This document shows, one piece after another, positions 1 through 64,000 of a stretch of DNA of 64,000 nt. Origin of the DNA: Variovorax terrae (lineage in GTDB: Bacteria > Pseudomonadota > Gammaproteobacteria > Burkholderiales > Burkholderiaceae_C); NCBI RefSeq assembly GCF_022809125.1, contig NZ_JALGBI010000001.1, positions 1,426,001-1,490,000 on the forward strand, in the 5' to 3' direction. The notes under the pieces are model-generated. The model searched no databases and was not told the origin of the DNA. It saw only the letters and a list, made by a program, of their open reading frames with translations. Positions within the stretch are counted from its first letter, which is position 1. Each line of letters starts with the position of its first letter. The position numbers and the translations under genes were made by a program.

Positions 1-1
1 C

Positions 2-1075
2 GGCAAGGAGTATGCGGAGCTGGAGTGGCCGATCGACATCCTGATCACGCTGGTGTGGGTGTCCTATGCCATCGTGTTCTTCGGCACCGTGGGCCGGCGG
101 CGCGTCAAGCACATCTACGTGGCGAACTGGTTCTATGGCGCGTTCATCCTCGCCGTGGCCGTCCTGCACGTGGTCAACAGCGCCGAGGTGCCGGCCGGCT
201 GGATGAAGAGCTACTCGGCCTATGCCGGCGTGCAGGACGCGATGATCCAGTGGTGGTACGGCCACAACGCGGTGGGCTTCTTCCTCACGGCCGGCTTCCT
301 CGGGATGATGTACTACTTCATCCCGAAGCAGGCCGAGCGGCCCGTCTACTCGTACCGGCTCTCGATCGTGCACTTCTGGGCGCTGATCTTCACCTACATG
401 TGGGCCGGCCCGCACCACCTGCACTACACCGCGCTGCCCGACTGGACCCAGTCGCTGGGCATGATGTTCTCGCTGATCCTGCTGGCGCCGAGCTGGGGCG
501 GCATGATCAACGGCATCATGACGCTGTCGGGCGCCTGGCACAAGCTGCGCGACGACCCGGTGCTGCGCTTCCTGATCGTCTCGCTGTCGTTCTACGGCAT
601 GAGCACCTTCGAGGGGCCGATGATGTCGATCAAGACCGTCAACGCGCTGAGCCACTACACCGACTGGACCATCGGCCACGTGCACTCCGGCGCCCTGGGC
701 TGGGTTGGCCTGATCTCGATGGGCTCGCTGTACTTCCTGATCCCGCGCATGTTCGGGCAGAAGAAGATGTACAGCACCAAGGCCATCGAGCTGCACTTCT
801 GGATCGCCACCATCGGCATCGTGCTCTACATCGCCGCCATGTGGATTGCCGGCGTGATGCAGGGCCTGATGTGGGGTGCCGTCAACACCGACGGCACGCT
901 GACCTACACCTTCGTGGAGTCGGTCAAGGCCACCTATCCGTTCTACGTGATCCGCGTGCTGGGCGGTGTGCTGTATCTCGGCGGCATGCTGGTCATGGCC
1001 TGGAACACCTGGATGACGGCGGTCTCGGGGCGCTCCGTGCATGTGCCCATTCCCGCCCTTGCGGCCCACGCCTGA
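2..1075 (+). CDS. ccoN: cbb3-type cytochrome c oxidase subunit I (partial, 5' end outside window)
   Basis: C-terminal part of the catalytic heme-copper subunit of cbb3 oxidase, which reduces O2 to water at very low oxygen in the inner membrane. The frame is open from the first base, so the N-terminus lies upstream. About ten hydrophobic helices are visible, with the His-rich stretch [13 protein letters not shown] and the heme-ligand motif HVHSGALGW typical of CcoN. It is followed after 12 bases by ccoO with a GAGGAGA-type ribosome site. The gene order after it (O, Q, P, G, H) fixes the identity. Known family role; position seen directly. Confidence 0.96.
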
Positions 1076-1087
1076 GGAGAAGACACC

Positions 1088-1717
1088 ATGACCGACAACA
1101 CCCAGGCCACGCCCGGCTTCTCGCACGAGAAGGTGGAGACCAGCAACTTCCTGATGATCGTGCTCATCCTGCTGGTGGTCGCCATCGGCGGGCTGGTGGA
1201 GATCGTGCCGCTGTTCTTCCAGAAATCCACCACCGAGGCGGTGACGGGCGTCAAGCCCTACACCGCGCTGCAGCTGATGGGGCGCGACGTCTACCTGCGC
1301 GAGGGCTGCTACAACTGCCACTCGCAGATGATCCGGCCCTTCCGCGCCGAGACGCTGCGCTACGGCCACTACTCGGTGGCCGGCGAATTCGTCTACGACC
1401 ATCCGTTCCAGTGGGGCAGCAAGCGCACCGGGCCCGACCTGCACCGCGTGGGCGGCAAGTACAGCGACGAATGGCACCGCATCCACCTGAACAACCCGCG
1501 CGACGTGGTGCCCGAATCCAACATGCCGGCCTATCCGTGGCTGGAGAAGGCGGCGGTCGATCCGGCCGAGGTGGCGCCCCGCATGCAGGCGCTGCGCCGG
1601 GTGGGCGTGCCCTACAGCGATGCGGAGATTGCCGCCGCGGCGGCCGACGTCAAGGGCCGGACCGAGCAGGACGCCCTGGTGGCCTACCTGCAGTCCCTGG
1701 GCCGCGCACTGAAATAA
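1088..1717 (+). CDS. ccoO: cbb3 oxidase monoheme subunit II
   Basis: Membrane-anchored monoheme cytochrome c of the cbb3 complex, passing electrons from CcoP to CcoN. The 209-residue protein has one N-terminal membrane helix (about residues 20-43) and one heme c motif, CYNCH, at residues 74-78, inside the conserved run [16 protein letters not shown]. Later Met residues near [11 protein letters not shown] fit the axial ligand. Length is normal for CcoO. It lies between ccoN and ccoQ in one operon. Confidence 0.97.
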
Positions 1718-1727
1718 GGAGAAGCCC

Positions 1728-1865
1728 ATGGACATCACCAGCCTGCGCGTGATCGCCACGGTGGCGTGCTTCGCCACCTTCATCGGCATCCTGATCTGGG
1801 CGTTCGCGCGCCGCAACACCGCCCGCTTCGACGAGGCCGCCCGCCTGCCTTTCGAGCAGGACTGA
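1728..1865 (+). CDS. ccoQ: cbb3 oxidase small subunit CcoQ (FixQ)
   Basis: A 45-residue protein with one membrane helix (about residues 5-27) followed by a charged tail with FARRNTARFDEAARLPF. That is the standard form of CcoQ, which stabilises the cbb3 complex. It starts 10 bases after ccoO behind AAGGAGAAGCCC and ends 25 bases before ccoP. Small size makes it easy to miss; context between ccoO and ccoP is decisive. Confidence 0.93.
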   Translation: MDITSLRVIATVACFATFIGILIWAFARRNTARFDEAARLPFEQD

Positions 1866-1890
1866 GCCACACCATCGGGGATTCCCAAGC

Positions 1891-2805
1891 ATGAGCGATT
1901 TCACAAGCAACTTCTGGTCGGTCTACGTGGCCGGCCTGGCCCTGGCCGGCATCCTCGGCTGCCTGATCCTGCTGTGGGTCACGGCCCGCAAGAAGGTGGC
2001 CGCCAGCAGCGACAACACCACGGGCCACGTCTGGGACGAGGATCTGCGGGAGATGAACAACCCGATGCCGCGCTGGTGGATGTGGATGTTCGTCCTGAGC
2101 ATCATCTTTTCGCTGCTGTACCTGGTGGCCTATCCGGGCCTCGGCACCTATGCTGGCCAGCTCGGCTGGAGCACGCGCGGCGAGTACGAGGCCGAGATGG
2201 CCCAGGCCCGGCGCGAGCTCGAGCCGCTGTATGCGCGTTTTGCCGCGATGCCCGCGCCGCAGATGGCCGGCGATGCACAGGCCATGGCCATCGGCGAGCG
2301 CCTGTTCATGAACAACTGCGCCCAGTGCCACGGCTCGGATGCGCGCGGCAGCAAGGGCTTTCCCAACCTGGCCGACGGCGACTGGCTGCATGGCGGCGCG
2401 CCCGAGCAGATCCACGAAACCATCATGCAGGGCCGCACCGGCGTGATGCCGCCGATGGCCGCCGCGGTGGGCACACCCAACGACGTGAAGAACCTGGCCC
2501 AGTACGTGCTGAGCCTGTCGGGCAGCCCGCACGATTCGCTGCGCGCTGCCCTGGGCAAGCCGAAGTTCGCGGCCTGCGCCGCCTGCCACGGCGCCAACGG
2601 CAAGGGCAACCCGGCCCTGGGCGCGCCCAACCTCACCGACGACATCTGGCTGCATGGCTGGGGCGAGGAGGCCATCGCCGCGATGATCAACAACGGCAAG
2701 ACCAACCAGATGCCGGCCCAGGCGGGCAAGCTCACCGAAGCGCAGATCCAGGTGCTGACGGCCTATGTCTGGGGCCTGTCGAACAAGCCCGTGGCGGCCC
2801 GGTAA
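1891..2805 (+). CDS. ccoP: cbb3 oxidase diheme subunit III
   Basis: Diheme cytochrome c that accepts electrons from soluble cytochromes. Of 304 residues, two N-terminal helices (about 9-30 and 62-81) flank a short cytoplasmic stretch with the family motif VWDEDLREMNNPMPRWW. Two heme c sites follow: CAQCH at 143-147 and CAACH at 229-233, each with a later Met (GVMPPM, NQMPAQ). Full length for the family. Six bases separate it from ccoG. Confidence 0.97.
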   Translation: MSDFTSNFWSVYVAGLALAGILGCLILLWVTARKKVAASSDNTTGHVWDEDLREMNNPMPRWWMWMFVLSIIFSLLYLVAYPGLGTYAGQLGWSTRGEYEAEMAQARRELEPLYARFAAMPAPQMAGDAQAMAIGERLFMNNCAQCHGSDARGSKGFPNLADGDWLHGGAPEQIHETIMQGRTGVMPPMAAAVGTPNDVKNLAQYVLSLSGSPHDSLRAALGKPKFAACAACHGANGKGNPALGAPNLTDDIWLHGWGEEAIAAMINNGKTNQMPAQAGKLTEAQIQVLTAYVWGLSNKPVAAR

Positions 2806-2811
2806 GGCTTC

Positions 2812-4272
2812 ATGAGTGGTGGGCGCAACCCCCGCGGGCCGGACGCGCTGGCGCGCCCGGTGATTCCCATCGTGCCCGTGCCAGCGCCGGATGATGGCGA
2901 AGGGGTGTCGCTGTACGAGGCGCAGAAGAAGATCTACCCGCGCTCGGTCAACGGCCTGTTCGCGCGCTGGCGCTGGGCGCTGGTGTTCCTGACGCAGGCG
3001 GTGTTCTACGGCTTGCCCTGGCTGGAGTGGGGCCAGCGCCAGGCGGTGCTGTTCGACCTCGGGGCGCGCCGCTTCTACATCTTCGGCCTGGTGCTGTATC
3101 CGCAGGATTTCATCTACCTCACGGGCCTGCTGGTGATCTCGGCGCTGGCGCTGTTTCTCTTCACGGCCGTTGCCGGCCGGCTGTGGTGCGGCTATGCCTG
3201 CCCGCAGACGGTCTACAGCGAGATCTTCATGTGGATCGAGCGCCGCATCGAGGGCGACCGCGGCGCGCGCATGAGGCTCGACGGCGCGCCGCTGTCCCTG
3301 GAGAAGCTGGTCAAGAAGTGGTTCAAGCACGTGGTGTGGATCGGCCTGGCGCTGTGGACCGGCTTCACCTTCGTCGGCTACTTCTCGCCGATCCGCGACC
3401 TGGGCCTGGCGTTCCTGCAGACCCGCATGGGCTCGTGGGAGGTGTTCTGGGTGTTCTTCTACGGCTTCGCCACCTACGGCAACGCCGGCTTCATGCGCGA
3501 GCAGGTCTGCAAGTACATGTGCCCGTACGCGCGCTTCCAGAGCGCGATGTTCGACCGCGACACGCTGATCGTGAACTACGACGCAGAGCGCGGCGAGCCG
3601 CGGGGCGCGCGCTCGCGCCGCGAGGACCCCGCCGCGCGCGGCCTGGGCTCCTGCGTGGACTGCAGCCTGTGCGTGCAGGTCTGTCCCACCGGCATCGACA
3701 TCCGGGACGGCCTGCAGTACGAGTGCATCGGCTGCGCGGCCTGCGTGGACGTCTGCGACGGCGTGATGGACAAGATGGGCTACCCCCGGGGGCTGGTCCG
3801 CTATGCCACGCAGAACGGCATGGCGCAGCAACTGGCGGGCCGGGCCCTGTGGCGGCGCGTGCTGCGCCCGCGCGTGCTGGTGTACTCGCTGGTGCTGCTG
3901 GCGCTGTGCGTGGCGATGCTGGCCAGCCTGGCGCTGCGCACGCCGCTCAAGGTGGACGTGGTGCGCGACCGCGCGGCCCTGTCGCGTATCGTGGCCGGCG
4001 GCCGGCTGGAGAACATCTACCGCCTGCAGCTCATGAACGCCACCGAAGCCGTGCAGCGCTACCGGATCAGCGCCTCGGGGCTGCCGGGGCTGGCGGTGGC
4101 TTCGGAGGACGAAGTCGAGGTCGGGCCCGCGCAGTCGCGCTGGGTGGCGCTGCGGCTGCAGATTCCCTATGGCTCGGCCGCGCCGGGCTCGCATGAAATC
4201 CATTTCGAGATCCAGGGGCTGGGCGGCGATGCGCATGTCATCGAAAAATCCGCCTTCCTAGTGCCCCGCTGA
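2812..4272 (+). CDS. ccoG: cytochrome c oxidase accessory protein CcoG (FixG/RdxA)
   Basis: Membrane-bound polyferredoxin needed for cbb3 assembly; family work implicates it in copper reduction for the oxidase. The 486-residue protein shows several membrane helices, the conserved GYACPQTVYSEIFMWIER near residue 128, and two ferredoxin clusters, CVDCSLCVQVCP near 281 and CIGCAACVDVCDG near 304. A C-terminal immunoglobulin-like periplasmic domain follows a helix near 360-380. It starts directly after ccoP and precedes the FixH-like gene. Confidence 0.96.
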   Translation: MSGGRNPRGPDALARPVIPIVPVPAPDDGEGVSLYEAQKKIYPRSVNGLFARWRWALVFLTQAVFYGLPWLEWGQRQAVLFDLGARRFYIFGLVLYPQDFIYLTGLLVISALALFLFTAVAGRLWCGYACPQTVYSEIFMWIERRIEGDRGARMRLDGAPLSLEKLVKKWFKHVVWIGLALWTGFTFVGYFSPIRDLGLAFLQTRMGSWEVFWVFFYGFATYGNAGFMREQVCKYMCPYARFQSAMFDRDTLIVNYDAERGEPRGARSRREDPAARGLGSCVDCSLCVQVCPTGIDIRDGLQYECIGCAACVDVCDGVMDKMGYPRGLVRYATQNGMAQQLAGRALWRRVLRPRVLVYSLVLLALCVAMLASLALRTPLKVDVVRDRAALSRIVAGGRLENIYRLQLMNATEAVQRYRISASGLPGLAVASEDEVEVGPAQSRWVALRLQIPYGSAAPGSHEIHFEIQGLGGDAHVIEKSAFLVPR

Positions 4273-4289
4273 CAACGCAGGAGAAGCGC

Positions 4290-4550
4290 ATGCCGGTCGA
4301 GAACAACCCGAAACCCTGGTGGACCTACGGCCATGTCTGGCTGGTGATCGCCGGCCCGCTGGCCGTGGTGGTCGCCGGCCTGGCCACGGCCTGGATCGCC
4401 ATGCGGCACCCCGACCCCGTGGTGGCCCCCGACTACTACCGCCGGGGCCTCGAGATCAACAAGACGCTGGCCGCCCCCAAGGGGGCGCTGCCGGCCATGC
4501 AGGCGCGCAACCATGCCGCCACGCCGGCCGATGCGGTACCGGCCAAATAA
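4290..4550 (+). CDS. ccoH: FixH/CcoH family cbb3 assembly protein
   Basis: An 86-residue protein with one membrane helix (about residues 17-38) and the FixH hallmark DPVVAPDYYRRGLEINKTLA just after it. The family assists assembly of the cbb3 complex. The C-terminal periplasmic domain is much shorter than in classical FixH (about 150 residues), which is common in betaproteobacteria. It starts 17 bases after ccoG behind GGAGAAGC. Confidence 0.9.
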   Translation: MPVENNPKPWWTYGHVWLVIAGPLAVVVAGLATAWIAMRHPDPVVAPDYYRRGLEINKTLAAPKGALPAMQARNHAATPADAVPAK

Positions 4551-4568
4551 CACGCAAGGGAGGCCTGC

Positions 4569-4814
4569 ATGTGGCGCTCATGGTTGATGTGGACGGCCTG
4601 GCCTGCCTTTCTGGCGGCCTGCCTGCTGGAGGCGGGGGTGTTCGCGCTGGTCGATCCCCAGGACCTGGGCGGCCCCGGCGCGGCGCTCGGGCTGTCGCGG
4701 CTGGGCGTCTACACGCTCGCGTTCTTCGTCTTCTGGATCGTGGCCATGGCCTCGGGCGGCCTGACGCTGCTGCTGTCGCGGGCCTCGGACGTCAGTGGCA
4801 GGACTGGGCGTTGA
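4569..4814 (+). CDS. small two-helix membrane protein at the end of the cco operon
   Basis: An 81-residue protein with two hydrophobic helices (about 7-28 and 50-71) and no cysteines or recognisable motif. It follows ccoH by 18 bases behind AGGGAGGCCTGC, so it is probably co-transcribed. Its last 23 bases overlap the 3' end of fnr on the other strand. It does not match CcoS, which is shorter. A role with the oxidase is inferred only from position. Confidence 0.75.
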   Translation: MWRSWLMWTAWPAFLAACLLEAGVFALVDPQDLGGPGAALGLSRLGVYTLAFFVFWIVAMASGGLTLLLSRASDVSGRTGR

Positions 4815-5583
4815 CGATGCGCTTGAGCGCGTCGGTGTCCAGGATGCGCACGTGCCGCTGCCGGACTTCGACGATGCCGTCCTCCACGAACTTGGAGAAG
4901 GTCCGGCTCACGGTTTCGAGCTTGAGGCCGAGGTAGCTGCCGATTTCCTCGCGCGTCATGCGCAGCACCAGCTCGGATTGCGAGAAGCCTCGCGCATGCA
5001 GGCGCTGCACCAGGTTCAGCAGGAAGGCGGCCAGCCGTTCCTCGGCGCGCATGCTGCCCAGCAGCAGCATCACGCCGTGCTCGCGCACGATCTCGCGGCT
5101 CATGATCTTGTGCACGTGGTGCTGCAGCGCGTTGACCTCGCGCGACAGTTCCTCGATGCGGTCGAATGGCATCACGCAGACCTCGGCATCCTCGAGCGCG
5201 ACCGCATCGCAGGTGTGCTGGTCGTTCACGATGCCGTCCAGGCCGATGATCTCGCCGGCCATCTGGAAGCCCGTCACCTGGTCGCGGCCATCCTCGGTGG
5301 CGATGCAGGTTTTGAAGAAACCGGTGCGGATGGCATAGAGCGAGGTGAATTTCTCGCCATTGCGGAACAGCGGAGTGCCGCGCTTGACCTTGCGCCGGGT
5401 GGCCACCACGTCATCGATGCGGTTCAGCTCCTCGGTGCTCAGGCCCAGGGGCATGCAGAGTTCCCGCAGGTTGCAATTGGAGCAGGCGACTTTGATGGCT
5501 TCGGGTTTCATGCGGCGTGGCGGGAGTTCAGTGGGGAAGCTTACCGCCTTTGGTCCGGTCTGATCCATGACAGTGTCAAACAT
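4792..5583 (-). CDS. fnr: FNR/ANR-type oxygen-sensing transcriptional regulator
   Basis: Crp-family regulator that binds a 4Fe-4S cluster without oxygen and activates anaerobic and microaerobic genes. Of 263 residues, Cys34, Cys37 and Cys43 (CSNCNLRELC) plus Cys125 (QHTCDA) give the four cluster ligands. The C-terminal helix-turn-helix carries ETVSR, the recognition residues that read TTGAT half sites. It sits between the cco operon and hemN, both classic targets, and an FNR box lies about 50 bases upstream of its start, so autoregulation is likely. Confidence 0.95.
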   Translation of the reverse strand: MFDTVMDQTGPKAVSFPTELPPRRMKPEAIKVACSNCNLRELCMPLGLSTEELNRIDDVVATRRKVKRGTPLFRNGEKFTSLYAIRTGFFKTCIATEDGRDQVTGFQMAGEIIGLDGIVNDQHTCDAVALEDAEVCVMPFDRIEELSREVNALQHHVHKIMSREIVREHGVMLLLGSMRAEERLAAFLLNLVQRLHARGFSQSELVLRMTREEIGSYLGLKLETVSRTFSKFVEDGIVEVRQRHVRILDTDALKRIVNAQSCH

Positions 5584-5633
5584 GGGGGCTCCTGATATGG
5601 CTCAAATTGTCGGTGCCGGCGGATGGTCCGGAC

Positions 5634-5647
5634 TTGACCCAGATCAA
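5634..5647. promoter_or_regulatory. FNR/ANR box between fnr and hemN
   Basis: TTGACCCAGATCAA matches the FNR consensus TTGAT-N4-ATCAA at nine of ten fixed positions. It lies 51 bases upstream of the fnr start on one side and 55 bases upstream of the hemN start on the other, so it could serve either gene. The match is seen directly; the regulator is inferred from the adjacent fnr. Confidence 0.85.
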
Positions 5648-5701
5648 GGAAGCTCCGCGAATTTGGCGGCAAAGTGCCGATATGCACCAGGAGAGCCGTT
5701 G

Positions 5702-7084
5702 ATGAGTGTCGTTTCGCCCGATCTTTTGCGCCGTTTTGACGTGCCGGGGCCGCGCTACACCTCCTACCCGACGGCCGACCGCTTCGTCGAGGCCTTCACC
5801 GGCGAGGACTACGCCCAGGCCCTGGCCCAGCGGCGCACCGGCGCGGCCGCCTTGAGCCTGCCGCTGTCGCTGTACGTGCACATCCCGTTCTGCGAGTCGC
5901 TGTGCTACTACTGCGCCTGCAACAAGATCATCACAAAGCACCACGACCGGGCCGCGCCCTACCTGCGCTACCTCGGCCGCGAGATCGACCTGCACGTGGC
6001 CCAGCTGGGCGCCGGGCAGGCGGTGACGCAGCTGCACCTGGGCGGCGGCAGCCCGACCTTCCTGAGCGATGCCGAGCTGCGCGAGCTGATGGCCATGCTG
6101 CGCCGCAGTTTCTCGCTGGTGCCGGGGGGTGAATACTCGATCGAAATCGACCCTCGCACCGTGGACGCCGCGCGCCTGGCGCTGCTGGCCGAGCTGGGCT
6201 TCAACCGCCTGAGCTTCGGCGTGCAGGATTTCGATCCCGATGTGCAGAAGGCCGTGCACCGCGTGCAGCCTGCGGCGCAGGTGTTCGAGCTGATGGAGGC
6301 CGCCCGCGCCGAAGGCTTCGACTCGGTGAACGTGGACCTGATCTACGGCCTGCCGCGCCAGACGCCGGAGTCGTTCGACCGCACGCTGGCCCAGGTGGCG
6401 CAGCTGCGGCCCGACCGCGTGGCGCTCTACGCCTATGCGCATCTGCCGGAGCGTTTCAAGCCGCAGCGCCGTATTGCGGCCGCCGAGCTGCCGGGCGGCG
6501 GCGCCAAGATCGCCATGCTGTCGCGCTCGTTGTCGGCCTTCCTGAGCGCGGGCTATGTCTACGTGGGCATGGACCACTTCGCGCTGCCGGGCGATGCGCT
6601 GGCCGTGGCCAAGCGCCAGGGCCGGCTGCACCGCAATTTCCAGGGCTACAGCACGCAGCCCGATTGCGACCTGATCGGGCTGGGCGTGTCGGCCATCGGC
6701 CGGGTCGGCGCCAGCTACAGCCAGAACGCCAAGACGCTGGCCGAGTATGGCGACCTGCTGGACCAGGGCCGCCTGCCGGTGGTGCGCGGCCTGGCGCTGT
6801 CGCGCGACGACCTGGCGCGCCGCGCCGTGATCATGGCGCTGATGTGCCAGGGGCAACTGCAGTTCGAGTCGGTGGAACTGGCCTACCTGATCGAGTTCCG
6901 CCACCATTTCGCGGCCGAACTCGAGGCGCTCAAGGCGCTGGCCGACCAGGGCCTGGTGGAGCTGGACGACACCGGCATCCAGGTCACGGCCAGCGGCTGG
7001 TTCTTCGTACGCGCCGTGGCCATGGTGTTCGACCGCTACCTGCAGGCCGACCGCAACCGGGCGCGGTTTTCCAAGATCATTTGA
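5702..7084 (+). CDS. hemN: oxygen-independent coproporphyrinogen III dehydrogenase (radical SAM)
   Basis: Converts coproporphyrinogen III to protoporphyrinogen IX without oxygen, in the cytoplasm. The 460-residue protein has the radical SAM motif CESLCYYC (Cys64, Cys68, Cys71) after YVHIPF, and conserved HLGGGSPTF and NVDLIYGLP. The reading frame is open further upstream, but the start at 5702 is preferred: it has AGGAGA ahead of it, begins with the family N-terminus (PGPRYTSYPTADRF), and leaves the FNR box in the leader. The next gene starts on the last base of its stop codon. Confidence 0.96.
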   Translation: MSVVSPDLLRRFDVPGPRYTSYPTADRFVEAFTGEDYAQALAQRRTGAAALSLPLSLYVHIPFCESLCYYCACNKIITKHHDRAAPYLRYLGREIDLHVAQLGAGQAVTQLHLGGGSPTFLSDAELRELMAMLRRSFSLVPGGEYSIEIDPRTVDAARLALLAELGFNRLSFGVQDFDPDVQKAVHRVQPAAQVFELMEAARAEGFDSVNVDLIYGLPRQTPESFDRTLAQVAQLRPDRVALYAYAHLPERFKPQRRIAAAELPGGGAKIAMLSRSLSAFLSAGYVYVGMDHFALPGDALAVAKRQGRLHRNFQGYSTQPDCDLIGLGVSAIGRVGASYSQNAKTLAEYGDLLDQGRLPVVRGLALSRDDLARRAVIMALMCQGQLQFESVELAYLIEFRHHFAAELEALKALADQGLVELDDTGIQVTASGWFFVRAVAMVFDRYLQADRNRARFSKII

Positions 7085-7791
7085 TGCTTGCCGGACTGGC
7101 CGCCACCGCATTGCTGATGGGCCTGGCCGGCGGCCCGCACTGCGTGGCCATGTGCGGCGCGGCCTGCGGTGGGGTGGCGCGGCTGGACGCACGCAGCACG
7201 GCGCGCGGCCTCATGTTGTTCCAGGCCGGGCGCATGGCCGGCTACTGCGCGCTGGGCGCATTGGCGGCGGCCTCGGTGCAGGCCATGGGCTGGCTCGGCA
7301 CGCAGGTCGCGGCGCTGCGGCCGGTGTGGACGCTGTTCCATGTGGCGGCGCTGCTGCTGGGCCTGGTGATGCTCTGGCAGGCGCGCCAGCCGGCATGGAT
7401 CGGCGGCACGGGGCGGCGCATCTGGGCCGCGGCGCGCTCCCGGGTGGGCACGGCCGGGGCGACGGGAGGCCGTGTCCCAGGCGGGGCGCTGGCCGCGGGC
7501 TTTGGCGCGCTGTGGGCTCTCATGCCTTGCGGCCTGCTGTACTCGGCGCTGTTGGTGGCGGCCTTGTCGGGCAGCGCCTTGCAGGGTGCGGGCGTAATGG
7601 CCCTGTTCGCCCTGGGCAGCGGCGCGATGCTGGCCGCCGGACCCTGGCTGTGGCAGCGCCTGCGCGGACGCGGCGCCGGGCAGGGCGCCTGGGGCGTGCG
7701 GCTGGCGGGCCTGGCCCTGGCCGTGCTGTCGGCCTGGGCGATCTGGATGGGCCTGGTGGAGCAGACGGCTCCCTGGTGCCTGACGCACTGA
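7084..7791 (+). CDS. TauE/UreH-like integral membrane protein (sulfite exporter/DsbD_2-type)
   Basis: A 235-residue protein with about six membrane helices and the motif GGPHCVAMCGAACGG at the N-terminus plus LMPCGLLYSALL in the second half. This paired Cys/Pro pattern is typical of the DsbD-like/UreH transmembrane family often found beside cbb3 genes. It overlaps the hemN stop codon (ATG on TGA), so the two are translationally coupled. A role in metal or thiol supply to cytochrome oxidase is inference from neighbours. Confidence 0.85.
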   Translation: MLAGLAATALLMGLAGGPHCVAMCGAACGGVARLDARSTARGLMLFQAGRMAGYCALGALAAASVQAMGWLGTQVAALRPVWTLFHVAALLLGLVMLWQARQPAWIGGTGRRIWAAARSRVGTAGATGGRVPGGALAAGFGALWALMPCGLLYSALLVAALSGSALQGAGVMALFALGSGAMLAAGPWLWQRLRGRGAGQGAWGVRLAGLALAVLSAWAIWMGLVEQTAPWCLTH

Positions 7792-7913
7792 ACCCCGGCC
7801 CGCCGGCCGCCGCCCTCACCGATTCATGGGAGGCCGCAGGCGGCGTGGGTGGCTGATAATCCTCTGAGGTCCCGCGCGCACGCGCGTTCGTTCATGAGGG
7901 GAAGCGTTTCGGC

Positions 7914-9710
7914 ATGAGAGAAAAGAAGTTCCTGGTGCGGGCCGCCAGGGTCCTGCTGGCCTGCGTCCTGTCGGTCCTGTTCCTGCATGCCCAGGCGCAG
8001 CCCCAGCCTCAATCCCAGCCCGCCCGCCGCATGGCGCTGGTGATGGGCAATGACGGCTACCAGCATGTCAGCAAGCTGCAGAAGGCCGGCAACGATGCCT
8101 CGGCGATGGCCCGCGAGCTCAAGGCGGCCGGCTTCAACGTAGTGTTGCAGAAGGACCTGGGCTACCGCGCCATGGTGAAGGCGGTCGAGACCTTTTCGGG
8201 GAGCGTGCGCAGCGGCGATCAGGTCGTGGTGTTCTTCGCCGGCCACGGCGTGCAGATCCGCGCCGGCAGCTACCTGCTGCCGGTGGACATCGAGGCCGCC
8301 AGCGAGGCCGAGATCGAGAAGACCGCCTACGGCCTGAACGACCTGACCGAGAAGCTGGCCGATGCCAAGGCCGCCTTCACGCTGGTGGTGGTGGATGCCT
8401 GCCGCGACAACCCCCTGCGCACCAACAACGGCCGCAGCGTCGGCGGCACGCGCGGGCTGGCCGCCATCGAGCCGCCGCGCGGCCAGATGGTGGTGTATTC
8501 GGCCAGCCGCGGCCAGCAGGCGCTGGACCGGCTGAGCGACAAGGACACCAATCCCAACGGCGTGTTCACCCGCGAATTCATCGCCCGCATGCGCCAGCCG
8601 GGTGTGCGCGTGGAGGACATGGTGCGCGACGTGCAGGACTCGGTGGAGACGCTGGCCAGGACAATCAACCACGACCAGCGGCCGGCCATCTACAACGAGG
8701 CACGCGGCAGCTTCTATTTCTTCGCGCCCGTGGTGGCGCCGGCCGGCACGCAACCGCAATCCCCCCAGTCGCAGGCTGTCCAGGTGGCGATGGCCCGACC
8801 GGAGGCTCCAACCGCAGTTCCCGCTTCCATGGCCGCACCAGAGGTATCGCCCGACTCGCTGGCTGGACTCAGGAAAGCCGCCAGTGGCGGCGACGTGGTC
8901 GCGATGCTGGAACTGGGCGACCGCCTCACTGCCGGCAACGGCGCCGCGAAGAATCCTCGCGAAGCGCAGAACTGGTACATGAAGGCGGCGGCCGAAGGCA
9001 ATGTCGTCGCCGAATTCAAGACCAGCGACTCCTACCGCTTGGGCACGGAGGACTATGCCCGCGACGTGGTGAAGATCCTGGCGCTGCCCGTGGAGAACCT
9101 CCGCACGGTGTCCGCTGCCGGCAAGGAGTCCGTCGCCCGCCTCGTGCAGGCCGATCCGTTCTTCGACGCGCCGGCGGGCAGCGGCAAGGCAAGCTTTTCA
9201 TACAAGTCACCGATCGGCGACCACATGCAATTCTTCGGCCATCACACGCTGGAAACGCAGCCCCACGAGGTCGGCTGCACGCGCAACGGCAGGCTGTCGC
9301 AGATCGAATACCGCCACCTCGGGTACGGAGGAACGGAGTTCAAGCGCCAGGGCACGTCCCTGCTCGGCGGTCTGCTGCCGCTGGAGGACAAGACGAGCAC
9401 GGGCATGCTGAGCAGCTATGTGACAGAGCTGACGCAGGTCGACAGCGTCTACGGCCAGCCCTTTCCGCTCACGCCGGGCAAGCGCTTCGGCATGAATTTC
9501 AAGCGCCGCAACGATTTTGCGCGGCGGCAATACAACTACCCCGCCAGCATGTCCTGCACGGCCGAAGCCCCGGTGGCGGAAGGCATGCCGCTGCTGTGCC
9601 TGTACCGTCACGACGAGGCGCGTTCGCGGTACTTCCTGGCCCGCTACGTCTGGAGCGAATCCACCGGCTGCTTCGTGCAGACCTACGAATCGGCCGGCAA
9701 TTTCAATTGA
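7914..9710 (+). CDS. secreted caspase-family (peptidase C14) protein, copy 1
   Basis: A 598-residue protein with a signal peptide (cut near residue 28), then a caspase fold: His111 in FFAGHGVQ and Cys163 in VVVDACRDNP form the expected catalytic dyad. A Pro/Gln-rich linker leads to one Sel1-like repeat (about 323-369) and a C-terminal domain of about 200 residues containing QPFPLTPGKRFGMNF, which I do not recognise. The next gene is a paralogue nine bases downstream. A GATAAT -10-like box lies at 7855-7860. Substrate unknown; location probably periplasmic or outer surface. Confidence 0.88.
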   Translation: MREKKFLVRAARVLLACVLSVLFLHAQAQPQPQSQPARRMALVMGNDGYQHVSKLQKAGNDASAMARELKAAGFNVVLQKDLGYRAMVKAVETFSGSVRSGDQVVVFFAGHGVQIRAGSYLLPVDIEAASEAEIEKTAYGLNDLTEKLADAKAAFTLVVVDACRDNPLRTNNGRSVGGTRGLAAIEPPRGQMVVYSASRGQQALDRLSDKDTNPNGVFTREFIARMRQPGVRVEDMVRDVQDSVETLARTINHDQRPAIYNEARGSFYFFAPVVAPAGTQPQSPQSQAVQVAMARPEAPTAVPASMAAPEVSPDSLAGLRKAASGGDVVAMLELGDRLTAGNGAAKNPREAQNWYMKAAAEGNVVAEFKTSDSYRLGTEDYARDVVKILALPVENLRTVSAAGKESVARLVQADPFFDAPAGSGKASFSYKSPIGDHMQFFGHHTLETQPHEVGCTRNGRLSQIEYRHLGYGGTEFKRQGTSLLGGLLPLEDKTSTGMLSSYVTELTQVDSVYGQPFPLTPGKRFGMNFKRRNDFARRQYNYPASMSCTAEAPVAEGMPLLCLYRHDEARSRYFLARYVWSESTGCFVQTYESAGNFN

Positions 9711-9718
9711 ACCCGACC

Positions 9719-11443
9719 ATGCCCTCCACCGTATCGACCGCGCGCGCAATCCTCTTTCTCGCCCGATTCATGCTGGCCGCAGCCATGGTGCTCGCTGCCG
9801 CGGGCGCCATGGCGCAGGGCCAGCCGCGGCGCATGGCGCTCGTGCTCGGCAACGACGCCTACCAGAACGTTACGAAGCTGCAGAAGGCCGGCAACGACGC
9901 CACGGCGATGGCGCGCGAGCTGAAGAGCGCCGGCTTCCAGGTCACATTGGCGAAGGACGTGAACTACCGCGCCATGGTCCGGGCGGTGGAAACCTTCACC
10001 GCCAGCCTCAAGGGCGGCGACCAGGTCGTCGTGTTCTATGCGGGCCACGGCGTGCAGGTGCGCTCGGGCAGCTACCTGCTGCCGGTGGACATCGAGGCCG
10101 CGAGCGAGAGCGAGATCGAGAAGACCGCCTACGGCCTCGCCGACCTGACCGACAAGCTGGCAGAGGCCAAACCGGCCTTCACCCTGGTACTGGTGGACGC
10201 CTGCCGAGACAACCCGCTCAAGTCCAACGGCCGAAGCATCGGCGGCACGCGCGGCCTGTCGGCCGTGGAGCCGCCCAAGGGCCAGATGGTGGTCTATTCC
10301 GCCAGCCGCGGCCAGCAGGCGCTGGACAGCCTGAACGACCGAGACAGGAACCCCAACGGCGTGTTCACGCGCGAGTTCATCACCCGCATGCGCCAGCCCG
10401 GCGTGCGCATCGAGGAGGTGGTGCGCCAGGTGCAGGATTCGGTCGAGACGCTGGCCCGCACCGTGGGCCATGACCAGCGGCCCGCGATCTACAACGAGGC
10501 GCGCGGCAATTTCTACTTCTTCGCGCCGGCGGCCGGCCAGCCAGCCGCCACCGTTGCGATCGCGCCCGCCACCGCCGCGCCGCCCGCCCAGCCGGCGCCG
10601 CCCGCGCGCGCTGCCGAGCCGGCCAGCGATCTGGCGCAAGCCGCGGCGAACGGCGACGTCGCGGCCATGCTCGCGCTGGGCGACCAGGCCGCCAGCCAGG
10701 CCGAAGCCGACGGCTGGTACCAGAAGGCCGCCGCCGCGGGCAGCGTCGCCGCCAGCTTCAAGCTCGGCCCGCTGGCCAAGGGGCGTCACCCCGCCGACGT
10801 CGCGGTCGTGAGCGACATCCTGGCCCGGCTGCCCGGCGACAACGAGCGCAAGGTCAACATCACCGGCTTCGAGGCGGTGAAGGCTTTCGTGGCGAGCGAT
10901 CCATTCTTTGCCGTGCCCGGCGGCAGCGAGAAGCTGTCGTTCGACCACACGGCGACCGACCTGCGCGTGACGTTCAGCAAGACATGCGCGCGCGCGGGGC
11001 AGGTCTTCGCGCTGTCGCAGGTGGTCGATGGCGGGCAGAGCACCACGGAGGGCAGCACCTTGCTGGGCGGGCTCGTCAATTTCGACGTGGCGTCCTCCGC
11101 GCGGGGCTATTCCGGCAAGGCCGCGTCGCAGGTGACGCGCATCGACAGCGTGCAGGGGCAGCCCTTCCCGCTCACGCCGGGCAAGGTGTTCAGCCTGGCC
11201 TACACCACCACCCGGACCGATGGCGTGGGCCGGCTCTTCGGCTCCGACGTGTCGCAGGCCACCTGGCTCATGACCTGCGGCGTCACGACGGCCCGTGTGA
11301 AGAACCCCGCGCAGGCGCCAGTTCCCGAGGGGGCGACCCAGCTCGCATGCCTGACCGTGGCGCGCGGCGCGAAAGGCCTGTGGCAGCCGATCCGGCGGCT
11401 CTACTGGCATGAGGCGTCGGGCTGCCTTGTCGATACCCAGTAG
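9719..11443 (+). CDS. secreted caspase-family (peptidase C14) protein, copy 2
   Basis: A 574-residue paralogue of the preceding gene with signal peptide (cut after MAQ near residue 33), His110 in FYAGHGVQ and Cys162 in VLVDACRDNP. The catalytic domains are nearly identical in wording. The Sel1-like segment is shorter, and the C-terminal domain keeps QPFPLTPGK and GSTLLGGL but diverges elsewhere. The start at 9719 follows the first gene's stop by eight bases, so the two form a tandem duplication in one transcript. It ends 24 bases from the convergent lipoprotein gene. Confidence 0.88.
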   Translation: MPSTVSTARAILFLARFMLAAAMVLAAAGAMAQGQPRRMALVLGNDAYQNVTKLQKAGNDATAMARELKSAGFQVTLAKDVNYRAMVRAVETFTASLKGGDQVVVFYAGHGVQVRSGSYLLPVDIEAASESEIEKTAYGLADLTDKLAEAKPAFTLVLVDACRDNPLKSNGRSIGGTRGLSAVEPPKGQMVVYSASRGQQALDSLNDRDRNPNGVFTREFITRMRQPGVRIEEVVRQVQDSVETLARTVGHDQRPAIYNEARGNFYFFAPAAGQPAATVAIAPATAAPPAQPAPPARAAEPASDLAQAAANGDVAAMLALGDQAASQAEADGWYQKAAAAGSVAASFKLGPLAKGRHPADVAVVSDILARLPGDNERKVNITGFEAVKAFVASDPFFAVPGGSEKLSFDHTATDLRVTFSKTCARAGQVFALSQVVDGGQSTTEGSTLLGGLVNFDVASSARGYSGKAASQVTRIDSVQGQPFPLTPGKVFSLAYTTTRTDGVGRLFGSDVSQATWLMTCGVTTARVKNPAQAPVPEGATQLACLTVARGAKGLWQPIRRLYWHEASGCLVDTQ

Positions 11444-11467
11444 CGCCCACCGGACGCCGCGTGGCAC

Positions 11468-11851
11468 TTACCTGCCGAGCGGCGGAAGCTGCGGGGTGGC
11501 CGGCCGCAGGCGCGTTTTCCGGACGATGCCGGCCGGATCGAACAGCACCACGAACTCCGCCTGGCCGGCCGCGCGCTGCCGCGCTGCCGCCGGATAGACC
11601 CAGACCTCGAAGCCGCTGTCAAAGCGGATCATGCCGGCGCTGCCCAGGGCGGCCAGGACTTCGGCCCTGGTGGTGCCGGGTGGCACCAGGCCGCTGGCCT
11701 CCTGCATCGACATCGCCGGGTCACGGAACACCGGCTCGGGCCGGCCGTCGGCGGCGGGCGAGGGCGCCGCGCAGCCGGCGAGCCAGAGGCAACAGCAGGC
11801 CGCGACTGCCGCGGCGCAGGCGGTGCGCGGGCGCGCCGTGCCGCCTCTCAT
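11468..11851 (-). CDS. SmpA/OmlA-like small lipoprotein
   Basis: A 127-residue protein with a lipobox LAGC (Cys27) after a hydrophobic signal, so it should be anchored to a membrane. The mature part has GLVPPGTTRAEVLAALGSA and a FEVWVYPA strand, resembling the SmpA/OmlA (BamE-like) fold that binds beta-barrel machinery or peptidoglycan partners. Its ATGA overlaps the stop of the gene before it (11848-11851), so it is coupled to that gene. Function is not established. Confidence 0.78.
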   Translation of the reverse strand: MRGGTARPRTACAAAVAACCCLWLAGCAAPSPAADGRPEPVFRDPAMSMQEASGLVPPGTTRAEVLAALGSAGMIRFDSGFEVWVYPAAARQRAAGQAEFVVLFDPAGIVRKTRLRPATPQLPPLGR

Positions 11852-12678
11852 GGCGCGCCCTCCATGTACTCGAATTCGACCCGCGTGTCGTCCGGCCAAC
11901 TGCCGTCTTCCAGCGGCACGAAGTAGGTCCGGTCGACCAGCGCCTCGCAGTCGCAATAGGGCAGTTCGTTTTTCAGCGCGGGGTCGTCGCTTGCCCCGGC
12001 ATACAGCTTGTCGACGGGCAGCACCTCCCGCCGCGCTCCGTGGACCAGCGTCACGCTGAACAACGGGCGGTCCGCGAAGAAGAGGTAGCGCGGGTTCTTG
12101 CGGCTGCAATAGGCTGGCGTGTCCATCACCGCGCTCGCCAGGCGGCCCAGGAAGCTGTCGGTGTCCGACACCAGGCCGGCCTCCATGCCCACCTGGCATT
12201 CCAGCCGCAGGTCGCCCAGGCGCCGGCTGCCGGGCGGCAGGCCCGGCGTGCGGATGTCGGCGCGCCAGGTCATGCTGCGGGCCTTGCGGTCGGGGATGAC
12301 CTGCGCGTTTTCGTCCAAGGCCTTCTGGTTGCGTGCCAGGGTGAACGTGTTGTCGGCTGCCAGCTCGACGGGAAAGTCCGCCGTGGTGCCGACGACGTCG
12401 AGCGAGATGCCGGCCATGTCCGTGCCGCGGGCGCGCGGGTAGAGCCGAAAGCGCAGCGCGGCGGCCGGCGCCAGCGCGCGGTGCGCCTCGAAGTAGTCCA
12501 TGCCGCGGATCATCCGCCGGTAGGACTTCTCCACCGGATCGGGGTTGGCCTTGGCAGTGACCGTGATCTGCGGCAGCGCGCCGCCGCTTTGCGCGCTCGC
12601 CGTCAGGCACACGCCGCAGAGCGCGGCCGAGAGGGCTGCAAGAAGGGCGATCCTGGCGGTGGCCTGAAAACAGAGCAA
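11848..12678 (-). CDS. secreted protein of unknown function
   Basis: A 276-residue protein with a signal peptide ending ASAQ near residue 27. No ATG fits. A TTG at 12678, with CAGGAG six bases ahead, puts the signal peptide at the N-terminus, so I chose it. The mature protein has five Cys (for example PYCDCEAL) and mixed beta-type sequence; I recognise no domain. It is coupled to the downstream lipoprotein and converges with the caspase pair, so a functional link with them is possible but unproven. Confidence 0.75.
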   Translation of the reverse strand: MLCFQATARIALLAALSAALCGVCLTASAQSGGALPQITVTAKANPDPVEKSYRRMIRGMDYFEAHRALAPAAALRFRLYPRARGTDMAGISLDVVGTTADFPVELAADNTFTLARNQKALDENAQVIPDRKARSMTWRADIRTPGLPPGSRRLGDLRLECQVGMEAGLVSDTDSFLGRLASAVMDTPAYCSRKNPRYLFFADRPLFSVTLVHGARREVLPVDKLYAGASDDPALKNELPYCDCEALVDRTYFVPLEDGSWPDDTRVEFEYMEGAP

Positions 12679-12769
12679 GAGCGGCTCCTGGAGTGCACCC
12701 GACCATGCTAGGCTGCGGCGGGCCTCGCTTCTGTAGGAAATTGGCGCGATCTTTCCGTGGCGCCAGCCT

Positions 12770-13216
12770 TCAGCGCCGCACCACGTAGCGCACGAAGGGG
12801 TCGGCCTGGCTGAACTGGTCGTACAGGCGGCGCGCCGTGGCGTTGTCGCGGTGCGTGACCCAGTACAGGCGGGCCCAGCCCTGGCGGGCCATGGCGTCCT
12901 GGAGCCACTGCAGCAGGGCCTTGCCCGCGCCGCTGCCGCGTGCGGCGGGCGAGACGAACAGATCCTCCAGGTAGCAGACCGGCTGGGTCTCCCAGGTGTT
13001 GTCGTGGACCACGTAGTTGGCGAAGCCACAGACCCGGCCCTCGGCTTCGGCCACGGCGCACTTCACCGGCGAGGTGGGGTCGCAGATGCGCGCCCAGGTG
13101 TGGGCGGTCACGGCCTCGCTGATGCTGGCCTGGTAGAAATCGCAGTAGCCGCGCCAGAGCAGGCGCCAGGCCGCTTCATCGGACGCGAGGGCGGGGCGGA
13201 CAAGCGTTCTTGGCAT
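12770..13216 (-). CDS. GNAT family N-acetyltransferase
   Basis: A 148-residue acetyl-CoA-dependent acetyltransferase. The core shows FANYVVHDNTW, then LEDLFVSPAARGSGAGKAL with the acetyl-CoA pyrophosphate loop (R-G-S-G-A-G), and NATARRLYDQF near the end, all standard for GNAT. The substrate cannot be read from sequence. It stands alone between the secreted-protein pair and the large dehydrogenase gene. Confidence 0.88.
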   Translation of the reverse strand: MPRTLVRPALASDEAAWRLLWRGYCDFYQASISEAVTAHTWARICDPTSPVKCAVAEAEGRVCGFANYVVHDNTWETQPVCYLEDLFVSPAARGSGAGKALLQWLQDAMARQGWARLYWVTHRDNATARRLYDQFSQADPFVRYVVRR

Positions 13217-13244
13217 GCCGGCATGGTAACGGACGGCTGCCCGG

Positions 13245-16200
13245 CTACAGCTGCCGTGCCAGCAGCTGCGCCACGTGAATGGCTTCGCGCTGCGCGCCGT
13301 CGCGGATCTGGTGCCGGCAACTGGTGCCGTCGGCCACCACGATCGCGTCGGGCCGGGCGCGCACCGCGGGCAGCAGGCTCAGCTCGGCCATCTGCATCGA
13401 CACCTCGTAGTGGCTGGCCTCGTAGCCGAAGCTGCCGGCCATGCCGCAGCAGCTGGACTCGATCAGTTCCGGCTGCGCGCCCGGAATGAGCTTGAGCACC
13501 TCCAGGATCGGGCTGACCGCGCCGAAGGCTTTCTGGTGGCAGTGGCCGTGCAGCAGCACGGGCTGCGTCACGGGCCGCAGCCGCGACTTGAGTGTTTCCA
13601 GCCGGCCGGCGGCTGCCTCGCGCGCCAGAAACTCCTCCAGCAGCAGCGCGTGCCGGGCCACCGTCTGGGCCGCCTCGCCCAGGCCCATCGCCAGCGCCTC
13701 GTCGCGCAGGGTCAGCAGGCAGGAGGGCTCCAGCCCGACGATGGCGATGCCTTTCTCGGCGAAGGGCAGCAGGGCCTCCACCAGTTCGCGCACTCGGGCC
13801 CTGGCCTGGTCGACGCGGCCGCCGGACAGGTCGGTGCGGCCGCAGCACAGCGCCTTGCCGTTTGCTACTTTTTTTGTAGCAACAAATGACGTGTAGCCGC
13901 CGACCTCGAGCACTTTCAAGGCCGAAAATGCGTTGCCGGACTCGAAATGGCCGTTGAAGGTGTCCACGAACAGCACCACGGGCTTGTCGGCGGCCAGCAG
14001 CTCGTCGCGCGTGGCGGTCTTGGGCGGCGCATTGAAGAAGGTTCGCCGCTGCCACTGTGGCAGCGTGCGCCTGGCCGAGAAGCCCAGCAGCTTTTCGCTG
14101 GTCCAGGCCAGGCCGGGCAGGCGGTCGCGCAGGTTCAGCAGCGGAGCCAGCCGGCTGGCCAGGCCAGCGTAGTCGGGCAGGCTGGCGACCAGCCTGTCCT
14201 TGAGCGTGTGGCCGTGCCGCGCCTTGTAGTGGTGCAGGAACTCCACCTTCATCTTCGCCATGTCCACGCCGGTGGGGCAGTCGCGCTTGCAGCCCTTGCA
14301 GCCCACGCACAGGTCCAGGGCCTCGTAGGCGGCCTCGCCGGTGAAGGCCTCGGGGCCGAGCTGCCCGCTGAGCGCCTGGCGCAGCGTGTTGGCGCGTCCG
14401 CGCGTGAGGTGCTTCTCGTCACGCGTGACGCGGTAGCTCGGGCACATGGTGCCGGCGTCGAACTTGCGGCAATGGCCGTTGTTGTTGCACATCTCCACGG
14501 CCTTGGCAAAGCCCTGGGCCGGGTCGCCGCCGGTGCCGGGGGCGGTGGTCTTTTCGGTGGCCGGGTCGTTCTGAACGTTCCAGGCCGACCAGTCGAGCGC
14601 CGTCTGCAGCGGGATCACCCGGTAGCTCGGCGGGAAGCGCATCAGCCGCGTGTCGTCCATCTTCGGCGGGTTGACGATGCGCTGCGGGCTCAGCAGGTTG
14701 ATCGGGTCGAGCCGTTGCTTGATCTCGGCGAAGGCCTGCGTGATCTTCGGCCCGAACTGCCACTCGATCCATTCGCCGCGGCACAGGCCGTCGCCATGCT
14801 CGCCGCTGTAGGCGCCCTTGTATTTTCGCACCAGGGCCGCGGCTTCCTCGGCAATGGCGCGCATCTTGGGCGCGCCGTCGCGCCGCATGTCGAGGATGGG
14901 GCGCACGTGCAGCGTGCCGACGGAGGCGTGGGCATACCAGGTGCCCTTGCTGCCGTGCTTGCGGAACACCTGGGTCAGCGCGTCGGTGTATTCCGCCAGG
15001 TGCTCCAGCGGCACGGCGCAGTCCTCGATGAAACTCACCGGCTTGCCGTCGCCCTTGAGGCTCATCATGATGTTGAGGCCGGCCTTGCGTACCTCCCACA
15101 GGTTCTTCTGCGGGGCGTCGTCGATCATCTCGACCACCGAGCCGGGCAGGCCGAGGTCGCCCATCAGCTCGACCAGCTGCCGTATCTTGGGCGTGATGTC
15201 GGCCTTGGAGGCGCCGGAGAATTCCACCAGCAGCACCGCGTCGGGCTTGCCGCCGTTGATGCGGGGCGACAGCGCGGTGCGGATGGTGGGCGCGAAGGCC
15301 GGGTTCTGCAGCGCCAGCTCGAGCATGGTGCGGTCCACCAGCTCGACCGCGGTGAGCGCGGCGCCGCCCATCTTGACGATGTGCTGCGCCGAGTCCATGG
15401 CCTTGTAGAAGGTGGGGAAGTTCACCACGCCCAGCACCTTCGCGCGCGGCAGCTCGGCCAGGCGCAGCGTGAGCGAGCGGGTCAGCGCCAGCGTGCCCTC
15501 GCTGCCGATCAGCAGGTGGGCGAGGTTGACCGAGCCGTCGGCCGTGTAGGGCTTCTCGTTCTGGTTGCGGAAGATGTCGAGGTTGTAGCCCGCCACGCGG
15601 CGCAGCACCTTGGGCCAGCGCTGCTCGATCTCGGGTGCCAGATCGTCGGCGAGCTGGCGCACGAAGTCCCCGATCTGCCTCGCCGTTCCGCTGCTGTCGT
15701 CATAGCGGCCGAAGCGGTGCGGGCCGCCATCGGACAACCAGGCCGTGGCGCCGAGCACGTTGTGCACCATGTTGCCGTAGGCGATGGAGCGGCTGCCGCA
15801 GGAGTTGTTGCCCGCCATGCCGCCCAGCGTGGCCTGTGCGCTGGTGGATACGTCCACGGGGTACCACAGGCCATGCGGCTTCAGCGCGGTGTTCAGGTGG
15901 TCGAGCACGATGCCGGGCTCCACCTCCACGCTGCGCCGGGCCGCGTCCAGGTCGAGGATCCGGCGCACATGCTTGGCATGGTCGATCACCAGCCCCGCGC
16001 CCACGGTCTGCCCGCACTGGCTGGTGCCGCCGCCGCGGGCGATCACCGGCACCCGCAGATCGCGGCAGATGGCCAGCGCCGTCGCCACCTCGTCGGCGCT
16101 GCGCGGCACGAACACACCGACCGGCATCACCTGGTAGATCGAGGCATCGGTGGCATAGCGGCCGCGGTCGGCCGGCGAGAACAGGACTTCGCCCTGCGTT

Positions 16201-16316
16201 TCGGCGGCCAGCCGCGCGGCCAGGCGGCCCGCGACTTCGTTGCTGGCTTGCGAGACGCGGTCGTAGGCGCGGTCGGCAGTGTCCCGCGCGATCTTCAGGG
16301 GGAGGGGGGCGTTCAT
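13245..16316 (-). CDS. FAD-binding and 4Fe-4S dehydrogenase (GlcD-GlcF-like fusion)
   Basis: A 1023-residue cytoplasmic oxidoreductase of the D-lactate/D-2-hydroxyacid dehydrogenase type. Domains in order: FAD-binding type 4 (about 60-240, with RGGGTSQCGQTVG and GNNSCGSRSI), FAD-oxidase C-terminal (about 290-540), Fe-S region (CNNNGHCRKFDAGTMCPSYR and CVGCKGCKRDCPTGVDM), then two CCG domains (ALCCGRTDLSG and SSCCGMAGSFGYE). Residues VATKKVA (about 812-818), just before the first CCG, are encoded by a perfect 7-bp stem palindrome (see repeat). Next to a GntR regulator; substrate probably a 2-hydroxy acid. Confidence 0.9.
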   Translation of the reverse strand: MNAPLPLKIARDTADRAYDRVSQASNEVAGRLAARLAAETQGEVLFSPADRGRYATDASIYQVMPVGVFVPRSADEVATALAICRDLRVPVIARGGGTSQCGQTVGAGLVIDHAKHVRRILDLDAARRSVEVEPGIVLDHLNTALKPHGLWYPVDVSTSAQATLGGMAGNNSCGSRSIAYGNMVHNVLGATAWLSDGGPHRFGRYDDSSGTARQIGDFVRQLADDLAPEIEQRWPKVLRRVAGYNLDIFRNQNEKPYTADGSVNLAHLLIGSEGTLALTRSLTLRLAELPRAKVLGVVNFPTFYKAMDSAQHIVKMGGAALTAVELVDRTMLELALQNPAFAPTIRTALSPRINGGKPDAVLLVEFSGASKADITPKIRQLVELMGDLGLPGSVVEMIDDAPQKNLWEVRKAGLNIMMSLKGDGKPVSFIEDCAVPLEHLAEYTDALTQVFRKHGSKGTWYAHASVGTLHVRPILDMRRDGAPKMRAIAEEAAALVRKYKGAYSGEHGDGLCRGEWIEWQFGPKITQAFAEIKQRLDPINLLSPQRIVNPPKMDDTRLMRFPPSYRVIPLQTALDWSAWNVQNDPATEKTTAPGTGGDPAQGFAKAVEMCNNNGHCRKFDAGTMCPSYRVTRDEKHLTRGRANTLRQALSGQLGPEAFTGEAAYEALDLCVGCKGCKRDCPTGVDMAKMKVEFLHHYKARHGHTLKDRLVASLPDYAGLASRLAPLLNLRDRLPGLAWTSEKLLGFSARRTLPQWQRRTFFNAPPKTATRDELLAADKPVVLFVDTFNGHFESGNAFSALKVLEVGGYTSFVATKKVANGKALCCGRTDLSGGRVDQARARVRELVEALLPFAEKGIAIVGLEPSCLLTLRDEALAMGLGEAAQTVARHALLLEEFLAREAAAGRLETLKSRLRPVTQPVLLHGHCHQKAFGAVSPILEVLKLIPGAQPELIESSCCGMAGSFGYEASHYEVSMQMAELSLLPAVRARPDAIVVADGTSCRHQIRDGAQREAIHVAQLLARQL
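13862..13882 (-). repeat. dispersed element family 1, copy A (partial, in frame)
   Basis: TTGCTAC-T7-GTAGCAA is a perfect 7-bp inverted repeat inside the dehydrogenase gene. On the coding strand it is preceded by GTCATT, matching the 3' part of the other copies (GGTCAT then TTGCTAT). Only the palindromic end is evident here. It encodes VATKKVA without breaking the frame. Confidence 0.7.
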
Positions 16317-16336
16317 GGGCAGGGGTGGGAGGGGTG

Positions 16337-17026
16337 TCAGGCCTGGGCGGGGGCCGTGTCGTGCGAGGCGCGCAGTTGCGCGACCACCGCCTTGAGCTTG
16401 TTGTCCAGGTGCGAGGCCATCACCGCGCGCATGGCGGCGCCGTCGTGCGCGCTCAGGGCAGCCACCATCTGTTCATGCTCGCGGACCGCATCGCGCCATT
16501 TGCCTTCGTCCTGGTTGGAGCGAAAGCGCAGGGCCTGCAGCCGCGCATTGACCTGGTTGTAGGTGGCGGTGAGCACCGGGTTCTTGGCGGCGGCGTTGAT
16601 CGCGCGGTGGATCAGCGCATTGAGCCGGTAGTAGTTGGAGAGGTCGCGCCGCGTCCAGGCCGCGAGCATCTCGAAATGCATGGCCTTGATCTCGGCCAGC
16701 TCTTCCTCCGTGATGCGCTGCGCCGCGAGTTCACCCGACTGCATTTCCAGCCCGGCCATGACTTCGAAGGTGTTGCGCACGTCCGCCTCGGACAGCTCCA
16801 CCGCGATCGCACCGCGGTTGGGCAGCAGTTCCACCAGGCCTTCGGCCGCCAGCATCTTGATCGCCTCGCGCAGCGGCGTGCGCGAGACCGCGAGCACCTC
16901 GCACAGCTCGCGCTCGTTGAGCTTGGCACCCGGCGCGATGCGGTTTTCCACCAGCATCTGGCGCAGGCGATGCGCCACCTGCTCATGCAGGGCGGCACGT
17001 GGGATGGAAATGATTTCAGCACTCAT
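16337..17026 (-). CDS. GntR family (FCD/FadR subfamily) transcriptional regulator
   Basis: A 229-residue regulator with an N-terminal winged helix (LNERELCEVLAVSRTPLREAI) and an FCD effector domain (EVMAGLEMQSGELAA, then HRAINAAAKN) of the metal-binding type. An upstream in-frame start is possible, but ATG at 17026 starts the usual N-terminus. It is divergent from the aminotransferase gene, and the 113-base gap holds two TTGTATNCAA sites. It probably represses the flanking metabolic genes until their substrate appears. Confidence 0.9.
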   Translation of the reverse strand: MSAEIISIPRAALHEQVAHRLRQMLVENRIAPGAKLNERELCEVLAVSRTPLREAIKMLAAEGLVELLPNRGAIAVELSEADVRNTFEVMAGLEMQSGELAAQRITEEELAEIKAMHFEMLAAWTRRDLSNYYRLNALIHRAINAAAKNPVLTATYNQVNARLQALRFRSNQDEGKWRDAVREHEQMVAALSAHDGAAMRAVMASHLDNKLKAVVAQLRASHDTAPAQA

Positions 17027-17034
17027 GCGGAGAA

Positions 17035-17107
17035 TTGTATTCAAAATTTCTTCAAAGAAATGCAAATTTCAGAGATAAAAAATTTGACAAATGAATTTTG
17101 TATGCAA
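17035..17107. promoter_or_regulatory. paired TTGTATNCAA operators and AT-rich divergent promoter
   Basis: TTGTATTCAA (17035-17044) and TTGTATGCAA (17098-17107; within the longer palindrome TTTTG-TATG-CAAAA) flank an AT-rich block with a TTGACA box at 17084-17089. The sites are the only clear palindromes in the gap between the GntR regulator and the aminotransferase, and resemble known FCD-type operators. Binding is inferred. Confidence 0.7.
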
Positions 17108-17139
17108 AAATCTCCAAAAATTCACGAAAGGACCCTGAC

Positions 17140-18360
17140 ATGCTGACGCTCGACTTCCATCCCACGGGACGCCATTTCCTGCAGATTCCGGGGCCCTCGC
17201 CGGTGCCCGACCGCATCCTGCGCGCGATGAGCCTGCCCACCATCGACCACCGCGGCCCGGAGTTCGGCGCGCTCGGCCTCAAGGTGCTCGCAGGCATCCG
17301 CCAGATCTTCCAGACCCGGCATCCGGTCGTGATCTATCCGGCCTCGGGCACCGGGGCCTGGGAGGCCGCGCTCGCCAACACGCTGAGCCCGGGCGACTCT
17401 GTGCTGATGTTCGAGACGGGGCATTTCGCCTCGCTGTGGAACCGGATGGCCACGCGCCTGGGCCTGAAGCCCGAGTTCCTGGGCCTGCCCGGCGCCGAAG
17501 GCTGGCGCCACGGCGTGCAGGCCGGCATGATCGAAGAGCGCCTGAAGGCCGATACGCAGCACGCCATCAAGGCCGTGTGCGTGGTGCACAACGAAACCTC
17601 CACCGGCGTGACCAGCGACATCGCCGCCGTGCGCCGCGCCATCGACGCCGCGAAGCACCCCGCGCTGCTGCTGGTGGACACCATCTCGGGCCTGGCCTCC
17701 GCCGACTACCGCCATGACGAGTGGGGCGTGGACGTCACCGTGAGCGGTTCGCAGAAGGGCCTGATGCTGCCGCCGGGCATCAGCTTCAACGCCGTTTCGC
17801 CCAAGGCCCTCGAAGCCAGCCGAACGGCGCGCCTGCCCAAGGCGTTCTGGGCCTGGGACGAGATCATCGAGATGAACCAGACCGGCTACTGGCCCTACAC
17901 GCCCAACACCAACCTGTTGTACGGCCTGAACGAGGCCTGCGACATGCTGCTGAGCCAGGGGCTGGACACGGTGTTCGCGCGCCACCGGCGCTGGGGCGAG
18001 GGCGTGCGCGCGGCGGTGCGGGCCTGGGGCCTGGAGATCCAGTGCGCCGACCCGGCGCTGTACTCACCCGTGCTCACCGGCGTGATGATGCCCGAGGGGG
18101 TGGACGCCGATGCCGTGCGCAAGATCGTCTACGAGCGCTTCGACTGCTCGCTGGGCACAGGCCTGGGTAAGGTCCGGGGCCGCATGTTCCGCATCGGCCA
18201 CCTGGGCGACTGCAACGACCTCACGCTGATGGCTGCGCTGGCCGGCTGCGAGATGGGCTTCCGTCTGGCAGGCGTGAAGCTCGCGGGCTCGGGCGTGCAG
18301 GCGGCGATGGATTACTTCGCCGGCCATCCGGCGAGCCTGGACCTGCGCCGCGCGGCGTGA
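17140..18360 (+). CDS. serine-glyoxylate type pyridoxal-phosphate aminotransferase
   Basis: A 406-residue class V aminotransferase. The PLP lysine is in VSGSQKGLMLPPGISF; IPGPSPVPDRILRAM and PASGTGAWEAAL are family hallmarks, as is RMFRIGHLGDCNDLTLM near the C-terminus. The start at 17140 has AAAGGA upstream and matches the family N-terminus. Likely serine:glyoxylate or alanine:glyoxylate activity; the donor is not certain. Controlled probably by the divergent GntR regulator. Confidence 0.9.
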   Translation: MLTLDFHPTGRHFLQIPGPSPVPDRILRAMSLPTIDHRGPEFGALGLKVLAGIRQIFQTRHPVVIYPASGTGAWEAALANTLSPGDSVLMFETGHFASLWNRMATRLGLKPEFLGLPGAEGWRHGVQAGMIEERLKADTQHAIKAVCVVHNETSTGVTSDIAAVRRAIDAAKHPALLLVDTISGLASADYRHDEWGVDVTVSGSQKGLMLPPGISFNAVSPKALEASRTARLPKAFWAWDEIIEMNQTGYWPYTPNTNLLYGLNEACDMLLSQGLDTVFARHRRWGEGVRAAVRAWGLEIQCADPALYSPVLTGVMMPEGVDADAVRKIVYERFDCSLGTGLGKVRGRMFRIGHLGDCNDLTLMAALAGCEMGFRLAGVKLAGSGVQAAMDYFAGHPASLDLRRAA

Positions 18361-18367
18361 GCCGGGT

Positions 18368-18432
18368 GCTATTGATTTCGTAGCGTTCCGTCACCGCCTG
18401 GCCTGGACCTCCGGGCGGTTTTATTCAAAAAC
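18368..18432 (-). repeat. dispersed element family 1, copy B (also a terminator)
   Basis: GCTA-N9-TAGC at one end and TTATTCAAAAAC at the other, with GGACCTCC between. It aligns along its length with copy C inside the P450 gene. It starts eight bases after the aminotransferase stop codon. Its ACCGCC...GGCGGTTTTATT part forms an intrinsic-terminator-like hairpin on the plus strand. Confidence 0.8.
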
Positions 18433-18444
18433 AGGAGACAAACC

Positions 18445-19422
18445 GTGCAACGCAGAACTTTCATCGCCGCAACGACGGCCAGCGCCGCCACGCTGGCCGC
18501 CCCGATGCTCCGGGCCCAGACCCTGCCCAGCGGACCGATCCGCATCGTCGTCGGCTTTCCGCCCGGCGGCGGCACCGACGCGCTGGCCCGCGTGGTGGCG
18601 CAAAAGCTTACCGAGATGTGGAAGATGTCGATCGTGATCGACAACAAGGCCGGCGCGGCCGGCGTGATCGCCGCCGACTACGTGGCCAAGCAGCCCAGCG
18701 ACGGCCACACGCTGCTGATGGCGCACATCAACAGCCATGCGCTGGCGCCCAGCCTGGTGCCCAGGCTGGGCTACAACGTGGAGCGCGACTTCGTGCCCAT
18801 CGTGCTGGTGGGCGTGACGCCCAACCTGCTGATCTGCAACGAGCAGCAGCCGGCCAGGACGGTGAAGGATCTGGTGGCGCTGTGCAAGGCCCAGCCCGGC
18901 AAGATCAGCTTCGCCTCGGCCGGCGGCGGCTCGGCCCAGCATCTGGCGTTGGAGATGTTCAAGCTGCGCGCCGGCATCGACGCGCTGCACGTGCCCTACA
19001 AGGGCTCGGGCCCGGCGCTGACCGACCTGATCGGCGGCCAGGTCAACTACTGCTTCGAGACCATGACCTCGGCCACGCCCCATGTGAAAAGCGGCAAGGC
19101 CATCGCGCTGGCGCAGACGCGCGTCAAGCGCGCCAAGGGCCATCCCAACGTGCCGACCATGGACGAGCAGGGCTTCGCCGGCTTCGACGCCACCACCTGG
19201 TACGGCCTGGTCGGCCCCGGCAAGCTGCCCGCCGCCATGGCGCGCCGCATGAACGAGGACGTGAACAAGGTCATGGCCATGCCCGATGTGATCGAGAAAT
19301 TCGACCAGTACGGCGCCGAGGACGGCGGCGGCACGCCCGAGCGCTTTGGTGAGTTCATGCGCAGCGAGCAGCAGAAGTGGGCCCGCGTCATCAAGGACGC
19401 CAACGTCAAGGTCGACGCCTGA
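18445..19422 (+). CDS. tripartite tricarboxylate transporter substrate-binding (Bug) protein
   Basis: A 325-residue periplasmic receptor. It starts with GTG behind CAGGAG and has a twin-arginine-like N-terminus (QRRTFIAATTAS) with a signal peptide. Bug hallmarks are IRIVVGFPPGGGTDALARVVA, PSDGHTLLMAH and ALHVPYKGSGPALTDLIGGQV. No TctA/TctB membrane genes are next to it, as is usual for orphan Bug proteins in Comamonadaceae. Ligand unknown; the aminotransferase upstream suggests a small organic acid. Confidence 0.92.
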   Translation: MQRRTFIAATTASAATLAAPMLRAQTLPSGPIRIVVGFPPGGGTDALARVVAQKLTEMWKMSIVIDNKAGAAGVIAADYVAKQPSDGHTLLMAHINSHALAPSLVPRLGYNVERDFVPIVLVGVTPNLLICNEQQPARTVKDLVALCKAQPGKISFASAGGGSAQHLALEMFKLRAGIDALHVPYKGSGPALTDLIGGQVNYCFETMTSATPHVKSGKAIALAQTRVKRAKGHPNVPTMDEQGFAGFDATTWYGLVGPGKLPAAMARRMNEDVNKVMAMPDVIEKFDQYGAEDGGGTPERFGEFMRSEQQKWARVIKDANVKVDA

Positions 19423-19425
19423 GGG

Positions 19426-19968
19426 CTAGCCTTTGCGCTCGGCGGGCGCGTGCCGGATGACGTGAAAGCCCTCCTGCGCCAGCGGGGGCGTGAAGTGGCG
19501 GGTGATCTCGTCGAACTGGGCATCCGTCGTCTGGAACGGATGCAGGCCCGACGCGTTGCGCGCCTGCAGGCGTGCCTTGCAGATGCCGTCGGGCACATCG
19601 AGAAAGTGCAACTGGTGGGACGCGCCTGCACTCTCGAACACACCTCTGGCCCACTGCCGGCTCTGCGGCGTGTTGGAGGGGAGGTCGAGCACCACGCTCA
19701 CGCCAGCGCGAAGCAGCGCCTCCAGGTGGCCGGCCATGGCGCTGCGCAGCCTGGCGGCGCAGCGCACATAGTCCGGCAGCGCCTGGATCTCGCCAGGGTA
19801 CAGGCGCGAGAGCCAGTCATCCTCGCTGACGAGCACGGTGCGCGGCCCGGTGGCCAGGTGCGCGGCCAGTGTCGATTTGCCGGAGCCGATCTTGCCGCAG
19901 ACGATGTGGAGCACCGCCGGTTCGGTTGCTGCGGCGGCGGCATGCGGCGCGGGTTCGCTCGATTGCAT
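19426..19968 (-). CDS. P-loop AAA/zeta-toxin-like kinase
   Basis: A protein of 180 residues with a Walker A motif CGKIGSGKSTLAAHLA and the zeta-toxin/polynucleotide-kinase style LVSEDDWLSRLYPGE that follows. LDLPSNTPQSRQWAR and LDVPDGICKARLQARN fit the LID and phosphate-binding region of small kinases. ATG at 19968 is preferred; a GTG at 20007 would place the start inside a terminator. No antitoxin is adjacent. Substrate unknown. Confidence 0.8.
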   Translation of the reverse strand: MQSSEPAPHAAAAATEPAVLHIVCGKIGSGKSTLAAHLATGPRTVLVSEDDWLSRLYPGEIQALPDYVRCAARLRSAMAGHLEALLRAGVSVVLDLPSNTPQSRQWARGVFESAGASHQLHFLDVPDGICKARLQARNASGLHPFQTTDAQFDEITRHFTPPLAQEGFHVIRHAPAERKG

Positions 19969-20005
19969 TTGCTTCTTCTTGAAGTGAAAACTCCTGGAGG
20001 CAGGC

Positions 20006-20034
20006 ACAAAAAAACCCGCCTCGTGGGGCGGGTT
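20006..20034 (-). terminator. intrinsic terminator ahead of the P-loop kinase gene
   Basis: A perfect 8-bp stem (AACCCGCC / GGCGGGTT) with a six-base loop, followed on the minus strand by seven T. It lies after the TraB-like gene and before the kinase gene, so it either ends the former's transcript or acts as an attenuator for the latter. Confidence 0.85.
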
Positions 20035-20057
20035 GTGATGGCTGCTCAGCCGGCGTC

Positions 20058-20114
20058 CTAACCCACCATTCGTTGAATGGCACGAATCAGGGTGTTGGGC
20101 GACGAGCAGATCAT
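20058..20114 (-). other. possible 18-codon leader peptide frame before the terminator
   Basis: ATG to TAG frame reading MICSSPNTLIRAIQRMVG, ending 24 bases before the terminator stem. CCATTC-AAC-GAATGG forms a second hairpin inside it. No good ribosome site is visible. It could be an attenuator leader, part of a small RNA, or chance. Confidence 0.25.
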
Positions 20115-20144
20115 GGGGAAGATGCTAACAGATGGCTGCAGCGC

Positions 20145-20816
20145 CTACTGCTGCCCAGCGGATTGCGCATGGACCGACCCGCCCACGTCCCACTCTATGC
20201 GAGGGCCTGCGGCCTTACCGGCTGCGTGGAGCTTCTCAATGAGCGACTTGCGGTGTGCAGTACCCACAAGGAACACACCGCAGGTGCGAGCCGTGGAGGC
20301 GCAGTACGCACGAATGTTCCCGAGCATCTCCAGATCGCGCCGTTCCATCAAGTCTCGCGCTTGTGCGTAGATTTTGCGTAAGCGCGAATTACCGATGTAC
20401 TCGATTGTTCCCAGCATCTCACGATAGATGTCAGCCCATGCCTGGATGCACTCGTCACTGTTGAGGTAGGTAAACCCTCCTTGGCGCGCCCGGTCCGTTT
20501 CGAGGTCCATCAGGCGACGAAACTCAGGACTCGTGCGCTCGATGGCGCGACTTACCTCCTTCCAACCTTGGAAGAAGGAGTCATCTGGCTTTGGCGAGTC
20601 GACCGCGACTGTGTCGAACGAGTGGGTGTCGGCGTAGCGCGCGATAGCGATCGACTCTACCGTTTCGTGGGAGCCGTCCCTCCACGCATCAATATGCGTT
20701 CGCGGAATCTCCGCGAAGACGACCTCGGGCTGAATGCGCTCAAGAATTTCAAGAAGCGCCGAAGCAGTCACGGCGCCGCACTCCTCGTGATACGTCCCAA
20801 TAAGCGATATGTGCAT
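20145..20816 (-). CDS. TraB/ChaN-like protein of unknown function
   Basis: About 223 residues beginning HISLIGTYHEE, with QPEVVFAEIPRTHIDAWRDG next and CGVFLVGTAHRKSLIEKLH near the C-terminus. Paired HisHis/Glu patterns of this kind occur in the EreA/ChaN/TraB superfamily of metal-dependent hydrolases. Upstream starts at 20867 and 20903 are possible; I chose the one that starts at the first strand of the fold. GC is lower than in the neighbours, suggesting transfer. No operon partner. Confidence 0.6.
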   Translation of the reverse strand: MHISLIGTYHEECGAVTASALLEILERIQPEVVFAEIPRTHIDAWRDGSHETVESIAIARYADTHSFDTVAVDSPKPDDSFFQGWKEVSRAIERTSPEFRRLMDLETDRARQGGFTYLNSDECIQAWADIYREMLGTIEYIGNSRLRKIYAQARDLMERRDLEMLGNIRAYCASTARTCGVFLVGTAHRKSLIEKLHAAGKAAGPRIEWDVGGSVHAQSAGQQ

Positions 20817-20903
20817 CGTGCGACCTGGCAGAACAATATGAGGATCAGGGGGAAGGGGCTGCGCCATCACTGCCCCGGCGCTGCGCAACATTTGAGCATG
20901 CAA

Positions 20904-21261
20904 CTGGACGGCCAGCCAAGTTGTTGGTGTGGCTGAAGCGGGCTCTGGCCGGCAACGCCTCCTAGCCGGGACTGTGAGTTAGTAGGGCGCGCCGAAGACG
21001 GCTGTTTCCGATCATGCCAGGGGCCGCTGCCGCTGACGATGCCCGATCCATCTTCGACATCCGCTTGGTTAGATTAGGTGCCGAAGACTTCATTGTTGCG
21101 CCGACCCGCTGCGGCCTTCGATGCTCATTCTCAATCCGTCCTCCCGCGAAGAACGGTCAGCCAAGGGATGCTTGGGGCGTTGGCATCCGCTGCGGCCTGG
21201 GGTGCTCACTCGGCGGCGGAGCATTTGAAGAAATTGAATGCGGCCTTTGTCCACCGACGCA
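20904..21261. other. gap without recognisable gene
   Basis: No frame on either strand has convincing coding character, and no RNA motif or transposase remnant is visible. The base composition is lower in GC than the flanking chromosome, as in the rest of the 20.1-22.9 kb stretch. Confidence 0.5.
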
Positions 21262-21297
21262 AACGCTGCCCTCCCGATCGCTCGGGAGGGCAGCGTT
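21262..21297 (-). terminator. long perfect hairpin after the alpha/beta hydrolase
   Basis: A 16-bp perfect stem (AACGCTGCCCTCCCGA and its complement) with a four-base TCGC loop begins 12 bases after the hydrolase stop codon. On the minus strand it is followed by only a short T tract (TTTGCG), so it is a terminator-like or RNA-stabilising hairpin. Confidence 0.8.
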
Positions 21298-21308
21298 CGC
21301 ACTGTCGC

Positions 21309-22103
21309 CTATTTGGCTGCGACCTTCGCGTTCGAGGCAGCCTGTTCGATCAACTCGGCGACGGCTTGCGGTTTCGATACGTAGACCGCGTGGCTGCCCC
21401 CGGTTTCCACGACGGTGGCGCCGGCGCGCTTGGACATGAGGCGTTGCGCGGGCGGCGGGATCATCTTGTCGTCGGCAGCGACCAGGTACCAGCTCGGCTT
21501 TGACTTCCATGCCGGATCAGAGACCGCGCCACCCAGTGCATCGACACCCCAGGGCACTTGCGAGTTGGCCATGAACGCCGCGGTGTCACTGTTCACGTCG
21601 GCGGCGAACGAGGCGGCAAACTTTGCCTTGTCCAGCAGCAGGAAGCCATCTTGCGGAGGCAGGATGGGGGGCACCGGCGCGCCGGGTTGCGGGTCCTTGA
21701 TCAGCGTGTTGACGGATTCGCCCTTGTCGGGAGCGAACGCGGCGATGTAGACCAGGCCCGCGACCTTGTCGTGATTCCCTGCCTCGGTGATCACGACGCC
21801 CCCATAGGAATGCCCGACCAGGACGACGGGCCCGGGCTGCGCCGCAATCGCACGCTTGGTGACGGCCACGTCGTCGGCCAGCGAAATCGTCGGGTTCTGG
21901 ACGATGGTCACCTCGTAGCCATCCTTTTTCAGGATCTTGTAGACGCCTTCCCAACCCGACCCGTCAACGAACCCTCCATGCACGAGGACGATGCTCGGCT
22001 TGGCCGCATTGGCAGGCGTTGCGGCCGCCGCGCCACCGCCTGTGGCAAGCAGGGCTGCGCTCATGGCGATGGAAACGAACTTGGAGGACTTGAACATAGA
22101 CAT
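21309..22103 (-). CDS. secreted alpha/beta hydrolase
   Basis: A 264-residue protein with a signal peptide (cut near AAAATPANA, residue 33). The fold is clear: VLVHGGFVDGSGWEGVY oxyanion region, nucleophile Ser in LVGHSYGG, and His in TGGSHAVYVSKP. It resembles the esterase/EstC-like group annotated as alpha/beta fold hydrolases of unknown substrate. It has its own promoter (22201-22228) and a strong hairpin at the end, so it is a single-gene unit in a low-GC patch. Confidence 0.87.
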   Translation of the reverse strand: MSMFKSSKFVSIAMSAALLATGGGAAAATPANAAKPSIVLVHGGFVDGSGWEGVYKILKKDGYEVTIVQNPTISLADDVAVTKRAIAAQPGPVVLVGHSYGGVVITEAGNHDKVAGLVYIAAFAPDKGESVNTLIKDPQPGAPVPPILPPQDGFLLLDKAKFAASFAADVNSDTAAFMANSQVPWGVDALGGAVSDPAWKSKPSWYLVAADDKMIPPPAQRLMSKRAGATVVETGGSHAVYVSKPQAVAELIEQAASNAKVAAK

Positions 22104-22200
22104 TTGAGACTCCTACTGCGCGCATATGCGCGCTGAAACACGAAAGTGCGATGGAGGAACGCCTTTGAAAGCCGCACCCAAATCTTTCAAGGGTGAGGTA

Positions 22201-22228
22201 ATACTAGTTTAAATAATTTAAGTGTCAA
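22201..22228 (-). promoter_or_regulatory. sigma70-like promoter for the alpha/beta hydrolase
   Basis: On the minus strand TTGACA (22228-22223) and TAGTAT (22206-22201) are 16 bases apart, about 100 bases ahead of the hydrolase start. The spacer contains the palindrome TTAAATTATTTAA, a possible repressor site. The block is strikingly AT-rich for this genome. Confidence 0.7.
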
Positions 22229-22874
22229 GTATTTATTTTTAAAGTATTTCCGGTGTTCGGAAAAACGGGGGTGTCTGGAGACGTTCGCGGCGAGTCGTCG
22301 CTTGCCGTCACACCAAGCGTATCGACCCGCACGCCCTTCGTCGGCCAAGTCTGTCTACCTTGGCCGGAAGCTTAGGAGGGCTTTGAAGCCGGGACACGCC
22401 CAGTGCCTGGCCCAGGCTTGGTGGATGGACATCTTGTCAACAGCCTTGTGTCCGCCTGAATGCATCCTGTAGCCCATGCCCTCGGTTGTACTGATCTCAC
22501 TCATCGGACTCGCACCGGTATTTTTTTCTTGGCTTCTGTTGTGCCGCCACCTGCGACCGCATCTGGAGAACTGGTTAACTCCAGGATGATCTGGTCCGCC
22601 ACTCACGCAACTCTACGTGGCAGGTGCAGACGCCGCCTGCGTTCGACGCTAGCTGGTTCGTGCCGAATATGAATATCTCGCGCGATATGGGAAGCGCCCC
22701 GGTGCTCCAATACAGCCATACGTCAGCCATGCTTGTTGACATGATTTTTCTTTTGGCCTGTAGAAGATGAACTTGCGCGCTGGCGTGTTTCGAGGCCCTC
22801 ATGATGCGGAGCAATCGCTGGATATCCGGCGATGAAGACGGACAGGCCACGTCGCTACGGCCGTACAAGGCAGG
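22229..22874. other. gap without recognisable gene
   Basis: About 650 bases in which open frames on both strands are short and lack homology I recognise. It has AT-rich islands near 22520 and 22740 and may hold decayed sequence. It separates the hydrolase unit from ynfA. Confidence 0.5.
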
Positions 22875-23213
22875 TCAGCCGTTCGCCTCGCGCGGACCAA
22901 ACATGATGATGGCCATGCCAATGAAGCAGACGGTGACACCCACCCAGTCGCTGGCCGAAGGCGTGACCTTGTCCACGGCCCATAACCATACGATGGCCAC
23001 CCCGATGTAGACGCCTCCGTAGGCAGCGTACACGCGGCCTGCGGCTGTGGGGTGAAGGGACAGCATCCACGCAAAGAGCGCCAGGCTCAGCGCGGCCGGG
23101 ACGAGCAGCCAGGCTGATTTGCCCTCTTTCAAATAGAGGTACGGCAGATAACAGCCAACGATTTCCGCGAGCGCGGTCACGATGAAGAGCCCGAGAGTCT
23201 TGAAAACATCCAT
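22875..23213 (-). CDS. ynfA: YnfA family (UPF0060) small membrane protein
   Basis: A 112-residue protein with four membrane helices. It carries the UPF0060 hallmarks [34 protein letters not shown] and [13 protein letters not shown]. YnfA is related to small multidrug resistance exporters. Length matches the family (about 108). A second ATG three codons upstream is possible. It reads in the same direction as the MFS gene 86 bases upstream. Confidence 0.93.
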
Positions 23214-23299
23214 GGCCGCCATTCTGCGCCACGAGCCATGAAGAATGGTCTGCCGACTCGGAGCCTCTGGCGGACTGGTGCCGATGCGGTGCACCCCGC

Positions 23300-24685
23300 T
23301 CAGCGCGCCGCCACCTGCTCCCGGATGCGTAGCGCACTGAACAGCCCGGCCACCGCGGCGAAGCCGGCGGCCAGGAACAAGGCGATCACCGGACCCTGGC
23401 CGTCGCTCGGGCTGTAGATGCTGAAGATGGTGGCCAGCAGCACGGCGCCCAGGGTCTGGCCGGTCAGGCGCGCGGTGCCCAGCATGCCGCTGGCACCGCC
23501 GCTGCGGTGGCTCGGCGCCGAGGTGATGATGGTGTGGTTGTTGGGTGACTGGAACATGCCGAAGCCCAGGCCGCACAGCGCCATGCGCCAGACGATGTCG
23601 GCATTGCCCGGCTGCGTGGGCAGCGTGGCCAGCAACAGCAGGCCGGCGGCCATCGTCCCCAGGCCGATGCCGCCGAGCAGGCCGCCCGGGTAGCGGCCGA
23701 TGAGGCGGCCCGCCAGCGGCGCCATCGCCACGATGCCCAGCGGCCAGGCCGTGAGCAGCAGGCCGGCCTGCACATGAGTGCGGCCATAGCTGTCCAGCAG
23801 CAGGAAAGGCAGGCCCGCCAATGCCAGGATCTGGGCGCAGAAGGCGCTGACCGAGGTGCACATCGACAGCGCGAACACCGGGATGCGCAGCAGGTCCAGC
23901 GGGAACAGCGGCACCGCCTCGTTCCACTGGCGCCGCACATACACCACGCCCGCCGCCACGCCCGCCGCAAGTTCGGCCAGAGCCAGCCAGGGCATACCGC
24001 CGCCATGCGTGCCCAGGGTGTCGGCGCCGAGGAAGATCAGCCCGAACATCAGCGCGTTGAGCACGATGTCCACCGGCGACCAGCGCACGCGGCCGGGCGC
24101 GGCCACCGGATTGCGGGGCAGGGCGCGGGAACCCAGCGCCAGCACCAGCAGGCCCAGCGGCAGGTTGATGATGAACAGCCAGGGCCAGGACGCCACCGAG
24201 AGAATGGCCGCCGCGATCGACGGGCCGGCCACCGAGGACGCCGCCACCACCATCGAGTTGATCGCGATGCCGCGGCCCAGCAGCCGCTTGGGATAGATCT
24301 GGCGCACCAGCGCGGCGTTCACGCTCATGAGCCCAGCCGCGCCCAGCCCCTGCAGCGCGCGCGTGGCGGCCAGCATCGGCAGCGAAGTGGACAGCGCGCA
24401 GCCCAGCGAGGCCAGGGTGAACAGCGCCATGCCGGTCAGGTAGACCCGGCGGTAGCCGACGATGTCGCCCAGCGTGGCCAGCGGCAGCAGCAGCGCCAGC
24501 GTGGCGATCTGGTAGGCGTTGATGACCCAGATCGAGGTCGCGGCGCTGGCCTGCAGGTCGCGTGTGATGCCGGGCAGCGCCAGGTTGACGATGGTGCCGT
24601 CAAGCACCGACACCGCGATGCCCAGAACGATCACCCCCAGTGCGCGCAGGCGCTGGGTCGCGGGCAAACCATCCTGAACCTGCAT
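23300..24685 (-). CDS. MFS transporter, DHA2-like drug exporter
   Basis: A 461-residue inner-membrane transporter with 12-14 helices. Family signatures: [20 protein letters not shown] in helix 1, [17 protein letters not shown] (motif A) and [19 protein letters not shown], then [23 protein letters not shown] (motif C region). The start at 24685 sets helix 1 at the usual distance. An ArsR-type regulator lies just upstream on the same strand, a common arrangement for regulated efflux. Confidence 0.92.
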
Positions 24686-24801
24686 CTGAGCCGTGCTGCG
24701 CCAATGAAAAACGGCCTGGAGGCCGTGGGAGGAGGGGCCGCTGTCGCGTGGCCCCGGGATGGCTGGCATTGTAGGCCGTGGTGCGCAGGGCTGTAGCGCG
24801 C

Positions 24802-25503
24802 TCAGGAATCGGGCAGGCGCAGCCCGAGCTGCGCGAAAGCCTGCTCGCCCTGCGGCGTGACGCTCACCGCGCGGCTGTGCTTGCGCCGCTCGATCCAGCG
24901 TTCGGCCGCGGCGTGCTCGGCCAGCGCCGCCCCCAGCGAGCCGCCCAGGTGGTCGCGCCGTTCCGACCAGTCGAGGCAGCGGCAGGCGAACTGGCGCCGG
25001 CGCGCCCGCGCCGCCTCGACGTCGATGCCCAGCGCGGCCAGCGCCCGGGTGCCGCGCGGGGTGAGTTCGAGCTGCCGCAGCGTGGCTGCCGGGTCGTCCT
25101 GCAGCCATTGCCGCTTGAGCAGCAGTGCCAGCAGCCCGGTGCCCAGGCTGCCGGCCAGGTGGTCATAGCAGTAGCGCGCGCGGCGCATCGGGTCGTCGGT
25201 GCGCGCGGCGGCCGGGGCCTCGCGCACGCGCGGCGCCACCCGCATCATGGTCTCGACGAGTTGAGCCACCTGGTCGCTGGCGAAGCGGAAGTACTTGTGG
25301 CGGCCCTGCGAGGCGACGGCCAGCAGGCCGTCGTCGAGCAGCCGGCGCAGATGGGCCGTGGCCGTGGCCGGTTCGATGCCCGCGCCCAAGGCGAGCTCCT
25401 TGGCCGTGAGCGCCCGGCCCTCCATCAGCAGCGCCAGCATCTGGATGCGCCGGGCATCGCCCACGGCGGCGGCCAGGCGTGACAGGTCGGGGGCTGCGTT
25501 CAT
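24802..25503 (-). CDS. ArsR family winged-helix transcriptional regulator
   Basis: A 233-residue regulator with an N-terminal ArsR-type winged helix (ARRIQMLALLMEGRALTAKELA, then ATATAHLRRLLDDGLLAVASQGRHKYFRFA). The extra C-terminal half of about 130 residues includes CRCLDWSERRDHLGGSLGAAL, a conserved extension in some ArsR-like proteins. No metal-binding CxC site is seen in the helix region, so the signal is probably not arsenite. Likely controls the MFS gene downstream. Confidence 0.88.
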   Translation of the reverse strand: MNAAPDLSRLAAAVGDARRIQMLALLMEGRALTAKELALGAGIEPATATAHLRRLLDDGLLAVASQGRHKYFRFASDQVAQLVETMMRVAPRVREAPAAARTDDPMRRARYCYDHLAGSLGTGLLALLLKRQWLQDDPAATLRQLELTPRGTRALAALGIDVEAARARRRQFACRCLDWSERRDHLGGSLGAALAEHAAAERWIERRKHSRAVSVTPQGEQAFAQLGLRLPDS

Positions 25504-25528
25504 GGCGGGATGATAGTGGCGAAGGGTT

Positions 25529-26440
25529 TCAGCGAGGCGCCCGCACCCGCCGCGCCGGCGCGGCCATGGCCGCCACGCCGGCGACCACGCAGGCCAGCCC
25601 GGCCCAGACGCCGGGCGTCAGGCTTTCGCCGAGGAACAGCGCGCCGATCAGCACGCCGATTGGCACGCGCAGGTAGGCCTGCGCCGTGACGCCGACCGGG
25701 CCCAGTGTGCGCACCAGGCGGAAATACAGCACAAAGGCGAGGGCGGTGCAAAACACGGCGAGCCCCAGCAGCGCGAACACGGAGCCGGCCGAGGGCGTCA
25801 GCGTCCAGGGCCGCTCGAAGCACAGGCTGAGCGGCACCAGGATCGCCGCGCCGCACAGCAGCGATCCGGTGGCCGGCATCATCGGGTCCAGCGCCTGGAA
25901 GTTGCGCCCGAAAACGGCGGCGCCCGCGAAGCAGACCGTGGCGGCGACGATGGCCAGTTGCGCCGCAAGCTGCCGCCCCAGCCCGTCGAACGCCTGCGGG
26001 CCGACGATCAGGCAGATGCCCGCGAGGCCGGCGGCCACGCCCGCCAGTTGCCGGCGCGTCGGCGGCACCGGCGTGAAGGCCTGGGTGAGCAGGAAGGCGA
26101 ACACCGGCGAGGTGGAGTTCAGGATCGTGGCCAGCCCGGCGTCGACCGACTGCTCGGCCCAGGCGATCAGCGTGAAGGGGACCACACTGTTGAGGCAGGC
26201 CTGGAACAGGAAGCGGCGCCAGGTCGCGCCGTCGCGGGGCAGCGCCATGCCGCGCCAGCGCAGGATGAGCAGCAGCAGGCCGCCGGCCACCAGAGTGCGC
26301 CCCGCGATCAGGGTGAGGGGCGGGATGGTGGCCACGCCGAGCTTGATCAGCGTGTAGGAGCCGCCCCAGAGCGTGGCGAGCACGGCCAGCCAGGCCAGCT
26401 CGATCGCGTGGCCGCTGCGATGGGCAGGCGAGGAAGTCAT
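25529..26440 (-). CDS. EamA (DMT) family transporter
   Basis: A 303-residue membrane protein with ten helices in two EamA repeats. ATLWGGSYTLIKLGVATIPPL opens repeat 1, with ILNSTSPVFAFLLTQAF at its end; GPVGVTAQAYLRVPIGVLIGALFLGE closes repeat 2. The family exports small metabolites. It is divergent from the P450 gene, and the gap carries paired operator-like palindromes. Confidence 0.9.
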   Translation of the reverse strand: MTSSPAHRSGHAIELAWLAVLATLWGGSYTLIKLGVATIPPLTLIAGRTLVAGGLLLLILRWRGMALPRDGATWRRFLFQACLNSVVPFTLIAWAEQSVDAGLATILNSTSPVFAFLLTQAFTPVPPTRRQLAGVAAGLAGICLIVGPQAFDGLGRQLAAQLAIVAATVCFAGAAVFGRNFQALDPMMPATGSLLCGAAILVPLSLCFERPWTLTPSAGSVFALLGLAVFCTALAFVLYFRLVRTLGPVGVTAQAYLRVPIGVLIGALFLGESLTPGVWAGLACVVAGVAAMAAPARRVRAPR

Positions 26441-26523
26441 GGCAGGAGCGCGCAGGGCATGGCAGAGGTGCAGAGCATGCCGTGACGGTAGCGCCGCGGC
26501 GGCGGGCTGTCGAGCAGCAATGC

Positions 26524-26587
26524 TTTGGCCTGGGCCAAACCATGGAATCCGAGAGGCGCATGCAGGCATGGTTTGTCCAAGGCCAAA
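26524..26587. promoter_or_regulatory. two matching inverted repeats between EamA and P450 genes
   Basis: TTTGGCC-TG-GGCCAAA (26524-26539) is a perfect inverted repeat; TTTGTCC-AA-GGCCAAA (26572-26587) is the same with one mismatch. The centres are 48 bases apart, and ACC follows both. This spacing and location suggest binding of a dimeric regulator controlling both divergent genes. No regulator gene is adjacent to name. Confidence 0.6.
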
Positions 26588-26633
26588 CCGTTGATGCTCG
26601 ACAACGCGGGGCGGCCTCGACACACTTCAGTCC

Positions 26634-27719
26634 ATGCCTGCCCCTCTTCATGCACTCGACGCGGTCACGCACCCCGACCCGTACCCGTTCTACCAGCAAC
26701 TGCGCCGGCAGCCGCCGCTGCACTTCGACACGCACAACCGCCTGTGGATCGCCAGCCGCGCCGAGGTGGTGGCCGAGGCCTTCGCCCACCCGGCCCTGCG
26801 CGTGCGGCCGCCGCAGGAGCCCGTGCCCCGCGCGCTGGCGGGCACGGCGGCGCGCGAGGTCTTCGCGCTGCTGGTGCGCATGAACGACGGCGCCTTCCAT
26901 GCGCAGCACCGGCCTGCGGTGGCTGCCGCGGCAGCGCGCTGGAGCCTGCCGCAGGTGCACGAGGCCAGCCGCGCGGCGGTGCCGGCCTTGCGCGAGGCGC
27001 TGGACGTGAACGACTTTCTCACGGCGCTGCCGGTCGCCGTGATGGCCAGGCTGCTGGGCGTGCCCACGGCACAGCAGGGCCTGACCGTGCAGTGGGTGCA
27101 CGACTTCACGCGCGGCATCGCGCCGGGGGCGTCCGCCGAAGCGGTGGCGCAGGGCGTTGCGGCCGCGCAGCACCTGATGGCGCAGGGCCAGGCTCTGGGC
27201 CTGGATCGCGTGCAGGCGGCCAACCGGGTGGCCCTGATGCAGCAGTCGCTGGACGCGACGGCGGGCCTGCTGGGCAACACCGCCTGCCTGCTGCGCCAGC
27301 AGCCCGGCCTGGGCGAAACGCTCGCGGCATCGATGGACCAGGCCCGGCTTCTGGTGGCCGAGGTGGCGCGCTGGGATGCGCCGGTGCAGAACACTCGGCG
27401 CTACGCGGCGCAGGACACGGTGCTGGCCGGCCAGCCGCTGCGCCAGGGCGAGGGCGTGCTGCTGGTGGTGGCCAGCGCCAACCGCGATGAAGCGCTGAAC
27501 CCGCAGCCCGAACGCTTCGAGGCGCAGCGCGCCCACCGCCGCAGCTTCACCTTCGGCGCGGCGGCGCATGCTTGCCCGGGGGAGGCGATTGCTATCGAAA
27601 TCGTAGCGTCCTGCGTCCAGCTGGACTGGACCTCCGGCGGTTTTGATTCATTTTTCGGGCGTTGCACGGGCTACCGGCCGCTGTCCAACGTGCGCATCCC
27701 GGTTTTTTCTGTCGATTGA
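26634..27719 (+). CDS. cytochrome P450 (short, with repeat-derived C-terminal segment)
   Basis: A 361-residue P450, shorter than the usual 400. It has the K-helix EVARW, and the heme loop FTFGAAAHACPGEAIA, with the ligand Cys at about residue 314. The I-helix acid/Thr pair is only loosely seen (SLDATAG). From about residue 319 to 341, right after the heme Cys, the protein is encoded by a dispersed repeat (copy C), which replaces most of the expected L-helix. It is followed by a monooxygenase-like gene. Activity uncertain. Confidence 0.85.
   Translation: MPAPLHALDAVTHPDPYPFYQQLRRQPPLHFDTHNRLWIASRAEVVAEAFAHPALRVRPPQEPVPRALAGTAAREVFALLVRMNDGAFHAQHRPAVAAAAARWSLPQVHEASRAAVPALREALDVNDFLTALPVAVMARLLGVPTAQQGLTVQWVHDFTRGIAPGASAEAVAQGVAAAQHLMAQGQALGLDRVQAANRVALMQQSLDATAGLLGNTACLLRQQPGLGETLAASMDQARLLVAEVARWDAPVQNTRRYAAQDTVLAGQPLRQGEGVLLVVASANRDEALNPQPERFEAQRAHRRSFTFGAAAHACPGEAIAIEIVASCVQLDWTSGGFDSFFGRCTGYRPLSNVRIPVFSVD
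27589..27657 (-). repeat. dispersed element family 1, copy C (in frame in P450)
   Basis: GCTATCGAAATCGTAGC followed by GGACCTCCGGCGG and TTTTGATTCATTTTT. It aligns with copy B over its whole length. It is read in frame on the plus strand, opposite to its consensus orientation, encoding about 23 residues after the heme-ligand loop. Confidence 0.85.
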
Positions 27720-27741
27720 ATGGAAACAAGGAGTCCATGCC

Positions 27742-28086
27742 ATGGTGTCCGTGATCTTTGAAGTCTGGCCGCATCCGGCGCATCGCGAGGGCTACCTCGA
27801 CTGGGCCGCGCAGCTCAAGAACGAGCTGCTGAAGATGGACGGCTTCATTTCCATCGAGCGCTTCCAGAGCCTGACCGAGCCGGACAAGCTGCTGTCGCTG
27901 CAGTTCTGGCGCGACGAGTCCTGTCTCACGGCCTGGCGCAATCTGGAAGCGCACCGCGCGGCGCAGGCGGCCGGGCGCGCCACCATGTTCAAGGAGTACC
28001 GCCTGCGCATTGCCGAGGTGATCCGCGACTATGGCCTGAACGAGCGCGAGCAGGCGCCGGCCGATTCGCGGGCCGCGCACGGCTGA
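27742..28086 (+). CDS. antibiotic biosynthesis monooxygenase (ABM) domain protein
   Basis: A 114-residue small protein with the ABM-type ferredoxin-like fold: VIFEVWPHPAHREGYLDWA strand and helix, then GFISIERFQSLTEPDKLLSLQFWRDE. Family members are heme-degrading or cofactor-free monooxygenases, but many have unknown substrates. ATG at 27742 has AAGGAG eight bases upstream. It follows the P450 by 22 bases, so they are probably co-transcribed. Confidence 0.87.
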   Translation: MVSVIFEVWPHPAHREGYLDWAAQLKNELLKMDGFISIERFQSLTEPDKLLSLQFWRDESCLTAWRNLEAHRAAQAAGRATMFKEYRLRIAEVIRDYGLNEREQAPADSRAAHG

Positions 28087-28104
28087 GCGCGGGCCTGACT
28101 GGGC

Positions 28105-29343
28105 TCAAAGCCCGATCAGCCGGGCCTGCTTGTCCAGGCAGGCCCGCACGTGGCTGATGAGCGCCGCGTCCGCGCCATGGGCCTGCAGCATCAGGGCTGC
28201 CTGCAGGTGAACCGTGTCCGAGACCTGCTCGATGATCGCCTCGGCTTCGGCCGCGGGCAGGCCGAACTGCGGGGCTGCCTCGCGCGCCAGGTCCAGGTGC
28301 GCCTCCAGCCGGCCGGGAAGAATGGCCAGTGCCTGGTAGCCCAGGTTGGTGAGCTGCATCACCAGGTCGAACGCGGGCGCCAGCCGGTAGCGGCCGTTGG
28401 CCTGCAGCAGCACGCCGTGGTTCTTGACGTGGTCGTCGCTGTTGTCGGCCACCAGGTTGAAGACCATGCGCCGGTACAGCTGCCGCAGGTCGGGCAGGGG
28501 GGCGGCGCACCACTGCCGGATGGCCTGCGCCAGCTCGACATAGCTGCCGTCGCTGCTTTCGTAGCGCACATTCAGCACGGCGGCGGCCGACAGGTAGTGG
28601 TGGCGGCGTTCCGCGTCGATGGGGCCTTCGCGGTCGAAGCGGCGCAGCACCAGCGCCTGGCCGCGGCGCAGCGGCTGCAGGAAGAACGGCGGCACCTCGA
28701 TGCCGCATTGCATGGCCAGGCCCAGCGTGGCCGCCTCCAGGATTTCCACCGGATGCTCATCGCCGCGCGAGGGAAATTTGGCGATGCAGCGCCGGCCCTC
28801 ATGGACGAAGCTGGCCTTGGGCCGCGCGCCGCCCAGGCTGCCGCCGCCTTGCAGCAGGCGCTTCATGGCCCGGTCGGGCTCCTTGCCGGCCTCCAGTTGC
28901 CGGGCCGCCTCGGCCAGCGCCTGCAGCTCGAACAGCTCCGTTGCCGGGGCCTGCGGCTCGATCGGCAGGCCTTCGGCGAACACCATGGCGCCGATGCGGT
29001 CCTCGTTCGTCAGCAGCAGCACGTCCGGGTCGGACAGTTCCCGGCCGTGCTGGGCCTCCAGCACGCGGCGTCCCCAGGCATCGGGCAGGGCATCGCGAAA
29101 CGTCAGCGGCAGCGCGCCGCCATCGCGCAGGCGGCGCCCGGGCAGGGAGAAGACCGCCTCCTGCAAGGGCAGGTAGCCAGGGTTGAGCGCCTGCGCGCTC
29201 CCGTCTTGCAGGTAGTGCCGGCCGTAGGCGAATTCACCCGACTCCATGACGCCCTGGCGCGCCAGCTTGAGCAGCCCGGCCGGTGTGACCGCGGCGTCGC
29301 TGTGTGACGCCAAGCCGACATAGAGACGGCGTTCAGAAATCAC
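28105..29343 (-). CDS. hipA: HipA-family serine/threonine kinase toxin
   Basis: A 412-residue HipA-like kinase; in E. coli HipA phosphorylates glutamyl-tRNA synthetase and halts growth. The P-loop-like GGGSLGGARPKASFVH, catalytic NSDDHVKNHGVLL and metal-binding FDLVMQL are all present, so the kinase should be active. The N-terminal domain (YVGLASHSDAA) is in the same polypeptide. It overlaps the upstream antitoxin gene by 11 bases. Confidence 0.92.
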   Translation of the reverse strand: MISERRLYVGLASHSDAAVTPAGLLKLARQGVMESGEFAYGRHYLQDGSAQALNPGYLPLQEAVFSLPGRRLRDGGALPLTFRDALPDAWGRRVLEAQHGRELSDPDVLLLTNEDRIGAMVFAEGLPIEPQAPATELFELQALAEAARQLEAGKEPDRAMKRLLQGGGSLGGARPKASFVHEGRRCIAKFPSRGDEHPVEILEAATLGLAMQCGIEVPPFFLQPLRRGQALVLRRFDREGPIDAERRHHYLSAAAVLNVRYESSDGSYVELAQAIRQWCAAPLPDLRQLYRRMVFNLVADNSDDHVKNHGVLLQANGRYRLAPAFDLVMQLTNLGYQALAILPGRLEAHLDLAREAAPQFGLPAAEAEAIIEQVSDTVHLQAALMLQAHGADAALISHVRACLDKQARLIGL

Positions 29344-29689
29344 GCTCGGGCTCCGAAATGGTGCCGGGCGCTGCCTGGCCCGTGCGCCGGCGCACGCGCT
29401 TGCCGGCGGCCACGCCGGCGGCGAAACCCGTCGTCAGGGGCGCCACGTTGTCCAGCGTGTCGAGCTGGCCGAGCAGCCACAGTGCGTGGGCCAGGATGCC
29501 CATGCTGGTGCCCGGCTTGCCCGCTTCGAGCGCCCGGTAGGTGGTGGGCGAGCAGAACAGCCGGGCCGCCATCTCCTCGATCGTCTGCACCTGCTGCAGC
29601 CGGTGCGCGCGCAGGCGCTGGCCCAGCCCGGCGAGCATGCGCAGGGACTCGGGGGGGGCGCCGGCGAGCGAGGAGGAGCTTCTTGTCAT
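29333..29689 (-). CDS. hipB: HipB-like XRE family antitoxin
   Basis: A 118-residue DNA-binding protein with an XRE helix-turn-helix: LGQRLRAHRLQQVQTIEEMAARL and SPTTYRALEAGKPG. It precedes and overlaps hipA, the standard antitoxin-toxin order. The C-terminal tail (KRVRRRTGQAAPG) is long and basic compared with E. coli HipB. The gap upstream is AT-rich (29693-29750) and probably holds the autoregulated promoter. No strong ribosome site is visible. Confidence 0.88.
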   Translation of the reverse strand: MTRSSSSLAGAPPESLRMLAGLGQRLRAHRLQQVQTIEEMAARLFCSPTTYRALEAGKPGTSMGILAHALWLLGQLDTLDNVAPLTTGFAAGVAAGKRVRRRTGQAAPGTISEPERDF

Positions 29690-29924
29690 CAATAATTTGC
29701 CTATTAAGCAGGATAAAAGTTATTTTATTGACTTTAAATGGAAATTGTCAACGAGGCGGCCGCATCGCGAGCGATCTGCGCAACAAGATCATCTGCCTCT
29801 GAAGTCCCTGCGTGAGCCCTCTCCACGTAAATCCCGAGGACAAGCCCGGCGGACTGAGGTGCAATGCCCTGGGGCCGCGCGCAGCGCATGGTCCGTCAAC
29901 CACAACAGACCCAGAGACACACCC

Positions 29925-30899
29925 ATGACCCTCGACCGCAGAACCTTCACCCACGCCCTCGCGCTCGGCAGCCTGGCCGGCCCGCTGTCCAGCCGGGCCC
30001 AGGCGGCCTACCCGAGCAAACCGGTTCGCATCATCTGCCCGTTCGCACCGGGCGGCGGGTCGGACTTCATCGCCCGCGTGGCCGCGACGCGGCTGGCCGA
30101 GCGCCTCGGCCAGCCGGTGGTGGTGGAGAACCGGCCCGGCGCCGGCGGCACGCTGGGTTCCGAGCTCGGCGTGAAGGCCGCGCCTGATGGCTACACGCTG
30201 CTGCTGGTGGCCGGCAGCTACACGGTGAACCCGGCGCTGTACAAGCTCAGCTTCGACCCGGTGGCCGACATCACGCCGGTGATCCAGCTCTCGCGCGGGG
30301 CCTACGTGCTGTGCGTCAATGCCAAGCTGCCGGTCAAGACCCTGCAGGAGTTGCTCGCCCTGGCGCGCAAGGACCCGGGCAAGCTCACCTTCGCCTCCAG
30401 CGGGCCCGGCGGCCACCTGCACGTGGTGACCGAGTACCTGCTCGACATGGCCAAGGTGAAGGCCACCCACATCCCGTACAAGGGCACGGGCCCGGCCATC
30501 AACGACCTGCTGGCTGGCAATGTGGACATGCTCTTCGGCGGCACGGAAGGCATGATGCAGCACGTCAAGTCCGGCAAGCTGCGCGCGCTGGCCGTGGGCA
30601 CGGCCAAGCGGCTGCCGGCCTATCCCGACATCCCTTCCGTGGCCGAAAGTGGCTTGCCCGACTACGACGTGGTGGCCTGGCATGGCCTGGTGGCGCCCAA
30701 GGGCCTGCCGCCGGCCGTGCTGGCCCGGCTCAACGCCGACCTCAATGCCGTGCTCAAGGCCAAGGACATGGAAGACCGGCTGGAGCCCACCGGCGTGGGC
30801 GCGGCTGGCGGCACGCCCGAGCAGTTCGGCGCGCTGATCCAGGCGGAGATCGTGCGCTACGGCAAGGTCATCCGCGACGCCGGCATCCGGGCCGAGTGA
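29925..30899 (+). CDS. tripartite tricarboxylate transporter substrate-binding (Bug) protein
   Basis: A 324-residue periplasmic receptor with signal peptide (cut near SSRAQAA). Bug hallmarks: VRIICPFAPGGGSDFIARV, APDGYTLLLVAGSYTVNPAL and ATHIPYKGTGPAINDLLAGNV. It heads a set that includes a decayed prpC, acnD, prpF and a PrpB-like lyase, so its ligand may be a tricarboxylate or branched C4-C7 acid. The frame stays open after the stop of related frames downstream, but that is not part of it. Confidence 0.92.
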   Translation: MTLDRRTFTHALALGSLAGPLSSRAQAAYPSKPVRIICPFAPGGGSDFIARVAATRLAERLGQPVVVENRPGAGGTLGSELGVKAAPDGYTLLLVAGSYTVNPALYKLSFDPVADITPVIQLSRGAYVLCVNAKLPVKTLQELLALARKDPGKLTFASSGPGGHLHVVTEYLLDMAKVKATHIPYKGTGPAINDLLAGNVDMLFGGTEGMMQHVKSGKLRALAVGTAKRLPAYPDIPSVAESGLPDYDVVAWHGLVAPKGLPPAVLARLNADLNAVLKAKDMEDRLEPTGVGAAGGTPEQFGALIQAEIVRYGKVIRDAGIRAE

Positions 30900-30931
30900 C
30901 GCTGGGGCCGGCCCGCGCCGAGCCGGCCTGC

Positions 30932-31106
30932 GTGGTCGGCTTCGGCCACCCGGTCTATACGCTCATCCCGCTGTTCGTCATCGCGCACCAGCGGCTGGGC
31001 TGCGCATATCATCGAGCAGCGCATCGACAACAAGATCATCCGCCCCAGCGCCACCTACGTCGGGCCGGAAGATCAGACCTTCGTTCCCATCGAGGCACGC
31101 ACCTGA
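30932..31106 (+). pseudogene. prpC: remnant of a citrate/2-methylcitrate synthase gene
   Basis: Two collinear fragments of a citrate synthase are visible. The first (30932-31000) reads [10 protein letters not shown] joined directly to LIPLFVIAH; an internal stretch is missing between them. A shift of frame at about 31000 leads to the second (30999-31106), [17 protein letters not shown]...YVGPE...FVPIEART and a stop, which is the normal C-terminus. The remnant lies between the Bug receptor and acnD, where an intact prpC-like gene would be expected. Inactive. Confidence 0.88.
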
Positions 31107-31111
31107 GACCG

Positions 31112-33706
31112 ATGAACACCCGATACCGCAAGAACCTGCCCGGCACGGCGCTGGATTATTTCGATGCCCGCGCGGCGGTCGAGGAACTGCAGCCCGGCGC
31201 CTGGGCCACGCTGCCCTATACCTCCCGCGTCCATGCCGAGAACCTGGTGCGCCGCTGCGACCCGGCCATCCTGCAGCAAAGCCTGACGCAGATCGTCGAA
31301 GGCAGGCGCGAGCATGACTTTCCATGGTTTCCGGCGCGCGTGGTCTGCCACGACATCCTGGGCCAGACCGCGCTGGTGGACCTGGCCGGGCTGCGCGATG
31401 CGATTGCGAGCCAGGGCGGCGACCCGGCCCAGGTGAATCCGGTGGTGCCGGTGCAGCTCATCGTCGACCACTCGCTGGCGGTGGAGTGCGGCGGTTTCGA
31501 CCCCGATGCGTTCGCGAAGAACCGTGCCATCGAGGACCGGCGCAACGAGGACCGCTTCCACTTCATCGACTGGACCCAGCAGGCCTTCAAGAACATGGAG
31601 GTCATTCCGCCGGGGAACGGCATCATGCACCAGATCAACCTGGAGCGGATGAGTCCGGTGATCCACGCGCAGGACGGCGTGGCCTTCCCCGACACGCTGG
31701 TGGGCACGGACAGCCACACGCCGCACGTCGATGCCCTGGGCGTGATCGCCGTCGGCGTCGGCGGGCTGGAGGCCGAGAACGTGATGCTGGGGCGCGCCTC
31801 CTGGATGCGGCTGCCGGAAATCGTGGGCGTGACGCTGTCAGGCCGGGCCCGGCCCGGCATCACGGCCACCGACATCGTGCTGGCGCTCACCGAGTTCCTG
31901 CGCCGGGCCAAGGTGGTCGGCGCCTACCTGGAGTTCCGCGGCGAAGGCGCGGCCAGCCTCACGCTGGGCGACCGCGCCACCATCTCCAACATGGCGCCCG
32001 AGTACGGCGCCACGGCCGCGATGTTCTTTATCGACGACCAGACCCTGGCCTACCTGCGGCTCACGGGCCGCGCGCCGGAACAGGTCGCGCTGGTGGAGAC
32101 CTATGCCCGGCAGGCGGGCCTGTGGGCCGATGCGCTGGCTGGTGCCGAGTACGAGCGCACGCTGCAGTTCGACCTCTCGTCCGTGGTGCGCAGCATGGCG
32201 GGGCCTTCCAACCCCCACGCCCGCGTGGCGACCAGCGAGCTGGCCGCCCGAGGGATCGCGGGAGCCTGGCAACAGGAGCCTGGCCGGATGCCCGACGGCG
32301 CCGTCATCATCGCCGCCATCACGAGCTGCACCAACACCTCGAACCCGCGCAACGTGATCGCCGCCGGGCTGCTGGCGCGCAACGCCAATGCCCGCGGGCT
32401 GACCCGCAAGCCCTGGGTCAAGAGCTCGCTGGCGCCCGGCTCCAAGGCCGTGCAGCTGTACCTGGAAGAGGCCGGGCTGCTGCCGGAACTCGAGAAGCTG
32501 GGCTTCGGCATCGTGGCCTTCGCCTGCACCACCTGCAACGGCATGAGCGGCGCGCTAGCCCCCGCGATCCAGCAGGAGATCATCGAGCGCGACCTGTACG
32601 CCACCGCCGTGCTGTCGGGCAACCGCAATTTCGACGGGCGCATCCACCCCTATGCCAGGCAGGCCTTCCTGGCCTCGCCGCCGCTGGTCATCGCCTACGC
32701 GATCGCCGGCACCATCCGCTTCGACATCGAGAAGGACGTGCTGGGCACCGACGCCAATGGCCAGCCGGTCCGGCTCCAGGACCTCTGGCCCTCTGACGAG
32801 GAGATCGACGCCATCGTCGCGCGCAGCGTGAAGCCCGAGCACTTCCGCCGCGTCTACGACCCGATGTTCACCCTTCGCGCCGATGCGGGCGAGCCGGTCA
32901 GCCCGCTGTACGCGTGGCGCCCGCAGAGCACCTACATCCGTCGCCCGCCGTACTGGGAGGGCGCGCTGGCCGGCGAGCGCACGCTCAGGGGCCTGCGCCC
33001 GCTGGCCGTGCTGCCCGACAACATCACGACCGACCACCTGTCGCCCTCGAACGCGATCCTGCCGGACAGCGCCGCCGGCGAGTACCTGCACCGGATGGGC
33101 CTGCCGGAGGAAGACTTCAACTCCTATGCCACGCACCGCGGCGACCACCTGACGGCCCAGCGCGCCACCTTCGCCAACCCGCAGCTGGTCAACGAAATGG
33201 CCGTGGTCGACGGCCAGGTGAAGAAGGGCTCGCTCGCGCGCATCGAGCCCGAAGGCCGGGTCGTGCGCATGTGGGAGGCCATCGAGACCTACATGGCGCG
33301 CAAGCAGCCGCTGATCATCATCGCCGGCGCCGACTACGGCCAGGGCTCGTCGCGCGACTGGGCGGCCAAGGGCGTGCGGCTGGCGGGTGTGGAGGCGATC
33401 GTGGCCGAGGGCTTCGAGCGCATCCACCGCACCAACCTGATCGGCATGGGCGTGCTGCCGCTGCAGTTCAAGCCCGGCGTCGACCGCAAGACCCTGGCCC
33501 TTGACGGCACCGAAACCTACGACGTGCTCGGCGAGCGCACGCCGCGCGCCGACCTCACGCTGCGCATCCACTGCCGCGACGGCCAGCAGCTCGCGGTGCC
33601 CGTCACCTGCCGCCTGGACACCGCGGAGGAAGTCTCCATCTACGAAGCCGGCGGCGTGCTGCAGCGCTTCGCGCAGGATTTTCTCGAATCAAACAAGGCC
33701 GCCTGA
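31112..33706 (+). CDS. acnD: Fe/S-dependent 2-methylisocitrate dehydratase
   Basis: An 864-residue aconitase-family enzyme of the AcnD type, acting with PrpF in the methylcitrate cycle of propionate oxidation. N-terminus MNTRYRKNLPGTALDYFD is typical of AcnD. Fe-S ligands are in TSCTNTSNPRN (Cys about 405) and ACTTCNGMSG (Cys about 472 and 475). GSSRDWAAKG marks the swivel-domain substrate site. It starts five bases after the prpC remnant stop and is directly followed by prpF. Confidence 0.93.
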   Translation: MNTRYRKNLPGTALDYFDARAAVEELQPGAWATLPYTSRVHAENLVRRCDPAILQQSLTQIVEGRREHDFPWFPARVVCHDILGQTALVDLAGLRDAIASQGGDPAQVNPVVPVQLIVDHSLAVECGGFDPDAFAKNRAIEDRRNEDRFHFIDWTQQAFKNMEVIPPGNGIMHQINLERMSPVIHAQDGVAFPDTLVGTDSHTPHVDALGVIAVGVGGLEAENVMLGRASWMRLPEIVGVTLSGRARPGITATDIVLALTEFLRRAKVVGAYLEFRGEGAASLTLGDRATISNMAPEYGATAAMFFIDDQTLAYLRLTGRAPEQVALVETYARQAGLWADALAGAEYERTLQFDLSSVVRSMAGPSNPHARVATSELAARGIAGAWQQEPGRMPDGAVIIAAITSCTNTSNPRNVIAAGLLARNANARGLTRKPWVKSSLAPGSKAVQLYLEEAGLLPELEKLGFGIVAFACTTCNGMSGALAPAIQQEIIERDLYATAVLSGNRNFDGRIHPYARQAFLASPPLVIAYAIAGTIRFDIEKDVLGTDANGQPVRLQDLWPSDEEIDAIVARSVKPEHFRRVYDPMFTLRADAGEPVSPLYAWRPQSTYIRRPPYWEGALAGERTLRGLRPLAVLPDNITTDHLSPSNAILPDSAAGEYLHRMGLPEEDFNSYATHRGDHLTAQRATFANPQLVNEMAVVDGQVKKGSLARIEPEGRVVRMWEAIETYMARKQPLIIIAGADYGQGSSRDWAAKGVRLAGVEAIVAEGFERIHRTNLIGMGVLPLQFKPGVDRKTLALDGTETYDVLGERTPRADLTLRIHCRDGQQLAVPVTCRLDTAEEVSIYEAGGVLQRFAQDFLESNKAA

Positions 33707-33708
33707 CC

Positions 33709-34902
33709 ATGCCTGCCGCACTGCATCCACCGCAAATCAGGATCCCCGCCGCCTACCTGCGCGGCGGCACCAGCAAGGGCGTGTTCTTCCGCCTGCAGGA
33801 CCTGCCCGAGGCCTGCCAGGTGCCCGGCCCGGCGCGCGACGCGCTGCTGCTGCGCGTGATCGGCAGCCCCGACCCCTACGGCAAGCAGACCGACGGCATG
33901 GGCGGCGCCACCTCGAGCACCAGCAAGACGGTGATCCTCGCCAAAAGCAGCCGGCCCGGCCACGACGTGGACTACCTGTTCGGCCAGGTCTCGATCGATC
34001 AGCCCTTCGTGGACTGGAGCGGCAACTGCGGCAACCTCTCGGCCGCCGTGGGCCCGTTCGCCATCAGCAACGGCCTGGTCGAGGCGCAACGGATTCCGCG
34101 CAACGGCCTGTGCACCGTGCGCATCTGGCAGGCCAACATCGGCAAGACCATCATCGCCCATGTGCCGATCACCGAGGGCGCAGTGCAGGAAACCGGCGAC
34201 TTCGAGCTCGACGGCGTCACGTTCCCGGCGGCCGAGGTGCAGCTGGAGTTCATGGACCCGGCCGAGGAAGGCGAGGGCGGCGCGATGTTCCCGACCGGCC
34301 GGCTGGTGGACGACCTCGAGGTCCCTGGCGTTGGCACCTTCAAGGCCACGCTGATCAACGCGGGCATCCCGACCATCTTCGTCGATGCCGAGGCCGTCGG
34401 CTGCACCGGCACCGAGCTGCAGGAGGCGATCAACGGCGACGCCCAGGCGTTGGCCCGCTTCGAGGCCATCCGCGCCCACGGCGCCCTGCGCATGGGCCTG
34501 ATCCAACACCTGGGCGAGGCGGCCACGCGCCAGCACACGCCCAAGGTCGCCTTCGTCGCCCCGCCGAAGGCCTATACCGCATCCAGCGGCAAGCCGATCG
34601 CCGCCGGCGACGTGGACCTGCTGGTGCGCGCGCTGTCCATGGGCAAGCTGCACCACGCGATGATGGGCACGGCCGCGGTGGCCATCGGCACGGCCGCGGC
34701 GATTCCGGGCACGCTGGTGAATCTGGCGGCCGGCGGCGGCGCGCGCAGCGCCGTGCGCTTCGGCCACCCCTCGGGCACCCTGCGCGTGGGTGCCGAAGCC
34801 GTACAGGATGGCGGCGAATGGAAAGTGACCAAGGCCGTCATGAGCCGCAGCGTGCGCGTGCTGATGGAAGGCTGGGTGCGCGTCCCCGGCAACAGCTTCT
34901 GA
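33709..34902 (+). CDS. prpF: 2-methylaconitate cis-trans isomerase PrpF
   Basis: A 397-residue enzyme of the PrpF/diaminopimelate-epimerase fold. AYLRGGTSKGVFFRLQDLP and DGMGGATSSTSKTVIL open the first domain; SGNCGNLSAAVG holds a catalytic-type Cys; FVDAEAVGCTGTEL and TSGK-like PKAYTASSGKPI follow in the second. PrpF works with AcnD to make 2-methylisocitrate. Three bases separate the genes. Confidence 0.94.
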   Translation: MPAALHPPQIRIPAAYLRGGTSKGVFFRLQDLPEACQVPGPARDALLLRVIGSPDPYGKQTDGMGGATSSTSKTVILAKSSRPGHDVDYLFGQVSIDQPFVDWSGNCGNLSAAVGPFAISNGLVEAQRIPRNGLCTVRIWQANIGKTIIAHVPITEGAVQETGDFELDGVTFPAAEVQLEFMDPAEEGEGGAMFPTGRLVDDLEVPGVGTFKATLINAGIPTIFVDAEAVGCTGTELQEAINGDAQALARFEAIRAHGALRMGLIQHLGEAATRQHTPKVAFVAPPKAYTASSGKPIAAGDVDLLVRALSMGKLHHAMMGTAAVAIGTAAAIPGTLVNLAAGGGARSAVRFGHPSGTLRVGAEAVQDGGEWKVTKAVMSRSVRVLMEGWVRVPGNSF

Positions 34903-34916
34903 ACACAGGAAACGAC

Positions 34917-35777
34917 ATGTCGACTCGCAAGCAACTCAAATCCCTGGCCGAGGCCCGCCGCGGCGTGCTGGTGCCCGGCGCGTTCAACGCGCTGTCGGCC
35001 AAGGTCATCGAAGACCTCGGTTTCGAGGCGATCTACATCACCGGCGCCGGCGTCACCAACATGTGGTTCGGCCTGCCCGACCAGGGCTTCATGGGCCTGG
35101 CCGAGATCGCCGACCACACGGCACGCATCCGCGACGCCGTGGCCCTGCCGCTGATCGTGGACGCCGACACCGGCTTCGGCAACGCGCTCAACGTGCGCCA
35201 CACGGTGCGCACGCTGGAGCGCGCCGGCGCCGACTGCATCCAGTTCGAGGACCAGGTGGCGCCCAAGCGCTGCGGCCATTTCTCGGGCAAGGAAGTCATC
35301 TCCACCGAGGAGGCGGTGAGCAAGATCAAGGCCGCCGCCGATGCGCGCCAGGACGCCGACCTGCTCATCATGGCGCGCACCGACGCCGCCGCCGTGCACG
35401 GCTTCGAGGCCGCCGTCGAGCGCGCGCAAAAGTTCAGCGAAGCCGGCGCCGACATCCTGTTCGTCGAGGCCGTGACCACGGCCGACGAAATCCGAGCGCT
35501 GCCGCAGCGCCTGCGCAAACCCCAGCTCATGAACATGGTGATCGGCGGCAGGACGCCGATCTTCAGCGCCGAAGAACTGGGTGGCCTGGGCTACGGCATC
35601 GTGCTGTATGCCAACGCGGCGCTGCAGGGCGCCGTGGCCGGCATGAGCAAGGCGCTGACCGTGCTGCGCGACACGAAACGCCTGGACGAAGACCCGGCGC
35701 TGGTCACGCCCTTCGCCGAGCGCCAGCGGCTGGTGGGCAAGCCCGAGTGGGATGCGCTGGAGCGCCGCTACACCTGA
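34917..35777 (+). CDS. isocitrate lyase/PEP mutase superfamily lyase (PrpB-like)
   Basis: A 286-residue carboxy-lyase. VPGAFNALSAKVIEDLGFEA, DADTGFGNALNVRHTVRTLE, FEDQVAPKRCGHFSGKEV and MARTDAAAVHGF are superfamily signatures; the catalytic loop KRCGH is intact. It could be 2-methylisocitrate lyase, or a related lyase for 2,3-dimethylmalate or oxaloacetate. The first is favoured by acnD and prpF upstream, yet the sequence differs from classical PrpB in several places. A dispersed repeat starts at its stop codon. Confidence 0.85.
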   Translation: MSTRKQLKSLAEARRGVLVPGAFNALSAKVIEDLGFEAIYITGAGVTNMWFGLPDQGFMGLAEIADHTARIRDAVALPLIVDADTGFGNALNVRHTVRTLERAGADCIQFEDQVAPKRCGHFSGKEVISTEEAVSKIKAAADARQDADLLIMARTDAAAVHGFEAAVERAQKFSEAGADILFVEAVTTADEIRALPQRLRKPQLMNMVIGGRTPIFSAEELGGLGYGIVLYANAALQGAVAGMSKALTVLRDTKRLDEDPALVTPFAERQRLVGKPEWDALERRYT

Positions 35778-35842
35778 ATTTGAAGGAAAATAGGCCCGAT
35801 GTCCGCGTCGGGTGGTCATCTGTTGCTATTGAAAATATAGCA
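35778..35842 (+). repeat. dispersed element family 1, copy D
   Basis: AATTTGAAGGAAAATAGGCC, then GTCC, GGTCATCTG and GCTATTGAAAATATAGC: the consensus order of the family. It begins on the base after the stop codon of the lyase gene. The terminal inverted repeat GCTAT-N7-ATAGC (35825-35841) is perfect. Confidence 0.85.
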
Positions 35843-35942
35843 TTCTGGGTGCCAACCCGGGTCTGTGCCTGGTCTGGCCGAAGGAGCAGGGGAGGTTTTC
35901 GCATGACGTCCCTGCATCGCGCCGGGCCGCGGCCGCGCGCCG

Positions 35943-36197
35943 TCAACGGCCCGCGCTGCCCAGGAGGCACAGGGCCAGAAAGGGCACGAGGTTGAGCAGG
36001 AGAATGCCAACCTTGTACAGCGTCATGCCGGCGTAGTGGAGGCGGTCGAACTGCTCCACCGACAGGCGAAACCACCGGCCGTGCCACTCGAACAGCCAGG
36101 CATGAGCGAACCGGAATGCGATGAACCACAGCAGCAGGATGGCGTAGTTGAGGACGAGGCACCACAGCAGAAAATCGCGGGCGGACTGAAGAGTCAT
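35943..36197 (-). CDS. DUF6868-like two-helix membrane protein
   Basis: An 84-residue protein with two membrane helices (about 8-30 and 61-80) and a conserved middle WHGRWFRLSVEQFDRLHYAG. I recall this pattern from small inner-membrane proteins of unknown function (DUF6868), but could not search. ATG at 36197 has AAGGAG at the right distance; the frame extends upstream without coding character. Confidence 0.78.
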   Translation of the reverse strand: MTLQSARDFLLWCLVLNYAILLLWFIAFRFAHAWLFEWHGRWFRLSVEQFDRLHYAGMTLYKVGILLLNLVPFLALCLLGSAGR

Positions 36198-36415
36198 GGG
36201 GCGTTCTCCTTGGCCGCGGAGGGCGAAAGCGTCGGGCGCATTCGGTCGCCTGGTGCCTGCGCTGGATCCCGGGGCCGCGGCCTGAGTGCATTGTGCGCCT
36301 GCGGGCCGGCGCGGCCCGGCGGCGGAGGGGCAAAACCGCGTCGCCGGGTCGGCGCCAGTGGCGCCGCAGCGCGCAGGTCGGCCGGGCGGCACGCGCCTCA
36401 TGCCAAAATTTCCCT

Positions 36416-37522
36416 ATGCCTCCTGTCCTGCATGCTCCCCTCGTCGCCCGCGGCCTTCTGCTCCTGCTCCTGGCCGCCGGGGTCTATTTCTTCCGGGGAT
36501 TCCTCGTCCCGGTGCTGGCCGCGCTGATCATCGGGTTCGCGAGCTGGCCGCTGTACCGGCGCGGCGTGGCGCGGTGCCGCGGCAACACCACGCTGGCGGC
36601 GAGCCTGGCATTGCTCCTCGTGGTGGTCGTGCTGGTCGTGCCGCTCACGCTGGCGCTGCACTATGCGCTGCAGGAGGCCGGCAGCTACGTCACCTGGCTG
36701 CTCGAGGCCAACCGCAACGGCGCGCCCGTGCCGCGCTGGATCGAGGCGCTGCCGCTGGCGGGCGAGCGGCTGGCTACCTACTGGCGCGAGCACCTGGGCG
36801 AGCCCGGAGCGCTGGGCGAGTGGATCCAGCTTCTCAGCGGGCAGCACGTGGGCAACATCTACCGCACGCTGCTGGCCGCCACCGGCAATCTGTTCAACCT
36901 GGCGCTGACGATGCTGTTCATGCTGATCACTCTGTTCTTCGTCTACAAGGACGGCGCGCGCATCGCCGCGCAGCTCGACGTGGTGGGCGAGCGGGTGCTG
37001 CCGCTGCGCTGGCAGCATTTCTCGCGCGTGGTGCCCGCCACCGTGAGCGCCACCGTCACCGGCATGGGCCTGATCGCGCTGGGCGAGGGCGTGGTGCTGG
37101 GCCTGGCGTACTGGGTCGCGGGCGTGCCGTCGCCAGTGCTGCTCGGGGCGGCCACGGGGCTGATGGCGCTGATTCCCGGCGGCGCGCCGCTGTCGTTCAC
37201 GCTGGTGTCGCTCTACCTCGTCGGCTCGGGGCACGCGGCGGCGGGGGCGGGCCTGTTCGTCTGGGGCGCGGTGGAGCTGTTCATCGTCGACAAGACGCTG
37301 CGCCCGCGCCTGGTGGGCGGGCCGGTGAAGCTGCCGTTCCTGCCCACCTTCTTCGGCCTGGTCGGCGGGGTCAAGACCCTGGGGCTGGTCGGCCTGTTCG
37401 TGGGGCCGGTGCTGATGGCGCTGCTGGTGGCGATCTGGCGCGAGTGGCTGTATGGCATCAGCCCGGGACAGGCCGCGGCGGCCGTGCGGCCTGCGGCGCC
37501 GCCCGTGCGCGACGACCGCTGA
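36416..37522 (+). CDS. AI-2E family transporter
   Basis: A 368-residue membrane protein with about eight helices of the AI-2 exporter/PerM family. It opens with LLAAGVYFFRGFLVPVLAALIIGFASWPLY and has the family's glycine-rich GLMALIPGGAPLSFTLVSLYL and VVGGVKTLGLVGLFVGPVLMALL-type ending. Substrate in most members is unknown; AI-2 transport is shown only in a few. No operon partner. Confidence 0.88.
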   Translation: MPPVLHAPLVARGLLLLLLAAGVYFFRGFLVPVLAALIIGFASWPLYRRGVARCRGNTTLAASLALLLVVVVLVVPLTLALHYALQEAGSYVTWLLEANRNGAPVPRWIEALPLAGERLATYWREHLGEPGALGEWIQLLSGQHVGNIYRTLLAATGNLFNLALTMLFMLITLFFVYKDGARIAAQLDVVGERVLPLRWQHFSRVVPATVSATVTGMGLIALGEGVVLGLAYWVAGVPSPVLLGAATGLMALIPGGAPLSFTLVSLYLVGSGHAAAGAGLFVWGAVELFIVDKTLRPRLVGGPVKLPFLPTFFGLVGGVKTLGLVGLFVGPVLMALLVAIWREWLYGISPGQAAAAVRPAAPPVRDDR

Positions 37523-37548
37523 TGCCGGGCCGGGAGGTTCCGGTGTAT

Positions 37549-37881
37549 TCAGCGCCCGTCGTGCAGGCCGTGCGCCCGCAGCAGGGCTTTGAGCCGCCGC
37601 ACCTCGGCACGTAGGTCGAGCACCAGCGCGGCGCTGTCCAGGGCCATGCCGAAGTCGCGCTCCAGCCGGCGCGCATCGAGCGCGCGCTGCAGGTCGGTGT
37701 CGTGGAAGCGCCATTGCTCGGGCGGCGTGGCAGCAGCAGGGGCCTCGACGATGCCGAGTTCGACCAGCTGGACGATCCAGCCGATGTCGGCGCCGCAGGC
37801 GTGGGCGAGGTCGCCGGCATCGATCGATGCGCTGGCCGACACGACGGTGGTGGTGACGGAGACAGGGTGCATGGCGGTCAC
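37549..37881 (-). CDS. cbpM: chaperone modulator CbpM
   Basis: A 110-residue MerR-like protein that binds and inhibits the DnaJ homologue CbpA. It has the short N-terminal helix-turn-helix with IDAGDLAHACGADIGWIVQLVELG and a C-terminal coiled part (ALVLDLRAEVRRLKALLR). Its ATGA overlaps the cbpA stop (37878-37881), the standard order cbpA-cbpM. Confidence 0.85.
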   Translation of the reverse strand: MTAMHPVSVTTTVVSASASIDAGDLAHACGADIGWIVQLVELGIVEAPAAATPPEQWRFHDTDLQRALDARRLERDFGMALDSAALVLDLRAEVRRLKALLRAHGLHDGR

Positions 37882-38837
37882 ACTCCCAGATGGCTGCGCG
37901 GATTGAAGGGGGCGGCCTGCGCCAGCTGGCGGTAGGCGGCCTGGGCGGCATCGCTGTCGGCCGGCGGCAGCGCGATCTCCAGCAGCAGGTACAGGTGGCC
38001 CGGCGGCTTGCCGGGAAAGCCGCGCTCCTTGAGGCGCAGCTTCATGCCGCCGCGCGCCCGGGCGGGCACGCTCACCTCCACCACGCCGCCGGTCGGCGTG
38101 GGCACCTGCACCTGCGCGCCCAGGGCCGCCTCGGTCGGCGTGACCGGCAGGTTCATGTAGAGGTCGCGGCCCTCGATGCGCCAGCGCGGGTGCGGCGCGA
38201 TCCGCACCTCCAGGTACAGGTCGCCGGCCGGTTCGCCGCCGCTGCCGGGCATGCCCTGGCCCGCCAGGCGGATGTACTGGCCGGGATGCACGCCCGGCGG
38301 AATCTTCACCTGCAGCGTGCGGGTGCGCCGGGCGAAGCGGCCCTCGGCGTCGGGCTCGACCGACTGCAGGCTGATCTCGCGCTCGGCGCCGGCCAGCGCG
38401 TCTTCCAGCGTGATCTCGATGGCCGCATGATGGTCTTCGCCGCGCGCCCGGGGGTTGTGCCGGGCGGCGCCGCGGCGTTCTGCCGCGCCGAACACCGAGG
38501 AGAAGAACTCGCTGAAGTCGGCATGGTCGGCCGGCCCCGCGCCCGGCCCGCGGTGGAACTCGAAGCCCTGGTCCCAGCCCGGCGGCGGCTGGAAGTCGCC
38601 CTGCGGGTCGCCGCCGCGCGCGACGCGGTCGGCCAAGCCGTCGTAGGCCGCGCGCTTTTCCGGGTCGCGCAGCACGTCGTAGGCTTCATTGAGGTCGCGC
38701 ATGCGCGCTTCGGCGTCGGCTTCCTTGCTGACGTCGGGATGGTATTTGCGCGCCAGCCGGCGGTACGCCTTGCGCACGTCGTCTTCCGTTGCCGCGCGTT
38801 CGACGCCGAGGGTGGCGTAGTAGTCCTTGAATTCCAT
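37878..38837 (-). CDS. cbpA: DnaJ-family co-chaperone CbpA
   Basis: A 319-residue DnaJ homologue. J domain with the HPD motif (ARKYHPDVSKEAD) in residues 1-70, a Gly/Phe-rich linker, then the two C-terminal substrate domains (EDALAGAEREISLQ; PGVHPGQYIRLAGQGMPG). No zinc-finger CXXCXGXG repeats, which marks it as CbpA rather than DnaJ. Coupled to cbpM. Confidence 0.93.
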   Translation of the reverse strand: MEFKDYYATLGVERAATEDDVRKAYRRLARKYHPDVSKEADAEARMRDLNEAYDVLRDPEKRAAYDGLADRVARGGDPQGDFQPPPGWDQGFEFHRGPGAGPADHADFSEFFSSVFGAAERRGAARHNPRARGEDHHAAIEITLEDALAGAEREISLQSVEPDAEGRFARRTRTLQVKIPPGVHPGQYIRLAGQGMPGSGGEPAGDLYLEVRIAPHPRWRIEGRDLYMNLPVTPTEAALGAQVQVPTPTGGVVEVSVPARARGGMKLRLKERGFPGKPPGHLYLLLEIALPPADSDAAQAAYRQLAQAAPFNPRSHLGV

Positions 38838-38928
38838 GGGAGCCCCGGTAGCGCAGCAGGCCGCGATGGCCCGCGTGGTCCATCATACCGGGATGGGGGT
38901 GCGCGGCATGGCCATGCCGCGCGGGGGC

Positions 38929-39744
38929 TCAGCCGCGCAGGCCCTTATAGAACATGTAGGCGGCCAGCACGTACAGGATGCTCGCGAACACGCGCTTGAG
39001 CTTGCCCACGGGCAGGCTGTGCGCGGCCTTGGCGCCCAGCGGCGCGGTGAACACGCTGAAGACGGCGATCACCGCGAGGGCCGGCAGCCAGATGTAGCCG
39101 AACGAGCCCGCCGGCAGGCCTTGCACCGACTGGCCGCTGATGATGTAGCCCAGCACGTTGGCCAGCGCGATGGGAAAGCCCAGCGCCGCGCTGGTGGCCA
39201 CCGCGTTGTGGATGGCCACGTTGCACCAGGTCATGAACGGCACGCTGATGAAGCCGCCGCCCGCGCCGACCAGGCCCGAGAGGAAGCCGATGAAGCCGCC
39301 CGCGCCGAGCTGGCCCGCGGTGCCGGGCATCTGGCGCGTGGGCTTGGGCTTCTTGTCGAGGAACATCTGCGTGGCCGAGAAGCCCACGAACAGGCCGAAG
39401 AAGATGGCCAGGTACGAGCCCTTGAGCAGCGCGAACACGCCCAGGCTACCGACGATGCTGCCGATCACGATGCCGGGCGCCAGGCCCTTGACCAGGTCCC
39501 AGCGCACCGCGCCGCGCTTGTGGTGCGCGCGCACGCTGGAGATGGACGTGAAGATGATGGTGGCCATCGAGGTGGCGATCGCCATCTTGACCGCGAGGTC
39601 GGGGCCGACGCCGCGCGCCGACATGATGAGCGTGATGAAAGGCACCATCAGCATGCCGCCGCCGATGCCCAGCAGGCCTGCGAGAAAGCCCGTGCCAATG
39701 CCCAGCAGGGCGAGTTCGATGATGAGCTGGGGTTCGAGATTCAT
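38929..39744 (-). CDS. TauE/SafE family anion transporter
   Basis: A 271-residue protein with eight helices and the duplicated TauE motif: GTGFLAGLLGIGGGMLMVPF in the first half and GFLSGLVGAGGGFISVPFM in the second. Family members export sulfite or other sulfur/organic anions. ATG at 39744 sets the first helix; the frame is open further upstream, but that part is the 6S RNA gene, so I reject the longer start. Confidence 0.92.
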   Translation of the reverse strand: MNLEPQLIIELALLGIGTGFLAGLLGIGGGMLMVPFITLIMSARGVGPDLAVKMAIATSMATIIFTSISSVRAHHKRGAVRWDLVKGLAPGIVIGSIVGSLGVFALLKGSYLAIFFGLFVGFSATQMFLDKKPKPTRQMPGTAGQLGAGGFIGFLSGLVGAGGGFISVPFMTWCNVAIHNAVATSAALGFPIALANVLGYIISGQSVQGLPAGSFGYIWLPALAVIAVFSVFTAPLGAKAAHSLPVGKLKRVFASILYVLAAYMFYKGLRG

Positions 39745-39792
39745 GGATTGTTGTTCTACTGCGGGTGGCGCCGCTGCGCGAGGCGCGACAGG

Positions 39793-39973
39793 ATAGGTGT
39801 CTGCAAGTGCCACCGGACCGGCATCCTGAACCGGGGGTTCAGGTGGGCGAGGGCAACCTGACGTTGGGTTCATCTGACGCGAGACGATCACGCTCATCAG
39901 GTGATGTACCAAGCCCGGGCTCTAAGAGCATTGGTTCAAGGAAATATAAAGCCCGGCGTGCACTGCAGACGCC
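39793..39973 (-). ncRNA. ssrS: 6S RNA
   Basis: A transcript of about 181 bases whose ends pair: 5' GGCGTCTGCAGTGC-ACGCCGG with 3' CCGGTGGCACTTGCAGACACC, leaving one long irregular hairpin as in 6S RNA, which binds sigma70 polymerase. CCTTGAACC follows the 5' stem and GGTTCAGG precedes the 3' stem. A TACAAT box ends at 39977, just before the start. Location after zapA is the standard place in beta- and gammaproteobacteria. Identified by structure and context. Confidence 0.8.
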
Positions 39974-40028
39974 TCCATTGTAGGCGCTCGGGACGCCACG
40001 CGAAGGCGGGGCCGGCGCGATGGCGCAG

Positions 40029-40370
40029 TCAGAGCAGGCGGCCGTCGCCGCCCAGCGCGTTGTCCAGCCGCTGCAGCAGCGCGGCCAGGCGCGGATCGGT
40101 GCTGCCGTCGTCCGCGCTCCCCAGCGGCAGGGGCTCGGCGCTGCCGAAGCCCGAGGCCTGGAAGCCCGCGTTGCGGTCGGACAGGTCGAACGCGAGATTG
40201 AGCGCCGCCAGCACCGCGATGCGGTCGCGCGCCTTGACCTTGCCCGCGTCGCGGATGCGGCACATGGCCGAGTCGACCTTCTCCACGGCTTCCAGCAGCC
40301 GGGACTCGCCGCCCTCGGGGCAGCCCAGCAGGTAGCTCTGCCCCATGATCTGGACCTCGAGCTGCTTCAT
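40029..40370 (-). CDS. zapA: cell division protein ZapA
   Basis: A 113-residue protein that bundles FtsZ filaments at the division ring. The N-terminus KQLEVQIMGQSYLLGCPEG matches ZapA, followed by the helix VEKVDSAMCRIRDAGKVKARDRIAVLAALNLAFD. The C-terminal tail is longer and less conserved than in E. coli. It overlaps the preceding coiled-coil gene by four bases. Confidence 0.93.
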   Translation of the reverse strand: MKQLEVQIMGQSYLLGCPEGGESRLLEAVEKVDSAMCRIRDAGKVKARDRIAVLAALNLAFDLSDRNAGFQASGFGSAEPLPLGSADDGSTDPRLAALLQRLDNALGGDGRLL

Positions 40371-40600
40371 GCCGGGTCTTTCTGCGGCGCGGGGCCGGCC
40401 GCCGCTTCGGGCAGGCGCTCCAGCAGGGCCTCGACCCGGGTGCGCGCGGCGCTGAGGCGCGACTTGAGCGAATCGCGCTCGTGCGTCAGCACCTCCACCT
40501 GCTCGGCCAGCAGGGCGTTGGTGCGCTGCAGTTCCTCGTAGCGAACGAGCAGGCGTTCCACGCGTTCGGCAATCCGGTCGATTTGGGACGATTGGGCCAT
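40367..40600 (-). CDS. coiled-coil protein upstream of zapA (ZapB-like/DUF904-like)
   Basis: A 77-residue, almost entirely helical protein with heptad repeats (IAERVERLLVRYEELQRTNA and LAEQVEVLTHERDSLKSRLS). ATG at 40600 fits; its stop TGA overlaps the zapA start in ATGA, so both are translated together. Small coiled-coil proteins here are annotated as cell-division or TIGR02449-type proteins. A ZapB-like role is inferred. Confidence 0.82.
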   Translation of the reverse strand: MAQSSQIDRIAERVERLLVRYEELQRTNALLAEQVEVLTHERDSLKSRLSAARTRVEALLERLPEAAAGPAPQKDPA

Positions 40601-40654
40601 ACAGTGTTTGATTGTAGGGTTTGTGACAGATTTCAACTTAGAATCAGCGCTGTT

Positions 40655-40857
40655 GGTGCTCGCGGTGTGGTTCACATGCCGCAGTTCAACGGGAAGCAGG
40701 AGAGAGAGCCCGTCCAGGGCCGACCCAACCTGCGCTGCCCCCGCAACGGTCAAGCGGACGAATCGCCTGATTCCGTTTCCATCATCCAGCCACTGGGCGT
40801 CCTGAACAAGCGCCTGGGAAGGCGATGGGAATCGCTCCGCCAGCCCGGATACCGGCC
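40655..40857 (+). promoter_or_regulatory. cobalamin (B12) riboswitch
   Basis: The adenosylcobalamin aptamer is clear: GTTCAACGGGAAGCAGG near 40684, the B12 box core TGCGCTGCCCCCGCAACGG near 40731-40749, CCACTGGGCGT near 40790 and the closing CAGCCCGGATACCGGCC (40841-40857). It lies ahead of btuB and the cobalamin cluster, so B12 should switch them off. A TAGAAT box at 40639 could be the promoter. Confidence 0.93.
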
Positions 40858-40865
40858 AACAAGGT

Positions 40866-40899
40866 GGCCGCACGTCCTCTCGCGAGAGAGGCGGCGGCC
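40866..40899 (+). terminator. riboswitch expression-platform hairpin
   Basis: Nested stem GGCCGC / GCGGCC (40866-40871 with 40894-40899) enclosing CCTCTC-GCGA-GAGAGG, just after the aptamer. The run of T after it is short (two), so it may block translation or act as a weak terminator rather than a classical one. Confidence 0.6.
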
Positions 40900-40945
40900 T
40901 TGACGCCCACACGCCGGCGGGGAAGCCGGCAAGGGTATTCTGTTG

Positions 40946-42778
40946 ATGCTTCTACCCATGACAATCCGCATGTCCCCCGCGCGCCTGGCCGCGCTTGCGC
41001 TGCCCCTGAGCTGCGCGCTGCCCTGGTCCGCACAGGCCCAGTCCTCCTCATCCGCCCTCAAGGAAACCGTGGTCACCGCCACCCGCGTGGCGCAGCCGCT
41101 GTCGGACCTGGTGGCCGACGTGTCCATCATCGACCGCGAGACCATCGAGCGCAGCGGCGTCACCGGCGTGGCCGACGTGCTGGCCCGCGTGCCCGGCATC
41201 GAGATCTCGCGCAACGGCGGCCCCGGCACCACCACCAGCGTGTTCGTGCGCGGCGCCGAGTCGCGCTTCACCGCGGTCTACATCGACGGCATCCGCATCG
41301 ACACCCAGTCCACCGGCGGCGCGGCCTGGGAGAGCATTCCGCTGGCGCTGATCGACCGCATCGAGGTGCTGCGCGGCCCGGCTGCAGCGGTCTACGGCTC
41401 CGACGCGCTCGGCGGCGTGATCCAGCTGTTCACGAAGAAGGGCGAGGGCGCTTTCGCGCCCTACGTCGGCCTGGGGCTGGGCTCGCTCGGCACCCGGCGC
41501 CTCGAGGCGGGCTTCAGCGGCAGCCAGGGCGACTTCGACTACTCGGTGGGCGTGGCGCGCGACAGCAGCGACGGCTTCAACGCGCGTCCCATCCCCACCA
41601 TGAACCCGGACCGCGACGGCTTTCGCAGCACCTCGGGCAATGCGCGCCTGGGCTTGCGCCTGAGCCCGACGCAGAAGCTCGACGCCACGCTGCTGGCCAA
41701 CGACCTGAACTCGCAGTACGACAACTCGCTCAAGCTGGATGACCGCAACCACCACAAGCTGCAGGCCATGGGCCTGAACTGGCAGTCGCAATGGTCCGAG
41801 GTCTGGAGCAGCAAGGTCAGCGTGTCCGAATCGCGCGAGCTCTACGAGACCACGCCGTCGCCCTACCTGTCCATCACCCGGCTGCGCAACTACCTGTTCC
41901 AGAACGAGATCCGCCTGGGCGCGCACCTGGTCACCGCCGCGCTCGAGCGCCGCGAGGACCGCCTGGAGAACGCCCCGATCGACCGCAAGCGCTCGCAGGA
42001 CGCGCTGGCGCTGGGCTATGGCTACACCTATCAGCAGCACACCGTCCAGGTGAACCTGCGGCACGACCAGGACAGCGAGTTCGGCGGCAAGAACACCGGC
42101 AGCCTGGCCTATGGCTACGCCTTCGCGCCGGGCTGGCGCGCCACGGCCTCGGTGGGCAACGCCTTCCGCGCGCCCACGCTGTACCAGCGCTTCAGCATCT
42201 ATGGCGTGTCCAGCCTGCGCCCCGAGTCGAGCCGCAACGTCGAGTTCGGGCTGCGCTATGCGCAGGGCAGCAGCAGCTTCGGCGTGGTGGCCTACCGCAA
42301 CCGGGTCAGCGACCTCATCAGCTTCGTGGGCGCGGGCACCTGCCAGTCGTCCTTCGGCTGCTACGCCAACACCGCGCGCGCCGAGTACGAAGGCATGACC
42401 TTTTCGGGCGGCTACCAGCTGGCCGGCGTGAGCCTGCGCGCCTCGCTCGACGTGCAGAACCCGCGTGACCTCGACACCGGCAAGCAGCTCGCGCGCCGCT
42501 CGCGCCAGCACGCCACGCTGGGCGCCGACACGCGCGTGGGCAACTGGCTGCTGGGCGCCGAGGCGCAGCTCTCGGGCAAGCGCTACGACAACGTGGCCAA
42601 CACCACGGTGCTGGGCGGCTACAGCCTGATCAACCTGAGCGCCAGCACCCGCCTGGCCAAGGACTGGACGCTGCTGGCGCGTGTGGACAACCTGGCCGAC
42701 AAGACCTACCAGCTTGCCAACACCTACGCCACCGCGGGCCGCACCTTGTATGTCGGCCTGAAGTGGGCTCCTCAGTAA
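40946..42778 (+). CDS. btuB: TonB-dependent cobalamin receptor
   Basis: An outer-membrane beta-barrel receptor of 610 residues. Signal peptide ends near AQAQ; the TonB box ETVVTATR follows. Plug domain motifs: RVPGIEISRNGGPGTTTSVFVRG and IEVLRGPAAAVYGSDALGGVIQ. The start is uncertain; ATG at 40946 has AAGGG ten bases ahead, with later ATGs at 40958 and 40970. The last strand ends YVGLKW-APQ; the terminal APQ is followed directly by a repeat, so the barrel's usual aromatic end may have been extended. Controlled by the riboswitch. Confidence 0.93.
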   Translation: MLLPMTIRMSPARLAALALPLSCALPWSAQAQSSSSALKETVVTATRVAQPLSDLVADVSIIDRETIERSGVTGVADVLARVPGIEISRNGGPGTTTSVFVRGAESRFTAVYIDGIRIDTQSTGGAAWESIPLALIDRIEVLRGPAAAVYGSDALGGVIQLFTKKGEGAFAPYVGLGLGSLGTRRLEAGFSGSQGDFDYSVGVARDSSDGFNARPIPTMNPDRDGFRSTSGNARLGLRLSPTQKLDATLLANDLNSQYDNSLKLDDRNHHKLQAMGLNWQSQWSEVWSSKVSVSESRELYETTPSPYLSITRLRNYLFQNEIRLGAHLVTAALERREDRLENAPIDRKRSQDALALGYGYTYQQHTVQVNLRHDQDSEFGGKNTGSLAYGYAFAPGWRATASVGNAFRAPTLYQRFSIYGVSSLRPESSRNVEFGLRYAQGSSSFGVVAYRNRVSDLISFVGAGTCQSSFGCYANTARAEYEGMTFSGGYQLAGVSLRASLDVQNPRDLDTGKQLARRSRQHATLGADTRVGNWLLGAEAQLSGKRYDNVANTTVLGGYSLINLSASTRLAKDWTLLARVDNLADKTYQLANTYATAGRTLYVGLKWAPQ

Positions 42779-42905
42779 CCGTGGCTCGCCCCCAGGCTGC
42801 GCGCACGGTGCGCGCTGCGCCTCCCCCCTGCCGGGGGCAACGCCAGCGGCCCGGCGAAGCCGGTTCCGCGGCGTTCCCCGGCTGGGCCTCGTTGCGCAGT
42901 AGGCT
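42779..42905 (-). repeat. dispersed repeat family 2 (intergenic copy)
   Basis: A GC-rich block between btuB and cobB with GGCTCGCCCCCAGGCTGCGC, GCGCCTCCCCCCTGCCGGG and CCAGCGGCCCGGCGAAGCCG. In reverse it resembles the block inside cobQ (GGCCCCCTCGGGGGGCAGGG, then GTGGGGGC). I recognise this as a common comamonad intergenic repeat from memory; that needs a genome search. Confidence 0.6.
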
Positions 42906-42911
42906 TGTGGC

Positions 42912-44258
42912 ATGAGCTCCATCACTGCATGCTGCCCGGCCGTGCTCGTGGCGGCCCCGGCCTCCGGCCAGGGCAAGACCACGGTGGCGGCCGCGCTGGC
43001 GCGGCTGCATGCGCGCCAGGGGCGGCGCGTGCGCGTCTTCAAGTGCGGGCCGGACTTCCTGGACCCGCACTGGCTCGCGCTGGCCAGCGGCGCACCGGTG
43101 CATCAGCTCGACCTGTGGATGACCGGCGAGGCCGACTGCATGGCGCGCCTGCATGCGGCGGCGCAGGAGGCCGACCTGATCGTCATCGAAGGCGTGATGG
43201 GCCTGTTCGACGGCACGCCGAGCGCGGCCGACCTGGCGCAGCGCTTCGGCCTGCCGGTGCTGGCCGTGATCGATGCCTCGGCCATGGCCGGCACCTTCGG
43301 CGCGCTGGCCTACGGGCTGCAGCACTACCGGCCCGGCCTGCGCTGGGCCGGCGTGCTGGCCAACCGCGTGGCCAGCGAGCGCCACGCGCAGATGCTGCAG
43401 GAGGGCCTGCGCGAACCCGATCAATGGCGGGGGGCGCTGATGCGCAACCCGGCGCTCTCGTTGCCCGAACGCCACCTGGGCCTGGTGGCCGCGTCGGAGG
43501 TGGGCGACGCGCTGGCGCGGCTCGATGCCGCCGCCGACGCGCTGGCGGCCACGCCGCTGGGGCGCATGGGCGTGGCTGAACTGCAAGACTGGGGCGTCGA
43601 GTTCCCTGCACCCGCTGTTCCCACTGCAGCGCCCGTCGATGCGCCGCTGGTCGGCACCACGATTGCGGTGGCGCGCGATGCAGCTTTCTGTTTTCTCTAT
43701 GCGGCCAACCTGGACTGCCTGCGCGCGCTGGGCGCGCAACTGGTGTTCTTCTCGCCGCTGGCCGATGCGGCGCTGCCGCCCTGCGATGCCGTCTGGCTGC
43801 CCGGCGGCTACCCCGAACTGCATGCCGCGGCCCTGGGCGCCAACCACGGCCTGTGCGACAGCCTGCGGGCGCATGCGACGCAGGGCCGGCCCATCTGGGC
43901 CGAATGCGGTGGCATGATGGCGCTCTTTGAACAACTGGCCACGGCCGACGGCACCGTGCACGCAATGTGGGGCCTGCTGCCGGGCCGCGTCACCATGCAG
44001 CAACGCCTGGCCGCCCTCGGGCCGCAGCAACTCGACCTGGACGGCCAGGCGCTGCGCGGCCACACCTTCCACTACTCGCGCTGCGAGACGGCGCTGCGGC
44101 CCGCTGCGCGCAGCCGCCGGCCGGGCGCACCGAACGCAGCGGGTGAGGGCGAGGCGCTCTATGTGCAAGGCCCGGTGCGCGCGAGCTATTTCCACGCCTA
44201 CTTTCCCTCGAACCCGGCCCTGGTGGCGCGGCTGTTCAGTGCCGGGGGTGTGGCATGA
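42912..44258 (+). CDS. cobB: cobyrinic acid a,c-diamide synthase
   Basis: A 448-residue glutamine-dependent amidase of the CobB/CbiA type. ATP site ASGQGKTTVAAALARLHARQ, then FKCGPDFLDPHW (substrate binding), VMGLFDGTPS, and a class I amidotransferase domain with nucleophile Cys in WAECGGMMAL. In a salvage-type cluster lacking the corrin-ring genes it probably acts on incomplete corrinoids. The next gene overlaps its stop (ATGA). Confidence 0.93.
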   Translation: MSSITACCPAVLVAAPASGQGKTTVAAALARLHARQGRRVRVFKCGPDFLDPHWLALASGAPVHQLDLWMTGEADCMARLHAAAQEADLIVIEGVMGLFDGTPSAADLAQRFGLPVLAVIDASAMAGTFGALAYGLQHYRPGLRWAGVLANRVASERHAQMLQEGLREPDQWRGALMRNPALSLPERHLGLVAASEVGDALARLDAAADALAATPLGRMGVAELQDWGVEFPAPAVPTAAPVDAPLVGTTIAVARDAAFCFLYAANLDCLRALGAQLVFFSPLADAALPPCDAVWLPGGYPELHAAALGANHGLCDSLRAHATQGRPIWAECGGMMALFEQLATADGTVHAMWGLLPGRVTMQQRLAALGPQQLDLDGQALRGHTFHYSRCETALRPAARSRRPGAPNAAGEGEALYVQGPVRASYFHAYFPSNPALVARLFSAGGVA

Positions 44259-45067
44259 GCACGGCCAGCCTGGGCCCGCAGCGCATCGTCTGCCTCACGG
44301 AAGAGACCACCGAGTGGCTCTACCTGCTGGGCGAAGAGCGCCGCATCGTCGGCATCTCGGGCTACACCGTGCGGCCGCGCCGCGCGCGCGACGAGAAGCC
44401 CAAGGTCAGCGCCTTCCTGAGCGCCAAGATCGACAAGATCCTGGCGCTGGAGCCCGATTGCGTGTTCGGTTTTTCGGACCTGCAGGCCGACATCGCGAGC
44501 CAGCTCATCCGCCACGGGGTGCAGGTCACGGTGTTCAACCAGCGCAGCGTGGCGCAGATCTTCTCCATGCTGTACCAGGTGGCGGCCATGGTGGGCCAGG
44601 CCGAACAGGGGCTGGCGCGCATCGCGGCCCTGCAGGCGCGGCTGGACGCCATCCGCATGGCGGCCGCAACTCTGCCGCGCCGCCCGCGCGTGTTCTTCGA
44701 GGAGTGGGACGAGCCGCACATCAGCGCCATCGCCTGGGTCTCGGAGCTGCTGGGCATCGCCGGCGGCGACGACTGCTTTCCCGAACTCGCGCGCGAGCCC
44801 CTGGGCAAGCAGCGCATCATCGCCGACGGTGCCGAGATCGTGCGGCGCAACCCCGACATCATCATTGGCTCCTGGTGCGGCAAGAAGTTCCGGCCCGAGA
44901 AGGTGGCGGCACGCGCGGGCTGGCAGGACGTGGCCGCGGTCCGGCACGGCGAGCTGCACGAGATCAAGTCGGCCGACATCCTGCAGCCCGGCCCGGCTGC
45001 GCTGAGCGACGGCGTGGAGCAACTGCACCGTATCGTCGTGGACTGGAGCGACAGGCATGGACGCTGA
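44255..45067 (+). CDS. BtuF-like corrinoid-binding protein without signal peptide
   Basis: A 270-residue ABC-type periplasmic-binding-fold protein (RIVCLTEETTEWLYLLGEERR, ILALEPDCVFGFSDLQADIA, FFEEWDEPHISAIAWVSELLG, DIIIGSWCGKKFRP). It matches cobalamin-binding BtuF relatives but has no signal peptide or lipobox, so it should stay in the cytoplasm. A second, secreted btuF follows at 45653. It overlaps cobB and cobU by four and eleven bases. It may bind or hand over a corrinoid inside the cell; that is inference. Confidence 0.82.
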   Translation: MSTASLGPQRIVCLTEETTEWLYLLGEERRIVGISGYTVRPRRARDEKPKVSAFLSAKIDKILALEPDCVFGFSDLQADIASQLIRHGVQVTVFNQRSVAQIFSMLYQVAAMVGQAEQGLARIAALQARLDAIRMAAATLPRRPRVFFEEWDEPHISAIAWVSELLGIAGGDDCFPELAREPLGKQRIIADGAEIVRRNPDIIIGSWCGKKFRPEKVAARAGWQDVAAVRHGELHEIKSADILQPGPAALSDGVEQLHRIVVDWSDRHGR

Positions 45068-45656
45068 GCGCGCCGTCGTCCGCAGCGAACTGGTCCTTGG
45101 CGGCCAGCGCAGCGGCAAGTCGCGCCGCGCCGAAGAGCTGGCGGCCGCCTGGCTCGCGCAGTCGCCCGTGCACCGCGCCGTGTTCATCGCCACGGCGCAG
45201 CCCTGGGACGCCGAGATACGCGAGCGCATCGCGCGCCATCGCCAGGACCGGGCCGAGCGCCTGCCCGGTATGGCCACGGTGGAGGCGCCGCTGCATCTGG
45301 CCGAGGCGCTGCGCGAGCACAGCCGCGCCGACACGCTGGTGCTGGTGGACTGCCTCACGCTCTGGCTCACCAATTGGCTGATGCCGGCCGGCGAGGGCGC
45401 AGATTTTGAATCAAATCGGCCGCAGGTCCAGGCGCAGCGGTCATCGGTTGCTATGTTTTTGGAAGCAATCGGCGCGGCCGCCGGCCCCGTGGTGCTGGTC
45501 AGCAACGAGATCGGGCTGGGCGTGGTGCCACTCGGGCGCGAGGTGCGGGCCTACGTCGATGCATTGGGCCGGCTCAACCAGGACGTGGCGCAGCGCTGCG
45601 CGCGCGTGACCTTGATGGCGGCCGGACTGCCGCTCACACTGAAGGACGAGGCATGA
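45057..45656 (+). CDS. cobU: bifunctional adenosylcobinamide kinase/guanylyltransferase
   Basis: A 199-residue enzyme that phosphorylates and then guanylates adenosylcobinamide. P-loop LVLGGQRSGKSRRAEELAA, FIATAQPWDAEIRERIARH (His guanylylation region), LVDCLTLWLTNWLMP and VSNEIGLGVVPLGREVR are standard. Between the last two, residues about 116-138 (DFESNRPQVQAQRSSVAMF) are encoded by dispersed element copy E. Active-site motifs are intact, so the insert is probably tolerated in a surface helix region. ATGA overlap with btuF. Confidence 0.93.
   Translation: MDAERAVVRSELVLGGQRSGKSRRAEELAAAWLAQSPVHRAVFIATAQPWDAEIRERIARHRQDRAERLPGMATVEAPLHLAEALREHSRADTLVLVDCLTLWLTNWLMPAGEGADFESNRPQVQAQRSSVAMFLEAIGAAAGPVVLVSNEIGLGVVPLGREVRAYVDALGRLNQDVAQRCARVTLMAAGLPLTLKDEA
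45402..45470 (+). repeat. dispersed element family 1, copy E (in frame in cobU)
   Basis: GATTTTGAATCAAATCGGCC, then GGTCCAG, GGTCATCGGTTGCTAT and GGAAGCAATC. Full-length and in consensus orientation, this is the clearest copy. The terminal inverted repeat is TTGCT...AGCAA. It is read through in frame. Confidence 0.88.
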
Positions 45657-46537
45657 TCGCAAGACCCCGGCGGCTGGCCTGGACGGTGCTGCTGCTGTTG
45701 CTGGGCGCAGCCCTGCGCGCGCAGGCGCTGGAGGTGACCGACGACCGCGGCGTGACCGTGCGCTTCGAGCGCGCGCCGCAGCGCATCGTGAGCGTGCTGC
45801 CCTCGCTGACCGAGACCGTGTGCGAACTCGGCGCCTGTGCGCGCCTGGTGGGCGTGGACCGCTACTCCAACCACCCGGCCTCGGTGCGCGCGCTGCCCCA
45901 GGTGGGCGGCGGCATCGACCCCAACATCGAGGCCATCGTCGCGCTCAAGCCCGATCTGGTGCTGATGGCCACCTCCTCGCGCGGCGCACAGCGGCTGGAG
46001 GCGCTGGGCCTCAAGGTGGTGGCGCTCGAACCCAAGAGTGGCGCCGACGTGCGGCGCGTGCTCGGCAAGGTCGGCCAGGTGCTGGACGTGCCCGACGCCC
46101 AGCGCGTGTGGCGCGTGATCGACGCCAGCGTCTCGGCCGCGGCGCAGTCGCTGCCGCCCGAGGTGCGCCGGCTGCGCGTGTACTACGAGGTCAGCCGCGG
46201 CCCCTATGGCGCGGGCGAGAGCTCGTTCATCGGCGAGATCATGACGCGCCTGGGCGTGCGCAACATCGTGCCGCCCGAGCTCGGGCCGTTTCCCAAGCTC
46301 AACCCCGAGTTCGTGGTGCGTGCCAACCCCGACCTCATCATGATCGGCGAGCGCAACGCGCAAGGCCTCGCCCAGCGCCCGGGCTGGGGCGGCATCCGCG
46401 CGATCCGCGAGCAGCGCGTCTGCGTCTTCACGGCCGAGCAGTCCGACGTGCTGGTGCGGCCCGGCCCGCGCATGGCCGAGTCCGCACGCATCATGGCGCG
46501 CTGCCTGCAGGACAAGGGCGGAGCCCGGGCGCCATGA
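45653..46537 (+). CDS. btuF: cobalamin ABC transporter periplasmic binding protein
   Basis: A 294-residue protein with a clear signal peptide (cut near ALRAQA, residue 25). Binding-fold motifs RIVSVLPSLTETVCELG, VGVDRYSNHPASVRALPQVGGG and ALKPDLVLMATSS define BtuF. It delivers corrinoid to BtuCD. It overlaps cobU (ATGA at 45653) and btuC (ATGA at 46534). Confidence 0.93.
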   Translation: MIARPRRLAWTVLLLLLGAALRAQALEVTDDRGVTVRFERAPQRIVSVLPSLTETVCELGACARLVGVDRYSNHPASVRALPQVGGGIDPNIEAIVALKPDLVLMATSSRGAQRLEALGLKVVALEPKSGADVRRVLGKVGQVLDVPDAQRVWRVIDASVSAAAQSLPPEVRRLRVYYEVSRGPYGAGESSFIGEIMTRLGVRNIVPPELGPFPKLNPEFVVRANPDLIMIGERNAQGLAQRPGWGGIRAIREQRVCVFTAEQSDVLVRPGPRMAESARIMARCLQDKGGARAP

Positions 46538-47571
46538 CGCACCGCACGGCCCCGGCCGACATCGTCCATGCCTCGGCGCGCCGCGCATGGGCCCTGGCGC
46601 TGGCGCTGCTGGCGCTCGGCGGCGCCCTGCTGATGCTGGGCGCGGGCATCGGCAGCACCGGCTTCGAAAGCGTGCTGCGCGCCCGGCACGACCCGGTGGC
46701 CTGGCAGATCGTCTGGGACATCCGGCTGCCGCGCACGCTGGGCGCCTGGGTGGCCGGCGCGCTGCTGGGGCTGGCGGGCGCAGTGGCGCAGGGGCTGTTC
46801 CGCAACCCGCTGGCCGATCCCTTCCTGCTGGGCAGCGCCTCGGGGGCCACCCTGGGCGTGGCCGTGGCGCTCGCGCTGTTCGGCGTCTCGCCGTTCGCCA
46901 TGCAGTGGCTGGTGCGGCTCGAACTCACGGGCGCGGCCTTCCTGGGCGCGGTGGCCGGCGTGGTGCTCACGCTCACGCTCGCCAAGGGCGTGCAGCACAC
47001 GCTGCGGCTGCTGCTGGCCGGCGTGATCGTGGGCTTCGTGCTGGGCGCCATCAAGGACCTGGTGGCGCTGAGCGTGCCCGACATCCTGCAGGCGCTGCAG
47101 GGCTTCATGCTGGGCAGCACCGGCTTCGTCGGCTGGGAGGGCTGCCTGCTGATGCTGGCGACCTGGCTGGCCTGCAGCGTCGCGGGCTGGGTGCTCAGCC
47201 CCGTGCTCGACGGCCTGACGCTGGGCGAGGCCACCGCGCGCAGCCTGGGCCTGCCGCTGGCGCGCCTGCGCGTGGCGCTGGTGGTGGTGCTGGCGCTGGC
47301 CACCGGCACCGCGGTGGCGCAGACCGGGCTGGTGGGCTTCGTCGGCCTGGCGGCGCCGCACCTGGTGCGCTCCATCGTCAAGACCACGCATGACCGCCTG
47401 CTGCTGCTCAGCGGCCTGATGGGCGGACTGCTGCTGATGGCGGCCGATCTGCTGTCGCGCTGGCTGATCGCGCCCCAGGAGCTGCCCGTGGGCGTGCTCA
47501 CGGCCGTGCTCGGCGGCAGCTACCTGCTGTGGCTCATGCACCGGCGCGGCCGCGGGGGGGCGCTGCTGTGA
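46534..47571 (+). CDS. btuC: cobalamin ABC transporter permease (FecCD family)
   Basis: A 345-residue permease with about ten helices. IRLPRTLGAWVAGALLGLAGAVAQGLFRNPLADP is split over the family's first signature (RLPRTLGAWVAGALLGLAG and FRNPLADPFLLGSASGA). GLVGFVGLAAPHLVR carries the EAA-like loop that contacts the ATPase. It overlaps the stop of btuF and the GTG start of btuD. Confidence 0.93.
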   Translation: MTHRTAPADIVHASARRAWALALALLALGGALLMLGAGIGSTGFESVLRARHDPVAWQIVWDIRLPRTLGAWVAGALLGLAGAVAQGLFRNPLADPFLLGSASGATLGVAVALALFGVSPFAMQWLVRLELTGAAFLGAVAGVVLTLTLAKGVQHTLRLLLAGVIVGFVLGAIKDLVALSVPDILQALQGFMLGSTGFVGWEGCLLMLATWLACSVAGWVLSPVLDGLTLGEATARSLGLPLARLRVALVVVLALATGTAVAQTGLVGFVGLAAPHLVRSIVKTTHDRLLLLSGLMGGLLLMAADLLSRWLIAPQELPVGVLTAVLGGSYLLWLMHRRGRGGALL

Positions 47572-48335
47572 GGCCGCCCGCCCTCCAGGCCCGCGGCCTG
47601 CGCGCCTCGCTCGGCCAGGCCGAGGTGCTGCACGGCATCGACCTGGACCTGCCCGCGGGCCGCTGGAGCTGCATCGTCGGCCCCAACGGGGCGGGCAAGT
47701 CGACCCTGCTCAAGGCCCTGGCCGGCCTGCTGCCGCACCACGGCGAGGTGGCGCTGCTCGGCCAGCCGCTGGCCGCGCTGCCGGCGCGCCGGCGTGCGCG
47801 CCAGCTCGCCTGGCTGGGCCAGAACGAAGGCTCGGCCGAGGACCTCACGGCCTACGACGTGGCCATGCTCGGCCGCCTGCCGCACCAGCCCTGGCTGGCC
47901 GCGCCCAGCGCCGCCGACCGCGCCGCCGTGGAGCGCGCGCTGCGCACCACCCAGGCCTGGGACTGGCGCGCCCGGCCGCTGGGCCAGCTCTCGGGCGGCG
48001 AGCGCCAGCGCGTGCTGCTGGCGCGCGCGCTGGCGGTCGAGGCCGAGGTGCTGCTGATGGACGAGCCGCTGGCCAACCTCGACCCGCCGCACCAGGCCGA
48101 CTGGCTGCTCACGGTGCGCGCGCTGGTGGCCGAGGGCCGCACCGTGGTCAGCGTGCTGCACGAAAGCTCGCTGGCGCTGCAGGCCGATGAGATGGTCATC
48201 ATGGCGGCGGGCCGCGTCGTGCACCAGGGCGCCTGCGCCGATGCGGCCACGCACCGCGCGCTCGAAGCCGTGTTCGACCAGCGCCTGGCCGTGCGCCGCG
48301 TCGACGACCACTGGGTGGCTTTACCGCGCCCCTGA
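47568..48335 (+). CDS. btuD: cobalamin ABC transporter ATP-binding protein
   Basis: A 255-residue ATPase with Walker [15 protein letters not shown], signature [16 protein letters not shown], Walker [13 protein letters not shown] and H-loop VLHESSLAL. The start is taken as GTG at 47568, overlapping the btuC stop (GTGA), which gives the normal N-terminus; the frame is open further back. Together with btuF and btuC it forms the inner-membrane B12 importer. Confidence 0.92.
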
Positions 48336-48357
48336 GACACCTTCCAAGGATTTCCCC

Positions 48358-48927
48358 ATGCAGATCGAAACCCCGCCCAGCACCAAGCCCTACGAGAAGC
48401 CGGAAGGCGAGCGCCGCGGCCTAGTCATCGTCAACACCGGCGACGGCAAGGGCAAGAGCACGGCCGCCTTTGGCCTCGCGCTGCGCGCCCATGGCCGCGG
48501 CAAGGCCGTGAAGATCTACCAGTTCATGAAGGTGCCCACGGCGCGCTTCGGCGAGCACCGCATGTTCGAGCAGATCGGCATCCCGATCGAGGGGCTGGGC
48601 GACGGCTTTTCGTGGAAGAGCCAGGACCTGGAGCACTCGGCTCAGCTCGCGCGCGACGGCTGGCAGAAGGCGCGCGCCACCATCCTGGGCGGCGCGCATT
48701 TCCTGGTGGTGCTCGACGAGATCACCTACCCGCTGATCTACGGCTGGCTGCCCCTGGATGAGGTGCTGGCCACGCTGCGCGAGCGGCCCAAAGATGTGCA
48801 CGTGGTGCTGACCGGCCGGCGCTGCCCGCCCGAGATCATCGAGCTGGCCGACACGGTGACCGAGATGACCAAGATCAAGCATGCCTTCAACGCCGGCATC
48901 CCGGCGCAGCGCGGCATCGAGGACTGA
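48358..48927 (+). CDS. cobO: corrinoid adenosyltransferase
   Basis: A 189-residue CobA/CobO-type enzyme that transfers the adenosyl group of ATP to cob(I)alamin. P-loop [19 protein letters not shown], then [35 protein letters not shown] and [20 protein letters not shown]. Full length. It starts 22 bases after btuD behind CCAAGGA. Confidence 0.95.
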
Positions 48928-48959
48928 TACGGCATCATGCGGGATCGGAGGCCTTGCAC

Positions 48960-50156
48960 ATGATGACGCTTGAACTCGATAGTGCCTGGACGCTGGTGGC
49001 GGCACTGGCCACGATCCTGCTGGGCCAGCGCCTCAACCGCGCGCTGCCCGCGCTGGAGCGCGCCAGCATCCCGCCCGCGGTGACGGCGGGCCTGCTGCTG
49101 TCGGTGCTGCTGGCCGTGCTGCGTGCGGGCGGGGTGCTCGACCTGCGCCTCTCCACCGTGCCGCGCGACGTGCTGCTACTGGTGTTCTTTTCGTCGCTCG
49201 GCTTCGGCGCGCACCTCGGCCGGCTGGCCACGGCCGGCAAGGGGGCGCTGGTGATCTGCCTCGCCATCGTGCTGGTGGCCCTGGGCCAGAACCTGGTGGG
49301 CGCTGCGCTCGCACGCGCCTTCGGCGAGCCGGCGGCGATGGGCCTGTTCATCGGCAGCGCCGCCTACCTGGGCGGGCATGGCACCGCCACCGCCTGGGCC
49401 GGTGTGCCGCAGGTCGCGGGCCTGGCCGGCGTGCTGGAGGTGGGCTTGGGCAGCGCCACGCTGGGCCTGGTGCTGGGCGGCCTGGTGGCCGGCCCGGTGG
49501 CGGCCTGGCTGGCCCGGCGCAGCCAGGGCGGGGCGGGGCCGGCCGAGGCGGCCGCGCCGGGGGCCGATGAGGCGCCCCCGCGCGAATCGCCGTTCTCCTC
49601 CGACCGCTGGCTGCTGCCGCTGCTGTGCCTGACGGCCTGCGTGGCGGTGGGCCCGCTGCTGCGCGAGGCGCTGGCGGCCACAGGCCTGCAGGTGCCGGGC
49701 TTCCTGACGGTGCTGCTCTCGGCTGTGCTGCTCACCAATCTGGCGGACGCGCTGCGCAAGCCGTTCGACACCGAGGCGACCGATCTCGTCGGCACGCTGG
49801 CGCTGCGCCTGTTCCTGGCTATTGCCATGCTCTCGCTCGACTGGGTGGCGCTGGCGGCCCAGTTGCCGCTGCTGCTGACGGGTGCCGTGGCGCAGACGCT
49901 GCTCACCGTGGCGGTGGGGCTGCTCGTGGTCTACACGCTGTTCGGGCGCGGCCGCGACGGCGCGGCGGCCTGCGGCGGCTTCATCGGCTTCAGCCTCGGC
50001 GCCATGCCGGTCGGGCTGGCGGTGATGCGCCGCCTGAACACCAAGGTCGGCGAGACGCCGCGCGCGCTGCTGGCCATCACGCTGGCGGCATCGCTGTTCA
50101 CCGACACCGCCAACGCCCTCATCCTGACCACGCTGCTGCGCTGGTTCGGGCCATGA
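48960..50156 (+). CDS. GltS-like sodium/glutamate symporter
   Basis: A 398-residue membrane protein with about ten helices of the GltS family: ASIPPAVTAGLLLSVLLAVL, LLLVFFSSLGFGAHLGRLA, AAYLGGHGTATAWAGVP and GFIGFSLGAMPVGLAVMRRL. The start at 48960 has GGAGG upstream; TTG at 48954 and ATG at 48963 are alternatives. It is coupled to cbiB (ATGA at 50153), which is odd for a glutamate transporter; it may carry another substrate linked to B12 assembly, such as an amino acid or aminopropanol source. That is inference. Confidence 0.87.
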   Translation: MMTLELDSAWTLVAALATILLGQRLNRALPALERASIPPAVTAGLLLSVLLAVLRAGGVLDLRLSTVPRDVLLLVFFSSLGFGAHLGRLATAGKGALVICLAIVLVALGQNLVGAALARAFGEPAAMGLFIGSAAYLGGHGTATAWAGVPQVAGLAGVLEVGLGSATLGLVLGGLVAGPVAAWLARRSQGGAGPAEAAAPGADEAPPRESPFSSDRWLLPLLCLTACVAVGPLLREALAATGLQVPGFLTVLLSAVLLTNLADALRKPFDTEATDLVGTLALRLFLAIAMLSLDWVALAAQLPLLLTGAVAQTLLTVAVGLLVVYTLFGRGRDGAAACGGFIGFSLGAMPVGLAVMRRLNTKVGETPRALLAITLAASLFTDTANALILTTLLRWFGP

Positions 50157-51121
50157 ACGCGGCGCTCATGGCGTCCGGCCTGGCCGTGGCCCTGCTCATC
50201 GATCGCCTGCTGGGCGAACCGCCGGCCCGGCTGCACCCGGTGGTGGGCATGGGCCGCTACCTGGGCTGGATCGGCGGGCTCATCACCGCGCGGCAGCATC
50301 CACAGCGGGAGCCGGCGCCCGACTGGCGCGCCTTCGGTGCCGGTGCGCTGGCCTGGTGCGCCGGCGCGGCGCTGGTGGGCGGGCTGGCCTGGCTGGCCCA
50401 GCAGGCCATGGCCGGGCTGCCGCTGGTGGCGGGCGGGCTGCTGCTGGGCTGTCTGCTCAAGCCGCTGCTGGCGTGGCGCATGCTGCGCGACGAGGTGGCG
50501 GCGGTGGAGGCGGCGCTGCAGCAGTCGCTGGCGGCCGGACGCGAGCGGCTGTCGTGGCTGGTGAGCCGCGACACGACCCAGCTCAATGAGAGCGCGGTGC
50601 GCGAAAGCGCCATCGAGTCGCTGGCCGAGAACCTCAACGACTCGGTGGTGGCGCCAATCTTCTGGTTCGTGCTGCTGGGGCTGCCGGGCGCCGCGGTCTA
50701 CCGTTTCGCCAACACCGCCGACGCCATGTGGGGCTACCGCGGCGTGTACCGCGGGCGCAATTGGGAGTGGGCCGGCAAGTGGGCTGCGCGCGCCGACGAT
50801 GCGCTGTCGTGGCTGCCGGCGCGCCTCACGGCGCTGCTGCTCAAGGGGCTGAGCCGCGGTCTGCCGCTGCAGGCGCTGCGCCGCGAGGCGGCCCGCACGC
50901 CGTCGCCCAACAGCGGCTGGCCAATGGCCGCCATGGCGCTGAAGCTCGGCGTCTGCCTGCGCAAGCCCGGCGTCTATGCGCTGAACGCCGCCGGACGGGC
51001 GCCGCAGGCCGCCGACACGGCCCAGGCGCTGATTTATGCATCAAAAGCGGTTTATGTCCAGGTGCTGTGGTCGTTTCTAGCTATTGTTTTGATAGCGATG
51101 GAAGGCTCATGGCTGCGCTGA
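50153..51121 (+). CDS. cbiB: adenosylcobinamide-phosphate synthase
   Basis: A 322-residue membrane protein that attaches aminopropanol (phosphate) to adenosylcobyric acid. LLIDRLLGEPPARLHPVVGMGRYL, VSRDTTQLNESAVRESAIESLAEN-type core and FANTADAMWGYRGVYRGRNW-type motif are standard. The C-terminus from about residue 293 to 314 (YASKAVYVQVLWSFLAIVL) is encoded by dispersed element copy F and forms what looks like a final membrane helix. cobC starts inside its last 13 bases. Confidence 0.92.
   Translation: MNAALMASGLAVALLIDRLLGEPPARLHPVVGMGRYLGWIGGLITARQHPQREPAPDWRAFGAGALAWCAGAALVGGLAWLAQQAMAGLPLVAGGLLLGCLLKPLLAWRMLRDEVAAVEAALQQSLAAGRERLSWLVSRDTTQLNESAVRESAIESLAENLNDSVVAPIFWFVLLGLPGAAVYRFANTADAMWGYRGVYRGRNWEWAGKWAARADDALSWLPARLTALLLKGLSRGLPLQALRREAARTPSPNSGWPMAAMALKLGVCLRKPGVYALNAAGRAPQAADTAQALIYASKAVYVQVLWSFLAIVLIAMEGSWLR
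51031..51096 (+). repeat. dispersed element family 1, copy F (in frame in cbiB)
   Basis: GATTTATGCATCAAAAGCGG, then GTCCAGG, GGTCGTTTCTAGCTATTG and TTTTGATAGC. The terminal inverted repeat GCTAT-N7-ATAGC (51080-51096) is perfect. It supplies the last residues of CbiB and lies just before the cobC start. Confidence 0.85.
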
Positions 51122-52125
51122 CCGCCCTGGCTCGCACGCATGGCGGCCCCGATGCGCAGGGCGTGCCGCGCCACGACTTCTCCAGCAACAGCCATGCCGG
51201 CGGCCCGTGCCCGCTGGCGCTGGCCGCCGTGCAGCAGGCCGACGCCACGCGCTACCCCGATGCAAGCTACGCCGCGCTGCGCGCGCAACTGGCCGCCTTC
51301 CACGGCGTGGCCGCGGCGCGCGTGGTGCTGGCGGCCAGCGCCAGCGAGTTCATCTTCCGCATCACGGCCAGCGTGGCGCAGCAGGGCGGTGAGGCTGTGT
51401 GGCTGCCGCCGCACCACTACGGCGACTACGCGCAGGCGGCCGAGGCCTGGGGCCTGCGGCCAACGGCGCTGCCGCAGGACGCGGCCCTGGCCTGGTGCTG
51501 CGAGCCCTCGAGCCCGCTGGGCGCGGCGCAGCCGGGCCTGCCTGCCCTCGTGGCCGCCGCGGCGCCCGCCAGCGTGGTGCTGGACCGCGCCTATGAGCCG
51601 CTGCGCCTGCAGGGCGCGCCGGCTTTGGATGAGGCAGGGCTGCGGCGCGTCTGGCAGCTCTGGACCCCCAACAAGGCGCTGGGCCTGACCGGCGTGCGCG
51701 CGGCCTACGCCATCGCCCCGGCCGGGAGCGAAGAGGCCGCTGCGCAGTTGGAGCGCCTCGCGCCGTCCTGGCCGCTGGGCGCGCACGGCGTGGCGCTGCT
51801 GCAGGCCTGGTGTGAGCCGGCCGTTCAGCACTGGCTGGCCGGCAGCCTGGCCACCCTGCGCGAGTGGAAGGCGCGGCAAATCGCGCTGTGTGAGGCGCTG
51901 GGCTGGGCCTGCCTGCCCAGCGATGCCAATTTCTTCTGCGCCCGGCCCGGCGTGCCGGACCTGGGCCCGGCCTTGCGGTCGCTGCGCGCGCAAAGCATCA
52001 AGCTGCGCGACTGCACCTCGTTCGGCCTGGCCGGCCAGGTGCGCCTGGCCGTGCTGCCGCCAGCGGCGCAGGATGCGCTGGCCGGCGCGTGGCAGCAGAT
52101 TCAACACGAACAGGAAACGACATGA
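51109..52125 (+). CDS. cobC: threonine-phosphate decarboxylase-like PLP enzyme of cobalamin synthesis
   Basis: A 338-residue aminotransferase-fold enzyme of the CobC/CobD type, which makes aminopropanol phosphate for CbiB. N-terminal DFSSNSHAGGPCPLALAAV, VLAASASEFIFRI (cofactor loop) and WTPNKALGLTGVRAAYAI with the PLP lysine are seen; DCTSFGLAGQVRLAVLP ends the fold. The start at 51109 overlaps cbiB by 13 bases. ATGA overlap with cobQ. Confidence 0.88.
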   Translation: MAALTALARTHGGPDAQGVPRHDFSSNSHAGGPCPLALAAVQQADATRYPDASYAALRAQLAAFHGVAAARVVLAASASEFIFRITASVAQQGGEAVWLPPHHYGDYAQAAEAWGLRPTALPQDAALAWCCEPSSPLGAAQPGLPALVAAAAPASVVLDRAYEPLRLQGAPALDEAGLRRVWQLWTPNKALGLTGVRAAYAIAPAGSEEAAAQLERLAPSWPLGAHGVALLQAWCEPAVQHWLAGSLATLREWKARQIALCEALGWACLPSDANFFCARPGVPDLGPALRSLRAQSIKLRDCTSFGLAGQVRLAVLPPAAQDALAGAWQQIQHEQETT

Positions 52126-53678
52126 CCGCCCGCTGTGTGATGGTGCTGGGCACGACCAGCGGCGCCGGCAAGAGCTGGCTCACCACGGCCCTGTGCCGCT
52201 GGTATGCGCGCCAGGGCCTCAAGGTGGCGCCGTTCAAGGCGCAGAACATGAGCAACAACGCCCGTGTGGTGGCAACGCCCGTTGTGGCGAGTGGTTTCGC
52301 CGCCGGGCCGCCCCAAGGCGAAACGCGGCCCCCTCGGGGGGCAGGGAGTCCCACGCAGTGGGCGACCGTGGGGGCGGAGATCGGAAGTGCTCAGTACTTC
52401 CAGGCGCTGGCTGCGAATGCGCTGCCCGAGGTGCGCATGAACCCGCTGCTGCTCAAACCCGAGCGCGACACCCACAGCCAGGTGGTGCTGATGGGGCAGG
52501 TCGATGCGGAACTCTCGCGCATGCCCTGGCGCGGCCGCAGCGAGCGCGTGTGGCCGGTGCTGGCGCAGGCGCTGGACGGGCTGCGTGCGGAAAACGACGT
52601 GGTGGTGATCGAGGGCGCGGGCTCGCCGGCTGAGATCAACCTGCATGCCAGCGACATCGTCAACATGCGCGTGGCGCTGCACGCCCAGGCGCGCTGCCTG
52701 CTGGTGACCGACATCGACCGCGGCGGCGCCTTCGCCCACCTCTACGGCACCTGGGCGCTGCTGCCCGAGCCCGAGCGTGCATTGATCCAGGGCTTCGTGC
52801 TCAACAAGTTCCGCGGCGATGCGGCGCTGCTGGCGCCGGCGCCGCAGATGCTGCAGGACCTCACCGGCATCCCCACCGTGGCCACGCTGCCGATGTGGTG
52901 GCAGCATGGCCTGCCGGAGGAGGATGGAGTCTTCGACGACCGCGCGCGCGCCACGGGTGCCGTCACCACCACCATCGCCGTCGTCGCCTACCCGCGCATC
53001 AGCAACCTCGACGAGTTCCAGCCGCTGAAGAACGTGCCCGGCGTGCGCCTGGTCTGGGCCCGCACGCCCGCAGACTGCGCGGGTGCCGACTGGCTCATCC
53101 TGCCCGGCTCCAAGCACACCAGCGGCGACCTGGCCTGGCTGCGCGCGCAGGGCCTGGACCGTGCCATCGCCGCGCATGCCGCGCGGGGCGGGGCGGTGCT
53201 CGGTGTCTGCGGCGGCCTGCAGATGCTGGGCGAGGCGCTGATCGATCCGCACGGCATCGACGGCAACGCCCCCGGCCTGGGCCTGCTGTCGCTGGTGACG
53301 GTGTTCGAGGCCGACAAGACGGTGCAGCGCACGCAGGCCCGCTTCGGCCTGCTGGCCGGTGCCTGGGCCGCGCTCTCGGGCGTGGCGCTGAGCGGCTACG
53401 AGATCCACCATGGGCAGACCGCGCAGCACCCGGCCATGGCCGCTGCCGGCGACTTGGCGCAGGCCGTGCTGCTGGAGGGCGGGGGCCAGGCGCTGGGTTG
53501 GCAGAATGCCGCGGGCAATGTGCTGGGCCTGTATCTGCACGGCCTGTTCGAAGACCCCGCCGCGCTGCGCGCGCTGTTCGGCGCCGCGGCGCCGACGCTG
53601 GACAGCGTGTTCGATGGCCTGGCAGATTACATCGGCGCGCATTTCGCGCCGGGCGTGCTGGAGGCGCTGGTTCAGTGA
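52122..53678 (+). CDS. cobQ: cobyric acid synthase (with in-frame repeat insertion)
   Basis: A 518-residue glutamine-dependent amidase that amidates four corrin side chains. ATP site VLGTTSGAGKSWLTTAL, FKAQNMSNNARVV, MNPLLLKPERDTHSQVVLMG, IEGAGSPAEINL and the amidotransferase Cys in VLGVCGGLQMLG are present. Between ARVV and GAEIGSAQYFQALAA about 33 extra residues (around 50-83) are encoded by a dispersed GC-rich repeat. In normal CobQ these motifs are joined directly. Frame is kept. Its 3' end overlaps the convergent methyltransferase by seven bases. Confidence 0.92.
   Translation: MTARCVMVLGTTSGAGKSWLTTALCRWYARQGLKVAPFKAQNMSNNARVVATPVVASGFAAGPPQGETRPPRGAGSPTQWATVGAEIGSAQYFQALAANALPEVRMNPLLLKPERDTHSQVVLMGQVDAELSRMPWRGRSERVWPVLAQALDGLRAENDVVVIEGAGSPAEINLHASDIVNMRVALHAQARCLLVTDIDRGGAFAHLYGTWALLPEPERALIQGFVLNKFRGDAALLAPAPQMLQDLTGIPTVATLPMWWQHGLPEEDGVFDDRARATGAVTTTIAVVAYPRISNLDEFQPLKNVPGVRLVWARTPADCAGADWLILPGSKHTSGDLAWLRAQGLDRAIAAHAARGGAVLGVCGGLQMLGEALIDPHGIDGNAPGLGLLSLVTVFEADKTVQRTQARFGLLAGAWAALSGVALSGYEIHHGQTAQHPAMAAAGDLAQAVLLEGGGQALGWQNAAGNVLGLYLHGLFEDPAALRALFGAAAPTLDSVFDGLADYIGAHFAPGVLEALVQ
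52270..52375 (+). repeat. dispersed repeat family 2, in frame in cobQ
   Basis: GGGCCGCCCCAAGGCGAAAC, GGCCCCCTCGGGGGGCAGGG and CACGCAGTGGGCGACCGTGG form a compact, GC-rich, partly self-complementary block. It is a multiple of three long as inserted and resembles the reverse of the block after btuB. Its ends are estimated from where CobQ homology resumes. Confidence 0.7.
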
Positions 53679-54439
53679 CGAACGCAGTGGAACGCCAGCG
53701 TGTAATAGGGAAAGCTCACCATCTCGCGCCCGCGCAGCGCGGGGTGGGTGGCGATCAGCGCTTCCAGGCGCTCGCGCACCTCGGCCTGGCCTTCGGGCGG
53801 CAGGGCCGCGATGAAGCTTACCGACATGAAGCGGTCCACGATCACCTGCTGCGGCGCGCCGGTGTGCTGGTGCGCGAAGCGGCTTTCCACCAGCTCGCTG
53901 AACGCCGGATGCGGGAACGGCCGGCGCCAGTCGCCCTTGTAGAAACGCGGCGCATCGCCTTCGTAAGGCGTGACGATGCGCGTCAGCTCGGCCACCCAGT
54001 CCACCGACTCGTCGCGCACGTTCCACACCAGCCCGAGCCGGCCGCCGGGTTTGAGCACGCGCTGGAATTCGTCCAGCGTCTCGCGGCTGGCGAACCAGTG
54101 GAAGGCCTGGGCGCAGACCACGGCATCCAGCGCCGCGCCGGGCAACGCAATGGCCTGCGCCGTGCCGGCCAGCACGCGCACCGTGGGCAGCTCCGGCCCG
54201 ATCCGGGCCCGCATCGCTTCCACCGGCTCCACCGCCACCACGCTGGCGCCGGTGGGCACCAGCAGCCTCGTGAACTTGCCGGTGCCGGCGCCCACGTCGG
54301 CCACGGTCTGGCCCGCGGCCAGGCCCATCGGCCCGGCCAGCCAGCCGGCGAGCGCCGCCGGGTACTCCGGCCGGCCACGCGCATAGGCCTGCGCTTCTCT
54401 TGTGTAACCCTGCTGCGCGGCGACGTGCACTTCAGCCAT
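53672..54439 (-). CDS. class I SAM-dependent methyltransferase
   Basis: A 255-residue methyltransferase. The SAM motif VADVGAGTGKFTRLL is followed by VVAVEPVEAMRAR, LDAVVCAQAFHWFA and LKPGGRLGLVWNVRDE, all standard for the Methyltransf_11/UbiE-like group. Its start lies on the opposite strand from the cobT start with two bases shared (CATG). It is convergent with cobQ. The substrate cannot be read from sequence; it is not a corrin methylase. Confidence 0.88.
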   Translation of the reverse strand: MAEVHVAAQQGYTREAQAYARGRPEYPAALAGWLAGPMGLAAGQTVADVGAGTGKFTRLLVPTGASVVAVEPVEAMRARIGPELPTVRVLAGTAQAIALPGAALDAVVCAQAFHWFASRETLDEFQRVLKPGGRLGLVWNVRDESVDWVAELTRIVTPYEGDAPRFYKGDWRRPFPHPAFSELVESRFAHQHTGAPQQVIVDRFMSVSFIAALPPEGQAEVRERLEALIATHPALRGREMVSFPYYTLAFHCVRH

Positions 54440-55478
54440 GATGTTTGAACTCCAGACCATTGAAGACCTCCATGATGCCGCACTGGCGCAGCGCCTGCAG
54501 CACCGGCTCGACCACAAAACCAAGCCGCTGGGCGCTCTGGGGCGGCTCGAGGCGCTGGCGCTGCGGCTCGGCCTGATCCTCGGCACCGAAGCGCCCGCGC
54601 TGCGCCAGCCGCAGATGCTGGTGTGCGCGGGCGACCACGGGCTGGCGGCGCGCGGCGTCTCGGCCTACCCGAGCGACGTGACCTGGCAGATGGTGGAGAA
54701 CTTCCTGGCCGGCGGAGCGGCCGTGAGCGTGCTGGCGCGCCAGCACGGGCTGGCGCTCACCGTGGTGGACTGCGGCGTGCGGCACGACTTCGCGCCGCGC
54801 GAGGGCCTGCTGATCCGCAAGATCGCCGCCGGCACGGCCGATGCCGGCAGCGGCCCGGCCATGACGGACGAGCAGTGCCGCCAGGCCCTTGCCAACGGGC
54901 AGGCCGTGCTGAAGGCGCTGCCCGGCAATGCGGTGCTGCTCGGTGAAATGGGCATCGGCAACACCAGCGCCGCCTCACTGCTGCTGGCGCGGCTGGCTGG
55001 CCTGGACATCGCCGGCTGCACCGGCACGGGCACCGGCCTGGACGAGGCGGCCCTGCAGCGCAAGGTGGCGGTGCTGGGCGAGGTGCTGGCGCTGCACGGC
55101 GCGGCGACCGAGCCGCTGGCCGCGCTGGCGGCTTTTGGCGGCTTCGAGATCGCCACGCTGGTGGGCGTGGTGCTGCAGGCCGCGCAGGAGCGCCGCGTGA
55201 TCGTGGTGGACGGCTTCATCGCCTCGGCGGCCGTGCTGGTGGCGCAGCGGCTGCAGCCGCACGTGCTGCAGCGCTGCGTGTTCGCCCATTGCTCGGGCGA
55301 GCGCGGCCATGCGCTGATGCTGGCTCAGCTCGGAGCCGAGCCGTTGCTCGATCTGGGCCTGCGCCTGGGCGAAGGCTCGGGCGCCGCGCTGGCCTGGCCG
55401 CTGCTCGATTCGGCCTGCCGCATTCTGCAGGAGATGGCGAGTTTTGAGTCGGCGGGGGTGTCGCAGAGGGCTGGATAG
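54438..55478 (+). CDS. cobT: nicotinate-nucleotide-dimethylbenzimidazole phosphoribosyltransferase
   Basis: A 346-residue enzyme that activates dimethylbenzimidazole as its riboside phosphate for the lower B12 ligand. KTKPLGALGRLEALALRLG, MLVCAGDHGLAARGVSAYPS, LGEMGIGNTSAASLLLARL and HCSGERGHALMLAQLGAEPL are family signatures. ATG at 54438 or 54441; the second avoids overlap with the divergent gene. No ribosome site is visible. cobS, its usual partner, is not in the window. Confidence 0.93.
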   Translation: MMFELQTIEDLHDAALAQRLQHRLDHKTKPLGALGRLEALALRLGLILGTEAPALRQPQMLVCAGDHGLAARGVSAYPSDVTWQMVENFLAGGAAVSVLARQHGLALTVVDCGVRHDFAPREGLLIRKIAAGTADAGSGPAMTDEQCRQALANGQAVLKALPGNAVLLGEMGIGNTSAASLLLARLAGLDIAGCTGTGTGLDEAALQRKVAVLGEVLALHGAATEPLAALAAFGGFEIATLVGVVLQAAQERRVIVVDGFIASAAVLVAQRLQPHVLQRCVFAHCSGERGHALMLAQLGAEPLLDLGLRLGEGSGAALAWPLLDSACRILQEMASFESAGVSQRAG

Positions 55479-55691
55479 GTCGGTTTGCCAGGATTAATGG
55501 TCTTCTGTACTAACCAAAAGAACGTCACTGGGTGGGAGGGCGGCTCTCGGCCAAAAACCGACCTTCAGCCCTGACCTCCAATTCCACAAAGGACGTGAGC
55601 CTCCCGCCGGTTCTCAACCTACCTTGAACTTTGCAACCTGGTCCAAATTGCCGCCCATGTAGGTGCGTCGGGTCGCGGAGCTTTGCTCTGA

Positions 55692-56782
<1,091 letters not shown>

Positions 56783-56924
56783 GGCGGGGCCGGTTGGGTG
56801 GACGGGCATGGGGTCTCCCCGCGGGCCGGGGTGCAGCGCCATGGCGGTACAGTCAAGCCGTGATGGAATCGGCAGCAAGACCACACACCACTTCAACGAC
56901 AAAACACACAAGGAGCTTCCAGTG

Positions 56925-57746
56925 ATGGCATCCAAACCCGCAAGGCGGGCCTTCTTGGTCATGATCGTGATCATCCTGATCTGGCTGGTGGCCTATCCCA
57001 TCGCCAAGCAGCTTCCCCACGATGCCTTCAGCGACCCATTCGGGCCCGTGTACAACGGCCTCAACGTGCTCTTCACCGCGCTGGCTTTTGGCGGCGTGGT
57101 CACCACGCTGCTGTTTCAGGCGGAAGAATCGAGAATCGCCCGGCGCGAGGAGATCGAGCGCTCCATTTTTGAACTGTTCCAGACCTTCACCAGCCTGGAT
57201 TTTCAGCACGTCAAGGACAGCGCGTTTCGCGCGTTGCTGGCAGCGGTGCAGAACCGCGACTATGCGGACTACCTCGCGAGCCGCTTGTTCGTGGTCGAGC
57301 AGTTGCCGTTTCCGCCCGCCGCCGCTGAAACCCTGCGCGGCCTGGATGACGCCAAGAAGGAGCAAAGCGACGAGCAGATCATCCACGCGGACCGCGCCGA
57401 CCGCCTCATGCTCGACAACATGCTCAATTTCTTCGCGCTGCTGGCCCAGCGCGAGTCTTCAGCAACCGTCATCAAGCACTGCGATTTTTCGTATGACTGG
57501 TGGCGGCCCGTGCTGTGGATGATCGGGCAACTGCAGCAGGAGCGCTACGAGGCCTCCGGCACCATCCGCACGTATTGCAAGAACCAGTTGATCACCGGCA
57601 CCTTGAAGGCGCTGGACAAGGTCTACGGGCACAGCCCCTTGCCCACGCGCGATGCGGTCTGGGCGTACATCACCCAGCACCCGAAGATCATCGCGTTCGG
57701 CCTGGATGCGAGGTTTCAGGAGCTGGCGAGCCGCAAAACCAGCTGA
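56925..57746 (+). CDS. membrane protein resembling phage abortive-infection (putAbiC-like) proteins
   Basis: A 273-residue protein with two N-terminal membrane helices (about 9-27 and 42-65, GLNVLFTALAFGGVVTTLLF), then a charged helix EESRIARREEIERSIFELFQ and a mostly helical cytoplasmic part (IIHADRADRLMLDNMLNFFA, KHCDFSYDWWRPVLWMIG). This layout recalls the putative abortive-infection family PF16872, but no search was possible. ATG at 56925 and GTG at 56922 both fit AGGAG. It sits beside an integrase remnant, as defence genes often do. Confidence 0.65.
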   Translation: MASKPARRAFLVMIVIILIWLVAYPIAKQLPHDAFSDPFGPVYNGLNVLFTALAFGGVVTTLLFQAEESRIARREEIERSIFELFQTFTSLDFQHVKDSAFRALLAAVQNRDYADYLASRLFVVEQLPFPPAAAETLRGLDDAKKEQSDEQIIHADRADRLMLDNMLNFFALLAQRESSATVIKHCDFSYDWWRPVLWMIGQLQQERYEASGTIRTYCKNQLITGTLKALDKVYGHSPLPTRDAVWAYITQHPKIIAFGLDARFQELASRKTS

Positions 57747-57794
57747 TCCGGCTGCCCAGGTGGGCGCGTCTTTTGTGCAGAACCCGCAGGCTCG

Positions 57795-58292
57795 CTAAGC
57801 GTCGCGCAGCAGGGCCATTGCATAGCTGTCGCAGTACGCTCCGTCGACTCGAAACGACTGGCGCAGCAGCCCTTCGACGTTGAACCCGAAGCGTTCGTAC
57901 AGGGCCTTGGCCCTGGCATTGTCAGCACGCACCGCCAACTCGATGCGCGTCAAGCCTGTGGCCCATGCGGCATCGATGGTTGCGCGCATCAGTTGGGCGC
58001 CGATGCCCTGGTGCCGTGCCGCCGGGACGAGACCGATGCCGAGTGTGCCCACATGCGACCTCGCCTGGCCGTGGGTCGGCAATACGTCGCACCAGCCCAC
58101 CACAACGCCGTCCATGAGCGCAACCCTCTGGCACCATCCGTTGGCGATGATGGCGGCGTGGAAGGCCCATGCATCTTCAACCGATGACGCTTGCGTGAAC
58201 GCGAGAAACCGCTTCTCGCGTGCCACGGTATCGAGGGCGGCTCGAAAGCCCTCGAAATGCCCGTTCGAAATGGGTTCGATCGACAGGTTCAT
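57795..58292 (-). CDS. GNAT family N-acetyltransferase
   Basis: A 165-residue acetyltransferase with VGTLGIGLVPAARHQGIGAQ (acetyl-CoA loop), LMRATIDAAWATGLTRIELA, then VRADNARAKALYERFGFNVEG. This pattern is close to RimJ/RimL and streptothricin-type acetyltransferases, but the substrate is unknown. It ends 49 bases from the convergent membrane protein. Confidence 0.88.
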   Translation of the reverse strand: MNLSIEPISNGHFEGFRAALDTVAREKRFLAFTQASSVEDAWAFHAAIIANGWCQRVALMDGVVVGWCDVLPTHGQARSHVGTLGIGLVPAARHQGIGAQLMRATIDAAWATGLTRIELAVRADNARAKALYERFGFNVEGLLRQSFRVDGAYCDSYAMALLRDA

Positions 58293-58320
58293 CCGATGGC
58301 TGCCCGCATGAACGCCGGGC

Positions 58321-58959
58321 TCAGGGCGCCGCCGTCTTCGGCTTGAAATCGCAGTAGGGGGCCACGACGCACTGGTAGCACAGCGGCTTGCGCGCCTGGC
58401 ACACGTAGCGCCCGAGCAGGATCAGCCAGTGGTGCGCGTCCACCATGTAGGCGGGCGGGATGCGCTTCAGGAGTTGCATCTCCACCTCGTAGGGGGTCTT
58501 GCCGGGAGCCAGGCCGGTGCGGTTGCCCACGCGGAAAATGTGCGTGTCCACCGCCATCGTCGGCTCGCCGAAGGCCACGTTGAGCACCACGTTGGCGGTC
58601 TTGCGGCCTACGCCGGGCAGGGCTTCGAGCTCCTCGCGCGTACGCGGCACCTGGCCGCCATGCTGTTCTACCAGGATGCGGCAGGTCTCCATCAGGTGTT
58701 TGGCCTTGCTGCGGTACAGGCCGATGGTCTTGATGTAACCCTCCAGTCCGTCGAGCCCGAGGTCCAGGATGGCCTGTGGCGTGTGGGCCACGGGAAACAG
58801 CCGGCGTGTGGCCTTGTTCACGCCCACATCGGTGGCTTGCGCCGACAGCAGCACGGCCGCGAGCAGTTCGAACACGCTGGTGTATTCCAGCTCGGTGTTC
58901 GGCTGCGGATTGGCGGCCTTGAGGGTGGCGAAGAAGGGTTCGATGGCGGCGGCTTTCAT
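58321..58959 (-). CDS. nth: endonuclease III
   Basis: A 212-residue DNA glycosylase/AP lyase for oxidised pyrimidines. The helix-hairpin-helix LEALPGVGRKTANVVLNVAF holds the catalytic Lys; VDTHIFRVGNRTGL holds the catalytic Asp. The C-terminal 4Fe-4S ligands CQARKPLCYQCVVAPYC have the exact Cys-X6-Cys-X2-Cys-X5-Cys spacing. Full length. Confidence 0.96.
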   Translation of the reverse strand: MKAAAIEPFFATLKAANPQPNTELEYTSVFELLAAVLLSAQATDVGVNKATRRLFPVAHTPQAILDLGLDGLEGYIKTIGLYRSKAKHLMETCRILVEQHGGQVPRTREELEALPGVGRKTANVVLNVAFGEPTMAVDTHIFRVGNRTGLAPGKTPYEVEMQLLKRIPPAYMVDAHHWLILLGRYVCQARKPLCYQCVVAPYCDFKPKTAAP

Positions 58960-59021
58960 GCCGCGTAGTGTATTCGTGCCAGGGGGCTGGCGTGCCCGTA
59001 TCGGCAGGCACCCCGCAGGCG

Positions 59022-59780
59022 CTACACGGCCAGGTAGCCGCCGTCTGCGGCAAGAACCGCGCCCGTCACGAAGCTTGCGAGCGGCGACGCGAGGAACGCC
59101 ACCGGGCCCACGAGTTCGTCGGGCCGGCCGAAGCGGCGCAGCGGGATGCGCGCCAGCAGCAGAGCGCGCCGCGCCGGGTCGCCGCGCGAGGCGGCTGTCA
59201 TGGCCGTTTCCATCACGCCAGGGGCCACGGCGTTGACCCGTACGCCGCGCGCCGCGAGTTCGAGGGCCATGACCTTGGTCAGCATTTCTGCCGCGGCCTT
59301 CGAGGTCGAATAGGCCACGGAAAATGGGGAGGCTCTTGCGGCCGAGATGGAGCTGATGTTGACGACGTTGCCGCCCGACGCTTCGAGCAACGGCAGGAAC
59401 GCCAGCATCGTGTTGCGGACCCCGTCCAGGTTCACGGCCATCGCATCGCGCCAGAGCTGATCGCGGTCGGCGCCGTCGAAAGGGTGGCGGGGGCGGATGC
59501 CTGCGTTGTTGACCAGAACGAACTGATGGCCCGCGGGGAGCTGCAAGGCCGCGGCGGCCGCCTCGCAGGCGCGGGCGTCGGACACATCCAGCGCGAGTGC
59601 CTCGGCCGAGCCGCCATCCGCGCGGATCCGCTCAGCGGTGCGCTGCGCGGCATCGGCACGCACATCGGTCGCGACCACGTGGGCGCCATGCCGGGCCAGG
59701 CCCAGCGCCAGCGCCTCGCCATTGCCCTGGCCGGCACCGGTGACCAGCACGGCATGAAGGGGAAGCAGGGCGGCACTCAT
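59022..59780 (-). CDS. SDR family NAD(P)-dependent oxidoreductase
   Basis: A 252-residue short-chain dehydrogenase. Cofactor site LVTGAGQGNGEALALGLARH, structural NNAG (LVNNAGIRPRH), and active-site Ser in NISSISAARA with YSTSK. The ATG at 59780 overlaps the upstream stop in ATGA. It is the last gene of a Bug receptor/PDT-like/SDR operon, so it probably oxidises a hydroxyl or ring intermediate. Substrate unknown. Confidence 0.92.
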   Translation of the reverse strand: MSAALLPLHAVLVTGAGQGNGEALALGLARHGAHVVATDVRADAAQRTAERIRADGGSAEALALDVSDARACEAAAAALQLPAGHQFVLVNNAGIRPRHPFDGADRDQLWRDAMAVNLDGVRNTMLAFLPLLEASGGNVVNISSISAARASPFSVAYSTSKAAAEMLTKVMALELAARGVRVNAVAPGVMETAMTAASRGDPARRALLLARIPLRRFGRPDELVGPVAFLASPLASFVTGAVLAADGGYLAV

Positions 59781-60373
59781 CGGAAGCACCGTTGCGCAAG
59801 CGGTGTCTCGGCACTGGCCACGAGCGCGCCGCCGCAGACCCCCTCGCGACCATACACGAGCCAGGCGATGTCAACCGCGCCGACATCGAGCTCGATGCGG
59901 AACCGGCCCGGATGCTGGTCGGCCAGCGAGAGATCGGTGAAGCCCGAATCGATGTCGCCTGCAAGCAGCAGGCGTGCGACCTCGGGCCCGGAGGGCAGCT
60001 CGACCTGCGTGGGCCAGCGGCTCGCGTCGAAGTAGACGCGCGTGGCGGGCATCAGGCCCAGCGTCCGCGGTGCTTCCCGCTGCGCATGGGTGAGCACGCC
60101 CATGGGCGCGGTCGGACCGAGGAAGCAGTCGACCAGCCGGCAGCGAGGGTGGTGGCGGCCGATGCAGGCGCCGACCTGGGGGTGCAGGCAGGCCTGGACG
60201 ACGAAATCGGCGCGGCCGTCCAGCAGATGCTCGAAGGCGAGGTCGAAGTTCGGAAGGCAGTCCACGCGAGCGTGTGACAGCCCGTGGAATGCAAGGTAGC
60301 GGCGCACATTGATCTCGTGGTTGCTGCCCTCGGGACCCAGCGTGGCGAAGACGAAAGGCGTGTTGGCGGCCAT
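59777..60373 (-). CDS. PDT-like (prephenate dehydratase-fold) protein
   Basis: A 198-residue protein opening FATLGPEGSNHEINVRRYLA, which matches the start of the prephenate dehydratase fold (LGPxGTxxE). FDLAFEHLLDGRADFVVQAC agrees with the ligand-binding half. It lacks the TRF motif and an ACT domain of true PheA. Relatives in the same fold include prephenate decarboxylases. Its place between a Bug receptor and an SDR suggests a catabolic dehydratase or isomerase, but this is unproven. It may instead act as a ligand-binding protein. Confidence 0.65.
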   Translation of the reverse strand: MAANTPFVFATLGPEGSNHEINVRRYLAFHGLSHARVDCLPNFDLAFEHLLDGRADFVVQACLHPQVGACIGRHHPRCRLVDCFLGPTAPMGVLTHAQREAPRTLGLMPATRVYFDASRWPTQVELPSGPEVARLLLAGDIDSGFTDLSLADQHPGRFRIELDVGAVDIAWLVYGREGVCGGALVASAETPLAQRCFR

Positions 60374-60377
60374 GGTG

Positions 60378-61352
60378 TCAATCCACCTTGGCGCCGCTGG
60401 CCTTGACCACAGCCTCGTACCGCAGGAGTTCGCTGCGGATCAGCGCTGCAAACTGCTCGGGCGTGCTCGGCACGGGCTCTGCCATCAATTGCGTGAACCG
60501 GCTGCGGGTGTCGGGCTCGTTCAAGGCGGCGGTAAAGGCGGCATTGAGCCGCTGCACGACGTCCGGCGGCGTGCCGGCCGGTGCGATCAGGCCCCACCAG
60601 GTGTCGATCGCGAAGCCGGGAAAAGTCTCGGCGATGGCGGGGACCTCGGGCAACAAGGGGCTGCGCTGGGCCGTGGTCACGCCCAGTGCCACCACGCGGC
60701 CGGCACGGATGTTGGGCGCGGCGGTGGCCAGGTTGTCCAGCGTGAAATCGACCTGCCCGGCCAGCAGCGCCAACTGGGCCGGCCCGCCGCCGTTGTAGGG
60801 GACGTGGACTGCGAAGAAGCCGGCCCGCTGCTTGAACATCTCGCCCGCCAGGTGCCCTGCACTGCCGTTGCCGCCGCTCGCGTAGTTGAGGCGGCCGGGA
60901 TTGGCGCGCGCGAAGGTCAGGAAGTCGCGCAGGGTGGCGATGCGCAGGCGGCGTGCCGTGTCCGCATTCACCACGAGCACATTGGGCACACGCACCATCT
61001 GCGTGATCGGGGCAAAGTCCTTGACCGGATCGTAGGGCAGGCGGCTGAACAGCCAGGGGTTGATCGCATGCATGGCCACGGCCGCGATGCCGAGCGTCAG
61101 TCCGTCGGGCGCGGCCTTGGCTACTGCTTCCACGCCGATGCCACCCCCCGCGCCGGGCTTGTTGTCGATGATGATGGTGCCCAGGCGTTCGCGGGCCTTG
61201 TCGGCCAGCAGCCGCGTGGTCACGTCGGTCGGCCCGCCCGCGGTGAACGGAACGATGATGCGCAGTGGGCGGTTCTGCGAGTGGGCGGACCGCAAGGGCA
61301 TAGTGGCGCTGGCTGCGGCGAGCAGGGCCGCGCAGGCGGTTCTTCGTTGCAT
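60378..61352 (-). CDS. tripartite tricarboxylate transporter substrate-binding (Bug) protein
   Basis: A 324-residue periplasmic receptor with signal peptide (cut near RSAHSQ). Bug motifs: LRIIVPFTAGGPTDVTTRLL, APDGLTLGIAAVAMHAINPW and VHVPYNGGGPAQLALLAGQV. ATG at 61352 has GGAG upstream; the frame extends further back without coding character. It leads the three-gene operon and has the palindrome CTGTATCGCGCGATACAG 57 bases upstream. Confidence 0.92.
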   Translation of the reverse strand: MQRRTACAALLAAASATMPLRSAHSQNRPLRIIVPFTAGGPTDVTTRLLADKARERLGTIIIDNKPGAGGGIGVEAVAKAAPDGLTLGIAAVAMHAINPWLFSRLPYDPVKDFAPITQMVRVPNVLVVNADTARRLRIATLRDFLTFARANPGRLNYASGGNGSAGHLAGEMFKQRAGFFAVHVPYNGGGPAQLALLAGQVDFTLDNLATAAPNIRAGRVVALGVTTAQRSPLLPEVPAIAETFPGFAIDTWWGLIAPAGTPPDVVQRLNAAFTAALNEPDTRSRFTQLMAEPVPSTPEQFAALIRSELLRYEAVVKASGAKVD

Positions 61353-61408
61353 GGGGAGTCTCCTGATGAATGAGGCTCCTGAGCTTGCGGCCGGCACGGC
61401 CATTCGGC

Positions 61409-61426
61409 CTGTATCGCGCGATACAG
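61409..61426. promoter_or_regulatory. perfect 18-bp palindrome, probable Crp/Fnr-family operator (site 1)
   Basis: CTGTATCGCGCGATACAG is perfectly self-complementary. It lies between the Bug operon start and the stop of the Crp-like gene. The same TGTATC-N4-GATAC pattern recurs at 63003. Confidence 0.75.
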
Positions 61427-61440
61427 ACGAGCGGTGTTTT

Positions 61441-62163
61441 CTACGCGCTTCGCAGCAGCGCCAGCACGGCCTGCCGGTCCCGGATGTGCACGCGGCCCGG
61501 GGCGGTTTCCAGCAGGCCGCGTGCCGCGAGCGACTTGAGCGCGCGCGTGACCGTGACCCGGCTGAGCGCCATCATCGAGGCGATCTGCTCATGCGTCAGT
61601 TCCACGGCCGGCAGCGCAGTGGCGCTGGTGGCGCCGGGCGCATCCAACCGCGCCACGCGTGCCAGCAACTCCAGCACGCGTTCTTGAGGATCCGCCGAAG
61701 CAAAGCGCGTGAGCTTGCGCACGAGGAAGTGGTTCTTGCAGCCCAGCAGCCGCAGCAGCGATGTGGCGAGCGCGGGTTGCTCACGCAGCGTGGGCTCGAT
61801 GTCGGCCGGCAGGTAGCGGCTCAGCACGGTATCGGTCACCGCCAGGGCCGTGACGGTGCGTGGCAGTCCGGAGTAGGCCGGTCCTTCACCGAAGATGGCA
61901 CCGGGCCCGAAGATCTCCAGCAGCAGTGGCGAGCCGTTGCCGCGCAGGATCGTGGTGTGCACGAAGCCGGCGCGCAGCAGATAGAAGTAGCGGTGGGATT
62001 CGCCTTGCCGGTACAGCGTCTGGCCTGCCTCGAGCTTCATCACCTCGCCCAGCGTCGTGGCTTCGAGCCAGAGCGAGCCCAGGGCGAGCGAAGCGTCCCA
62101 CGACGCATAGGCAGGCGAGGCGATGGGATCGACGGGGATCGAGGCTGGGTGGCGGCGCGGCAT
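61441..62163 (-). CDS. Crp/Fnr family transcriptional regulator, paralogue 1
   Basis: A 240-residue regulator with a cyclic-nucleotide-binding-like domain (AGQTLYRQGESHRYFYLLRAGFVHTT, LEIFGPGAIFGEG) and a C-terminal helix-turn-helix (LTHEQIASMMALSRVTVTRALKSLAARG). It lacks FNR's cluster cysteines. ATG at 62163 starts the aligned region SPAYASWDASLALG. Its closest relative is the divergent gene 100 bases away. It probably controls the Bug operon or the hydrolase operon through the TGTATC-N4-GATAC site. Confidence 0.9.
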   Translation of the reverse strand: MPRRHPASIPVDPIASPAYASWDASLALGSLWLEATTLGEVMKLEAGQTLYRQGESHRYFYLLRAGFVHTTILRGNGSPLLLEIFGPGAIFGEGPAYSGLPRTVTALAVTDTVLSRYLPADIEPTLREQPALATSLLRLLGCKNHFLVRKLTRFASADPQERVLELLARVARLDAPGATSATALPAVELTHEQIASMMALSRVTVTRALKSLAARGLLETAPGRVHIRDRQAVLALLRSA

Positions 62164-62263
62164 GGCGCGATTGTGCGCGCGTCGCGATGCCGCCATGAAG
62201 GGCCCGCCGCATCGGCGCTACAGTGTGCGCGATGGTTTCATCGATTGGATGAGAATAAGGCCC

Positions 62264-62986
62264 ATGAGAAGCAGAGCCTCCATCCGCCGTTCACCGGCCT
62301 ATGCGTCGTGGGATGCATCGCTGACCGTGTCCGGGCCCTGGCTGCACGCGGTGGAACTGGGGACCATCGTGCGGCGTGGAGCGGGCCAGGTGTTGTACGG
62401 CGAAGCGAGCCGGCATGATTTTTTCTATCTGATCCGCTCCGGCTTCGTGCATACCACTCTGCAGAGGCCCAACGGCACCAGCCTGCTGCTGGACATCTTC
62501 GGGCCCGGTGCCATCTTTGGCGAAGGCTCATCCTTCACGGGGCCTGTGCGTTCCGCCACGGCGACGACCATCACGCCCGTGGTGCTGAGCCAATACCATC
62601 CCGCCCAGATCGCCGATGCATTCGCGGCGCAGCCCGAGCTGGCCGTGTCGCTCATCAAGTTGCTGGGCACCAAGAACCGGCTGCTTCTGAACAAGCTGAC
62701 CCGCTTCACGTCATCCGACCCCGAAGAGCGCTTGGTGGAGCTGCTGGCGCGGGTGGCGCAGACCTGGCGAGATGATCCATACCCCGGTGACACAGCCGCG
62801 GACACGACGCATGCCCGCTCCATCCACCTGACGCATGAGCAGATTGGCGCCATGACGGCGCTCAGCCGCGTGTCTGTCACGCGAGCGTTGAAGTCGCTGG
62901 CGGACAAGGGGCTGATCGCCACCGGCTCCAAGAACGTGGAAATCATCGACCGCGAAGGCCTGATCGCCCTCCTGGGGCCGCGCTGA
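62264..62986 (+). CDS. Crp/Fnr family transcriptional regulator, paralogue 2
   Basis: A 240-residue paralogue of the divergent gene: SPAYASWDASLTVSGPWLHA, RHDFFYLIRSGFVHTTLQRP, LLDIFGPGAIFGEG and LTHEQIGAMTALSRVSVTRALKSLADKG. The start is uncertain between ATG at 62249 and 62264; the second has TAAGG close by. DNA-recognition helices of the two proteins are nearly identical (ALSRVTVTRALKSLA versus ALSRVSVTRALKSLA), so they should share an operator. No Cys cluster motif. Signal unknown. Confidence 0.89.
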   Translation: MRSRASIRRSPAYASWDASLTVSGPWLHAVELGTIVRRGAGQVLYGEASRHDFFYLIRSGFVHTTLQRPNGTSLLLDIFGPGAIFGEGSSFTGPVRSATATTITPVVLSQYHPAQIADAFAAQPELAVSLIKLLGTKNRLLLNKLTRFTSSDPEERLVELLARVAQTWRDDPYPGDTAADTTHARSIHLTHEQIGAMTALSRVSVTRALKSLADKGLIATGSKNVEIIDREGLIALLGPR

Positions 62987-63002
62987 AATTCTGCGCACGA
63001 CT

Positions 63003-63019
63003 TGTATCCCCGGATACGA
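63003..63019. promoter_or_regulatory. probable Crp/Fnr-family operator (site 2)
   Basis: TTGTATCCCCGGATACGA follows the site 1 pattern TGTATC-N4-GATACR. It lies 54 bases upstream of the dienelactone hydrolase start and just after the stop of Crp paralogue 2. A further half site GGATAC occurs near 63040. Confidence 0.7.
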
Positions 63020-63073
63020 CGAATTGACTCCATCCTGCGGATACTTTGCCGCATGGAACACAGGAGTAATCGA

Positions 63074-63757
63074 ATGGGATCGTGGATCAAGGTCAAGGCT
63101 TCGGATGGGTTCGTTCTGTCCGCATGGCAGGTGGAGGCCACCGGCGCTCCACGGGGGACCATCGTGCTGGTGCAGGAAATCTTTGGCGTCAACAGCCACA
63201 TCCGCAGCGTTGCTCAGCGCCTGGCGGGAGAGGGCTACGATGTACTGGCACCTGCGCTGTTCGACCGCGCCATGCCGGAGGTGGAACTGGGCTACAACGC
63301 CGAGGGCATCGGCCAGGGCGTGGAGCTGATGCAGCGCGCCAGCCTGGACGACGCGCTGCGCGATGTGGATGCCGCCCGTGCGCACGCGGCGCAGGGCCTG
63401 CCGGTGGCGGTAATGGGATTTTGCTGGGGCGGTCTGGTCGCCTGGCTGTCGGCGACGCGCTTGGACGGCTTTGCTGCAGCCGTGCCGTACTACCCCGGCG
63501 GCATTGGAAACTTTGCAGCCGAGGCGCCGCGCTGCCCGGTACTGCTGCACTTTGCCGAGCATGACGATCATATTTCCCTGGCCGAAGCTGAAGCCGTGCG
63601 CGTCGCACACCCCGGCCTTGCAACTGTGCACATTTATCCAGCGGAGCATGGCTTCAACTGCGACGAACGCGGCAGCTATCACGCACCCAGTGCGGCGCAG
63701 GCATGGGAGCGCAGCCTGGGCTTTCTGGCGCTGCATATGAAGGTGCGCAACGCATGA
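63074..63757 (+). CDS. dienelactone hydrolase family protein
   Basis: A 227-residue alpha/beta hydrolase. Glu35 (VQEIFGVN), nucleophile Cys117 (MGFCWGG), Asp in FAEHDDHISL and His in AEHGFNCDERGSYHA form the dienelactone hydrolase catalytic set. These enzymes open lactones from aromatic or sugar catabolism. ATG at 63074 has AGGAG upstream. It overlaps the next gene by four bases and is preceded by the Crp-type operator. Confidence 0.92.
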   Translation: MGSWIKVKASDGFVLSAWQVEATGAPRGTIVLVQEIFGVNSHIRSVAQRLAGEGYDVLAPALFDRAMPEVELGYNAEGIGQGVELMQRASLDDALRDVDAARAHAAQGLPVAVMGFCWGGLVAWLSATRLDGFAAAVPYYPGGIGNFAAEAPRCPVLLHFAEHDDHISLAEAEAVRVAHPGLATVHIYPAEHGFNCDERGSYHAPSAAQAWERSLGFLALHMKVRNA

Positions 63758-64000
63758 GCCAGCCCGCATTGCCTACGCGGCCTGTTGGCCGCAGTAGCCT
63801 CCGTGTGAGCGTGCTGGGCCTGGGCTGTGCCACGTTGGGTGGCAGCCGCTTTCCCGTCAGCCCGCAGGTGGCCGCGGGCGCCATTCACCAGGCCTGGAAC
63901 GACGGTGTGCGCTACGTGGACACGGCGCCGTTCTACGGCTACGGCGCCGCCGAGCGGCGCGTGGGCGATGCGCTGCGCGCCATGCCGCGCGGCGACTGGG
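63754..64000 (+). CDS. aldo/keto reductase (partial, 3' end outside window)
   Basis: N-terminal 82 residues of an aldo/keto reductase, close to D-threo-aldose 1-dehydrogenase. VSVLGLGCATLGG opens strand 1, and YVDTAPFYGYGAAERRVGDAL carries the catalytic Asp and Tyr. Its ATGA overlaps the hydrolase stop, so the two are coupled; a sugar-acid or lactone pathway (dehydrogenase then lactonase) is a reasonable inference. Confidence 0.9.
   Translation, partial: MSQPALPTRPVGRSSLRVSVLGLGCATLGGSRFPVSPQVAAGAIHQAWNDGVRYVDTAPFYGYGAAERRVGDALRAMPRGDW

Follow-up and report, generated by a model that had tools for sequence, protein, structure and literature searches.

A dispersed three-block DNA motif with genome-specific cores in Variovorax terrae and related Comamonadaceae

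Motif copies in the 64-kb window

The window, a stretch of 64,000 nucleotides of the Variovorax terrae genome, carries genes for an FAD-linked oxidase, an aminotransferase, a TctC protein, a P450-like protein, a PEP-mutase-like protein, CobU and CbiB/CobD, and six copies of one dispersed motif lie in or beside them (Table 1). An earlier note had recorded these six copies, and a profile combined with a check of the window sequence found all of them in place. However, the copies noted at 13862, 18368 and 27589 actually lie on the minus strand, and the first is the weakest, with 31.0 bits under model R1 and 29.8 bits under the gap-tolerant model R2. The other five scored 71.9–82.9 bits with R1, values that are not independent since these five copies are the R1 training set. 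The CobU copy has the top R1 score among the genome matches listed. Among the six window copies, TTTGAATCAAA was matched exactly in the 45405 copy only. GCTAT-N7-ATAGC is exact in two copies and has one or two mismatches in four; taken alone it is not above chance (12 found versus a shuffle mean of 9.64).

Table 1. Positions of the motif copies in the window and their relation to called genes
Copy	Positions	Strand	Model	Relation to genes
1	13858-13931	-	R1 (weak)	Sense in FAD-linked oxidase/CCG protein gene (13245-16316, -)
2	18362-18435	-	R1	Fills gap between aminotransferase gene (end 18360) and TctC gene (start 18445)
3	27585-27658	-	R1	Antisense in P450-like gene (26634-27719, +)
4	35774-35847	+	R1	CTGA of copy is stop codon of PEP-mutase-like gene (34917-35777)
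5	45399-45472	+	R1	Sense in CobU (45057-45656), residues 115-139
6	51029-51102	+	R1	Sense, near C-terminus of CbiB/CobD (50153-51121)

Four copies had been described as translated within genes. Their placement holds, and those in the FAD-linked oxidase, CobU and CbiB are in sense, but the P450 copy is antisense; its GCTAT/ATAGC part sits in the segment 3′ of what we take to be the haem Cys motif. As for the two copies said to start just after a stop codon, the one at 18362 does so, 2 bp past the stop, whereas the one at 35774 supplies the stop itself.

A structured-RNA or terminator role was rejected. The GCTAT hairpin is 92.1% paired, compared with 92.8% in shuffles, with no covariation, and the measures observed for a three-helix structure were reached by 52 to 256 of 500 shuffles. 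On folding of the window copies, four out of five did no better than shuffles; the 35773 copy had a z of −1.83, matched by 7 of 200 shuffles. An Rfam search gave no match at the copies.

Architecture, number and distribution

The motif is about 70 bp long and consists of three blocks set at fixed distances: TTTnGAnTCAAA, a core of about 30 bp that leans towards dyad symmetry, and GCTAT-N7-ATAGC. The two end blocks and the spacings are constant, while the core is genome-specific. With R2, 58 of 60 copies span exactly 82 model bases, the conserved blocks covering about 70. In full, the motif is much commoner than expected by chance, with 56 R1 matches (E ≤ 0.01) in 464 contiguous kb; R1 matches have a G+C content of 42–66%, and a PWM scan on reversed sequence returned just 0–1 matches per genome. 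Hundreds of copies per genome had been predicted, and a genome-wide R1 search bears this out, with at least 150 copies (the weakest among the matches listed having an E of 1.7e-6); the density suggests about 650.

The expectation that copies are partly translated also proved right, 27 of the 56 in the 464-kb stretch lying entirely within called genes. Copies inside genes are mostly confined to two reading frames, one sense and one antisense. Copies outside genes lie mostly within 100 bp of a gene 3′ end (26/30, 59/68 and 20/28 in three stretches). In the 464-kb stretch, the gene at 128283 matches TrmH/SpoU-type rRNA methyltransferases, and a glycosyltransferase identity for it was dropped. No two clean copies start less than 527 bp apart. 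Of three stretches, one has copies spaced a little more evenly than at random (CV 0.77–0.86; KS p 0.107, 0.018 and 0.853), and no clear strand polarity was seen within stretches of 400–464 kb (37/25, 42/41 and 23/18).

These properties could be those of a binding site for a chromosome-organising or nucleoid protein, or of another platform for several DNA-binding dimers, selected place by place, with core dialects that track co-evolution of the binding protein and no role in uptake. The three partly palindromic blocks, their fixed spacing, the slight over-regularity and the lack of clear polarity all agree with this. We nevertheless consider it rather unlikely: site-by-site selection on a core of about 30 bp at hundreds of sites would take very many substitutions, copies inside conserved enzymes should be costly, and we know of no candidate protein.

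The family is common to related Comamonadaceae, as the earlier note had supposed. A dialect-blind model gave matches in 94 family genomes, and in 60 of 250 family genomes there were at least as many matches as listed; in other families of the order only three genomes had any, with one or two each. An R1 search across the genus found matches in this genome only. An exact-pattern scan of named genomes gave 0 loci with the first pattern and 13 with a looser one, in Ottowia, two Polaromonas MAGs, a further MAG named Ramlibacter and two MAGs with no genus assigned. When the G212 CobU copy served as query, matches numbered 41, 35, 40 and 16 in G212, G189, G072 and G221 and two in G012, with none in G000, G163 and G044. 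One viral contig carries the motif pattern.

REP-type elements, whose mover is a RAYT (Y1 transposase), resemble the motif in having palindromic parts, an often intergenic position and many copies (see also PMC3733652). This genome has one Y1_Tnp gene, and such genes are found in 59 of 70 motif-rich genomes versus 102 of 180 others (p 3e-5). Despite this association, a RAYT does not seem to be required: in 11 of the 70, two of which are only 70–74% complete, no Y1_Tnp match reached E ≤ 1e-6. The 3.3-kb locus around the RAYT of this genome holds no motif copy, and the evolution in place described below speaks against insertion. In general outline the present motif is also longer than REP elements, frequent in genes and apparently not bound to RAYTs. 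RAYT was set aside as the mover, and we regard such an origin as highly improbable.

Shared places and the origin of copies

Copies occupy the same places across genera. Within the family, 27 of 30 loci for CobU (26 of 29 excluding this genome) have a copy at this site, always with 87 bases from the motif window to the conserved GP. Ten pairs of orthologous genes carry an in-gene copy in each member; the offset was 0 residues in nine of them, three of which are CobU pairs, and −55 in one. The FAD-linked oxidase orthologue in G163 and the CbiB orthologue in G072 have a copy at the same residue; the CbiB orthologue in G163 has none, and its alignment is gapped.

The earlier note had likened the motif to the palindromic elements of Rickettsia and inferred mobility. 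We looked for clean insertion junctions in orthologues with and without the motif, and mostly did not find them. For 12 in-gene copies compared with orthologues without a clean copy call, 9 of 13 comparisons were ungapped (8 of 13 had a net change of 0 in a first count), with a mean motif score of 51 in the copy versus −18 in the orthologue. The gapped comparisons were CbiB twice, the gene at 109609 and one truncated gene call. Among the nine ungapped ones, three orthologues keep weak traces of the motif (own-dialect scores 26, 17 and 12), and in one pair identity is just 38%. In DXR, the protein in the region of the copy aligns gap-free to the solved structure 1t1r. This copy scored 58.7 bits with R1 although it lies outside the R1 training set. 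With the G000 PWM, to which it contributed, it scored 84 bits, versus −21 in the G163 orthologue. The P450, compared at the protein level with 119 homologues, had a net length change of 0 in 116 and −1 in 3. Intergenic spacers with and without a copy differed by a median of +2 bp (nine pairs), larger differences of +202, +291, +42 and +45 bp also being present. Since orthologues without the motif mostly align without a gap, DXR is gap-free and P450 length is unchanged against nearly all homologues, in-gene insertion is disfavoured; in-gene copies are mostly not insertions and very probably arise in place in native sequence. Compared with solved homologues, however, CobU is longer by about 13 residues and DapE by about 12, at the site or next to it, so that some sites may have started as small insertions.

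Rickettsia palindromic elements occur in frame inside genes whose protein products probably function (see also PMC3733652). An in-frame insertion of this type, adding a peptide, would account for the restricted reading frames and for the extra residues in CobU and DapE. It is scarcely credible for the family as a whole: most sites tested, DXR and P450 included, show no net insertion, and orthologues in other genera carry copies at the same residues. Shared places and core dialects likewise set the motif apart from the Rickettsia elements.

The same extra residues could instead be left from an ancient mobile palindromic element that entered the family ancestor and was absorbed by host proteins, its dialect being homogenised in each genome by gene conversion. 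This would also explain why many places are common to several genera and why copies are homogenised within genomes. We think it quite improbable, given that DXR has gained no residues relative to its distant homologue of solved structure, nor the P450 relative to 116 of 119 homologues, and that median intergenic length is unchanged. Gene conversion on 70-bp tracts at such divergence seems unlikely as well, and the distance of at least 527 bp between the starts of clean copies is a further point against it.

Core dialects and a possible recognition signal

To each genome belongs its own core. When copies were detected with the core masked, the core of their own genome fitted best in 165 of 176 (56/61, 73/74 and 36/41), and the remaining 11 fitted another core better or equally. 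For 36 distinct copies at 20 pairs of shared sites, the own core was favoured in 40 of 40 copy comparisons, once by only 0.1 bit; this result leans on detection by own-genome matrices, and the core-blind test backs it. Core identity between orthologous copies was 0.35, 0.51 and 0.41, compared with 0.35, 0.47 and 0.42 for random cross-genome pairs and 0.57–0.62 within genomes. Cores of orthologous copies are thus hardly or no more alike than random cores from the two genomes.

Occupation of the same places across genera, together with a genome-specific core dialect, points to a genome-wide recognition signal rather than a jumping insertion, and a signal that arises in place and has dialects is very probably the correct description. 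The best model, which we hold tentatively, is a DNA uptake or self-recognition sequence propagated by molecular drive; uptake as the driver is somewhat less likely than not. A sequence-specific DNA-binding system of the cell would favour alleles that fit its current dialect, and native DNA would be shifted in place towards a match with the motif wherever proteins allow it, mostly in one sense and one antisense frame and at gene 3′ ends. As the preference of the binder drifted, the sites would follow. Spread would proceed through biased uptake and recombination, as for the DUS of Neisseriaceae and the USS of Pasteurellaceae. Somewhat more speculatively, the motif may represent a new class of signal, a rigidly spaced DNA word of about 70 bp in three blocks, present at hundreds of places, many of them ancestral, with a core rewritten genome-wide and its spread driven by a putative multi-subunit DNA-binding machine.

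Like DUS and USS, the latter familiar from Pasteurellaceae, the motif occurs in coding DNA and at gene ends. In the parts of PMC3630211 consulted, the Neisseriaceae dialects are likewise dispersed genome-wide on both strands and uniform within a genome. DUS and USS are 10–12 bp long with thousands of copies, compared with about 70 bp, three blocks and hundreds of copies here; the motif is at least five times longer than DUS and several times rarer per kb, and its core is mostly different between dialects. DUS are also said in PMC3630211 to have accumulated in the core genome. Here, genes with a reciprocal best hit, a weak proxy for core genes, were not enriched in copies (three stretches; Fisher p 0.68, 0.37 and 0.39). 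A ComP_DUS-type pilin (PF16732) was matched in 16 of 16 family genomes and 0 of 14 controls. It does not discriminate, because motif-poor genomes carry it too: G007, G013 and G030 have zero dialect-blind matches, and G075 and G098 are outside the 94 matching genomes. Its distribution does not single it out as the receptor.

No paper on uptake sequences in Comamonadaceae was found. A search of abstracts and of passages of PMC3733652 and PMC2755013 returned nothing on the full element, only fragments (PMC5217627) and BRE, so that the element is undescribed in the literature searched and had earlier been in print as unexplained motif-pair fragments. In the portions seen, PMC5217627 lists as ‘potential novel motifs’ GCTTAT(N)5AAGCG in Acidovorax ebreus (114 copies), mostly intergenic and near gene ends as is the present motif, and ATAGCT(N)22CAAAAG in Polaromonas naphthalenivorans (125 copies); these portions give short fragments only, with no account of a complete element, of dialects, of common sites or of evolution inside genes. 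GCTTAT(N)5AAGCG is very probably part of the core of one dialect, since all five of its occurrences in a 400-kb G072 stretch fall inside motif copies. ATAGCT(N)22CAAAAG was absent from the three stretches scanned, which gives no link between it and the motif. The BRE of Bordetella, as described in the parts of PMC3110155 seen, are dispersed elements of 75–91 bp, some in genes, that also occur in Polaromonas, Rhodoferax, Delftia and others. In Bordetella they form variable tandem arrays with a mean G+C of 69%, unlike the present copies, which start at least 527 bp apart and have a lower G+C; by this description the motif may be distinct from BRE.

If this reading is correct, an identity tag runs genome-wide through a large share of one bacterial family, and long signals of several blocks are able to spread in place within coding sequence and to change dialect in concert. 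Residue differences in DXR, NAD-dependent DNA ligase, CobU and DapE may then reflect the DNA signal, not the enzyme, and the origin and change of uptake-type signals would become testable in many environmental genera.

Copies in the window, the genome and the family

A covariance model was built from five of the six motif copies in the window (G000:C1:1426001-1490000; the genome, G000, comprises 4.93 Mb in five contigs), excluding the weak copy at 13862. The model located all six copies proposed in the earlier note. A contiguous 464-kb stretch of G000 held 56 matches (E ≤ 0.01), and the whole genome at least 150. When a refined, gap-tolerant model was run over the 464 kb and a RAYT locus (L051), 73 matches passed E ≤ 0.05. 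Thirteen of these were the 3′ part only, 12 of them opposite a listed copy, and setting them aside left 60 copies. A fixed-width PWM with a cut of 30 bits kept 62 copies in the 464 kb, which extrapolates to about 660 genome-wide, so the predicted hundreds of copies per genome were borne out.

Motif copies and two RNA features in the window
Feature	Position	Strand	Remark
Motif copy	13858-13931	-	first covariance model; weak copy, omitted from its training
Motif copy	18362-18435	-	first covariance model
Motif copy	27585-27658	-	first covariance model
Motif copy	35774-35847	+	first covariance model
Motif copy	45399-45472	+	first covariance model
Motif copy	51029-51102	+	first covariance model
6S RNA gene	39794-39974	-	
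Cobalamin riboswitch	40637-40874	+	ahead of the cobalamin region holding the CobU and CbiB copies

Relatives also carry the element. A model blind to dialect (the genome-specific spelling of the core) matched 94 of 250 family genomes, with at least 20 matches in 60, 12-19 in 10, 1-4 in 24 and none in 156; the first model, tied to the G000 dialect, matched 37. An order-wide search matched 8 of 300 genomes, five from the same family with at least 16 matches each (16 of 16 scored candidates) and three from other families with 1-2 matches each. Since Ottowia and Polaromonas are among the named carriers, we infer that this family corresponds to what is usually called Comamonadaceae. One copy lies at 1246-1298 of an IMG/VR contig classed as viral (L085).

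We compared the 464 kb of G000 with 400-kb stretches of two related genomes, G072 and G163. Copies wholly within genes numbered 32 of 62, 15 of 83 and 13 of 41, respectively, and mostly had one sense and one antisense frame. Most remaining copies (26/30, 59/68 and 20/28) lay no more than 100 bp from a 3′ end; 2, 2 and 5 lay in divergent gaps. Strand counts were 37/25, 42/41 and 23/18, and clean copies started at least 527 bp apart. Genes that had a reciprocal best hit carried copies neither more nor less often than genes that lacked one.

A rigid word with genome-wide dialects

Copies have in common a left end, TTTnGAnTCAAA, and a right end, GCTAT-N7-ATAGC. Though the refined model allows gaps, 58 of its 60 copies are exactly 82 bases. 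In the alignment to the first model, GTCC to the last TAG has a single length in 56 of 56 copies, and the left part differs by a few bases. Thirty-seven copies from 20 genomes of 15 genera, excised with an ungapped matrix of fixed width, aligned without gaps over 70 columns. Covariation does not maintain the hairpin arms (92.1% paired versus 92.8% in shuffles); the motif therefore looks more like a DNA word than an RNA stem.

Iterated PWM searches returned 89 hits in G072 and 46 in G163, against 0 and 1, respectively, when the sequence was reversed; G000, searched with a cut of its own, had 98 hits against 1 in the control. Cleaning left 83, 41 and 62 copies. The consensus cores were GGCCGGAgGTCCAGGTgcgGcGGTCaT (G000), GGCCTCCAGCGCTTGCCgGgCAAGCGC (G072) and GGCTGGAGTCCAgGcCgGGCGGGCAC (G163). 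A search with the core masked found 61, 74 and 41 copies, respectively, and 0 positions in reversed sequence. The core of a copy's own genome, calculated with that copy left out, fitted best in 56/61, 73/74 and 36/41 (165 of 176 in total). When a 73-base copy from the G212 CobU gene was used as a cross-genome probe, with up to 40 candidates scored, it matched 41 times in G212, 35 in G189, 40 in G072, 16 in G221, 2 in G012 and not at all in G000, G163 and G044.

No description of the full element or its dialects was found in the literature searched, judged from titles and the starts of abstracts. PMC5217627 gives, as ‘potential novel motifs’, GCTTAT(N)5AAGCG with 114 copies in Acidovorax ebreus and ATAGCT(N)22CAAAAG with 125 copies in Polaromonas naphthalenivorans. 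The former occurs five times in the G072 stretch, always inside motif copies, and is absent from those of G000 and G163; the latter is absent from all three. The BRE of Bordetella (PMC3110155), compared by its description, is similar in size and some hosts but often tandem.

At about 1500 in NZ_KJ588780.1 and NZ_KY913898.1 (L156, L157), a match to the G072 dialect falls within or across frames annotated as DUF1010 (PF06231); these frames belong to class 1 integron cassettes carried by Achromobacter and Klebsiella plasmids. The motif, in translation, seems to make up the N-terminal third of DUF1010, and some of this protein family may therefore be motif DNA misread as a gene. Five strong DUF1010 matches occupy one strand within 3.3 kb (G072:C1:3315969-3319288), with a spacing like that of chromosomal integron cassettes. 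Many weak matches to residues 1 to about 23 occur in G072, G212, G189 and G221.

Shared places and the insertion question

CobU was sampled at 30 loci, that of G000 and the next 29 by similarity, from 155 matching genomes. A copy was present in frame 0 in 27, with ends-only scores of 21.6-47.4 (null maximum, 20.3 over 2.5 million positions), and absent from L104, L109 and L112. In all 27 the motif window begins 87 bases upstream of a conserved GP, and the preceding loop varies in length. Across the three stretches, both members of 10 orthologous pairs carried an in-gene copy, nine at offset 0 residues (three being CobU pairs) and one at -55. We also compared 20 pairs of shared sites, comprising 36 distinct copies, with CobU entering three times and a single G000 copy twice. 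The core of a copy's own genome was the better fit in 40 of 40 copy comparisons, by a margin of 0.1 bit in one of them; detection with own-genome matrices helped this result. Orthologous copies resembled each other in the core (identity 0.35, 0.51 and 0.41) about as much as cross-genome pairs taken at random (0.35, 0.47 and 0.42) and less than copies within a genome (0.57-0.62); their ends had identities of 0.54, 0.71 and 0.50. The place of a copy is thus inherited and its core tracks the genome.

The earlier note had likened the copies to Rickettsia palindromic elements, which add peptides to proteins. We compared 12 in-gene copies, in 13 comparisons, with orthologues in which no clean copy was called; host-gene identities were checked, DNA ligase via its G072 orthologue. 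Nine comparisons were ungapped, with mean scores of 51 for the copy versus -18 for the orthologue and residue identity of 0.57 inside the motif versus 0.73 over the whole gene. Three of these nine orthologues held weak traces (own-dialect scores 26, 17 and 12), and one pair was just 38% identical. Gaps appeared in the other four comparisons, two of which involved CbiB, one the gene at 109609 and one a truncated gene call. The region of the DXR copy (L033:15051-15124) aligned without a gap to the solved E. coli DXR, 1t1r. At the protein level, P450 residues 318-341 had equal length in 116 of 119 homologues and were one shorter in 3. Intergenic spacers with and without a copy differed by 42, -19, 1, 202, 2, 45, 291, -12 and -38 bp in nine pairs (median +2). 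These results argue against insertion at most of the sites tested. Some sites may nevertheless have originated from small insertions, since CobU is longer than its solved homologues by about 13 residues, and DapE by about 12, at or next to the motif.

Possible mechanism

The motif is a rigid word in shared places, with genome-wide dialects and in-place evolution at most tested sites. Spread tied to RAYT genes would fit their higher frequency in motif-rich genomes (59/70 versus 102/180 of the others), but none was found in 11 of the 70. The sole Y1_Tnp/RAYT-type gene in G000 at E ≤ 0.001 (G000:C2:424512-424838, L051) is immediately preceded by GGGTCAGATT-like letters, and its locus has no motif copy. 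Motif-rich G015 shows an IS200-type expansion, with at least 16 Y1_Tnp matches (16 of 16 candidates scored) that are in part broken copies.

The USS of Pasteurellaceae is an example of a biased-uptake signal. DUS dialects provide a precedent for biased uptake with recombination (PMC3630211). A ComP_DUS-type pilin match was found in 16 of 16 genomes tested, motif-poor genomes included, so its presence speaks neither for nor against uptake. A nucleoid-binding role accounts for dyads and spacing as well as uptake does, but not easily for a genome-wide change of core. In the mechanism proposed here, the preference of a putative reader protein would set the dialect and alleles matching it would spread, the candidate drive being biased DNA uptake with recombination, by analogy with DUS dialects and USS.
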